NCBI GenBank assembly: GCA_028554795.2
Contig: JAPYKE020000528.1
Span: 1 to 64,000 of the forward strand
DNA length: 64,000 bases
Direction: 5' to 3'
Source: Sinohyriopsis cumingii
Taxonomy: Eukaryota; Mollusca; Bivalvia; Unionida; Unionidae
The notes under the pieces were generated by a model, which did not search any database, was not told the DNA's origin, and saw nothing but the letters and a program-made list of their open reading frames with translations. Numbering within the stretch: the first letter of the stretch is position 1; each line of letters opens with the position of its first letter. Below are positions 1-64,000 of this stretch, one piece after another. Made by a program: the position numbers and the translations under genes.

Positions 1-117
1 TACAAGGCAGCTAAAAGAATCAGTATGTGCCTTATGCATGAATAAAGTTCACTAGTACTATAACAAATTAGCATACTTTTCATCACCCCTCAACCATCTA
101 GATTTTTAGATATTTAC

Positions 118-182
118 CTCTGTAGCAGACACACAAAAATACGTAGCCCGAGTTACGCATTTGATCTCCAATGCAAATCTAA
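118..182 (-). CDS. Candidate exon W, class-A form (65 nt, eight codons shorter)
   Basis: It has the same borders as the B form (acceptor CAG at 183-185, donor GTAAATATC reading down from 117) but lacks the 24-bp segment. The deletion falls on codon borders and removes the residues ANELSTWL, leaving the frame intact. It is present in all class-A copies, for example 2237-2301. The support is no better than for the B form. Confidence 0.22.
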
Positions 183-250
183 CTGTGACAGGCAGTCACC
201 AACAAGCCAACCTATTTCCAAGCCTAACTCTAAGTAAATCTGAACCACAT

Positions 251-276
251 TATAGATTTAGCTTATGTGTGAATTT
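251..276. other. 26-bp class-A-specific segment
   Basis: It lies between CCACAT and ATAAATGC in class A and in hybrid copy 22, and is missing in class B (CCACATATAAATGC). It is AT-rich and falls in the predicted intron just upstream of W on the minus strand. Short T/A-rich homology at the borders fits a deletion by slippage or end joining. Confidence 0.95.
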
Positions 277-346
277 ATAAATGCTAGGCTTGTGATAATT
301 AGGTTCATGCCTTCTACCTTAAAAATTAGGGGGGTGTCAAAATATG

Positions 347-371
347 AAACTATCCAGTGAGACCTTAAGAA
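347..371 (+). repeat. Inverted repeat, left arm (25 bp), present in each unit
   Basis: The arm reads AAACTATCC then AGTGAGACCTTAAGAA. Its reverse complement occurs at 1852-1876 with one mismatch in 25 (TATCC versus TGTCC). It lies just right of a G-run, GGGGGGTGTCAAAATATG. Chance is a very poor explanation within a 2.1-kb unit. The arm duplicates, in inverted orientation, the part of V encoding KLSSETLR. Confidence 0.85.
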
Positions 372-1243
372 TTCAAATAGCAGTCTGATTAAGGGAAAAT
401 CTTCTTATTTTCAAAACTTTGACCAATTCTAAATAAAACGCAACCTTCAGAAGTTTGAAATTCAAAATTGTTTGTTTCCTATGATTTATTGAATTTATTG
501 ATGACCAAAAGCTATCAAGCAGAGCAACAGCTATGAGACAGCTTCATACTTCATGTATTACTTTCACCTCTGAAACATACAATTTCTTTATATTATGTCC
601 GTTTCATCATTTTTCATAGCTAATACACCCTGTCTTGTTAGTGCCTGGTGATATCAGAGATATCTGAGAGCACAAATAATACAACTCTTCATGCAATCTG
701 AAATAGTAGTGAATAAAAGATGTAAAGAAGCCAAGCTGAATTTCTTGTACAATGGCTGCAGAATGTACATGCCAAGTACTTGAAAGAATAATAACGATGC
801 ACGGCATATATAAACTGACCAGAACTCTCTCACTGATTTCATGAAGAAGGTCAAATCTATTTTAGAATAGAGAAATCCAAGGTAGACTTAAGGGAGGCAA
901 CTCATCAGGTAACATCAAATGTATGGACCAATCTTTGTAAACTGAACCACATCAGTTGGGAAACTTAAACAATGAAATTCTATACCCATATTTATCCCAT
1001 CTGTTGATAAAACAATATGCATGGATAATGTATTTTAAGAACACTAAGAAGGACACCTCTAAATCATTTTCATACTGGCCGGCACATAACGTTGTTGAAG
1101 TTGCTGCTATTTAGAAGTGTGTTTTGCTAGTGATTGTCACCTGCATAGAACTGAATCTAAAGCAAATAGAAAATCATGCAAAGTAAAAAAGGGAGGAGAA
1201 AAAACACAATGTAAAAAAGGGACATCCATTTAATATAACTCAC
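372..1243. other. Non-genic stretch between W and Y (predicted intron), variable part of the unit
   Basis: No supported gene. Two overlapping minus-strand open frames of 66 codons (607-807 and 654-854) lie here in two different frames. Copy-to-copy SNPs change residues in both frames, so neither shows protein-level constraint. The stretch is AT-rich, with EcoRV-type GATATC repeats near 650, a TATATAAA at 807-814 and a GCCGGC site near 1079. Most diagnostic SNPs of the array fall here or in 120-300. Confidence 0.7.
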
Positions 1244-1390
1244 CAAAAACTTCAATGAAACTGGTGCAGATATATTTGTTCCTGTGAAAGCTCCACAACA
1301 ATTGGCATGTCTGACTCCCAATAAATTGTTGATGTTGTCCTGCTGTTAGCAATATCACTTCAGCAGGTGTGCTCCCATACACCTTGAGGC
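1244..1390 (-). CDS. Candidate internal exon Y (147 nt, phase-symmetric), one per unit
   Basis: On the minus strand a U-rich tract ending TTTTATTTTGTTGTAG precedes base 1390, and the donor G/GTGAGTTATATT follows base 1244. Only one frame is open across the segment. It enters after two bases (GC) and leaves with one (G), so the length of 147 is 49 codons and phase is kept on both sides. The peptide contains VYGSTPAEVILLTAG and a Cys-rich second half with QTCQLLW and KYICTSF. I do not recognise the family and see no catalytic motif. Read unspliced, the frame stops five codons past the donor, which fits a true exon border. Copies lie at 3364, 5484, 7603, 9722, 11842, 13962, 16082, 18202, 20320, 22440, 24558, 26676, 28796, 30914, 33034, 35152, 37272, 39390, 41508, 43635, 45779, 47897, 50015, 52133, 54251, 56369, 58487, 60605 and 62722, each 147 nt. 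The only variation seen is Ile to Thr near the end in copies 10, 13, 17 and 20. It could be a gene fragment carried passively by the repeat. Confidence 0.45.
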
Positions 1391-1671
1391 CTACAACAAA
1401 ATAAAACCCTGAACTTCTTATATACAGGTCATTATAACTTAAATTTCTGTAAATAAGATGAAATATATGTATTGAAACATTACATCATGAGTAGATATGG
1501 ATGTAAGAGCATTAAATTAAGGTAATCATCATAAAATTAGGAAAATATACTAAGTTTATACTGAAAATGTTGATAAACTGAATAAGTATGTGAAATACTT
1601 CAATTAAACCACCTTGCTTGAAACTTATAAGGCTTTTGTTGTTCATTAGGAGAATGGATCAGGAGCAATAC
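1391..1671. other. Predicted intron between X and Y; nearly invariant
   Basis: AT-rich, with no open frame of note. On the minus strand it ends in the pyrimidine-rich tract and TAG used by Y. Across 30 copies the only change I saw is one missing A in copy 3 (about 5700). Confidence 0.5.
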
Positions 1672-1708
1672 CTGGTAGTATTAAAACTGTTGAGTTAAGT
1701 CCCTTCTT
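1672..1708 (-). CDS. Candidate micro-exon X (37 nt)
   Basis: On the minus strand, TAATCATAGTAG precedes base 1708 and CCAG/GTATTGCTCC follows base 1672. Read to fit Y's entry phase (one base left over), it encodes twelve residues ending in NSTVLILP and completes a Gly codon with Y. It starts at phase 0, the phase in which W ends. The acceptor has a poor pyrimidine tract, and the in-frame TAG directly before it fixes the leftmost border. The fit rests mainly on phase arithmetic. Confidence 0.13.
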
Positions 1709-1774
1709 CTACTATGATTAAGTGCAATCAAATCTATAGGAAGTGTATGTTTGGAATACCTAACTATGTCAGAT

Positions 1775-1934
1775 TCAAGATATGGAGGTAATAAGGATAT
1801 GATTTATGGCACAGTGAATCACATTTGACAAGACTGAAAAAATGACACCGGTTCTTAAGGTCTCACTGGACAGTTTATCTGGTGAATTTTCATCCGACGA
1901 TGACCAATTACAGAAAAGTGAGAATAATTTTACA
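1775..1934 (-). CDS. Candidate 3'-terminal exon or gene remnant V (Ser/Asp-rich start)
   Basis: On the minus strand a strong acceptor (GTTTTTATTTGTATCTTCAG) precedes base 1934. After one leftover base the frame is open for 52 codons and ends at TGA 1775-1777. The peptide has an acidic Ser-rich stretch, SSSDENSPDKLSSETL, then a hydrophobic tail with VIFSVLSNVIHCAINHIL. Its entry phase does not fit W's exit, so it cannot be placed in one simple transcript with W. In copy 20 the 7-bp duplication shifts its frame. A plus-strand frame (1842-1961) opposes it. No family recognised. Confidence 0.2.
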
Positions 1935-1961
1935 CTGAAGATACAAATAAAAACAAACTAA
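1842..1961 (+). CDS. Small plus-strand ORF opposite V (39 codons)
   Basis: It starts at ATG 1842 and ends at TAA 1959-1961. The peptide is acidic in the middle (VSLDSLSGEFSSDDDQLQKS). It lies antisense to V, and its Ser/Asp-rich look may simply mirror V's Ser/Asp/Glu codons. There is no splice support and no clear promoter. It is listed because it is too short for usual gene callers and cannot be excluded, but I consider V's strand more likely since Y and W lie there. Confidence 0.08.
   Translation: MTPVLKVSLDSLSGEFSSDDDQLQKSENNFTLKIQIKTN
1852..1876 (-). repeat. Inverted repeat, right arm (25 bp), present in each unit
   Basis: This arm is complementary to 347-371, 24 of 25 positions. The loop within a unit is 1,480 bp; the distance to the left arm of the next unit is about 590 bp, so either pairing is possible in a read-through RNA. 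I found no target-site duplication or longer terminal inverted repeat, so I do not call it a transposon end. Confidence 0.85.
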
Positions 1962-2236
1962 TGATTTTTGTAGAAAGCATACATGTGAGATTTTGACTGC
2001 AGTAATCAGGTTAATTCCTGATGCAACTGGTGGTTTTTATACTGAACCAACACTGCCACCAACCCCTAAATTTTACATTCATTTTTGACAAGAAATAGCT
2101 ATTTTGAATATTTTTCTGTGACAAGGCAGCTAAAAGAATCAGTATGTGCCTTATGCATGAATAAAGTTCACTAGTACTATAACAAATTAGCATACTTTTC
2201 ATCACCCCTCAACCATCTAGATTTTTAGATATTTAC
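1935..2236. other. AT-rich stretch between V and the next unit's W
   Basis: It holds a 64-codon minus-strand open frame (2011-2205) that spans my arbitrary unit border. That frame has no splice, start-context or family support and is broken in copy 30. Nothing else is recognisable; AATAAA-like motifs occur but are expected at this base composition. Confidence 0.6.
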
Positions 2237-4240
2237 CTCTGTAGCAGACACACAAAAATACGTAGCCCGAGTTACGCATTTGATCTCCAATGCAAATCTA
2301 ACTGTGACAGGCAGTCACCAACAAGCCAACCTATTTCCAAGCCTAACTCAAAGTAAATCTGAACCACATTATAGATTTAGCTTATGTGTGAATTTATAAA
2401 TGCTAGGCTTGTGATAATTAGGTTCATGCCTTCTACCTTAAAAATTAGGGGGGTGTCAAAATATGAAACTATCCAGTGAGACCTTAAGAATTCAAATAGC
2501 AGTCTGATTAAGGGAAAATCTTCTTATTTTCAAAACTTTGACCAATTCTAAATAAAACGCAACCTTCAGAAGTTTGAAATTCAAAATTGTTTGTTTCCTA
2601 TGATTTATTGAATTTATTGATGACCAAAAAGCTATCAAGCAGAGCAACAGCTACGAGACAGCTTCATACTTCATGTATTACTTTCACCTCTGAAACATAC
2701 AATTTCTTTATATTATGTCCGTTTCATCATTTTTCATAGCTAATACACCCTGTCTTGTTAGTGCCTGGTGATATCAGAGATATCTGAGAGCACAAATAAT
2801 ACAACTCTTCATGCAATCTGAAATAGCAGTGAATAAAAGATGTAAAGAAGCCAAGCTGAATTTCTTGTACAATGGCTGCAGAATGTACATGCCAAGTACT
2901 TGAAAGAATAATAACGATGCACGGCATATATAAACTGACCAGAACTCTCTCACTGATTTCATGAAGAAGGTCAAATCTATTTTAGAATAGAGAAATCCAA
3001 GGTAGACTTAAGGGAGGCAACTCATCAGGTAACATCAAATGTATGGACCAATCTTTGTAAACTGAACCACATCAGTTGGGAAACTTAAACAATGAAATTC
3101 TATACCCATATTTATCCCATCTGTTGATAAAACAATATGCATGGATAATGTATTTTAAGAACACTAAGAAGGACACCTCTAAATCATTTTCATACTGGCC
3201 GGCACATAATGTTGTTGAAGTTGCTGCTATTTAGAAGTGTGTTTTGCTAGTGATTGTCACCTGCATAGAACTGAATCTAAAGCAAATAGAAAATCATGCA
3301 AAGTAAAAAAGGGGAGGAGAAAAAACACAATGTAAAAAGGGACATCCATTTAATATAACTCACCAAAAACTTCAATGAAACTGGTGCAGATATATTTGTT
3401 CCTGTGAAAGCTCCACAACAATTGGCATGTCTGACTCCCAATAAATTGTTGATGTTGTCCTGCTGTTAGCAATATCACTTCAGCAGGTGTGCTCCCATAC
3501 ACCTTGAGGCCTACAACAAAATAAAACCCTGAACTTCTTATATACAGGTCATTATAACTTAAATTTCTGTAAATAAGATGAAATATATGTATTGAAACAT
3601 TACATCATGAGTAGATATGGATGTAAGAGCATTAAATTAAGGTAATCATCATAAAATTAGGAAAATATACTAAGTTTATACTGAAAATGTTGATAAACTG
3701 AATAAGTATGTGAAATACTTCAATTAAACCACCTTGCTTGAAACTTATAAGGCTTTTGTTGTTCATTAGGAGAATGGATCAGGAGCAATACCTGGTAGTA
3801 TTAAAACTGTTGAGTTAAGTCCCTTCTTCTACTATGATTAAGTGCAATCAAATCTATAGGAAGTGTATGTTTGGAATACCTAACTATGTCAGATTCAAGA
3901 TATGGAGGTAATAAGGATATGATTTATGGCACAGTGAATCACATTTGACAAGACTGAAAAAATGACACCGGTTCTTAAGGTCTCACTGGACAGTTTATCT
4001 GGTGAATTTTCATCCGACGATGACCAATTACAGAAAAGTGAGAATAATTTTACACTGAAGATACAAATAAAAACAAACTAATGATTTTTGTAGAAAGCAT
4101 ACATGTGAGATTTTGACTGCAGTAATCAGGTTAATTCCTGATGCAACTGGTGGTTTTTATACTGAACCAACACTGCCACCAACCCCTAAATTTTACATTC
4201 ATTTTTGACAAGAAATAGCTATTTTGAATATTTTTCTGTG
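2121..4240. repeat. Monomer 2, class A (even subtype), 2,120 bp
   Basis: It carries the even-subtype markers GCTACGAGAC, TAGCAGTG and CATAATGTT. Two homopolymer differences are private: GACCAAAAAGC (one extra A, about 2625) and GTAAAAAGG (one A fewer, about 3335). W lies at 2237-2301 and Y at 3364-3510. Confidence 0.95.
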
Positions 4241-6359
4241 ACAAGGCAGCTAAAAGAATCAGTATGTGCCTTATGCATGAATAAAGTTCACTAGTACTAT
4301 AACAAATTAGCATACTTTTCATCACCCCTCAACCATCTAGATTTTTAGATATTTACCTCTGTAGCAGACACACAAAAATACGTAGCCCGAGTTACGCATT
4401 TGATCTCCAATGCAAATCTAACTGTGACAGGCAGTCACCAACAAGCCAACCTATTTCCAAGCCTAACTCTAAGTAAATCTGAACCACATTATAGATTTAG
4501 CTTATGTGTGAATTTATAAATGCTAGGCTTGTGATAATTAGGTTCATGCCTTCTACCTTAAAAATTAGGGGGGTGTCAAAATATGAAACTATCCAGTGAG
4601 ACCTTAAGAATTCAAATAGCAGTCTGATTAAGGGAAAATCTTCTTATTTTCAAAACTTTGACCAATTCTAAATAAAACGCAACCTTCAGAAGTTTGAAAT
4701 TCAAAATTGTTTGTTTCCTATGATTTATTGAATTTATTGATGACCAAAAGCTATCAAGCAGAGCAACAGCTATGAGACAGCTTCATACTTCATGTATTAC
4801 TTTCACCTCTGAAACATACAATTTCTTTATATTATGTCCGTTTCATCATTTTTCATAGCTAATACACCCTGTCTTGTTAGTGCCTGGTGATATCAGAGAT
4901 ATCTGAGAGCACAAATAATACAACTCTTCATGCAATCTGAAATAGTAGTGAATAAAAGATGTAAAGAAGCCAAGCTGAATTTCTTGTACAATGGCTGCAG
5001 AATGTACATGCCAAGTACTTGAAAGAATAATAACGATGCACGGCATATATAAACTGACCAGAACTCTCTCACTGATTTCATGAAGAAGGTCAAATCTATT
5101 TTAGAATAGAGAAATCCAAGGTAGACTTAAGGGAGGCAACTCATCAGGTAACATCAAATGTATGGACCAATCTTTGTAAACTGAACCACATCAGTTGGGA
5201 AACTTAAACAATGAAATTCTATACCCATATTTATCCCATCTGTTGATAAAACAATATGCATGGATAATGTATTTTAAGAACACTAAGAAGGACACCTCTA
5301 AATCATTTTCATACTGGCCGGCACATAACGTTGTTGAAGTTGCTGCTATTTAGAAGTGTGTTTTGCTAGTGATTGTCACCTGCATAGAACTGAATCTAAA
5401 GCAAATAGAAAATCATGCAAAGTAAAAAAGGGGAGGAGAAAAAACACAATGTAAAAAAGGGACATCCATTTAATATAACTCACCAAAAACTTCAATGAAA
5501 CTGGTGCAGATATATTTGTTCCTGTGAAAGCTCCACAACAATTGGCATGTCTGACTCCCAATAAATTGTTGATGTTGTCCTGCTGTTAGCAATATCACTT
5601 CAGCAGGTGTGCTCCCATACACCTTGAGGCCTACAACAAAATAAAACCCTGAACTTCTTATATACAGGTCATTATAACTTAAATTTCTGTAAATAAGATG
5701 AATATATGTATTGAAACATTACATCATGAGTAGATATGGATGTAAGAGCATTAAATTAAGGTAATCATCATAAAATTAGGAAAATATACTAAGTTTATAC
5801 TGAAAATGTTGATAAACTGAATAAGTATGTGAAATACTTCAATTAAACCACCTTGCTTGAAACTTATAAGGCTTTTGTTGTTCATTAGGAGAATGGATCA
5901 GGAGCAATACCTGGTAGTATTAAAACTGTTGAGTTAAGTCCCTTCTTCTACTATGATTAAGTGCAATCAAATCTATAGGAAGTGTATGTTTGGAATACCT
6001 AACTATGTCAGATTCAAGATATGGAGGTAATAAGGATATGATTTATGGCACAGTGAATCACATTTGACAAGACTGAAAAAATGACACCGGTTCTTAAGGT
6101 CTCACTGGACAGTTTATCTGGTGAATTTTCATCCGACGATGACCAATTACAGAAAAGTGAGAATAATTTTACACTGAAGATACAAATAAAAACAAACTAA
6201 TGATTTTTGTAGAAAGCATACATGTGAGATTTTGACTGCAGTAATCAGGTTAATTCCTGATGCAACTGGTGGTTTTTATACTGAACCAACACTGCCACCA
6301 ACCCCTAAATTTTACATTCATTTTTGACAAGAAATAGCTATTTTGAATATTTTTCTGTG
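4241..6359. repeat. Monomer 3, class A (odd subtype), 2,119 bp
   Basis: Odd-subtype markers are present. One A is missing at about 5700 (GATGAATATATG instead of GATGAAATATATG), inside the interval between Y and X, which explains its 2,119-bp length. Y lies at 5484-5630. Confidence 0.95.
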
Positions 6360-8479
6360 ACAAGGCAGCTAAAAGAATCAGTATGTGCCTTATGCATGAA
6401 TAAAGTTCACTAGTACTATAACAAATTAGCATACTTTTCATCACCCCTCAACCATCTAGATTTTTAGATATTTACCTCTGTAGCAGACACACAAAAATAC
6501 GTAGCCCGAGTTACGCATTTGATCTCCAATGCAAATCTAACTGTGACAGGCAGTCACCAACAAGCCAACCTATTTCCAAGCCTAACTCAAAGTAAATCTG
6601 AACCACATTATAGATTTAGCTTATGTGTGAATTTATAAATGCTAGGCTTGTGATAATTAGGTTCATGCCTTCTACCTTAAAAATTAGGGGGGTGTCAAAA
6701 TATGAAACTATCCAGTGAGACCTTAAGAATTCAAATAGCAGTCTGATTAAGGGAAAATCTTCTTATTTTCAAAACTTTGACCAATTCTAAATAAAACGCA
6801 ACCTTCAGAAGTTTGAAATTCAAAATTGTTTGTTTCCTATGATTTATTGAATTTATTGATGACCAAAAGCTATCAAGCAGAGCAACAGCTACGAGACAGC
6901 TTCATACTTCATGTATTACTTTCACCTCTGAAACATACAATTTCTTTATATTATGTCCGTTTCATCATTTTTCATAGCTAATACACCCTGTCTTGTTAGT
7001 GCCTGGTGATATCAGAGATATCTGAGAGCACAAATAATACAACTCTTCATGCAATCTGAAATAGCAGTGAATAAAAGATGTAAAGAAGCCAAGCTGAATT
7101 TCTTGTACAATGGCTGCAGAATGTACATGCCAAGTACTTGAAAGAATAATAACGATGCACGGCATATATAAACTGACCAGAACTCTCTCACTGATTTCAT
7201 GAAGAAGGTCAAATCTATTTTAGAATAGAGAAATCCAAGGTAGACTTAAGGGAGGCAACTCATCAGGTAACATCAAATGTATGGACCAATCTTTGTAAAC
7301 TGAACCACATCAGTTGGGAAACTTAAACAATGAAATTCTATACCCATATTTATCCCATCTGTTGATAAAACAATATGCATGGATAATGTATTTTAAGAAC
7401 ACTAAGAAGGACACCTCTAAATCATTTTCATACTGGCCGGCACATAATGTTGTTGAAGTTGCTGCTATTTAGAAGTGTGTTTTGCTAGTGATTGTCACCT
7501 GCATAGAACTGAATCTAAAGCAAATAGAAAATCATGCAAAGTAAAAAAGGGGAGGAGAAAAAACACAATGTAAAAAAGGGACATCCATTTAATATAACTC
7601 ACCAAAAACTTCAATGAAACTGGTGCAGATATATTTGTTCCTGTGAAAGCTCCACAACAATTGGCATGTCTGACTCCCAATAAATTGTTGATGTTGTCCT
7701 GCTGTTAGCAATATCACTTCAGCAGGTGTGCTCCCATACACCTTGAGGCCTACAACAAAATAAAACCCTGAACTTCTTATATACAGGTCATTATAACTTA
7801 AATTTCTGTAAATAAGATGAAATATATGTATTGAAACATTACATCATGAGTAGATATGGATGTAAGAGCATTAAATTAAGGTAATCATCATAAAATTAGG
7901 AAAATATACTAAGTTTATACTGAAAATGTTGATAAACTGAATAAGTATGTGAAATACTTCAATTAAACCACCTTGCTTGAAACTTATAAGGCTTTTGTTG
8001 TTCATTAGGAGAATGGATCAGGAGCAATACCTGGTAGTATTAAAACTGTTGAGTTAAGTCCCTTCTTCTACTATGATTAAGTGCAATCAAATCTATAGGA
8101 AGTGTATGTTTGGAATACCTAACTATGTCAGATTCAAGATATGGAGGTAATAAGGATATGATTTATGGCACAGTGAATCACATTTGACAAGACTGAAAAA
8201 ATGACACCGGTTCTTAAGGTCTCACTGGACAGTTTATCTGGTGAATTTTCATCCGACGATGACCAATTACAGAAAAGTGAGAATAATTTTACACTGAAGA
8301 TACAAATAAAAACAAACTAATGATTTTTGTAGAAAGCATACATGTGAGATTTTGACTGCAGTAATCAGGTTAATTCCTGATGCAACTGGTGGTTTTTATA
8401 CTGAACCAACACTGCCACCAACCCCTAAATTTTACATTCATTTTTGACAAGAAATAGCTATTTTGAATATTTTTCTGTG
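6360..8479. repeat. Monomer 4, class A (even subtype), 2,120 bp
   Basis: It has the even-subtype markers, with no private change that I noticed. Together with monomer 3 it forms the second dimer of the left block. Y lies at 7603-7749. Confidence 0.95.
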
Positions 8480-10598
8480 ACAAGGCAGCTAAAAGAATCA
8501 GTATGTGCCTTATGCATGAATAAAGTTCACTAGTACTATAACAAATTAGCATACTTTTCATCACCCCTCAACCATCTAGATTTTTAGATATTTACCTCTG
8601 TAGCAGACACACAAAAATACGTAGCCCGAGTTACGCATTTGATCTCCAATGCAAATCTAACTGTGACAGGCAGTCACCAACAAGCCAACCTATTTCCAAG
8701 CCTAACTCTAAGTAAATCTGAACCACATTATAGATTTAGCTTATGTGTGAATTTATAAATGCTAGGCTTGTGATAATTAGGTTCATGCCTTCTACCTTAA
8801 AAATTAGGGGGGTGTCAAAATATGAAACTATCCAGTGAGACCTTAAGAATTCAAATAGCAGTCTGATTAAGGGAAAATCTTCTTATTTTCAAAACTTTGA
8901 CCAATTCTAAATAAAACGCAACCTTCAGAAGTTTGAAATTCAAAATTGTTTGTTTCCTATGATTTATTGAATTTATTGATGACCAAAAGCTATCAAGCAG
9001 AGCAACAGCTATGAGACAGCTTCATACTTCATGTATTACTTTCACCTCTGAAACATACAATTTCTTTATATTATGTCCGTTTCATCATTTTTCATAGCTA
9101 ATACACCCTGTCTTGTTAGTGCCTGGTGATATCAGAGATATCTGAGAGCACAAATAATACAACTCTTCATGCAATCTGAAATAGTAGTGAATAAAAGATG
9201 TAAAGAAGCCAAGCTGAATTTCTTGTACAATGGCTGCAGAATGTACATGCCAAGTACTTGAAAGAATAATAACGATGCACGGCATATATAAACTGACCAG
9301 AACTCTCTCACTGATTTCATGAAGAAGGTCAAATCTATTTAAGAATAGAGAAATCCAAGGTAGACTTAAGGGAGGCAACTCATCAGGTAACATCAAATGT
9401 ATGGACCAATCTTTGTAAACTGAACCACATCAGTTGGGAAACTTAAACAATGAAATTCTATACCCATATTTATCCCATCTGTTGATAAAACAATATGCAT
9501 GGATAATGTATTTTAAGAACACTAAGAAGGACACCTCTAAATCATTTTCATACTGGCCGGCACATAACGTTGTTGAAGTTGCTGCTATTTAGAAGTGTGT
9601 TTTGCTAGTGATTGTCACCTGCATAGAACTGAATCTAAAGCAAATAGAAAATCATGCAAAGTAAAAAAGGGAGGAGAAAAAACACAATGTAAAAAAGGGA
9701 CATCCATTTAATATAACTCACCAAAAACTTCAATGAAACTGGTGCAGATATATTTGTTCCTGTGAAAGCTCCACAACAATTGGCATGTCTGACTCCCAAT
9801 AAATTGTTGATGTTGTCCTGCTGTTAGCAATATCACTTCAGCAGGTGTGCTCCCATACACCTTGAGGCCTACAACAAAATAAAACCCTGAACTTCTTATA
9901 TACAGGTCATTATAACTTAAATTTCTGTAAATAAGATGAAATATATGTATTGAAACATTACATCATGAGTAGATATGGATGTAAGAGCATTAAATTAAGG
10001 TAATCATCATAAAATTAGGAAAATATACTAAGTTTATACTGAAAATGTTGATAAACTGAATAAGTATGTGAAATACTTCAATTAAACCACCTTGCTTGAA
10101 ACTTATAAGGCTTTTGTTGTTCATTAGGAGAATGGATCAGGAGCAATACCTGGTAGTATTAAAACTGTTGAGTTAAGTCCCTTCTTCTACTATGATTAAG
10201 TGCAATCAAATCTATAGGAAGTGTATGTTTGGAATACCTAACTATGTCAGATTCAAGATATGGAGGTAATAAGGATATGATTTATGGCACAGTGAATCAC
10301 ATTTGACAAGACTGAAAAAATGACACCGGTTCTTAAGGTCTCACTGGACAGTTTATCTGGTGAATTTTCATCCGACGATGACCAATTACAGAAAAGTGAG
10401 AATAATTTTACACTGAAGATACAAATAAAAACAAACTAATGATTTTTGTAGAAAGCATACATGTGAGATTTTGACTGCAGTAATCAGGTTAATTCCTGAT
10501 GCAACTGGTGGTTTTTATACTGAACCAACACTGCCACCAACCCCTAAATTTTACATTCATTTTTGACAAGAAATAGCTATTTTGAATATTTTTCTGTG
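8480..10598. repeat. Monomer 5, class A (odd subtype), 2,119 bp
   Basis: Odd-subtype markers, with GGGAGG near 9670 as in monomer 1. A private change, CTATTTAAGAATAG at about 9340, turns a minus-strand TAA into TTA and lengthens an otherwise short open frame to 103 codons (9085-9396). Y lies at 9722-9868. Confidence 0.95.
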
Positions 10599-12718
10599 AC
10601 AAGGCAGCTAAAAGAATCAGTATGTGCCTTATGCATGAATAAAGTTCACTAGTACTATAACAAATTAGCATACTTTTCATCACCCCTCAACCATCTAGAT
10701 TTTTAGATATTTACCTCTGTAGCAGACACACAAAAATACGTAGCCCGAGTTACGCATTTGATCTCCAATGCAAATCTAACTGTGACAGGCAGTCACCAAC
10801 AAGCCAACCTATTTCCAAGCCTAACTCAAAGTAAATCTGAACCACATTATAGATTTAGCTTATGTGTGAATTTATAAATGCTAGGCTTGTGATAATTAGG
10901 TTCATGCCTTCTACCTTAAAAATTAGGGGGGTGTCAAAATATGAAACTATCCAGTGAGACCTTAAGAATTCAAATAGCAGTCTGATTAAGGGAAAATCTT
11001 CTTATTTTCAAAACTTTGACCAATTCTAAATAAAACGCAACCTTCAGAAGTTTGAAATTCAAAATTGTTTGTTTCCTATGATTTATTGAATTTATTGATG
11101 ACCAAAAGCTATCAAGCAGAGCAACAGCTACGAGACAGCTTCATACTTCATGTATTACTTTCACCTCTGAAACATACAATTTCTTTATATTATGTCCGTT
11201 TCATCATTTTTCATAGCTAATACACCCTGTCTTGTTAGTGCCTGGTGATATCAGAGATATCTGAGAGCACAAATAATACAACTCTTCATGCAATCTGAAA
11301 TAGCAGTGAATAAAAGATGTAAAGAAGCCAAGCTGAATTTCTTGTACAATGGCTGCAGAATGTACATGCCAAGTACTTGAAAGAATAATAACGATGCACG
11401 GCATATATAAACTGACCAGAACTCTCTCACTGATTTCATGAAGAAGGTCAAATCTATTTTAGAATAGAGAAATCCAAGGTAGACTTAAGGGAGGCAACTC
11501 ATCAGGTAACATCAAATGTATGGACCAATCTTTGTAAACTGAACCACATCAGTTGGGAAACTTAAACAATGAAATTCTATACCCATATTTATCCCATCTG
11601 TTGATAAAACAATATGCATGGATAATGTATTTTAAGAACACTAAGAAGGACACCTCTAAATCATTTTCATACTGGCCGGCACATAATGTTGTTGAAGTTG
11701 CTGCTATTTAGAAGTGTGTTTTGCTAGTGATTGTCACCTGCATAGAACTGAATCTAAAGCAAATAGAAAATCATGCAAAGTAAAAAAGGGGAGGAGAAAA
11801 AACACAATGTAAAAAAGGGACATCCATTTAATATAACTCACCAAAAACTTCAATGAAACTGGTGCAGATATATTTGTTCCTGTGAAAGCTCCACAACAAT
11901 TGGCATGTCTGACTCCCAATAAATTGTTGATGTTGTCCTGCTGTTAGCAATATCACTTCAGCAGGTGTGCTCCCATACACCTTGAGGCCTACAACAAAAT
12001 AAAACCCTGAACTTCTTATATACAGGTCATTATAACTTAAATTTCTGTAAATAAGATGAAATATATGTATTGAAACATTACATCATGAGTAGATATGGAT
12101 GTAAGAGCATTAAATTAAGGTAATCATCATAAAATTAGGAAAATATACTAAGTTTATACTGAAAATGTTGATAAACTGAATAAGTATGTGAAATACTTCA
12201 ATTAAACCACCTTGCTTGAAACTTATAAGGCTTTTGTTGTTCATTAGGAGAATGGATCAGGAGCAATACCTGGTAGTATTAAAACTGTTGAGTTAAGTCC
12301 CTTCTTCTACTATGATTAAGTGCAATCAAATCTATAGGAAGTGTATGTTTGGAATACCTAACTATGTCAGATTCAAGATATGGAGGTAATAAGGATATGA
12401 TTTATGGCACAGTGAATCACATTTGACAAGACTGAAAAAATGACACCGGTTCTTAAGGTCTCACTGGACAGTTTATCTGGTGAATTTTCATCCGACGATG
12501 ACCAATTACAGAAAAGTGAGAATAATTTTACACTGAAGATACAAATAAAAACAAACTAATGATTTTTGTAGAAAGCATACATGTGAGATTTTGACTGCAG
12601 TAATCAGGTTAATTCCTGATGCAACTGGTGGTTTTTATACTGAACCAACACTGCCACCAACCCCTAAATTTTACATTCATTTTTGACAAGAAATAGCTAT
12701 TTTGAATATTTTTCTGTG
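10599..12718. repeat. Monomer 6, class A (even subtype), 2,120 bp
   Basis: Even-subtype markers; it closes the third dimer. Y lies at 11842-11988. Confidence 0.95.
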
Positions 12719-14838
12719 ACAAGGCAGCTAAAAGAATCAGTATGTGCCTTATGCATGAATAAAGTTCACTAGTACTATAACAAATTAGCATACTTTTCAT
12801 CACCCCTCAACCATCTAGATTTTTAGATATTTACCTCTGTAGCAGACACACAAAAATACGTAGCCCGAGTTACGCATTTGATCTCCAATGCAAATCTAAC
12901 TGTGACAGGCAGTCACCAACAAGCCAACCTATTTCCAAGCCTAACTCTAAGTAAATCTGAACCACATTATAGATTTAGCTTATGTGTGAATTTATAAATG
13001 CTAGGCTTGTGATAATTAGGTTCATGCCTTCTACCTTAAAAATTAGGGGGGTGTCAAAATATGAAACTATCCAGTGAGACCTTAAGAATTCAAATAGCAG
13101 TCTGATTAAGGGAAAATCTTCTTATTTTCAAAACTTTGACCAATTCTAAATAAAACGCAACCTTCAGAAGTTTGAAATTCAAAATTGTTTGTTTCCTATG
13201 ATTTATTGAATTTATTGATGACCAAAAGCTATCAAGCAGAGCAACAGCTATGAGACAGCTTCATACTTCATGTATTACTTTCACCTCTGAAACATACAAT
13301 TTCTTTATATTATGTCCGTTTCATCATTTTTCATAGCTAATACACCCTGTCTTGTTAGTGCCTGGTGATATCAGAGATATCTGAGAGCACAAATAATACA
13401 ACTCTTCATGCAATCTGAAATAGTAGTGAATAAAAGATGTAAAGAAGCCAAGCTGAATTTCTTGTACAATGGCTGCAGAATGTACATGCCAAGTACTTGA
13501 AAGAATAATAACGATGCACGGCATATATAAACTGACCAGAACTCTCTCACTGATTTCATGAAGAAGGTCAAATCTATTTTAGAATAGAGAAATCCAAGGT
13601 AGACTTAAGGGAGGCAACTCATCAGGTAACATCAAATGTATGGACCAATCTTTGTAAACTGAACCACATCAGTTGGGAAACTTAAACAATGAAATTCTAT
13701 ACCCATATTTATCCCATCTGTTGATAAAACAATATGCATGGATAATGTATTTTAAGAACACTAAGAAGGACACCTCTAAATCATTTTCATACTGGCCGGC
13801 ACATAACGTTGTTGAAGTTGCTGCTATTTAGAAGTGTGTTTTGCTAGTGATTGTCACCTGCATAGAACTGAATCTAAAGCAAATAGAAAATCATGCAAAG
13901 TAAAAAAGGGGAGGAGAAAAAACACAATGTAAAAAAGGGACATCCATTTAATATAACTCACCAAAAACTTCAATGAAACTGGTGCAGATATATTTGTTCC
14001 TGTGAAAGCTCCACAACAATTGGCATGTCTGACTCCCAATAAATTGTTGATGTTGTCCTGCTGTTAGCAATATCACTTCAGCAGGTGTGCTCCCATACAC
14101 CTTGAGGCCTACAACAAAATAAAACCCTGAACTTCTTATATACAGGTCATTATAACTTAAATTTCTGTAAATAAGATGAAATATATGTATTGAAACATTA
14201 CATCATGAGTAGATATGGATGTAAGAGCATTAAATTAAGGTAATCATCATAAAATTAGGAAAATATACTAAGTTTATACTGAAAATGTTGATAAACTGAA
14301 TAAGTATGTGAAATACTTCAATTAAACCACCTTGCTTGAAACTTATAAGGCTTTTGTTGTTCATTAGGAGAATGGATCAGGAGCAATACCTGGTAGTATT
14401 AAAACTGTTGAGTTAAGTCCCTTCTTCTACTATGATTAAGTGCAATCAAATCTATAGGAAGTGTATGTTTGGAATACCTAACTATGTCAGATTCAAGATA
14501 TGGAGGTAATAAGGATATGATTTATGGCACAGTGAATCACATTTGACAAGACTGAAAAAATGACACCGGTTCTTAAGGTCTCACTGGACAGTTTATCTGG
14601 TGAATTTTCATCCGACGATGACCAATTACAGAAAAGTGAGAATAATTTTACACTGAAGATACAAATAAAAACAAACTAATGATTTTTGTAGAAAGCATAC
14701 ATGTGAGATTTTGACTGCAGTAATCAGGTTAATTCCTGATGCAACTGGTGGTTTTTATACTGAACCAACACTGCCACCAACCCCTAAATTTTACATTCAT
14801 TTTTGACAAGAAATAGCTATTTTGAATATTTTTCTGTG
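12719..14838. repeat. Monomer 7, class A (odd subtype), 2,120 bp
   Basis: Odd-subtype markers throughout, with the longer GGGGAGG run. Y lies at 13962-14108. Confidence 0.95.
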
Positions 14839-16958
14839 ACAAGGCAGCTAAAAGAATCAGTATGTGCCTTATGCATGAATAAAGTTCACTAGTACTATAA
14901 CAAATTAGCATACTTTTCATCACCCCTCAACCATCTAGATTTTTAGATATTTACCTCTGTAGCAGACACACAAAAATACGTAGCCCGAGTTACGCATTTG
15001 ATCTCCAATGCAAATCTAACTGTGACAGGCAGTCACCAACAAGCCAACCTATTTCCAAGCCTAACTCTAAGTAAATCTGAACCACATTATAGATTTAGCT
15101 TATGTGTGAATTTATAAATGCTAGGCTTGTGATAATTAGGTTCATGCCTTCTACCTTAAAAATTAGGGGGGTGTCAAAATATGAAACTATCCAGTGAGAC
15201 CTTAAGAATTCAAATAGCAGTCTGATTAAGGGAAAATCTTCTTATTTTCAAAACTTTGACCAATTCTAAATAAAACGCAACCTTCAGAAGTTTGAAATTC
15301 AAAATTGTTTGTTTCCTATGATTTATTGAATTTATTGATGACCAAAAGCTATCAAGCAGAGCAACAGCTACGAGACAGCTTCATACTTCATGTATTACTT
15401 TCACCTCTGAAACATACAATTTCTTTATATTATGTCCGTTTCATCATTTTTCATAGCTAATACACCCTGTCTTGTTAGTGCCTGGTGATATCAGAGATAT
15501 CTGAGAGCACAAATAATACAACTCTTCATGCAATCTGAAATAGCAGTGAATAAAAGATGTAAAGAAGCCAAGCTGAATTTCTTGTACAATGGCTGCAGAA
15601 TGTACATGCCAAGTACTTGAAAGAATAATAACGATGCACGGCATATATAAACTGACCAGAACTCTCTCACTGATTTCATGAAGAAGGTCAAATCTATTTT
15701 AGAATAGAGAAATCCAAGGTAGACTTAAGGGAGGCAACTCATCAGGTAACATCAAATGTATGGACCAATCTTTGTAAACTGAACCACATCAGTTGGGAAA
15801 CTTAAACAATGAAATTCTATACCCATATTTATCCCATCTGTTGATAAAACAATATGCATGGATAATGTATTTTAAGAACACTAAGAAGGACACCTCTAAA
15901 TCATTTTCATACTGGCCGGCACATAATGTTGTTGAAGTTGCTGCTATTTAGAAGTGTGTTTTGCTAGTGATTGTCACCTGCATAGAACTGAATCTAAAGC
16001 AAATAGAAAATCATGCAAAGTAAAAAAGGGGAGGAGAAAAAACACAATGTAAAAAAGGGACATCCATTTAATATAACTCACCAAAAACTTCAATGAAACT
16101 GGTGCAGATATATTTGTTCCTGTGAAAGCTCCACAACAATTGGCATGTCTGACTCCCAATAAATTGTTGATGTTGTCCTGCTGTTAGCAATATCACTTCA
16201 GCAGGTGTGCTCCCATACACCTTGAGGCCTACAACAAAATAAAACCCTGAACTTCTTATATACAGGTCATTATAACTTAAATTTCTGTAAATAAGATGAA
16301 ATATATGTATTGAAACATTACATCATGAGTAGATATGGATGTAAGAGCATTAAATTAAGGTAATCATCATAAAATTAGGAAAATATACTAAGTTTATACT
16401 GAAAATGTTGATAAACTGAATAAGTATGTGAAATACTTCAATTAAACCACCTTGCTTGAAACTTATAAGGCTTTTGTTGTTCATTAGGAGAATGGATCAG
16501 GAGCAATACCTGGTAGTATTAAAACTGTTGAGTTAAGTCCCTTCTTCTACTATGATTAAGTGCAATCAAATCTATAGGAAGTGTATGTTTGGAATACCTA
16601 ACTATGTCAGATTCAAGATATGGAGGTAATAAGGATATGATTTATGGCACAGTGAATCACATTTGACAAGACTGAAAAAATGACACCGGTTCTTAAGGTC
16701 TCACTGGACAGTTTATCTGGTGAATTTTCATCCGACGATGACCAATTACAGAAAAGTGAGAATAATTTTACACTGAAGATACAAATAAAAACAAACTAAT
16801 GATTTTTGTAGAAAGCATACATGTGAGATTTTGACTGCAGTAATCAGGTTAATTCCTGATGCAACTGGTGGTTTTTATACTGAACCAACACTGCCACCAA
16901 CCCCTAAATTTTACATTCATTTTTGACAAGAAATAGCTATTTTGAATATTTTTCTGTG
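14839..16958. repeat. Monomer 8, class A, odd/even recombinant, 2,120 bp
   Basis: The left end has the odd marker CTCTAAG (about 15065). From GCTACGAGAC (about 15368) onward it carries the even markers TAGCAGTG and CATAATGTT. The switch point lies between these two markers. Y lies at 16082-16228. Confidence 0.93.
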
Positions 16959-19078
16959 ACAAGGCAGCTAAAAGAATCAGTATGTGCCTTATGCATGAAT
17001 AAAGTTCACTAGTACTATAACAAATTAGCATACTTTTCATCACCCCTCAACCATCTAGATTTTTAGATATTTACCTCTGTAGCAGACACACAAAAATACG
17101 TAGCCCGAGTTACGCATTTGATCTCCAATGCAAATCTAACTGTGACAGGCAGTCACCAACAAGCCAACCTATTTCCAAGCCTAACTCAAAGTAAATCTGA
17201 ACCACATTATAGATTTAGCTTATGTGTGAATTTATAAATGCTAGGCTTGTGATAATTAGGTTCATGCCTTCTACCTTAAAAATTAGGGGGGTGTCAAAAT
17301 ATGAAACTATCCAGTGAGACCTTAAGAATTCAAATAGCAGTCTGATTAAGGGAAAATCTTCTTATTTTCAAAACTTTGACCAATTCTAAATAAAACGCAA
17401 CCTTCAGAAGTTTGAAATTCAAAATTGTTTGTTTCCTATGATTTATTGAATTTATTGATGACCAAAAGCTATCAAGCAGAGCAACAGCTACGAGACAGCT
17501 TCATACTTCATGTATTACTTTCACCTCTGAAACATACAATTTCTTTATATTATGTCCGTTTCATCATTTTTCATAGCTAATACACCCTGTCTTGTTAGTG
17601 CCTGGTGATATCAGAGATATCTGAGAGCACAAATAATACAACTCTTCATGCAATCTGAAATAGTAGTGAATAAAAGATGTAAAGAAGCCAAGCTGAATTT
17701 CTTGTACAATGGCTGCAGAATGTACATGCCAAGTACTTGAAAGAATAATAACGATGCACGGCATATATAAACTGACCAGAACTCTCTCACTGATTTCATG
17801 AAGAAGGTCAAATCTATTTTAGAATAGAGAAATCCAAGGTAGACTTAAGCGAGGCAACTCATCAGGTAACATCAAATGTATGGACCAATCTTTGTAAACT
17901 GAACCACATCAGTTGGGAAACTTAAACAATGAAATTCTATACCCATATTTATCCCATCTGTTGATAAAACAATATGCATGGATAATGTATTTTAAGAACA
18001 CTAAGAAGGACACCTCTAAATCATTTTCATACTGGCCGGCACATAATGTTGTTGAAGTTGCTGCTATTTAGAAGTGTGTTTTGCTAGTGATTGTCACCTG
18101 CATAGAACTGAATCTAAAGCAAATAGAAAATCATGCAAAGTAAAAAAGGGGAGGAGAAAAAACACAATGTAAAAAAGGGACATCCATTTAATATAACTCA
18201 CCAAAAACTTCAATGAAACTGGTGCAGATATATTTGTTCCTGTGAAAGCTCCACAACAATTGGCATGTCTGACTCCCAATAAATTGTTGATGTTGTCCTG
18301 CTGTTAGCAATATCACTTCAGCAGGTGTGCTCCCATACACCTTGAGGCCTACAACAAAATAAAACCCTGAACTTCTTATATACAGGTCATTATAACTTAA
18401 ATTTCTGTAAATAAGATGAAATATATGTATTGAAACATTACATCATGAGTAGATATGGATGTAAGAGCATTAAATTAAGGTAATCATCATAAAATTAGGA
18501 AAATATACTAAGTTTATACTGAAAATGTTGATAAACTGAATAAGTATGTGAAATACTTCAATTAAACCACCTTGCTTGAAACTTATAAGGCTTTTGTTGT
18601 TCATTAGGAGAATGGATCAGGAGCAATACCTGGTAGTATTAAAACTGTTGAGTTAAGTCCCTTCTTCTACTATGATTAAGTGCAATCAAATCTATAGGAA
18701 GTGTATGTTTGGAATACCTAACTATGTCAGATTCAAGATATGGAGGTAATAAGGATATGATTTATGGCACAGTGAATCACATTTGACAAGACTGAAAAAA
18801 TGACACCGGTTCTTAAGGTCTCACTGGACAGTTTATCTGGTGAATTTTCATCCGACGATGACCAATTACAGAAAAGTGAGAATAATTTTACACTGAAGAT
18901 ACAAATAAAAACAAACTAATGATTTTTGTAGAAAGCATACATGTGAGATTTTGACTGCAGTAATCAGGTTAATTCCTGATGCAACTGGTGGTTTTTATAC
19001 TGAACCAACACTGCCACCAACCCCTAAATTTTACATTCATTTTTGACAAGAAATAGCTATTTTGAATATTTTTCTGTG
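16959..19078. repeat. Monomer 9, class A, left/middle block transition, 2,120 bp
   Basis: The first part looks like an even left-block copy (CTCAAAG, GCTACGAGAC, TATGTCCG at about 17551). The rest looks like the middle block (TAGTAGTG at about 17643, TTAAGCGAGG at about 17847). The exchange point is therefore probably within about 100 bp near 17555-17640. Y lies at 18202-18348. Confidence 0.93.
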
Positions 19079-19194
19079 ACAAGGCAGCTAAAAGAATCAG
19101 TATGTGCCTTATGCATGAATAAAGTTCACTAGTACTATAACAAATTAGCATACTTTTCATCACCCCTCAACCATCTAGATTTTTAGATATTTAC

Positions 19195-19283
19195 CTCTGT
19201 AGCAGACACACAAAAATACGTAAGCCAAGTCGACAGCTCATTTGCAGCCCGAGTTACGCATTTGATCTCCAATGCAAATCTAA
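19195..19283 (-). CDS. Candidate exon W, class-B form (89 nt)
   Basis: On the minus strand the acceptor CCTGTCACAG precedes base 19283 and the donor GAG/GTAAATATC follows base 19195. One frame is open: two bases, then 29 codons ending at phase 0. The peptide includes RFALEIKCVTRAANEL and TYFCVSATE. The entry phase (two bases) matches Y's exit phase (one base). The B-specific 24 bp fall inside it as exactly eight codons. Against coding, right-block SNPs here are mostly replacements (Arg/Gln, Ile/Met, Leu/Phe, Tyr/His), and an open run this short arises easily by chance. No family recognised. Confidence 0.25.
19222..19245. other. 24-bp class-B-specific segment with GTCGAC
   Basis: It is inserted between ACGT and AGCCCGAG relative to class A. 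It contains a SalI-type GTCGAC at 19229-19234. It is present in copies 10, 12, 13, 15, 17, 19, 20 and 22-31, and absent from the class-A copies. The length is a multiple of three and lies in frame in candidate W. Confidence 0.95.
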
Positions 19284-21196
19284 CTGTGACAGGCAGTCAC
19301 CAACAAGCCAACCTATTTCCAAGCCTAACTCAAAGAAAATCTGAACCACATATAAATGCTAGGCTTGTGATAATTAGGTTCATGCCTTCTACCTTAAAAA
19401 TTAGGGGGGTGTCAAAATATGAAACTATCCAGTGAGACCTTAAGAATTCAAATAGCAGTCTGATTAAGGGAAAATCTTCTTATTTTCAAAACTTTGACCA
19501 ATTCTAAATAAAACGCAACCTTCAGAAGTTTGAAATTCAAAATTGTTTGTTTCCTATGATTTATTGAATTTATTGATGACCAAAAGCTATCAAGCAGAGC
19601 AACAGCTATGAGACAGCTTCATACTTCATGTATTACTTTCACCTCTGAAACATACAATTTCTTTGTATTATGTCAGTTTCATCATTTTTCATAGCTAATA
19701 CACCCTGTCTTGTTAGTGCCTGGTGATATCAGAGATATCTGAGAGCACAAATAATACAACTCTTCATGCAATCTGAAATAGTAGTGAATAAAAGATGTAA
19801 AGAAGCCAAGCTGAATTTCTTGTACAATGGCTGCAGAATGTACATGCCAAGTACTTGAAAGAATAATAACGATGCACGGCATATATAAACTGACCAGAAC
19901 TCTCTCACTGATTTCATGAAGAAGGTCAAATCTATTTTAGAATAGAGAAATCCAAGGTAGACTTAAGAGAGGCAACTCATCAGGTAACATCAAATGTATG
20001 GACCAATCTTTGTAAACTGAACCACATCAGTTGGGAAACTTAAACAATGAAATTCTATACCCATATTTATCCCATCTGTTGATAAAACAATATGCATGGA
20101 TGATGTATTTTAAGAACACTAAGAAGGACACCTCTAAATCATTTTCATACTGGCCGGCACATAATGTTGTTGAAGTTGCTGCTATTTAGAAGTGTGTTTT
20201 GCTAGTGATTGTCACCTGCATAGAACTGAATCTAAAGCAAATAGAAAATCATGCAAAGTAAAAAAGGGGAGGAGAAAAAACACAATGTAAAAAAGGGACA
20301 TCCATTTAATATAACTCACCAAAAACTTCAGTGAAACTGGTGCAGATATATTTGTTCCTGTGAAAGCTCCACAACAATTGGCATGTCTGACTCCCAATAA
20401 ATTGTTGATGTTGTCCTGCTGTTAGCAATATCACTTCAGCAGGTGTGCTCCCATACACCTTGAGGCCTACAACAAAATAAAACCCTGAACTTCTTATATA
20501 CAGGTCATTATAACTTAAATTTCTGTAAATAAGATGAAATATATGTATTGAAACATTACATCATGAGTAGATATGGATGTAAGAGCATTAAATTAAGGTA
20601 ATCATCATAAAATTAGGAAAATATACTAAGTTTATACTGAAAATGTTGATAAACTGAATAAGTATGTGAAATACTTCAATTAAACCACCTTGCTTGAAAC
20701 TTATAAGGCTTTTGTTGTTCATTAGGAGAATGGATCAGGAGCAATACCTGGTAGTATTAAAACTGTTGAGTTAAGTCCCTTCTTCTACTATGATTAAGTG
20801 CAATCAAATCTATAGGAAGTGTATGTTTGGAATACCTAACTATGTCAGATTCAAGATATGGAGGTAATAAGGATATGATTTATGGCACAGTGAATCACAT
20901 TTGACAAGACTGAAAAAATGACACCGGTTCTTAAGGTCTCACTGGACAGTTTATCTGGTGAATTTTCATCCGACGATGACCAATTACAGAAAAGTGAGAA
21001 TAATTTTACACTGAAGATACAAATAAAAACAAACTAATGATTTTTGTAGAAAGCATACATGTGAGATTTTGACTGCAGTAATCAGGTTAATTCCTGATGC
21101 AACTGGTGGTTTTTATACTGAACCAACACTGCCACCAACCCCTAAATTTTACATTCATTTTTGACAAGAAATAGCTATTTTGAATATTTTTCTGTG

Positions 21197-23316
21197 ACAA
21201 GGCAGCTAAAAGAATCAGTATGTGCCTTATGCATGAATAAAGTTCACTAGTACTATAACAAATTAGCATACTTTTCATCACCCCTCAACCATCTAGATTT
21301 TTAGATATTTACCTCTGTAGCAGACACACAAAAATACGTAGCCCGAGTTACGCATTTGATCTCCAATGCAAATCTAACTGTGACAGGCAGTCACCAACAA
21401 GCCAACCTATTTCCAAGCCTAACTCAAAGTAAATCTGAACCACATTATAGATTTAGCTTATGTGTGAATTTATAAATGCTAGGCTTGTGATAATTAGGTT
21501 CATGCCTTCTACCTTAAAAATTAGGGGGGTGTCAAAATATGAAACTATCCAGTGAGACCTTAAGAATTCAAATAGCAGTCTGATTAAGGGAAAATCTTCT
21601 TATTTTCAAAACTTTGACCAATTCTAAATAAAACGCAACCTTCAGAAGTTTGAAATTCAAAATTGTTTGTTTCCTATGATTTATTGAATTTATTGATGAC
21701 CAAAAGCTATCAACCAGAGCAACAGCTACGAGACAGCTTCATACTTCATGTATTACTTTCACCTCTGAAACATACAATTTCTTTATATTATGTCAGTTTC
21801 ATCATTTTTCATAGCTAATACACCCTGTCTTGTTAGTGCCTGGTGATATCAGAGATATCTGAGAGCACAAATAATACAACTCTTCATGCAATCTGAAATA
21901 GTAGTGAATAAAAGATGTAAAGAAGCCAAGCTGAATTTCTTGTACAATGGCTGCAGAATGTACATGCCAAGTACTTGAAAGAATAATAACGATGCACGGC
22001 ATATATAAACTGACCAGAACTCTCTCACTGATTTCATGAAGAAGGTCAAATCTATTTTAGAATAGAGAAATCCAAGGTAGACTTAAGCGAGGCAACTCAT
22101 CAGGTAACATCAAATGTATGGACCAATCTTTGTAAACTGAACCACATCAGTTGGGAAACTTAAACAATGAAATTCTATACCCATATTTATCCCATCTGTT
22201 GATAAAACAATATGCATGGATAATGTATTTTAAGAACACTAAGAAGGACACCTCTAAATCATTTTCATACTGGACGGCACATAATGTTGTTGAAGTTGCT
22301 GCTATTTAGAAGTGTGTTTTGCTAGTGATTGTCACCTGCATAGAACTGAATCTAAAGCAAATAGAAAATCATGCAAAGTAAAAAAGGGGAGGAGAAAAAA
22401 CACAATGTAAAAAAGGGACATCCATTTAATATAACTCACCAAAAACTTCAATGAAACTGGTGCAGATATATTTGTTCCTGTGAAAGCTCCACAACAATTG
22501 GCATGTCTGACTCCCAATAAATTGTTGATGTTGTCCTGCTGTTAGCAATATCACTTCAGCAGGTGTGCTCCCATACACCTTGAGGCCTACAACAAAATAA
22601 AACCCTGAACTTCTTATATACAGGTCATTATAACTTAAATTTCTGTAAATAAGATGAAATATATGTATTGAAACATTACATCATGAGTAGATATGGATGT
22701 AAGAGCATTAAATTAAGGTAATCATCATAAAATTAGGAAAATATACTAAGTTTATACTGAAAATGTTGATAAACTGAATAAGTATGTGAAATACTTCAAT
22801 TAAACCACCTTGCTTGAAACTTATAAGGCTTTTGTTGTTCATTAGGAGAATGGATCAGGAGCAATACCTGGTAGTATTAAAACTGTTGAGTTAAGTCCCT
22901 TCTTCTACTATGATTAAGTGCAATCAAATCTATAGGAAGTGTATGTTTGGAATACCTAACTATGTCAGATTCAAGATATGGAGGTAATAAGGATATGATT
23001 TATGGCACAGTGAATCACATTTGACAAGACTGAAAAAATGACACCGGTTCTTAAGGTCTCACTGGACAGTTTATCTGGTGAATTTTCATCCGACGATGAC
23101 CAATTACAGAAAAGTGAGAATAATTTTACACTGAAGATACAAATAAAAACAAACTAATGATTTTTGTAGAAAGCATACATGTGAGATTTTGACTGCAGTA
23201 ATCAGGTTAATTCCTGATGCAACTGGTGGTTTTTATACTGAACCAACACTGCCACCAACCCCTAAATTTTACATTCATTTTTGACAAGAAATAGCTATTT
23301 TGAATATTTTTCTGTG
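21197..23316. repeat. Monomer 11, class A', 2,120 bp
   Basis: TGGACGGCAC at about 22271 removes the GCCGGC site. A private CAACCAGAGC occurs at about 21712. It is the second element of the first trimer. Y lies at 22440-22586. Confidence 0.95.
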
Positions 23317-25434
23317 ACAAGGCAGCTAAAAGAATCAGTATGTGCCTTATGCATGAATAAAGTTCACTAGTACTATAACAAATTAGCATACTTTTCATCA
23401 CCCCTCAACCATCTAGATTTTTAGATATTTACCTCTGTAGCAGACACACAAAAATACGTAAGCCAAGTCGACAGCTCATTTGCAGCCCGAGTTACGCATT
23501 TGATCTCCAATGCAAATCTAACTGTGACAGGCAGTCACCAACAAGCCAACCTATTTCCAAGCCTAACTCAAAGTAAATCTGAACCACATATAAATGCTAG
23601 GCTTGTGATAATTAGGTTCATGCCTTCTACCTTAAAAATTAGGGGGGTGTCAAAATATGAAACTATCCAGTGAGACCTTAAGAATTCAAATAGCAGTCTG
23701 ATTAAGGGAAAATCTTCTTATTTTCAAAACTTTGACCAATTCTAAATAAAACGCAACCTTCAGAAGTTTGAAATTCAAAATTGTTTGTTTCCTATGATTT
23801 ATTGAATTTATTGATGACCAAAAGCTATCAAGCAGAGCAACAGCTACGAGACAGCTTCATACTTCATGTATTACTTTCACCTCTGAAACATACAATTTCT
23901 TTATATTATGTCAGTTTCATCATTTTTCATAGCTAATACACCCTGTCTTGTTAGTGCCTGGTGATATCAGAGATATCTGAGAGCACAAATAATACAACTC
24001 TTCATGCAATCTGAAATAGTAGTGAATAAAAGATGTAAAGAAGCCAAGCTGAATTTCTTGTACAATGGCTGCAGAATGTACATGCCAAGTACTTGAAAGA
24101 ATAATAACGATGCACGGCATATATAAACTGACCAGAACTCTCTCACTGATTTCATGAAGAAGGTCAAATCTATTTTAGAATAGAGAAATCCAAGGTAGAC
24201 TTAAGCGAGGCAACTCATCAGGTAACATCAAATGTATGGACCAATCTTTGTAAACTGAACCACATCAGTTGGGAAACTTAAACAATGAAATTCTATACCC
24301 ATATTTATCCCATCTGTTGATAAAACAATATGCATGGATAATGTATTTTAAGAACACTAAGAAGGACACCTCTAAATCATTTTCATACTGGCCGGCACAT
24401 AATGTTGTTGAAGTTGCTGCTATTTAGAAGTGTGTTTTGCTAGTGATTGTCACCTGCATAGAACTGAATCTAAAGCAAATAGAAAATCATGCAAAGTAAA
24501 AAAGGGGAGGAGAAAAAACACAATGTAAAAAAGGGACATCCATTTAATATAACTCACCAAAAACTTCAATGAAACTGGTGCAGATATATTTGTTCCTGTG
24601 AAAGCTCCACAACAATTGGCATGTCTGACTCCCAATAAATTGTTGATGTTGTCCTGCTGTTAGCAATATCACTTCAGCAGGTGTGCTCCCATACACCTTG
24701 AGGCCTACAACAAAATAAAACCCTGAACTTCTTATATACAGGTCATTATAACTTAAATTTCTGTAAATAAGATGAAATATATGTATTGAAACATTACATC
24801 ATGAGTAGATATGGATGTAAGAGCATTAAATTAAGGTAATCATCATAAAATTAGGAAAATATACTAAGTTTATACTGAAAATGTTGATAAACTGAATAAG
24901 TATGTGAAATACTTCAATTAAACCACCTTGCTTGAAACTTATAAGGCTTTTGTTGTTCATTAGGAGAATGGATCAGGAGCAATACCTGGTAGTATTAAAA
25001 CTGTTGAGTTAAGTCCCTTCTTCTACTATGATTAAGTGCAATCAAATCTATAGGAAGTGTATGTTTGGAATACCTAACTATGTCAGATTCAAGATATGGA
25101 GGTAATAAGGATATGATTTATGGCACAGTGAATCACATTTGACAAGACTGAAAAAATGACACCGGTTCTTAAGGTCTCACTGGACAGTTTATCTGGTGAA
25201 TTTTCATCCGACGATGACCAATTACAGAAAAGTGAGAATAATTTTACACTGAAGATACAAATAAAAACAAACTAATGATTTTTGTAGAAAGCATACATGT
25301 GAGATTTTGACTGCAGTAATCAGGTTAATTCCTGATGCAACTGGTGGTTTTTATACTGAACCAACACTGCCACCAACCCCTAAATTTTACATTCATTTTT
25401 GACAAGAAATAGCTATTTTGAATATTTTTCTGTG
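23317..25434. repeat. Monomer 12, class B'', 2,118 bp
   Basis: B indel state with GCTACGAGAC, TTTATATTATG and TTAAGCGAGG; GCCGGC is intact. It is the third element of the first trimer. Y lies at 24558-24704. Confidence 0.95.
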
Positions 25435-27552
25435 ACAAGGCAGCTAAAAGAATCAGTATGTGCCTTATGCATGAATAAAGTTCACTAGTACTATAACAAA
25501 TTAGCATACTTTTCATCACCCCTCAACCATCTAGATTTTTAGATATTTACCTCTGTAGCAGACACACAAAAATACGTAAGCCAAGTCGACAGCTCATTTG
25601 CAGCCCGAGTTACGCATTTGATCTCCAATGCAAATCTAACTGTGACAGGCAGTCACCAACAAGCCAACCTATTTCCAAGCCTAACTCAAAGAAAATCTGA
25701 ACCACATATAAATGCTAGGCTTGTGATAATTAGGTTCATGCCTTCTACCTTAAAAATTAGGGGGGTGTCAAAATATGAAACTATCCAGTGAGACCTTAAG
25801 AATTCAAATAGCAGTCTGATTAAGGGAAAATCTTCTTATTTTCAAAACTTTGACCAATTCTAAATAAAACGCAACCTTCAGAAGTTTGAAATTCAAAATT
25901 GTTTGTTTCCTATGATTTATTGAATTTATTGATGACCAAAAGCTATCAAGCAGAGCAACAGCTATGAGACAGCTTCATACTTCATGTATTACTTTCACCT
26001 CTGAAACATACAATTTCTTTGTATTATGTCAGTTTCATCATTTTTCATAGCTAATACACCCTGTCTTGTTAGTGCCTGGTGATATCAGAGATATCTGAGA
26101 GCACAAATAATACAACTCTTCATGCAATCTGAAATAGTAGTGAATAAAAGATGTAAAGAAGCCAAGCTGAATTTCTTGTACAATGGCTGCAGAATGTACA
26201 TGCCAAGTACTTGAAAGAATAATAACGATGCACGGCATATATAAACTGACCAGAACTCTCTCACTGATTTCATGAAGAAGGTCAAATCTATTTTAGAATA
26301 GAGAAATCCAAGGTAGACTTAAGAGAGGCAACTCATCAGGTAACATCAAATGTATGGACCAATCTTTGTAAACTGAACCACATCAGTTGGGAAACTTAAA
26401 CAATGAAATTCTATACCCATATTTATCCCATCTGTTGATAAAACAATATGCATGGATGATGTATTTTAAGAACACTAAGAAGGACACCTCTAAATCATTT
26501 TCATACTGGCCGGCACATAATGTTGTTGAAGTTGCTGCTATTTAGAAGTGTGTTTTGCTAGTGATTGTCACCTGCATAGAACTGAATCTAAAGCAAATAG
26601 AAAATCATGCAAAGTAAAAAAGGGGAGGAGAAAAAACACAATGTAAAAAAGGGACATCCATTTAATATAACTCACCAAAAACTTCAGTGAAACTGGTGCA
26701 GATATATTTGTTCCTGTGAAAGCTCCACAACAATTGGCATGTCTGACTCCCAATAAATTGTTGATGTTGTCCTGCTGTTAGCAATATCACTTCAGCAGGT
26801 GTGCTCCCATACACCTTGAGGCCTACAACAAAATAAAACCCTGAACTTCTTATATACAGGTCATTATAACTTAAATTTCTGTAAATAAGATGAAATATAT
26901 GTATTGAAACATTACATCATGAGTAGATATGGATGTAAGAGCATTAAATTAAGGTAATCATCATAAAATTAGGAAAATATACTAAGTTTATACTGAAAAT
27001 GTTGATAAACTGAATAAGTATGTGAAATACTTCAATTAAACCACCTTGCTTGAAACTTATAAGGCTTTTGTTGTTCATTAGGAGAATGGATCAGGAGCAA
27101 TACCTGGTAGTATTAAAACTGTTGAGTTAAGTCCCTTCTTCTACTATGATTAAGTGCAATCAAATCTATAGGAAGTGTATGTTTGGAATACCTAACTATG
27201 TCAGATTCAAGATATGGAGGTAATAAGGATATGATTTATGGCACAGTGAATCACATTTGACAAGACTGAAAAAATGACACCGGTTCTTAAGGTCTCACTG
27301 GACAGTTTATCTGGTGAATTTTCATCCGACGATGACCAATTACAGAAAAGTGAGAATAATTTTACACTGAAGATACAAATAAAAACAAACTAATGATTTT
27401 TGTAGAAAGCATACATGTGAGATTTTGACTGCAGTAATCAGGTTAATTCCTGATGCAACTGGTGGTTTTTATACTGAACCAACACTGCCACCAACCCCTA
27501 AATTTTACATTCATTTTTGACAAGAAATAGCTATTTTGAATATTTTTCTGTG
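25435..27552. repeat. Monomer 13, class B', 2,118 bp
   Basis: Full B' marker set, 6,356 bp after monomer 10. Y lies at 26676-26822 with the Ile-to-Thr change. Confidence 0.95.
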
Positions 27553-29672
27553 ACAAGGCAGCTAAAAGAATCAGTATGTGCCTTATGCATGAATAAAGTT
27601 CACTAGTACTATAACAAATTAGCATACTTTTCATCACCCCTCAACCATCTAGATTTTTAGATATTTACCTCTGTAGCAGACACACAAAAATACGTAGCCC
27701 GAGTTACGCATTTGATCTCCAATGCAAATCTAACTGTGACAGGCAGTCACCAACAAGCCAACCTATTTCCAAGCCTAACTCAAAGTAAATCTGAACCACA
27801 TTATAGATTTAGCTTATGTGTGAATTTATAAATGCTAGGCTTGTGATAATTAGGTTCATGCCTTCTACCTTAAAAATTAGGGGGGTGTCAAAATATGAAA
27901 CTATCCAGTGAGACCTTAAGAATTCAAATAGCAGTCTGATTAAGGGAAAATCTTCTTATTTTCAAAACTTTGACCAATTCTAAATAAAACGCAACCTTCA
28001 GAAGTTTGAAATTCAAAATTGTTTGTTTCCTATGATTTATTGAATTTATTGATGACCAAAAGCTATCAAGCAGAGCAACAGCTACGAGACAGCTTCATAC
28101 TTCATGTATTACTTTCACCTCTGAAACATACAATTTCTTTATATTATGTCAGTTTCATCATTTTTCATAGCTAATACACCCTGTCTTGTTAGTGCCTGGT
28201 GATATCAGAGATATCTGAGAGCACAAATAATACAACTCTTCATGCAATCTGAAATAGTAGTGAATAAAAGATGTAAAGAAGCCAAGCTGAATTTCTTGTA
28301 CAATGGCTGCAGAATGTACATGCCAAGTACTTGAAAGAATAATAACGATGCACGGCATATATAAACTGACCAGAACTCTCTCACTGATTTCATGAAGAAG
28401 GTCAAATCTATTTTAGAATAGAGAAATCCAAGGTAGACTTAAGCGAGGCAACTCATCAGGTAACATCAAATGTATGGACCAATCTTTGTAAACTGAACCA
28501 CATCAGTTGGGAAACTTAAACAATGAAATTCTATACCCATATTTATCCCATCTGTTGATAAAACAATATGCATGGATAATGTATTTTAAGAACACTAAGA
28601 AGGACACCTCTAAATCATTTTCATACTGGACGGCACATAATGTTGTTGAAGTTGCTGCTATTTAGAAGTGTGTTTTGCTAGTGATTGTCACCTGCATAGA
28701 ACTGAATCTAAAGCAAATAGAAAATCATGCAAAGTAAAAAAGGGGAGGAGAAAAAACACAATGTAAAAAAGGGACATCCATTTAATATAACTCACCAAAA
28801 ACTTCAATGAAACTGGTGCAGATATATTTGTTCCTGTGAAAGCTCCACAACAATTGGCATGTCTGACTCCCAATAAATTGTTGATGTTGTCCTGCTGTTA
28901 GCAATATCACTTCAGCAGGTGTGCTCCCATACACCTTGAGGCCTACAACAAAATAAAACCCTGAACTTCTTATATACAGGTCATTATAACTTAAATTTCT
29001 GTAAATAAGATGAAATATATGTATTGAAACATTACATCATGAGTAGATATGGATGTAAGAGCATTAAATTAAGGTAATCATCATAAAATTAGGAAAATAT
29101 ACTAAGTTTATACTGAAAATGTTGATAAACTGAATAAGTATGTGAAATACTTCAATTAAACCACCTTGCTTGAAACTTATAAGGCTTTTGTTGTTCATTA
29201 GGAGAATGGATCAGGAGCAATACCTGGTAGTATTAAAACTGTTGAGTTAAGTCCCTTCTTCTACTATGATTAAGTGCAATCAAATCTATAGGAAGTGTAT
29301 GTTTGGAATACCTAACTATGTCAGATTCAAGATATGGAGGTAATAAGGATATGATTTATGGCACAGTGAATCACATTTGACAAGACTGAAAAAATGACAC
29401 CGGTTCTTAAGGTCTCACTGGACAGTTTATCTGGTGAATTTTCATCCGACGATGACCAATTACAGAAAAGTGAGAATAATTTTACACTGAAGATACAAAT
29501 AAAAACAAACTAATGATTTTTGTAGAAAGCATACATGTGAGATTTTGACTGCAGTAATCAGGTTAATTCCTGATGCAACTGGTGGTTTTTATACTGAACC
29601 AACACTGCCACCAACCCCTAAATTTTACATTCATTTTTGACAAGAAATAGCTATTTTGAATATTTTTCTGTG
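27553..29672. repeat. Monomer 14, class A', 2,120 bp
   Basis: Has TGGACGGCAC at about 28627. It lacks monomer 11's private CAACCAGAGC. Y lies at 28796-28942. Confidence 0.95.
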
Positions 29673-31790
29673 ACAAGGCAGCTAAAAGAATCAGTATGTG
29701 CCTTATGCATGAATAAAGTTCACTAGTACTATAACAAATTAGCATACTTTTCATCACCCCTCAACCATCTAGATTTTTAGATATTTACCTCTGTAGCAGA
29801 CACACAAAAATACGTAAGCCAAGTCGACAGCTCATTTGCAGCCCGAGTTACGCATTTGATCTCCAATGCAAATCTAACTGTGACAGGCAGTCACCAACAA
29901 GCCAACCTATTTCCAAGCCTAACTCAAAGTAAATCTGAACCACATATAAATGCTAGGCTTGTGATAATTAGGTTCATGCCTTCTACCTTAAAAATTAGGG
30001 GGGTGTCAAAATATGAAACTATCCAGTGAGACCTTAAGAATTCAAATAGCAGTCTGATTAAGGGAAAATCTTCTTATTTTCAAAACTTTGACCAATTCTA
30101 AATAAAACGCAACCTTCAGAAGTTTGAAATTCAAAATTGTTTGTTTCCTATGATTTATTGAATTTATTGATGACCAAAAGCTATCAAGCAGAGCAACAGC
30201 TACGAGACAGCTTCATACTTCATGTATTACTTTCACCTCTGAAACATACAATTTCTTTATATTATGTCAGTTTCATCATTTTTCATAGCTAATACACCCT
30301 GTCTTGTTAGTGCCTGGTGATATCAGAGATATCTGAGAGCACAAATAATACAACTCTTCATGCAATCTGAAATAGTAGTGAACAAAAGATGTAAAGAAGC
30401 CAAGCTGAATTTCTTGTACAATGGCTGCAGAATGTACATGCCAAGTACTTGAAAGAATAATAACGATGCACGGCATATATAAACTGACCAGAACTCTCTC
30501 ACTGATTTCATGAAGAAGGTCAAATCTATTTTAGAATAGAGAAATCCAAGGTAGACTTAAGCGAGGCAACTCATCAGGTAACATCAAATGTATGGACCAA
30601 TCTTTGTAAACTGAACCACATCAGTTGGGAAACTTAAACAATGAAATTCTATACCCATATTTATCCCATCTGTTGATAAAACAATATGCATGGATAATGT
30701 ATTTTAAGAACACTAAGAAGGACACCTCTAAATCATTTTCATACTGGCCGGCACATAATGTTGTTGAAGTTGCTGCTATTTAGAAGTGTGTTTTGCTAGT
30801 GATTGTCACCTGCATAGAACTGAATCTAAAGCAAATAGAAAATCATGCAAAGTAAAAAAGGGGAGGAGAAAAAACACAATGTAAAAAAGGGACATCCATT
30901 TAATATAACTCACCAAAAACTTCAATGAAACTGGTGCAGATATATTTGTTCCTGTGAAAGCTCCACAACAATTGGCATGTCTGACTCCCAATAAATTGTT
31001 GATGTTGTCCTGCTGTTAGCAATATCACTTCAGCAGGTGTGCTCCCATACACCTTGAGGCCTACAACAAAATAAAACCCTGAACTTCTTATATACAGGTC
31101 ATTATAACTTAAATTTCTGTAAATAAGATGAAATATATGTATTGAAACATTACATCATGAGTAGATATGGATGTAAGAGCATTAAATTAAGGTAATCATC
31201 ATAAAATTAGGAAAATATACTAAGTTTATACTGAAAATGTTGATAAACTGAATAAGTATGTGAAATACTTCAATTAAACCACCTTGCTTGAAACTTATAA
31301 GGCTTTTGTTGTTCATTAGGAGAATGGATCAGGAGCAATACCTGGTAGTATTAAAACTGTTGAGTTAAGTCCCTTCTTCTACTATGATTAAGTGCAATCA
31401 AATCTATAGGAAGTGTATGTTTGGAATACCTAACTATGTCAGATTCAAGATATGGAGGTAATAAGGATATGATTTATGGCACAGTGAATCACATTTGACA
31501 AGACTGAAAAAATGACACCGGTTCTTAAGGTCTCACTGGACAGTTTATCTGGTGAATTTTCATCCGACGATGACCAATTACAGAAAAGTGAGAATAATTT
31601 TACACTGAAGATACAAATAAAAACAAACTAATGATTTTTGTAGAAAGCATACATGTGAGATTTTGACTGCAGTAATCAGGTTAATTCCTGATGCAACTGG
31701 TGGTTTTTATACTGAACCAACACTGCCACCAACCCCTAAATTTTACATTCATTTTTGACAAGAAATAGCTATTTTGAATATTTTTCTGTG
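29673..31790. repeat. Monomer 15, class B'', 2,118 bp
   Basis: B'' markers plus a private GAACAAAAG at about 30380. Y lies at 30914-31060. Confidence 0.95.
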
Positions 31791-33910
31791 ACAAGGCAGC
31801 TAAAAGAATCAGTATGTGCCTTATGCATGAATAAAGTTCACTAGTACTATAACAAATTAGCATACTTTTCATCACCCCTCAACCATCTAGATTTTTAGAT
31901 ATTTACCTCTGTAGCAGACACACAAAAATACGTAGCCCGAGTTACGCATTTGATCTCCAATGCAAATCTAACTGTGACAGGCAGTCACCAACAAGCCAAC
32001 CTATTTCCAAGCCTAACTCAAAGTAAATCTGAACCACATTATAGATTTAGCTTATGTGTGAATTTATAAATGCTAGGCTTGTGATAATTAGGTTCATGCC
32101 TTCTACCTTAAAAATTAGGGGGGTGTCAAAATATGAAACTATCCAGTGAGACCTTAAGAATTCAAATAGCAGTCTGATTAAGGGAAAATCTTCTTATTTT
32201 CAAAACTTTGACCAATTCTAAATAAAACGCAACCTTCAGAAGTTTGAAATTCAAAATTGTTTGTTTCCTATGATTTATTGAATTTATTGATGACCAAAAG
32301 CTATCAAGCAGAGCAACAGCTACGAGACAGCTTCATACTTCATGTATTACTTTCACCTCTGAAACATACAATTTCTTTATATTATGTCAGTTTCATCATT
32401 TTTCATAGCTAATACATGCTGTCTTGTTAGTGCCTGGTGATATCAGAGATATCTGAGAGCACAAATAATACAACTCTTCATGCAATCTGAAATAGTAGTG
32501 AATAAAAGATGTAAAGAAGCCAAGCTGAATTTCTTGTACAATGGCTGCAGAATGTACATGCCAAGTACTTGAAAGAATAATAACGATGCACGGCATATAT
32601 AAACTGACCAGAACTCTCTCACTGATTTCATGAAGAAGGTCAAATCTATTTTAGAATAGAGAAATCCAAGGTAGACTTAAGCGAGGCAACTCATCAGGTA
32701 ACATCAAATGTATGGACCAATCTTTGTAAACTGAACCACATCAGTTGGGAAACTTAAACAATGAAATTCTATACCCATATTTATCCCATCTGTTGATAAA
32801 ACAATATGCATGGATAATGTATTTTAAGAACACTAAGAAGGACACCTCTAAATCATTTTCATACTGGCCGGCACATAATGTTGTTGAAGTTGCTGCTATT
32901 TAGAAGTGTGTTTTGCTAGTGATTGTCACCTGCATAGAACTGAATCTAAAGCAAATAGAAAATCATGCAAAGTAAAAAAGGGGAGGAGAAAAAACACAAT
33001 GTAAAAAAGGGACATCCATTTAATATAACTCACCAAAAACTTCAATGAAACTGGTGCAGATATATTTGTTCCTGTGAAAGCTCCACAACAATTGGCATGT
33101 CTGACTCCCAATAAATTGTTGATGTTGTCCTGCTGTTAGCAATATCACTTCAGCAGGTGTGCTCCCATACACCTTGAGGCCTACAACAAAATAAAACCCT
33201 GAACTTCTTATATACAGGTCATTATAACTTAAATTTCTGTAAATAAGATGAAATATATGTATTGAAACATTACATCATGAGTAGATATGGATGTAAGAGC
33301 ATTAAATTAAGGTAATCATCATAAAATTAGGAAAATATACTAAGTTTATACTGAAAATGTTGATAAACTGAATAAGTATGTGAAATACTTCAATTAAACC
33401 ACCTTGCTTGAAACTTATAAGGCTTTTGTTGTTCATTAGGAGAATGGATCAGGAGCAATACCTGGTAGTATTAAAACTGTTGAGTTAAGTCCCTTCTTCT
33501 ACTATGATTAAGTGCAATCAAATCTATAGGAAGTGTATGTTTGGAATACCTAACTATGTCAGATTCAAGATATGGAGGTAATAAGGATATGATTTATGGC
33601 ACAGTGAATCACATTTGACAAGACTGAAAAAATGACACCGGTTCTTAAGGTCTCACTGGACAGTTTATCTGGTGAATTTTCATCCGACGATGACCAATTA
33701 CAGAAAAGTGAGAATAATTTTACACTGAAGATACAAATAAAAACAAACTAATGATTTTTGTAGAAAGCATACATGTGAGATTTTGACTGCAGTAATCAGG
33801 TTAATTCCTGATGCAACTGGTGGTTTTTATACTGAACCAACACTGCCACCAACCCCTAAATTTTACATTCATTTTTGACAAGAAATAGCTATTTTGAATA
33901 TTTTTCTGTG
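31791..33910. repeat. Monomer 16, class A'', extra monomer inside the trimer series, 2,120 bp
   Basis: A indel state but with GCCGGC intact, unlike the A' copies. A private AATACATGCTG (two adjacent substitutions) lies at about 32411. It breaks the B'A'B'' rhythm and makes the next B' element 8,476 bp distant instead of 6,356. Y lies at 33034-33180. Confidence 0.95.
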
Positions 33911-36028
33911 ACAAGGCAGCTAAAAGAATCAGTATGTGCCTTATGCATGAATAAAGTTCACTAGTACTATAACAAATTAGCATACTTTTCATCACCCCTC
34001 AACCATCTAGATTTTTAGATATTTACCTCTGTAGCAGACACACAAAAATACGTAAGCCAAGTCGACAGCTCATTTGCAGCCCGAGTTACGCATTTGATCT
34101 CCAATGCAAATCTAACTGTGACAGGCAGTCACCAACAAGCCAACCTATTTCCAAGCCTAACTCAAAGAAAATCTGAACCACATATAAATGCTAGGCTTGT
34201 GATAATTAGGTTCATGCCTTCTACCTTAAAAATTAGGGGGGTGTCAAAATATGAAACTATCCAGTGAGACCTTAAGAATTCAAATAGCAGTCTGATTAAG
34301 GGAAAATCTTCTTATTTTCAAAACTTTGACCAATTCTAAATAAAACGCAACCTTCAGAAGTTTGAAATTCAAAATTGTTTGTTTCCTATGATTTATTGAA
34401 TTTATTGATGACCAAAAGCTATCAAGCAGAGCAACAGCTATGAGACAGCTTCATACTTCATGTATTACTTTCACCTCTGAAACATACAATTTCTTTGTAT
34501 TATGTCAGTTTCATCATTTTTCATAGCTAATACACCCTGTCTTGTTAGTGCCTGGTGATATCAGAGATATCTGAGAGCACAAATAATACAACTCTTCATG
34601 CAATCTGAAATAGTAGTGAATAAAAGATGTAAAGAAGCCAAGCTGAATTTCTTGTACAATGGCTGCAGAATGTACATGCCAAGTACTTGAAAGAATAATA
34701 ACGATGCACGGCATATATAAACTGACCAGAACTCTCTCACTGATTTCATGAAGAAGGTCAAATCTATTTTAGAATAGAGAAATCCAAGGTAGACTTAAGA
34801 GAGGCAACTCATCAGGTAACATCAAATGTATGGACCAATCTTTGTAAACTGAACCACATCAGTTGGGAAACTTAAACAATGAAATTCTATACCCATATTT
34901 ATCCCATCTGTTGATAAAACAATATGCATGGATGATGTATTTTAAGAACACTAAGAAGGACACCTCTAAATCATTTTCATACTGGCCGGCACATAATGTT
35001 GTTGAAGTTGCTGCTATTTAGAAGTGTGTTTTGCTAGTGATTGTCACCTGCATAGAACTGAATCTAAAGCAAATAGAAAATCATGCAAAGTAAAAAAGGG
35101 GAGGAGAAAAAACACAATGTAAAAAAGGGACATCCATTTAATATAACTCACCAAAAACTTCAGTGAAACTGGTGCAGATATATTTGTTCCTGTGAAAGCT
35201 CCACAACAATTGGCATGTCTGACTCCCAATAAATTGTTGATGTTGTCCTGCTGTTAGCAATATCACTTCAGCAGGTGTGCTCCCATACACCTTGAGGCCT
35301 ACAACAAAATAAAACCCTGAACTTCTTATATACAGGTCATTATAACTTAAATTTCTGTAAATAAGATGAAATATATGTATTGAAACATTACATCATGAGT
35401 AGATATGGATGTAAGAGCATTAAATTAAGGTAATCATCATAAAATTAGGAAAATATACTAAGTTTATACTGAAAATGTTGATAAACTGAATAAGTATGTG
35501 AAATACTTCAATTAAACCACCTTGCTTGAAACTTATAAGGCTTTTGTTGTTCATTAGGAGAATGGATCAGGAGCAATACCTGGTAGTATTAAAACTGTTG
35601 AGTTAAGTCCCTTCTTCTACTATGATTAAGTGCAATCAAATCTATAGGAAGTGTATGTTTGGAATACCTAACTATGTCAGATTCAAGATATGGAGGTAAT
35701 AAGGATATGATTTATGGCACAGTGAATCACATTTGACAAGACTGAAAAAATGACACCGGTTCTTAAGGTCTCACTGGACAGTTTATCTGGTGAATTTTCA
35801 TCCGACGATGACCAATTACAGAAAAGTGAGAATAATTTTACACTGAAGATACAAATAAAAACAAACTAATGATTTTTGTAGAAAGCATACATGTGAGATT
35901 TTGACTGCAGTAATCAGGTTAATTCCTGATGCAACTGGTGGTTTTTATACTGAACCAACACTGCCACCAACCCCTAAATTTTACATTCATTTTTGACAAG
36001 AAATAGCTATTTTGAATATTTTTCTGTG
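33911..36028. repeat. Monomer 17, class B', 2,118 bp
   Basis: Full B' marker set. Y lies at 35152-35298 with the Ile-to-Thr change. Confidence 0.95.
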
Positions 36029-38148
36029 ACAAGGCAGCTAAAAGAATCAGTATGTGCCTTATGCATGAATAAAGTTCACTAGTACTATAACAAATTAGCA
36101 TACTTTTCATCACCCCTCAACCATCTAGATTTTTAGATATTTACCTCTGTAGCAGACACACAAAAATACGTAGCCCGAGTTACGCATTTGATCTCCAATG
36201 CAAATCTAACTGTGACAGGCAGTCACCAACAAGCCAACCTATTTCCAAGCCTAACTCAAAGTAAATCTGAACCACATTATAGATTTAGCTTATGTGTGAA
36301 TTTATAAATGCTAGGCTTGTGATAATTAGGTTCATGCCTTCTACCTTAAAAATTAGGGGGGTGTCAAAATATGAAACTATCCAGTGAGACCTTAAGAATT
36401 CAAATAGCAGTCTGATTAAGGGAAAATCTTCTTATTTTCAAAACTTTGACCAATTCTAAATAAAACGCAACCTTCAGAAGTTTGAAATTCAAAATTGTTT
36501 GTTTCCTATGATTTATTGAATTTATTGATGACCAAAAGCTATCAAGCAGAGCAACAGCTACGAGACAGCTTCATACTTCATGTATTACTTTCACCTCTGA
36601 AACATACAATTTCTTTATATTATGTCAGTTTCATCATTTTTCATAGCTAATACACCCTGTCTTGTTAGTGCCTGGTGATATCAGAGATATCTGAGAGCAC
36701 AAATAATACAACTCTTCATGCAATCTGAAATAGTAGTGAATAAAAGATGTAAAGAAGCCAAGCTGAATTTCTTGTACAATGGCTGCAGAATGTACATGCC
36801 AAGTACTTGAAAGAATAATAACGATGCACGGCATATATAAACTGACCAGAACTCTCTCACTGATTTCATGAAGAAGGTCAAATCTATTTTAGAATAGAGA
36901 AATCCAAGGTAGACTTAAGCGAGGCAACTCATCAGGTAACATCAAATGTATGGACCAATCTTTGTAAACTGAACCACATCAGTTGGGAAACTTAAACAAT
37001 GAAATTCTATACCCATATTTATCCCATCTGTTGATAAAACAATATGCATGGATAATGTATTTTAAGAACACTAAGAAGGACACCTCTAAATCATTTTCAT
37101 ACTGGACGGCACATAATGTTGTTGAAGTTGCTGCTATTTAGAAGTGTGTTTTGCTAGTGATTGTCACCTGCATAGAACTGAATCTAAAGCAAATAGAAAA
37201 TCATGCAAAGTAAAAAAGGGGAGGAGAAAAAACACAATGTAAAAAAGGGACATCCATTTAATATAACTCACCAAAAACTTCAATGAAACTGGTGCAGATA
37301 TATTTGTTCCTGTGAAAGCTCCACAACAATTGGCATGTCTGACTCCCAATAAATTGTTGATGTTGTCCTGCTGTTAGCAATATCACTTCAGCAGGTGTGC
37401 TCCCATACACCTTGAGGCCTACAACAAAATAAAACCCTGAACTTCTTATATACAGGTCATTATAACTTAAATTTCTGTAAATAAGATGAAATATATGTAT
37501 TGAAACATTACATCATGAGTAGATATGGATGTAAGAGCATTAAATTAAGGTAATCATCATAAAATTAGGAAAATATACTAAGTTTATACTGAAAATGTTG
37601 ATAAACTGAATAAGTATGTGAAATACTTCAATTAAACCACCTTGCTTGAAACTTATAAGGCTTTTGTTGTTCATTAGGAGAATGGATCAGGAGCAATACC
37701 TGGTAGTATTAAAACTGTTGAGTTAAGTCCCTTCTTCTACTATGATTAAGTGCAATCAAATCTATAGGAAGTGTATGTTTGGAATACCTAACTATGTCAG
37801 ATTCAAGATATGGAGGTAATAAGGATATGATTTATGGCACAGTGAATCACATTTGACAAGACTGAAAAAATGACACCGGTTCTTAAGGTCTCACTGGACA
37901 GTTTATCTGGTGAATTTTCATCCGACGATGACCAATTACAGAAAAGTGAGAATAATTTTACACTGAAGATACAAATAAAAACAAACTAATGATTTTTGTA
38001 GAAAGCATACATGTGAGATTTTGACTGCAGTAATCAGGTTAATTCCTGATGCAACTGGTGGTTTTTATACTGAACCAACACTGCCACCAACCCCTAAATT
38101 TTACATTCATTTTTGACAAGAAATAGCTATTTTGAATATTTTTCTGTG
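36029..38148. repeat. Monomer 18, class A', 2,120 bp
   Basis: Has TGGACGGCAC at about 37103. Y lies at 37272-37418. Confidence 0.95.
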
Positions 38149-40266
38149 ACAAGGCAGCTAAAAGAATCAGTATGTGCCTTATGCATGAATAAAGTTCACT
38201 AGTACTATAACAAATTAGCATACTTTTCATCACCCCTCAACCATCTAGATTTTTAGATATTTACCTCTGTAGCAGACACACAAAAATACGTAAGCCAAGT
38301 CGACAGCTCATTTGCAGCCCGAGTTACGCATTTGATCTCCAATGCAAATCTAACTGTGACAGGCAGTCACCAACAAGCCAACCTATTTCCAAGCCTAACT
38401 CAAAGTAAATCTGAACCACATATAAATGCTAGGCTTGTGATAATTAGGTTCATGCCTTCTACCTTAAAAATTAGGGGGGTGTCAAAATATGAAACTATCC
38501 AGTGAGACCTTAAGAATTCAAATAGCAGTCTGATTAAGGGAAAATCTTCTTATTTTCAAAACTTTGACCAATTCTAAATAAAACGCAACCTTCAGAAGTT
38601 TGAAATTCAAAATTGTTTGTTTCCTATGATTTATTGAATTTATTGATGACCAAAAGCTATCAAGCAGAGCAACAGCTACGAGACAGCTTCATACTTCATG
38701 TATTACTTTCACCTCTGAAACATACAATTTCTTTATATTATGTCAGTTTCATCATTTTTCATAGCTAATACACCCTGTCTTGTTAGTGCCTGGTGATATC
38801 AGAGATATCTGAGAGCACAAATAATACAACTCTTCATGCAATCTGAAATAGTAGTGAATAAAAGATGTAAAGAAGCCAAGCTGAATTTCTTGTACAATGG
38901 CTGCAGAATGTACATGCCAAGTACTTGAAAGAATAATAACGATGCACGGCATATATAAACTGACCAGAACTCTCTCACTGATTTCATGAAGAAGGTCAAA
39001 TCTATTTTAGAATAGAGAAATCCAAGGTAGACTTAAGCGAGGCAACTCATCAGGTAACATCAAATGTATGGACCAATCTTTGTAAACTGAACCACATCAG
39101 TTGGGAAACTTAAACAATGAAATTCTATACCCATATTTATCCCATCTGTTGATAAAACAATATGCATGGATAATGTATTTTAAGAACACTAAGAAGGACA
39201 CCTCTAAATCATTTTCATACTGGCCGGCACATAATGTTGTTGAAGTTGCTGCTATTTAGAAGTGTGTTTTGCTAGTGATTGTCACCTGCATAGAACTGAA
39301 TCTAAAGCAAATAGAAAATCATGCAAAGTAAAAAAGGGGAGGAGAAAAAACACAATGTAAAAAAGGGACATCCATTTAATATAACTCACCAAAAACTTCA
39401 ATGAAACTGGTGCAGATATATTTGTTCCTGTGAAAGCTCCACAACAATTGGCATGTCTGACTCCCAATAAATTGTTGATGTTGTCCTGCTGTTAGCAATA
39501 TCACTTCAGCAGGTGTGCTCCCATACACCTTGAGGCCTACAACAAAATAAAACCCTGAACTTCTTATATACAGGTCATTATAACTTAAATTTCTGTAAAT
39601 AAGATGAAATATATGTATTGAAACATTACATCATGAGTAGATATGGATGTAAGAGCATTAAATTAAGGTAATCATCATAAAATTAGGAAAATATACTAAG
39701 TTTATACTGAAAATGTTGATAAACTGAATAAGTATGTGAAATACTTCAATTAAACCACCTTGCTTGAAACTTATAAGGCTTTTGTTGTTCATTAGGAGAA
39801 TGGATCAGGAGCAATACCTGGTAGTATTAAAACTGTTGAGTTAAGTCCCTTCTTCTACTATGATTAAGTGCAATCAAATCTATAGGAAGTGTATGTTTGG
39901 AATACCTAACTATGTCAGATTCAAGATATGGAGGTAATAAGGATATGATTTATGGCACAGTGAATCACATTTGACAAGACTGAAAAAATGACACCGGTTC
40001 TTAAGGTCTCACTGGACAGTTTATCTGGTGAATTTTCATCCGACGATGACCAATTACAGAAAAGTGAGAATAATTTTACACTGAAGATACAAATAAAAAC
40101 AAACTAATGATTTTTGTAGAAAGCATACATGTGAGATTTTGACTGCAGTAATCAGGTTAATTCCTGATGCAACTGGTGGTTTTTATACTGAACCAACACT
40201 GCCACCAACCCCTAAATTTTACATTCATTTTTGACAAGAAATAGCTATTTTGAATATTTTTCTGTG
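38149..40266. repeat. Monomer 19, class B'', 2,118 bp
   Basis: B'' markers, with no private change that I noticed. Y lies at 39390-39536. Confidence 0.95.
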
Positions 40267-42391
40267 ACAAGGCAGCTAAAAGAATCAGTATGTGCCTTAT
40301 GCATGAATAAAGTTCACTAGTACTATAACAAATTAGCATACTTTTCATCACCCCTCAACCATCTAGATTTTTAGATATTTACCTCTGTAGCAGACACACA
40401 AAAATACGTAAGCCAAGTCGACAGCTCATTTGCAGCCCGAGTTACGCATTTGATCTCCAATGCAAATCTAACTGTGACAGGCAGTCACCAACAAGCCAAC
40501 CTATTTCCAAGCCTAACTCAAAGAAAATCTGAACCACATATAAATGCTAGGCTTGTGATAATTAGGTTCATGCCTTCTACCTTAAAAATTAGGGGGGTGT
40601 CAAAATATGAAACTATCCAGTGAGACCTTAAGAATTCAAATAGCAGTCTGATTAAGGGAAAATCTTCTTATTTTCAAAACTTTGACCAATTCTAAATAAA
40701 ACGCAACCTTCAGAAGTTTGAAATTCAAAATTGTTTGTTTCCTATGATTTATTGAATTTATTGATGACCAAAAGCTATCAAGCAGAGCAACAGCTATGAG
40801 ACAGCTTCATACTTCATGTATTACTTTCACCTCTGAAACATACAATTTCTTTGTATTATGTCAGTTTCATCATTTTTCATAGCTAATACACCCTGTCTTG
40901 TTAGTGCCTGGTGATATCAGAGATATCTGAGAGCACAAATAATACAACTCTTCATGCAATCTGAAATAGTAGTGAATAAAAGATGTAAAGAAGCCAAGCT
41001 GAATTTCTTGTACAATGGCTGCAGAATGTACATGCCAAGTACTTGAAAGAATAATAACGATGCACGGCATATATAAACTGACCAGAACTCTCTCACTGAT
41101 TTCATGAAGAAGGTCAAATCTATTTTAGAATAGAGAAATCCAAGGTAGACTTAAGAGAGGCAACTCATCAGGTAACATCAAATGTATGGACCAATCTTTG
41201 TAAACTGAACCACATCAGTTGGGAAACTTAAACAATGAAATTCTATACCCATATTTATCCCATCTGTTGATAAAACAATATGCATGGATGATGTATTTTA
41301 AGAACACTAAGAAGGACACCTCTAAATCATTTTCATACTGGCCGGCACATAATGTTGTTGAAGTTGCTGCTATTTAGAAGTGTGTTTTGCTAGTGATTGT
41401 CACCTGCATAGAACTGAATCTAAAGCAAATAGAAAATCATGCAAAGTAAAAAAGGGGAGGAGAAAAAACACAATGTAAAAAAGGGACATCCATTTAATAT
41501 AACTCACCAAAAACTTCAGTGAAACTGGTGCAGATATATTTGTTCCTGTGAAAGCTCCACAACAATTGGCATGTCTGACTCCCAATAAATTGTTGATGTT
41601 GTCCTGCTGTTAGCAATATCACTTCAGCAGGTGTGCTCCCATACACCTTGAGGCCTACAACAAAATAAAACCCTGAACTTCTTATATACAGGTCATTATA
41701 ACTTAAATTTCTGTAAATAAGATGAAATATATGTATTGAAACATTACATCATGAGTAGATATGGATGTAAGAGCATTAAATTAAGGTAATCATCATAAAA
41801 TTAGGAAAATATACTAAGTTTATACTGAAAATGTTGATAAACTGAATAAGTATGTGAAATACTTCAATTAAACCACCTTGCTTGAAACTTATAAGGCTTT
41901 TGTTGTTCATTAGGAGAATGGATCAGGAGCAATACCTGGTAGTATTAAAACTGTTGAGTTAAGTCCCTTCTTCTACTATGATTAAGTGCAATCAAATCTA
42001 TAGGAAGTGTATGTTTGGAATACCTAACTATGTCAGATTCAAGATATGGAGGTAATAAGGATATGATTTATGGCACAGTGAATCACATTTGACAAGACTG
42101 AAAAAATGACACCGGTTCTTAAGGTCTCACTGGACAGTTTATCTGGTGAATTTTCATCCGACGATGACCAATTACCAATTACAGAAAAGTGAGAATAATT
42201 TTACACTGAAGATACAAATAAAAACAAACTAATGATTTTTGTAGAAAGCATACATGTGAGATTTTGACTGCAGTAATCAGGTTAATTCCTGATGCAACTG
42301 GTGGTTTTTATACTGAACCAACACTGCCACCAACCCCTAAATTTTACATTCATTTTTGACAAGAAATAGCTATTTTGAATATTTTTCTGTG
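40267..42391. repeat. Monomer 20, class B' with 7-bp duplication, 2,125 bp
   Basis: B' markers, with Y at 41508-41654 carrying the Ile-to-Thr change. CCAATTA is doubled at 42168-42181, which accounts for the 7 extra bases and shifts the frame of candidate V. Confidence 0.95.
42168..42181. repeat. Private 7-bp tandem duplication in copy 20
   Basis: CCAATTA occurs twice in direct succession where all other copies have it once. It marks a recent event that has not spread to neighbouring units and accounts exactly for the 2,125-bp length of this unit. Confidence 0.97.
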
Positions 42392-44511
42392 ACAAGGCAG
42401 CTAAAAGAATCAGTATGTGCCTTATGCATGAATAAAGTTCACTAGTACTATAACAAATTAGCATACTTTTCATCACCCCTCAACCATCTAGATTTTTAGA
42501 TATTTACCTCTGTAGCAGACACACAAAAATACGTAGCCCGAGTTACGCATTTGATCTCCAATGCAAATCTAACTGTGACAGGCAGTCACCAACAAGCCAA
42601 CCTATTTCCAAGCCTAACTCAAAGTAAATCTGAACCACATTATAGATTTAGCTTATGTGTGAATTTATAAATGCTAGGCTTGTGATAATTAGGTTCATGC
42701 CTTCTACCTTAAAAATTAGGGGGGTGTCAAAATATGAAACTATCCAGTGAGACCTTAAGAATTCAAATAGCAGTCTGATTAAGGGAAAATCTTCTTATTT
42801 TCAAAACTTTGACCAATTCTAAATAAAACGCAACCGTCAGAAGTTTGAAATTCAAAATTGTTTGTTTCCTATGATTTATTGAATTTATTGATGACCAAAA
42901 GCTATCAAGCAGAGCAACAGCTATGAGACAGCTTCATACTTCATGTATTACTTTCACCTCTGAAACATACAATTTCTTTATATTATGTCAGTTTCATCAT
43001 TTTTCATAGCTAATACACCCTGTCTTGTTAGTGCCTGGTGATATCAGAGATATCTGAGAGCACAAATAATACAACTCTTCATGCAATCTGAAATAGTAGT
43101 GAATAAAAGATGTAAAGAAGCCAAGCTGAATTTCTTGTACAATGGCTGCAGAATGTACATGCCAAGTACTTGAAAGAATAATAACGATGCACGGCATATA
43201 TAAACTGACCAGAACTCTCTCACTGATTTCATGAAGAAGGTCAAATCTATTTTAGAATAGAGAAATCCAAGGTAGACTTAAGCGAGGCAACTCATCAGGT
43301 AACATCAAATGTATGGACCAATCTTTGTAAACTGAACCACATCAGTTGGGAAACTTAAACAATGAAATTCTATACCCATATTTATCCCATCTGTTGATAA
43401 AACAATATGCATGGATAATGTATTTTAAGAACACTAAGAAGGACACCTCTAAATCATTTTCATACTGGCCGGCACATAATGTTGTTGAAGTTGCTGCTAT
43501 TTAGAAGTGTGTTTTGCTAGTGATTGTCACCTGCATAGAACTGAATCTAAAGCAAATAGAAAATCATGCAAAGTAAAAAAGGGGAGGAGAAAAAACACAA
43601 TGTAAAAAAGGGACATCCATTTAATATAACTCACCAAAAACTTCAATGAAACTGGTGCAGATATATTTGTTCCTGTGAAAGCTCCACAACAATTGGCATG
43701 TCTGACTCCCAATAAATTGTTGATGTTGTCCTGCTGTTAGCAATATCACTTCAGCAGGTGTGCTCCCATACACCTTGAGGCCTACAACAAAATAAAACCC
43801 TGAACTTCTTATATACAGGTCATTATAACTTAAATTTCTGTAAATAAGATGAAATATATGTATTGAAACATTACATCATGAGTAGATATGGATGTAAGAG
43901 CATTAAATTAAGGTAATCATCATAAAATTAGGAAAATATACTAAGTTTATACTGAAAATGTTGATAAACTGAATAAGTATGTGAAATACTTCAATTAAAC
44001 CACCTTGCTTGAAACTTATAAGGCTTTTGTTGTTCATTAGGAGAATGGATCAGGAGCAATACCTGGTAGTATTAAAACTGTTGAGTTAAGTCCCTTCTTC
44101 TACTATGATTAAGTGCAATCAAATCTATAGGAAGTGTATGTTTGGAATACCTAACTATGTCAGATTCAAGATATGGAGGTAATAAGGATATGATTTATGG
44201 CACAGTGAATCACATTTGACAAGACTGAAAAAATGACACCGGTTCTTAAGGTCTCACTGGACAGTTTATCTGGTGAATTTTCATCCGACGATGACCAATT
44301 ACAGAAAAGTGAGAATAATTTTACACTGAAGATACAAATAAAAACAAACTAATGATTTTTGTAGAAAGCATACATGTGAGATTTTGACTGCAGTAATCAG
44401 GTTAATTCCTGATGCAACTGGTGGTTTTTATACTGAACCAACACTGCCACCAACCCCTAAATTTTACATTCATTTTTGACAAGAAATAGCTATTTTGAAT
44501 ATTTTTCTGTG
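42392..44511. repeat. Monomer 21, class A, middle/right block transition, 2,120 bp
   Basis: A indel state with GCTATGAGAC (as in right-block copies), TTAAGCGAGG (middle-block state) and intact GCCGGC. CAACCGTCAG at about 42836 is private. Y lies at 43635-43781. Confidence 0.95.
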
Positions 44512-46655
44512 ACAAGGCAGCTAAAAGAATCAGTATGTGCCTTATGCATGAATAAAGTTCACTAGTACTATAACAAATTAGCATACTTTTCATCACCCCT
44601 CAACCATCTAGATTTATAGATATTTACCTCTGTAGCAGACACACAAAAATACGTAAGCCAAGTCGACAGCTCATTTGCAGCCCGAGTTACGCATTTGATC
44701 TCCAATGCAAATCTAACTGTGACAGGCAGTCACCAACAAGCCAACTTATTTCCAAGCCTAACTCAAAGTAAATCTGAACCACATTATAGATTTAGCTTAT
44801 GTGTGAATTTATAAATGCTAGGCTTGTGATAATTAGGTTCATGCCTTCTACCTTAAAAATTAGGGGGGTGTCAAAATATGAAACTATCCAGTGAGACCTT
44901 AAGAATTCAAATAGCAGTCTGATTAAGGGAAAATCTTCTTATTTTCAAAACTTTGACCAATTCTAAATAAAACGCAACCTTCAGAAGTTTGAAATTCAAA
45001 ATTGTTTGTTTCCTATGATTTATTGAATTTATTGATGACCAAAAGCTATCAAGCAGAGCAACAGCTATGAGACAGCTTCATACTTCATGTATTACTTTCA
45101 CCTCTGAAACATACAATTTCTTTATATTATGTCAGTTTCATCATTTTTCATAGCTAATACACCCTGTCTTGTTAGTGCCTGGTGATATCAGAGATATCTG
45201 AGAGCACAAATAATACAACTCTTCATGCAATCTGAAATAGTAGTGAATAAAAGATGTAAAGAAGCCAAGCTGAATTTCTTGTACAATGGCTGCAGAATGT
45301 ACATGCCAAGTACTTGAAAGAATAATAACGATGCACGGCATATATAAACTGACCAGAACTCTCTCACTGATTTCATGAAGAAGGTCAAATCTATTTTAGA
45401 ATAGAGAAATCCAAGGTAGACTTAAGGGAGGCAACTCATCAGGTAACATCAAATGTATGGACCAATCTTTGTAAACTGAACCACATCAGTTGGGAAACTT
45501 AAACAATGAAATTCTATACCCATATTTATCCCATCTGTTGATAAAACAATATGCATGGATAATGTATTTTAAGAACACTAAGAAGGACACCTCTAAATCA
45601 TTTTCATACTGGCCGGCACATAATGTTGTTGAAGTTGCTACTATTTAGAAGTGTGTTTTGCTAGTGATTGTCACCTGCATAGAACTGAATCTAAAGCAAA
45701 TAGAAAATCATGCAAAGTAAAAAAGGGGAGGAGAAAAAACACAATGTAAAAAAGGGACATCCATTTAATATAACTCACCAAAAACTTCAATGAAACTGGT
45801 GCAGATATATTTGTTCCTGTGAAAGCTCCACAACAATTGGCATGTCTGACTCCCAATAAATTGTTGATGTTGTCCTGCTGTTAGCAATATCACTTCAGCA
45901 GGTGTGCTCCCATACACCTTGAGGCCTACAACAAAATAAAACCCTGAACTTCTTATATACAGGTCATTATAACTTAAATTTCTGTAAATAAGATGAAATA
46001 TATGTATTGAAACATTACATCATGAGTAGATATGGATGTAAGAGCATTAAATTAAGGTAATCATCATAAAATTAGGAAAATATACTAAGTTTATACTGAA
46101 AATGTTGATAAACTGAATAAGTATGTGAAATACTTCAATTAAACCACCTTGCTTGAAACTTATAAGGCTTTTGTTGTTCATTAGGAGAATGGATCAGGAG
46201 CAATACCTGGTAGTATTAAAACTGTTGAGTTAAGTCCCTTCTTCTACTATGATTAAGTGCAATCAAATCTATAGGAAGTGTATGTTTGGAATACCTAACT
46301 ATGTCAGATTCAAGATATGGAGGTAATAAGGATATGATTTATGGCACAGTGAATCACATTTGACAAGACTGAAAAAATGACACCGGTTCTTAAGGTCTCA
46401 CTGGACAGTTTATCTGGTGAATTTTCATCCGACGATGACCAATTACAGAAAAGTGAGAATAATTTTACACTGAAGATACAAATAAAAACAAACTAATGAT
46501 TTTTGTAGAAAGCATACATGTGAGATTTTGACTGCAGTAATCAGGTTAATTCCTGATGCAACTGGTGGTTTTTATACTGAACCAACACTGCCACCAACCC
46601 CTAAATTTTACATTCATTTTTGACAAGAAATAGCTATTTTGAATATTTTTCTGTG
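44512..46655. repeat. Monomer 22, hybrid with both indel segments, 2,144 bp
   Basis: It carries the B-specific 24-bp segment (44655-44678) and also the A-specific 26-bp segment (44785-44810), and is the only such unit in the window. Other markers are right-block type (TTAAGGGAGG, GTTGCTACT). Private changes are GATTTATAGAT at about 44611 and CCAACTTATTT at about 44742. W is the 89-nt form at 44628-44716; Y lies at 45779-45925. Confidence 0.96.
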
Positions 46656-48773
46656 ACAAGGCAGCTAAAAGAATCAGTATGTGCCTTATGCATGAATAAA
46701 GTTCACTAGTACTATAACAAATTAGCATACTTTTCATCACCCCTCAACCATCTAGATTTTTAGATATTTACCTCTGTAGCAGACACACAGAAATGCGTAA
46801 GCCAAGTCGACAGCTCATTTGCAGCCTGAGTTACGCATTTCATCTCCAATGCAAATCTAACTGTGACAGGCAGTCACCAACAAGCCAACCTATTTCCAAG
46901 CCTAACTCAAAGTAAATCTGAACCACATATAAATGCTAGGCTTGTGATAATTAGGTTCATGCCTTCTACCTTAAAAATTAGGGGGGTGTCAAAATATGAA
47001 ACTATCCAGTGAGACCTTAAGAATTCAAATAGCAGTCTGATTAAGGGAAAATCTTCTTATTTTCAAAACTTTGACCAATTCTAAATAAAACGCAACCTTC
47101 AGAAGTTTGAAATTCAAAATTGTTTGTTTCCTATGATTTATTGAATTTATTGATGACCAAAAGCTATCAAGCAGAGCAACAGCTATGAGACAGCTTCATA
47201 CTTCATGTATTACTTTCACCTCTGAAACATACAATTTCTTTATATTATGTCAGTTTCATCATTTTTCATAGCTAATACACCCTGTCTTGTTAGTGCCTGG
47301 TGATATCAGAGATATCTGAGAGCACAAATAATACAACTCTTCATGCAATCTGAAATAGTAGTGAATAAAAGATGTAAAGAAGCCAAGCTGAATTTCTTGT
47401 ACAATGGCTGCAGAATGTACATGCCAAGTACTTGAAAGAATAATAACGATGCACAGCATATATAAACTGACCAGAACTCTCTCACTGATTTCATGAAGAG
47501 GGTCAAATCTATTTTAGAATAGAGAAATCCAAGGTAGACTTAAGGGAGGCAACTCATCAGGTAACATCAAATGTATGGACCAATCTTTGTAAACTGAACC
47601 ACATCAGTTGGGAAACTTAAACAATGAAATTCTATACCCATATTTATCCCATCTGTTGATAAAACAATATGCATGGATAATGTATTTTAAGAACACTAAG
47701 AAGGACACCTCTAAATCATTTTCATACTGGCCGGCACATAATGTTGCTGAAGTTGCTACTATTTAGAAGTGTGTTTTGCTAGTGATTGTCACCTGCATAG
47801 AACTGAATCTAAAGCAAATAGAAAATCATGCAAAGTAAAAAAGGGGAGGAGAAAAAACACAATGTAAAAAAGGGACATCTATTTAATATAACTCACCAAA
47901 AACTTCAATGAAACTGGTGCAGATATATTTGTTCCTGTGAAAGCTCCACAACAATTGGCATGTCTGACTCCCAATAAATTGTTGATGTTGTCCTGCTGTT
48001 AGCAATATCACTTCAGCAGGTGTGCTCCCATACACCTTGAGGCCTACAACAAAATAAAACCCTGAACTTCTTATATACAGGTCATTATAACTTAAATTTC
48101 TGTAAATAAGATGAAATATATGTATTGAAACATTACATCATGAGTAGATATGGATGTAAGAGCATTAAATTAAGGTAATCATCATAAAATTAGGAAAATA
48201 TACTAAGTTTATACTGAAAATGTTGATAAACTGAATAAGTATGTGAAATACTTCAATTAAACCACCTTGCTTGAAACTTATAAGGCTTTTGTTGTTCATT
48301 AGGAGAATGGATCAGGAGCAATACCTGGTAGTATTAAAACTGTTGAGTTAAGTCCCTTCTTCTACTATGATTAAGTGCAATCAAATCTATAGGAAGTGTA
48401 TGTTTGGAATACCTAACTATGTCAGATTCAAGATATGGAGGTAATAAGGATATGATTTATGGCACAGTGAATCACATTTGACAAGACTGAAAAAATGACA
48501 CCGGTTCTTAAGGTCTCACTGGACAGTCTATCTGGTGAATTTTCATCCGACGATGACCAATTACAGAAAAGTGAGAATAATTTTACACTGAAGATACAAA
48601 TAAAAACAAACTAATGATTTTTGTAGAAAGCATACATGTGAGATTTTGACTGCAGTAATCAGGTTAATTCCTGATGCAACTGGTGGTTTTTATACTGAAC
48701 CAACACTGCCACCAACCCCTAAATTTTACATTCATTTTTGACAAGAAATAGCTATTTTGAATATTTTTCTGTG
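46656..48773. repeat. Monomer 23, class B, chimera of 29-like and 30-like halves, 2,118 bp
   Basis: The left half shares ACAGAAATGCG, GCATTTCATC, GCACAGCAT and GAAGAGGGTC with monomer 29. The right half shares TGTTGCTGAAG, GACATCTATT and CAGTCTATC with monomer 30. A private CAGCCTGAG lies at about 46822. Y lies at 47897-48043. Confidence 0.94.
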
Positions 48774-50891
48774 ACAAGGCAGCTAAAAGAATCAGTATGT
48801 GCCTTATGCATGAATAAAGTTCACTAGTACTATAACAAATTAGCATACTTTTCATCACCCCTCAACCATCTAGATTTTTAGATATTTACCTCTGTAGCAG
48901 ACACACAAAAATACGTAAACCAAGTCGACAGCTCATTTGCAGCCCGAGTTACGCATTTGATCTCCAATGCAAATCTAACTGTGACAGGCAGTCACCAACA
49001 AGCCAACCTATTTCCAAGCCTAACTCAAAGTAAATCTGAACCACATATAAATGCTAGGCTTGTGATAATTAGGTTCATGCCTTCTACCTTAAAAATTAGG
49101 GGGGTGTCAAAATATGAAACTATCCAGTGAGACCTTAAGAATTCAAATAGCAGTCTGATTAAGGGAAAATCTTCTTATTTTCAAAACTTTGACCAATTCT
49201 AAATAAAACGCAACCTTCAGAAGTTTGAAATTCAAAATTGTTTGTTTCCTATGATTTATTGAATTTATTGATGACCAAAAGCTATCAAGCAGAGCAACAG
49301 CTATGAGACAGCTTCATACTTCATGTATTACTTTCACCTCTGAAACATACAATTTCTTTATATTATGTCAGTTTCATCATTTTTCATAGCTAATACACCC
49401 TGTCTTGTTAGTGCCTGGTGATATCAGAGATATCTGAGAGCACAAATAATACAACTCTTCATGCAATCTGAAATAGTAGTGAATAAAAGATGTAAAGAAG
49501 CCAAGCTGAATTTCTTGTACAATGGCTGCAGAATGTACATGCCAAGTACTTGAAAGAATAATAACGATGCACGGCATATATAAACTGACCAGAACTCTCT
49601 CACTGATTTCATGAAGAAGGTCAAATCTATTTTAGAATAGAGAAATCCAAGGTAGACTTAAGGGAGGCAACTCATCAGGTAACATCAAATGTATGGACCA
49701 ATCTTTGTAAACTGAACCACATCAGTTGGGAAACTTAAACAATGAAATTCTATACCCATATTTATCCCATCTGTTGATAAAACAATATGCATGGATAATG
49801 TATTTTAAGAACACTAAGAAGGACACCTCTAAATCATTTTCATACTGGCCGGCACATAATGTTGTTGAAGTTGCTACTATTTAGAAGTGTGTTTTGCTAG
49901 TGATTGTCACCTGCATAGAACTGAATCTAAAGCAAATAGAAAATCATGCAAAGTAAAAAATGGGAGGAGAAAAAACACAATGTAAAAAAGGGACATCCAT
50001 TTAATATAACTCACCAAAAACTTCAATGAAACTGGTGCAGATATATTTGTTCCTGTGAAAGCTCCACAACAATTGGCATGTCTGACTCCCAATAAATTGT
50101 TGATGTTGTCCTGCTGTTAGCAATATCACTTCAGCAGGTGTGCTCCCATACACCTTGAGGCCTACAACAAAATAAAACCCTGAACTTCTTATATACAGGT
50201 CATTATAACTTAAATTTCTGTAAATAAGATGAAATATATGTATTGAAACATTACATCATGAGTAGATATGGATGTAAGAGCATTAAATTAAGGTAATCAT
50301 CATAAAATTAGGAAAATATACTAAGTTTATACTGAAAATGTTGATAAACTGAATAAGTATGTGAAATACTTCAATTAAACCACCTTGCTTGAAACTTATA
50401 AGGCTTTTGTTGTTCATTAGGAGAATGGATCAGGAGCAATACCTGGTAGTATTAAAACTGTTGAGTTAAGTCCCTTCTTCTACTATGATTAAGTGCAATC
50501 AAATCTATAGGAAGTGTATGTTTGGAATACCTAACTATGTCAGATTCAAGATATGGAGGTAATAAGGATATGATTTATGGCACAGTGAATCACATTTGAC
50601 AAGACTGAAAAAATGACACCGGTTCTTAAGGTCTCACTGGACAGTTTATCTGGTGAATTTTCATCCGACGATGACCAATTACAGAAAAGTGAGAATAATT
50701 TTACACTGAAGATACAAATAAAAACAAACTAATGATTTTTGTAGAAAGCATACATGTGAGATTTTGACTGCAGTAATCAGGTTAATTCCTGATGCAACTG
50801 GTGGTTTTTATACTGAACCAACACTGCCACCAACCCCTAAATTTTACATTCATTTTTGACAAGAAATAGCTATTTTGAATATTTTTCTGTG
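48774..50891. repeat. Monomer 24, class B, 2,118 bp
   Basis: CGTAAACCAAG at about 48914 is shared with monomers 30 and 31. AATGGGAGG at about 49960 is private. Y lies at 50015-50161. Confidence 0.95.
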
Positions 50892-53009
50892 ACAAGGCAG
50901 CTAAAAGAATCAGTATGTGCCTTATGCATGAATAAAGTTCACTAGTACTATAACAAATTAGCATACTTTTCATCACCCCTCAACCATCTAGATTTTTAGA
51001 TATTTACCTCTGTAGCAGACACACAAAAATACGTAAGCCAAGTCGACAGCTCATTTGCAGCCCGAGTTACGCATTTCATCTCCAATGCAAATCTAACTGT
51101 GACAGGCAGTCACCAACAAGCCAACCTATTTCCAAGCCTAACTCAAAGTAAATCTGAACCACATATAAATGCTAGGCTTGTGATAATTAGGTTCATGCCT
51201 TCTACCTTAAAAATTAGGGGGGTGTCAAAATATGAAACTATCCAGTGAGACCTTAAGAATTCAAATAGCAGTCTGATTAAGGGAAAATCTTCTTATTTTC
51301 AAAACTTTGACCAATTCTAAATAAAACGCAACCTTCAGAAGTTTGAAATTCAAAATTGTTTGTTTCCTATGGTTTATTGAATTTATTGATGACCAAAAGC
51401 TATCAAGCAGAGCAACAGCTATGAGACAGCTTCATACTTCATGTATTACTTTCACCTCTGAAACATACAATTTCTTTATATTATGTCAGTTTCATCATTT
51501 TTCATAGCTAATACACCCTGTCTTGTTAGTGCCTGGTGATATCAGAGATATCTGAGAGCACAAATAATACAACTCTTCATGCAATCTGAAATAGTAGTGA
51601 ATAAAAGATGTAAAGAAGCCAAGCTGAATTTCTTGTACAATGGCTGCAGAATGTACATGCCAAGTACTTGAAAGAATAATAACGATGCACGGCATATATA
51701 AACTGACCAGAACTCTCTCACTGATTTCATGAAGAAGGTCAAATCTATTTTAGAATAGAGAAATCCAAGGTAGACTTAAGGGAGGCAACTCATCAGGTAA
51801 CATCAAATGTATGGACCAATCTTTGTAAACTGAACCACATCAGTTGGGAAACTTAAACAATGAAATTCTATACCCATATTTATCCCATCTGTTGATAAAA
51901 CAATATGCATGGATAATGTATTTTAAGAACACTAAGAAGGACACCTCTAAATCATTTTCATACTGGCCGGCACATAATGTTGTTGAAGTTGCTACTATTT
52001 AGAAGTGTGTTTTGCTAGTGATTGTCACCTGCATAGAACTGAATCTAAAGCAAATAGAAAATCATGCAAAGTAAAAAAGGGGAGGAGAAAAAACACAATG
52101 TAAAAAAGGGACATCCATTTAATATAACTCACCAAAAACTTCAATGAAACTGGTGCAGATATATTTGTTCCTGTGAAAGCTCCACAACAATTGGCATGTC
52201 TGACTCCCAATAAATTGTTGATGTTGTCCTGCTGTTAGCAATATCACTTCAGCAGGTGTGCTCCCATACACCTTGAGGCCTACAACAAAATAAAACCCTG
52301 AACTTCTTATATACAGGTCATTATAACTTAAATTTCTGTAAATAAGATGAAATATATGTATTGAAACATTACATCATGAGTAGATATGGATGTAAGAGCA
52401 TTAAATTAAGGTAATCATCATAAAATTAGGAAAATATACTAAGTTTATACTGAAAATGTTGATAAACTGAATAAGTATGTGAAATACTTCAATTAAACCA
52501 CCTTGCTTGAAACTTATAAGGCTTTTGTTGTTCATTAGGAGAATGGATCAGGAGCAATACCTGGTAGTATTAAAACTGTTGAGTTAAGTCCCTTCTTCTA
52601 CTATGATTAAGTGCAATCAAATCTATAGGAAGTGTATGTTTGGAATACCTAACTATGTCAGATTCAAGATATGGAGGTAATAAGGATATGATTTATGGCA
52701 CAGTGAATCACATTTGACAAGACTGAAAAAATGACACCGGTTCTTAAGGTCTCACTGGACAGTTTATCTGGTGAATTTTCATCCGACGATGACCAATTAC
52801 AGAAAAGTGAGAATAATTTTACACTGAAGATACAAATAAAAACAAACTAATGATTTTTGTAGAAAGCATACATGTGAGATTTTGACTGCAGTAATCAGGT
52901 TAATTCCTGATGCAACTGGTGGTTTTTATACTGAACCAACACTGCCACCAACCCCTAAATTTTACATTCATTTTTGACAAGAAATAGCTATTTTGAATAT
53001 TTTTCTGTG
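50892..53009. repeat. Monomer 25, class B, 2,118 bp
   Basis: GCATTTCATC (shared with 23, 26 and 29) and a private CTATGGTTT at about 51370. Y lies at 52133-52279. Confidence 0.95.
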
Positions 53010-55127
53010 ACAAGGCAGCTAAAAGAATCAGTATGTGCCTTATGCATGAATAAAGTTCACTAGTACTATAACAAATTAGCATACTTTTCATCACCCCTCA
53101 ACCATCTAGATTTTTAGATATTTACCTCTGTAGCAGACACACAAAAATACGTAAGCCAAGTCGACAGCTCATTTGCAGCCCGAGTTACGCATTTCATCTC
53201 CAATGCAAATCTAACTGTGACAGGCAGTCACCAACAAGCCAACCTATTTCCAAGCCTAACTCAAAGTAAATCTGAACCACATATAAATGCTAGGCTTGTG
53301 ATAATTAGGTTCATGCCTTCTACCTTAAAAATTAAGGGGGTGTCAAAATATGAAACTATCCAGTGAGACCTTAAGAATTCAAATAGCAGTCTGATTAAGG
53401 GAAAATCTTCTTATTTTCAAAACTTTGACCAATTCTAAATAAAACGCAACCTTCAGAAGTTTGAAATTCAAAATTGTTTGTTTCCTATGATTTATTGAAT
53501 TTATTGATGACCAAAAGCTATCAAGCAGAGCAACAGCTATGAGACAGCTTCATACTTCATGTATTACTTTCACCTCTGAAACATACAATTTCTTTATATT
53601 ATGTCAGTTTCATCATTTTTCATAGCTAATACACCCTGTCTTGTTAGTGCCTGGTGATATCAGAGATATCTGAGAGCACAAATAATACAACTCTTCATGC
53701 AATCTGAAATAGTAGTGAATAAAAGATGTAAAGAAGCCAAGCTGAATTTCTTGTACAATGGCTGCAGAATGTACATGCCAAGTACTTGAAAGAATAATAA
53801 CGATGCACGGCATATATAAACTGACCAGAACTCTCTCACTGATTTCATGAAGAAGGTCAAATCTATTTTAGAATAGAGAAATCCAAGGTAGACTTAAGGG
53901 AGGCAACTCATCAGGTAACATCAAATGTATGGACCAATCTTTGTAAACTGAACCACATCAGTTGGGAAACTTAAACAATGAAATTCTATACCCATATTTA
54001 TCCCATCTGTTGATAAAACAATATGCATGGATAATGTATTTTAAGAACACTAAGAAGGACACCTCTAAATCATTTTCATACTGGCCGGCACATAATGTTG
54101 TTGAAGTTGCTGCTATTTAGAAGTGTGTTTTGCTAGTGATTGTCACCTGCATAGAACTGAATCTAAAGCAAATAGAAAATCATGCAAAGTAAAAAAGGGG
54201 AGGAGAAAAAACACAATGTAAAAAAGGGACATCCATTTAATATAACTCACCAAAAACTTCAATGAAACTGGTGCAGATATATTTGTTCCTGTGAAAGCTC
54301 CACAACAATTGGCATGTCTGACTCCCAATAAATTGTTGATGTTGTCCTGCTGTTAGCAATATCACTTCAGCAGGTGTGCTCCCATACACCTTGAGGCCTA
54401 CAACAAAATAAAACCCTGAACTTCTTATATACAGGTCATTATAACTTAAATTTCTGTAAATAAGATGAAATATATGTATTGAAACATTACATCATGAGTA
54501 GATATGGATGTAAGAGCATTAAATTAAGGTAATCATCATAAAATTAGGAAAATATACTAAGTTTATACTGAAAATGTTGATAAACTGAATAAGTATGTGA
54601 AATACTTCAATTAAACCACCTTGCTTGAAACTTATAAGGCTTTTGTTGTTCATTAGGAGAATGGATCAGGAGCAATACCTGGTAGTATTAAAACTGTTGA
54701 GTTAAGTCCCTTCTTCTACTATGATTAAGTGCAATCAAATCTATAGGAAGTGTATGTTTGGAATACCTAACTATGTCAGATTCAAGATATGGAGGTAATA
54801 AGGATATGATTTATGGCACAGTGAATCACATTTGACAAGACTGAAAAAATGACACCGGTTCTTAAGGTCTCACTGGACAGTTTATCTGGTGAATTTTCAT
54901 CCGACGATGACCAATTACAGAAAAGTGAGAATAATTTTACACTGAAGATACAAATAAAAACAAACTAATGATTTTTGTAGAAAGCATACATGTGAGATTT
55001 TGACTGCAGTAATCAGGTTAATTCCTGATGCAACTGGTGGTTTTTATACTGAACCAACACTGCCACCAACCCCTAAATTTTACATTCATTTTTGACAAGA
55101 AATAGCTATTTTGAATATTTTTCTGTG
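53010..55127. repeat. Monomer 26, class B, 2,118 bp
   Basis: GCATTTCATC, a private ATTAAGGGGG at about 53333, and GTTGCTGCT rather than the usual right-block GTTGCTACT. Y lies at 54251-54397. Confidence 0.95.
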
Positions 55128-57245
55128 ACAAGGCAGCTAAAAGAATCAGTATGTGCCTTATGCATGAATAAAGTTCACTAGTACTATAACAAATTAGCAT
55201 ACTTTTCATCACCCCTCAACCATCTAGATTTTTAGATATTTACCTCTGTAGCAGACACACAAAAATACGTAAGCCAAGTCGACAGCTCATTTGCAGCCCG
55301 AGTTACGCATTTGATCTCCAATGCAAATCTAACTGTGACAGGTAGTCACCAACAAGCCAACCTATTTCCAAGCCTAACTCAAAGTAAATCTGAACCACAT
55401 ATAAATGCTAGGCTTGTGATAATTAGGTTCATGCCTTCTACCTTAAAAATTAGGGGGGTGTCAAAATATGAAACTATCCAGTGAGACCTTAAGAATTCAA
55501 ATAGCAGTCTGATTAAGGGAAAATCTTCTTATTTTCAAAACTTTGACCAATTCTAAATAAAACGCAACCTTCAGAAGTTTGAAATTCAAAATTGTTTGTT
55601 TCCTATGATTTATTGAATTTATTGATGACCAAAAGCTATCAAGCAGAGCAACAGCTATGAGACAGCTTCATACTTCATGTATTACTTTCACCTCTGAAAC
55701 ATACAATTTCTTTATATTATGTCAGTTTCATCATTTTTCATAGCTAATACACCCTGTCTTGTTAGTGCCTGGTGATATCAGAGATATCTGAGAGCACAAA
55801 TAATACAACTCTTCATGCAATCTGAAATAGTAGTGAATAAAAGATGTAAAGAAGCCAAGCTGAATTTCTTGTACAATGGCTGCAGAATGTACATGCCAAG
55901 TACTTGAAAGAATAATAACGATGCACGGCATATATAAACTGACCAGAACTCTCTCACTGATTTCATGAAGAAGGTCAAATCTATTTTAGAATAGAGAAAT
56001 CCAAGGTAGACTTAAGGGAGGCAACTCATCAGGTAACATCAAATGTATGGACCAATCTTTGTAAACTGAACCACATCAGTTGGGAAACTTAAACAATGAA
56101 ATTCTATACCCATATTTATCCCATCTGTTGATAAAACAATATGCATGGATAATGTATTTTAAGAACACTAAGAAGGACACCTCTAAATCATTTTCATACT
56201 GGCCGGCACATAATGTTGTTGAAGTTGCTACTATTTAGAAGTGTGTTTTGCTAGTGATTGTCACCTGCATAGAACTGAATCTAAAGCAAATAGAAAATCA
56301 TGCAAAGTAAAAAAGGGGAGGAGAAAAAACACAATGTAAAAAAGGGACATCCATTTAATATAACTCACCAAAAACTTCAATGAAACTGGTGCAGATATAT
56401 TTGTTCCTGTGAAAGCTCCACAACAATTGGCATGTCTGACTCCCAATAAATTGTTGATGTTGTCCTGCTGTTAGCAATATCACTTCAGCAGGTGTGCTCC
56501 CATACACCTTGAGGCCTACAACAAAATAAAACCCTGAACTTCTTATATACAGGTCATTATAACTTAAATTTCTGTAAATAAGATGAAATATATGTATTGA
56601 AACATTACATCATGAGTAGATATGGATGTAAGAGCATTAAATTAAGGTAATCATCATAAAATTAGGAAAATATACTAAGTTTATACTGAAAATGTTGATA
56701 AACTGAATAAGTATGTGAAATACTTCAATTAAACCACCTTGCTTGAAACTTATAAGGCTTTTGTTGTTCATTAGGAGAATGGATCAGGAGCAATACCTGG
56801 TAGTATTAAAACTGTTGAGTTAAGTCCCTTCTTCTACTATGATTAAGTGCAATCAAATCTATAGGAAGTGTATGTTTGGAATACCTAACTATGTCAGATT
56901 CAAGATATGGAGGTAATAAGGATATGATTTATGGCACAGTGAATCACATTTGACAAGACTGAAAAAATGACACCGGTTCTTAAGGTCTCACTGGACAGTT
57001 TATCTGGTGAATTTTCATCCGACGATGACCAATTACAGAAAAGTGAGAATAATTTTACACTGAAGATACAAATAAAAACAAACTAATGATTTTTGTAGAA
57101 AGCATACATGTGAGATTTTGACTGCAGTAATCAGGTTAATTCCTGATGCAACTGGTGGTTTTTATACTGAACCAACACTGCCACCAACCCCTACATTTTA
57201 CATTCATTTTTGACAAGAAATAGCTATTTTGAATATTTTTCTGTG
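55128..57245. repeat. Monomer 27, class B, 2,118 bp
   Basis: Private changes are CAGGTAGTCACC at about 55342 and CCCTACATTT at about 57193. Y lies at 56369-56515. Confidence 0.95.
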
Positions 57246-59363
57246 ACAAGGCAGCTAAAAGAATCAGTATGTGCCTTATGCATGAATAAAGTTCACTAGT
57301 ACTATAACAAATTAGCATACTTTTCATCACCCCTCAACCATCTAGATTTTTAGATATTTACCTCTGTAGCAGACACACAAAAATACGTAAGCCAAGTCGA
57401 CAGCTCATTTGCAGCCCGAGTTACGCATTTGATCTCCAATGCAAATCTAACTGTGACAGGCAGTCACCAACAAGCCAACCTATTTCCAAGCCTAACTCAA
57501 AGTAAATCTGAACCACATATAAATGCTAGGCTTGTGATAATTAGGTTCATGCCTTCTACCTTAAAAATTAGGGGGGTGTCAAAATATGAAACTATCCAGT
57601 GAGACCTTAAGAATTCAAATAGCAGTCTGATTAAGGGAAAATCTTCTTATTTTCAAAACTTTGACCAATTCTAAATAAAACGCAACCTTCAGAAGTTTGA
57701 AATTCAAAATTGTTTGTTTCCTATGATTTATTGAATTTATTGATGACCAAAAGCTATCAAGCAGAGCAACAGCTATGAGACAGCTTCATACTTCATGTAT
57801 TACTTTCACCTCTGAAACATACAATTTCTTTATATTATGTCAGTTTCATCATTTTTCATAGCTAATACACCCTGTCTTGTTAGTGCCTGGTGATATCAGA
57901 GATATCTGAGAGCACAAATAATACAACTCTTCATGCAATCTGAAATAGTAGTGAATAAAAGATGTAAAGAAGCCAAGCTGAATTTCTTGTACAATGGCTG
58001 CAGAATGTACATGCCAAGTACTTGAAAGAATAATAACGATGCACGGCATATATAAACTGACCAGAACTCTCTCACTGATTTCATGAAGAAGGTCAAATCT
58101 ATTTTAGAATAGAGAAATCCAAGGTAGACTTAAGGGAGGCAACTCATCAGGTAACATCAAATGTATGGACCAATCTTTGTAAACTGAACCACATCAGTTG
58201 GGAAACTTAAACAATGAAATTCTATACCCATATTTATCCCATCTGTTGATAAAACAATATGCATGGATAATGTATTTTAAGAACACTAAGAAGGACACCT
58301 CTAAATCATTTTCATACTGGCCGGCACATAATGTTGTTGAAGTTGCTACTATTTAGAAGTGTGTTTTGCTAGTGATTGTCACCTGCATAGAACTGAATCT
58401 AAAGCAAATAGAAAATCATGCAAAGTAAAAAAGGGGAGGAGAAAAAACACAATGTAAAAAAGGGACATCCATTTAATATAACTCACCAAAAACTTCAATG
58501 AAACTGGTGCAGATATATTTGTTCCTGTGAAAGCTCCACAACAATTGGCATGTCTGACTCCCAATAAATTGTTGATGTTGTCCTGCTGTTAGCAATATCA
58601 CTTCAGCAGGTGTGCTCCCATACACCTTGAGGCCTACAACAAAATAAAACCCTGAACTTCTTATATACAGGTCATTATAACTTAAATTTCTGTAAATAAG
58701 ATGAAATATATGTATTGAAACATTACATCATGAGTAGATATGGATGTAAGAGCATTAAATTAAGGTAATCATCATAAAATTAGGAAAATATACTAAGTTT
58801 ATACTGAAAATGTTGATAAACTGAATAAGTATGTGAAATACTTCAATTAAACCACCTTGCTTGAAACTTATAAGGCTTTTGTTGTTCATTAGGAGAATGG
58901 ATCAGGAGCAATACCTGGTAGTATTAAAACTGTTGAGTTAAGTCCCTTCTTCTACTATGATTAAGTGCAATCAAATCTATAGGAAGTGTATGTTTGGAAT
59001 ACCTAACTATGTCAGATTCAAGATATGGAGGTAATAAGGATATGATTTATGGCACAGTGAATCACATTTGACAAGACTGAAAAAATGACACCGGTTCTTA
59101 AGGTCTCACTGGACAGTTTATCTGGTGAATTTTCATCCGACGATGACCAATTACAGAAAAGTGAGAATAATTTTACACTGAAGATACAAATAAAAACAAA
59201 CTAATGATTTTTGTAGAAAGCATACATGTGAGATTTTGACTGCAGTAATCAGGTTAATTCCTGATGCAACTGGTGGTTTTTATACTGAACCAACACTGCC
59301 ACCAACCCCTAAATTTTACATTCATTTTTGACAAGAAATAGCTATTTTGAATATTTTTCTGTG
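57246..59363. repeat. Monomer 28, class B, 2,118 bp
   Basis: Right-block markers, with no private change that I noticed, so it is a fair consensus for this block. Y lies at 58487-58633. Confidence 0.95.
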
Positions 59364-61481
59364 ACAAGGCAGCTAAAAGAATCAGTATGTGCCTTATGCA
59401 TGAATAAAGTTCACTAGTACTATAACAAATTAGCATACTTTTCATCACCCCTCAACCATCTAGATTTTTAGATATTTACCTCTGTAGCAGACACACAGAA
59501 ATGCGTAAGCCAAGTCGACAGCTCATTTGCAGCCCGAGTTACGCATTTCATCTCCAATGCAAATCTAACTGTGACAGGCAGTCACCAACAAGCCAACCTA
59601 TTTCCAAGCCTAACTCAAAGTAAATCTGAACCACATATAAATGCTAGGCTTGTGATAATTAGGTTCATGCCTTCTACCTTAAAAATTAGGGGGGTGTCAA
59701 AATATGAAACTATCCAGTGAGACCTTAAGAATTCAAATAGCAGTCTGATTAAGGGAAAATCTTCTTATTTTCAAAACTTTGACCAATTCTAAATAAAACG
59801 CAACCTTCAGAAGTTTGAAATTCAAAATTGTTTGTTTCCTATGATTTATTGAATTTATTGATGACCAAAAGCTATCAAGCAGAGCAACAGCTATGAGACA
59901 GCTTCATACTTCATGTATTACTTTCACCTCTGAAACATACAATTTCTTTATATTATGTCAGTTTCATCATTTTTCATAGCTAATACACCCTGTCTTGTTA
60001 GTGCCTGGTGATATCAGAGATATCTGAGAGCACAAATAATACAACTCTTCATGCAATCTGAAATAGTAGTGAATAAAAGATGTAAAGAAGCCAAGCTGAA
60101 TTTCTTGTACAATGGCTGCAGAATGTACATGCCAAGTACTTGAAAGAATAATAACGATGCACAGCATATATAAACTGACCAGAACTCTCTCACTGATTTC
60201 ATGAAGAGGGTCAAATCTATTTTAGAATAGAGAAATCCAAGGTAGACTTAAGGGAGGCAACTCATCAGGTAACATCAAATGTATGGACCAATCTTTGTAA
60301 ACTGAACCACATCAGTTGGGAAACTTAAACAATGAAATTCTATACCCATATTTATCCCATCTGTTGATAGAACAATATGCATGGATGATGTATTTTAAGA
60401 ACACTAAGAAGGACACCTCTAAATCATTTTCATACTGGCCGGCACATAATGTTGTTGAAGTTGCTGCTATTTAGAAGTGTGTTTTGCTAGTGATTGTCAC
60501 CTGCATAGAACTGAATCTAAAGCAAATAGAAAATCATGCAAAGTAAAAAAGGGGAGGAGAAAAAACACAATGTAAAAAAGGGACATCCATTTAATATAAC
60601 TCACCAAAAACTTCAATGAAACTGGTGCAGATATATTTGTTCCTGTGAAAGCTCCACAACAATTGGCATGTCTGACTCCCAATAAATTGTTGATGTTGTC
60701 CTGCTGTTAGCAATATCACTTCAGCAGGTGTGCTCCCATACACCTTGAGGCCTACAACAAAATAAAACCCTGAACTTCTTATATACAGGTCATTATAACT
60801 TAAATTTCTGTAAATAAGATGAAATATATGTATTGAAACATTACATCATGAGTAGATATGGATGTAAGAGCATTAAATTAAGGTAATCATCATAAAATTA
60901 GGAAAATATACTAAGTTTATACTGAAAATGTTGATAAACTGAATAAGTATGTGAAATACTTCAATTAAACCACCTTGCTTGAAACTTATAAGGCTTTTGT
61001 TGTTCATTAGGAGAATGGATCAGGAGCAATACCTGGTAGTATTAAAACTGTTGAGTTAAGTCCCTTCTTCTACTATGATTAAGTGCAATCAAATCTATAG
61101 GAAGTGTATGTTTGGAATACCTAACTATGTCAGATTCAAGATATGGAGGTAATAAGGATATGATTTATGGCACAGTGAATCACATTTGACAAGACTGAAA
61201 AAATGACACCGGTTCTTAAGGTCTCACTGGACAGTTTATCTGGTGAATTTTCATCCGACGATGACCAATTACAGAAAAGTGAGAATAATTTTACACTGAA
61301 GATACAAATAAAAACAAACTAATGATTTTTGTAGAAAGCATACATGTGAGATTTTGACTGCAGTAATCAGGTTAATTCCTGATGCAACTGGTGGTTTTTA
61401 TACTGAACCAACACTGCCACCAACCCCTAAATTTTACATTCATTTTTGACAAGAAATAGCTATTTTGAATATTTTTCTGTG
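59364..61481. repeat. Monomer 29, class B, 2,118 bp
   Basis: The left half shares rare SNPs with monomer 23 (ACAGAAATGCG, GCACAGCAT, GAAGAGGGTC). GTTGATAGAAC at about 60363 is private. GGATGATGTA at about 60381 is otherwise found only in middle-block B' copies. Y lies at 60605-60751. Confidence 0.95.
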
Positions 61482-63598
61482 ACAAGGCAGTTAAAGAATC
61501 AGTATGTGCCTTATGCATGAATAAAGTTCACTAGTACTATAACAAATTAGCATACTTTTCATCACCCCTCAACCATCTAGATTTTTAGATATTTACCTCT
61601 GTAGCAGACACACAAAAATACGTAAACCAAGTCGACAGCTCATTTGCAGCCCGAGTTACGCATTTGATCTCCAATGCAAATCTAACTGTGACAGGCAGTC
61701 ACCAACAAGCCAACCTATTTCCAAGCCTAACTCAAAGTAAATCTGAACCACATATAAATGCTAGGCTTGTGATAATTAGGTTCATGCCTTCTACCTTAAA
61801 AATTAGGGGGGTGTCAAAATATGAAACTATCCAGTGAGACCTTAAGAATTCAAATAGCAGTCTGATTAAGGGAAAATCTTCTTATTTTCAAAACTTTGAC
61901 CAATTCTAAATAAAACGCAACCTTCAGAAGTTTGAAATTCAAAATTGTTTGTTTCCTATGATTTATTGAATTTATTGATGACCAAAAGCTATCAAGCAGA
62001 GCAACAGCTATGAGACAGCTTCATACTTCATGTATTACTTTCACCTCTGAAACATACAATTTCTTTATATTATGTCAGTTTCATCATTTTTCATAGCTAA
62101 TACACCCTGTCTTGTTAGTGCCTGGTGATACCAGAGATATCTGAGAGCACAAATAATACAACTCTTCATGCAATCTGAAATAGTAGTGAATAAAAGATGT
62201 AAAGAAGCCAAGCTGAATTTCTTGTACAATGGCTGCAGAATGTACATGCCAAGTACTTGAAAGAATAATAACGATGCACGGCATATATAAACTGACCAGA
62301 ACTCTCTCACTGATTTCATGAAGAAGGTCAAATCTATTTTAGAATAGAGAAATCCAAGGTAGACTTAAGGGAGGCAACTCATCAGGTAACATCAAATGTA
62401 TGGACCAATCTTTGTAAACTGAACCACATCAGTTGGGAAACTTAAACAATGAAATTCTATACCCATATTTATCCCATCTGTTGATAAAACAATATGCATG
62501 GATAATGTATTTTAAGAACACTAAGAAGGACACCTCTAAATCATTTTCATACTGGCCGGCACATAATGTTGCTGAAGTTGCTACTATTTAGAAGTGTGTT
62601 TTGCTAGTGATTGTCACCTGCATAGAACTGAATCTAAAGCAAATAGAAAATCATGCAAAGTAAAAAAGGGGAGGAGAAAAAACACAATGTAAAAAAGGGA
62701 CATCTATTTAATATAACTCACCAAAAACTTCAATGAAACTGGTGCAGATATATTTGTTCCTGTGAAAGCTCCACAACAATTGGCATGTCTGACTCCCAAT
62801 AAATTGTTGATGTTGTCCTGCTGTTAGCAATATCACTTCAGCAGGTGTGCTCCCATACACCTTGAGGCCTACAACAAAATAAAACCCTGAACTTCTTATA
62901 TACAGGTCATTATAACTTAAATTTCTGTAAATAAGATGAAATATATGTATTGAAACATTACATCATGAGTAGATATGGATGTAAGAGCATTAAATTAAGG
63001 TAATCATCATAAAATTAGGAAAATATACTAAGTTTATACTGAAAATGTTGATAAACTGAATAAGTATGTGAAATACTTCAATTAAACCACCTTGCTTGAA
63101 ACTTATAAGGCTTTTGTTGTTCATTAGGAGAATGGATCAGGAGCAATACCTGGTAGTATTAAAACTGTTGAGTTAAGTCCCTTCTTCTACTATGATTAAG
63201 TGCAATCAAATCTATAGGAAGTGTATGTTTGGAATACCTAACTATGTCAGATTCAAGATATGGAGGTAATAAGGATATGATTTATGGCACAGTGAATCAC
63301 ATTTGACAAGACTGAAAAAATGACACCGGTTCTTAAGGTCTCACTGGACAGTCTATCTGGTGAATTTTCATCCGACGATGACCAATTACAGAAAAGTGAG
63401 AATAATTTTACACTGAAGATACAAATAAAAACAAACTAATGATTTTTGTAGAAAGCATACATGTGAGATTTTGACTGCAGTAATCAGGTTAATTCCTGAT
63501 GCAACTGGTGGTTTTTATACTGAACCAACACTGCCACCAACCCCTAAATTTTACATTCATTTTTGACAAGAAATAGCTATTTTGAATATTTTTCTGTG
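61482..63598. repeat. Monomer 30, class B, 2,117 bp
   Basis: GGCAGTTAAAGAATC at about 61490 has one substitution and one missing A, giving the 2,117-bp length. GTGATACCAG at about 62126 turns a minus-strand TGA into TGG. The right half matches monomer 23 (TGTTGCTGAAG, GACATCTATT, CAGTCTATC). Y lies at 62722-62868. Confidence 0.95.
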
Positions 63599-64000
63599 AC
63601 AAGGCAGCTAAAAGAATCAGTATGTGCCTTATGCATGAATAAAGTTCACTAGTACTATAACAAATTAGCATACTTTTCATCACCCCTCAACCATCTAGAT
63701 TTTTAGATATTTACCTCTGTAGCAGACACACAAAAATACGTAAACCAAGTCGACAGCTCATTTGCAGCCCGAGTTACGCATTTGATCTCCAATGCAAATC
63801 TAACTGTGACAGGCAGTCACCAACAAGCCAACCTATTTCCAAGCCTAACTCAAAGTAAATCTGAACCACATATAAATGCTAGGCTTGTGATAATTAGGTT
63901 CATGCCTTCTACCTTAAAAATTAGGGGGGTGTCAAAATATGAAACTATCCAGTGAGACCTTAAGAATTCAAATAGCAGTCTGATTAAGGGAAAATCTTCT
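63599..64000. repeat. Monomer 31, class B, truncated by window end
   Basis: The first 402 bp of a class-B unit, including CGTAAACCAAG and the 24-bp segment, with W at 63715-63803. Nothing suggests that the array stops here. Confidence 0.95.

Follow-up and report, generated by a model that had tools for sequence, protein, structure and literature searches.

The window, which is the whole 64,000-nucleotide stretch analysed here (C528:1-64000, from a Sinohyriopsis cumingii assembly of 2.905 Gb in 1138 contigs), is filled by a tandem array lying on a single strand. Unit segmentation gives 30 full units and a partial one (63599-64000), all head to tail, uninterrupted by inverted units or foreign sequence, and the lag autocorrelation peaks at 2118. 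The GC content of the unit is 34%, and the mean pairwise identity is ~99.7%, calculated on a segmentation that left one double unit wrongly divided. CpG o/e is 0.19 for the window, which taken alone might suggest a vertebrate; this reading was rejected in view of the values of 0.21-1.36 for the flanks of three dispersed copies described below. Copy number, orientation and the identity of about 99 percent given in the initial annotation are therefore confirmed; its description of an array free of insertions and inversions holds for inverted units and foreign sequence, but not for indels, as 24-bp and 26-bp deletions and a 7-bp duplication are present.

The array alternates two segments, LTDR and INT (Table 1), with 30 LTDR starts and 31 LTDR ends in the window. 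INT is exactly 1,495 bp long in 84 of the 97 copies measured in the contig and 1 bp off in the other 13. Substitutions are found at 38 sites of the window, along with 8 indel events. Two LTDR deletions at different places, each with 1 bp of microhomology as aligned, to which no role is ascribed, define type A (24 bp missing) and type B (26 bp missing) units. Both deletions never occur together, either in the window (0/30) or in the contig (0/98), and only unit 22 of the window has neither (type 0). Units 1-9 are all A, units 10-21 are A and B mixed, and units 23-30 are all B. Weak inverted similarity extends beyond the 25-nt inverted repeat of the unit, between unit positions 360-615 and 1650-1909 (e.g. 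44871-45126 and 46161-46420); the score of its inner part is reached in 3 of 500 shuffles, and the RNA fold z-score of one arm is 0.41.

Table 1. Coordinates of the array features in the window
Feature	Position	Strand	Remarks
Interior of KolobokP-type multimer, (LTDR-INT)n	1..64000	+	30 full units of 2117-2144 bp and a partial one; array continues to 209,736 bp
Full-length LTDR, 649 bp	44250..44898	+	these 649 bp recur as terminal repeat of the dispersed elements
Left inverted end of LTDR, GGTCTCACTGGACAGTTT	44250..44267	+	18 bp
Right inverted end of the same LTDR, AAACTATCCAGTGAGACC	44881..44898	-	complementary to left end at 17/18
INT, 1,495 bp	44899..46393	+	no recognisable coding domain
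LTDR/INT junction, GAGACC/TTAAGAA	44893..44905	.	exact in 98/99 across contig; single base change in the remaining one
INT/LTDR junction, TTCTTAA/GGTCTC	46387..46399	.	mirrors LTDR/INT junction; exact in 98/98 across contig
24-bp LTDR segment absent from type A units	44655..44678	+	14/30 window units are type A
26-bp LTDR segment absent from type B units	44784..44809	+	15/30 window units are type B
Unit 22, 2144 bp, sole window unit without either deletion	44512..46655	+	shares its type (0) with the C1, C8 and C4 elements
Unit 20, 7-bp duplication near unit position 1926	40267..42391	+	

The exon content considered possible in the initial annotation finds no support. Splice-like signals and open frames occur on both strands of the unit. 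None of its translations matches a PDB entry convincingly (best E 0.19), and the six frames of unit 22 contain no Pfam domain over the cut-off. One candidate exon, likewise without a Pfam domain over the cut-off, runs across the internal INT/LTDR junction of the transposon; another, in the LTDR, varies among units and contains a stop in one of them. On the minus strand of INT, an open stretch of 49 codons bounded by splice-like ends is identical in 26 of 30 units, and the other four share one change; no relative of it was found, and it has no support beyond its frame and splice-like ends. No Rfam family reaches its gathering score in 1-6400, and no tRNA gene was found. An exact 17-nt match to SNORD81 at 45356-45394 (E 2.8) is probably due to chance. 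Searches for the CENP-B box gave 0 hits, and the viral and prokaryote collections gave no match.

The nature of the unit becomes apparent from its copies elsewhere in the genome. A 121-bp query gave 1361 candidates, and among the best 40, which were scored, dispersed copies lie on C16, C8, C7, C5, C4 and C1. The C1, C8 and C4 elements each hold a whole unit and, in addition, one segment of it a second time; their flanks are unrelated to one another. They start sharply at unit position 1883 and stop at 387, both points lying within the 25-nt inverted repeat. These ends define the element as LTDR-INT-LTDR, 649, 1495 and 649 bp in length (LTDRs of 648-649 bp in the three elements), with outer ends GGTCTCACTGG...CCAGTGAGACC. 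LTR ends, for comparison, carry no long TIR. A search of the unit against repeat libraries and related genomes had been proposed with the initial annotation; searching its own genome yields dispersed insertions on several chromosomes.

Target-site duplications (TSDs) of 3 bp are found at six of the seven loci where both outer edges were read: TGA at the C1 element, TAA at the C8 element, TGT at the C4 element, TAA at C5:118.9M and TTA at a C7 multimer with seven INT matches 2144 bp apart (the latter two read at their edges only), and TTG at a solo LTDR, C5:74.36M, which has a ~93-bp internal deletion. The seventh locus, C6:86.685M, has the edges TAA/TTA with no clean duplication. Three older copies of the element, ~95% identical, are embedded there (C6:86684301-86696800, L056-L057) in another tandem repeat, of 3551 bp. 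Within the three elements compared, the LTDR pair differs at 7, 3 and 3 of ~649 sites, in one case also by a gap, and no left/right difference is consistent across the three, as if the paired LTDRs of each had been identical at insertion. Since the element occurs at unrelated sites with 3-bp duplications as monomer, as solo LTDR and as multimer, the inverted ends of the LTDR define the transposed unit. The TTAA at the internal junctions had brought piggyBac into consideration, against which the 3-bp outer duplications speak. As a separate observation, the best 116 of 1094 piggyBac transposase candidates scored genome-wide include a group of uninterrupted 561-aa open frames.

This architecture is that of the KolobokP DNA transposons as described by Kojima and Bao 2022 (PMC9587614). 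In that description LTDRs measure ~450 or ~660 bp and have their own TIRs of 11-18 bp with RR...YY termini; here the LTDR has 649 bp and an 18-bp TIR with GG...CC ends, paired at 17/18. TSDs there are 3-5 bp long and also flank solo LTDRs and (LTDR-INT)n-LTDR multimers; here they are 3 bp long at 6/7 loci, the C6 locus not being clean, the LTDR-INT-LTDR layout is that of the C1, C8 and C4 elements, and the other forms are represented by the solo LTDR on C5, the C7 multimer and the arrays on C16 and C528. The length is similar as well, nonautonomous KolobokP elements of oyster being given as 1,738-3,261 bp, and bivalves are reported to be rich in KolobokP (PMC9587614). Contigs of chromosome size and plentiful piggyBac and Harbinger transposases, taken with KolobokP, would tentatively suit a bivalve host. 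Autonomous members have a DDD/E transposase and a His-Me nuclease in INT (PMC9587614). No domain of either kind exceeds the cut-off in the six frames of unit 22, as expected for a nonautonomous member, and the element is filed as such because it has no recognisable coding capacity. Hence, we suggest that the array, which reaches the scale of a satellite, is very probably a multimer, (LTDR-INT)n, of a KolobokP-type DNA transposon in nonautonomous form, and the window is the interior of this longer multimer; membership would follow from architecture, INT apparently encoding neither the transposase nor the nuclease. The initial annotation recognised no known family and would have counted it against its own reading if the unit matched a satellite or transposon family already known. 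Such a match is provided by the published KolobokP architecture together with the TSD-flanked dispersed copies.

Duplications of 3 bp also fit PIF/Harbinger, and the element might be a nonautonomous composite of two PIF/Harbinger MITEs around a captured 1.5-kb segment, amplified in tandem later. The duplications at the six loci all start with T, the ends are GG...CC, and Harbinger-type transposases are present in the genome (150 matches scored, the best of 838 candidates). However, none of the eight loci fetched from these 150 has a close TIR pair; at one of them, L054, each side has a weak TIR match with up to 4/15 mismatches, of which the left-hand one is found again in the related locus L051. 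Harbinger target duplications are expected to be TNA, from which TGT and TTG differ. Paired LTDRs without left/right difference, the solo LTDR and the TSD-flanked multimer fit KolobokP better, and we regard the composite as improbable. Independently of this, ten 422-aa Harbinger-type transposase frames, ~19-21 kb apart, form a possible tandem array at C7:129.825-130.000 Mb.

The KolobokP-type array is not limited to the window. C528 is array throughout its 209,736 bp, with 98 contiguous full units, partial ends and no flanking non-array sequence at either end. A second array of ~207 kb (C16:85,846,592-86,053,722) is array at all points sampled inside it. On the right it stops naturally, at an LTDR end, and on the left it abuts 100 N, interpreted as an assembly gap. 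In the whole genome there are 248 exact occurrences of a 29-mer of INT, 98 of these in C528. Beyond the right edge of the C16 array, a tRNA-like, SINE-looking sequence (L047, about 3300-3420) was noted by eye. The missing flanks of C528 and the 100 N beside the C16 array could indicate that the array length is in part an assembly artefact, but the two arrays differ in unit composition, the commonest spacing being 2120 bp in C16 (49 of the 72 spacings listed) and 2118 bp in C528 (52/97), and C528 contains private variants and block structure, which makes this highly improbable. Comparison of unit-length order with the first 72 C16 spacings listed gives a best offset of 12/29, where ~4 are expected by chance before the best is chosen, and thus no clear overlap. 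C528 could be the piece missing from the C16 gap, or the other haplotype.

The units retain traces of the history of the array. In the window, similarity drops with distance between units, and 18 near-identical pairs (at most one event apart) occur at lags 2, 3, 4, 6, 7 and 10. None of the 18 are neighbours, which is not significant alone (P 0.28), and their clustering at short lags is significant (P 0.0004). Among the 98 units of C528, six of the 8 lags tested, 1-5 and 7, have more near-identical pairs than expected (permutation P<=0.0074); lags 6 and 8 do not. The four-gamete test is failed by 45 of 276 site pairs in the window. We suggest that this block pattern may reflect unequal exchange together with conversion of blocks. 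The deletions A and B are found in the arrays, and the three dispersed elements tested (C1, C8, C4) are all type 0, so that the array units look derived and both types probably arose in the array lineage. At one LTDR site, T is found in the 11 C528 LTDRs sampled and in one internal C16 LTDR, and C in the dispersed copies read there and in the last C16 LTDR. Substitutions are scarce past unit position 1280, a boundary picked after viewing the data: 2 of 38 in the window (15.4 expected) and 14 of 76 among the 98 units (30.6 expected). The scarcity is confined to the 3' part of INT, 1281-1882 (e.g. 45792-46393), with 4 of 76 where 21.3 are expected; the LTDR part after position 1882 is normal, with 10 substitutions against 9.3 expected.

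The macrosatellites D4Z4 and DXZ4 have kilobase units in long homogeneous, GC-rich arrays and bear genes or CTCF sites. The likeness to them drawn in the initial annotation stands for size, unit length and homogeneity, but not for the gene-bearing side of the comparison, as the present unit is LTDR plus INT of a dispersed transposon, has 34% GC and no recognisable genes. That the array is an ordinary satellite or a gene-bearing macrosatellite with no link to transposition, as its size, homogeneity and 209.7 kb of uninterrupted repeat might suggest, deserves hardly any credence in view of the discrete TSD-flanked copies on several chromosomes with ends at inverted repeats, and of a unit with no domain over the cut-off and no CTCF-like site within 2 mismatches of the motif.

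We suggest that the KolobokP-type array most likely arose by transposition followed by repeated unequal exchange between LTDRs, the exchange being deduced from the patterns described above with no recombinant observed.

Step 1: The mobile form would be the 2793-bp monomer, LTDR(649)-INT(1495)-LTDR(649), presumably moved by a transposase made elsewhere.

Step 2: After insertion the paired LTDRs would behave like the LTRs of a retrotransposon, and misaligned exchange between them would add LTDR-INT units with the outer duplications unchanged. Unequal crossover is discussed for KolobokP in PMC9587614. Speculatively, the exchange might be stimulated by the I-PpoI-like nuclease of KolobokP, cutting in or beside the LTDRs.

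Step 3: Further unequal exchange and conversion would lead to about a hundred homogenised units per assembled piece.

An I-PpoI-like site was also looked for at the junctions; the match to the site is 10/15, four of the six best places listed are not junctions, and the candidate was rejected.

A second family in the same genome has a related organisation. A search with PF05551 gave 1890 candidates, of which the best 150 were scored; most of the scored matches lie on at least 13 contigs (C399, C418, C622, C661, C691, C787, C858, C1009, C1070, C1077, C1078, C1102 and C1137), spaced mostly by 4168 or ~3702 bp over tens of kb. This 4.2-kb KolobokP-like family has a 138-aa ORF with PF05551 (E 8e-14), whose best solved-structure matches are I-PpoI, weak (E 0.05), and, on the opposite strand, a 495-aa open frame with the Mutator-like transposase domain PF20700 (E 2e-33). 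A 464-bp segment with GG...CC inverted ends is present at three of its loci. Because its length fits the difference between the two spacings, this LTDR-like segment, read in one copy, is taken as the putative LTDR of the family; it belongs to the other KolobokP length class than the 649-bp LTDR. INT-INT junctions of the kind described in PMC9587614 could explain the ~3702-bp spacing. The four loci of this family compared (L058-L061) have no DNA match to the 2.1-kb unit, and among the loci read no autonomous partner sharing the 649-bp LTDR or its TIR turned up. The INT tips are mirrored in both families, TTCTTAA/GG and CC/TTAAGAA in the 2.1-kb family vs CTTTA/GG and CC/TAAAG at one locus of the 4.2-kb family; the tips of KolobokP-1_MeMe are TATA (PMC9587614). 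Tentatively, KolobokP elements may be makers of satellites in this genome, with at least two families grown by LTDR exchange, perhaps driven by a nuclease in trans that cuts at the mirrored INT tips, their arrays comprising the 210-kb contig and tens of kb on at least 13 others.

In this genome a single family occurs as solo LTDR, as monomers, as short multimer and as arrays of ~200 kb, and a DNA transposon is caught here in the course of becoming satellite DNA. The markers of unit history, two mutually exclusive deletions and private variants, make the array a testbed for models of the origin and growth of tandem arrays, including nuclease-driven unequal exchange. Unlike KolobokP as described in PMC9587614, in whose main text the word "satellite" is absent, the present family reaches 98 full units on one contig, with a second array of similar length, and has block structure. 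In the alternation of a terminal repeat with an internal domain it resembles the tandem arrays of the Cassandra TRIM as presented in PMC7215508, for which unequal exchange is likewise proposed to change copy number; Cassandra, however, is an LTR retroelement (PMC7215508), and the element described here is a DNA transposon.
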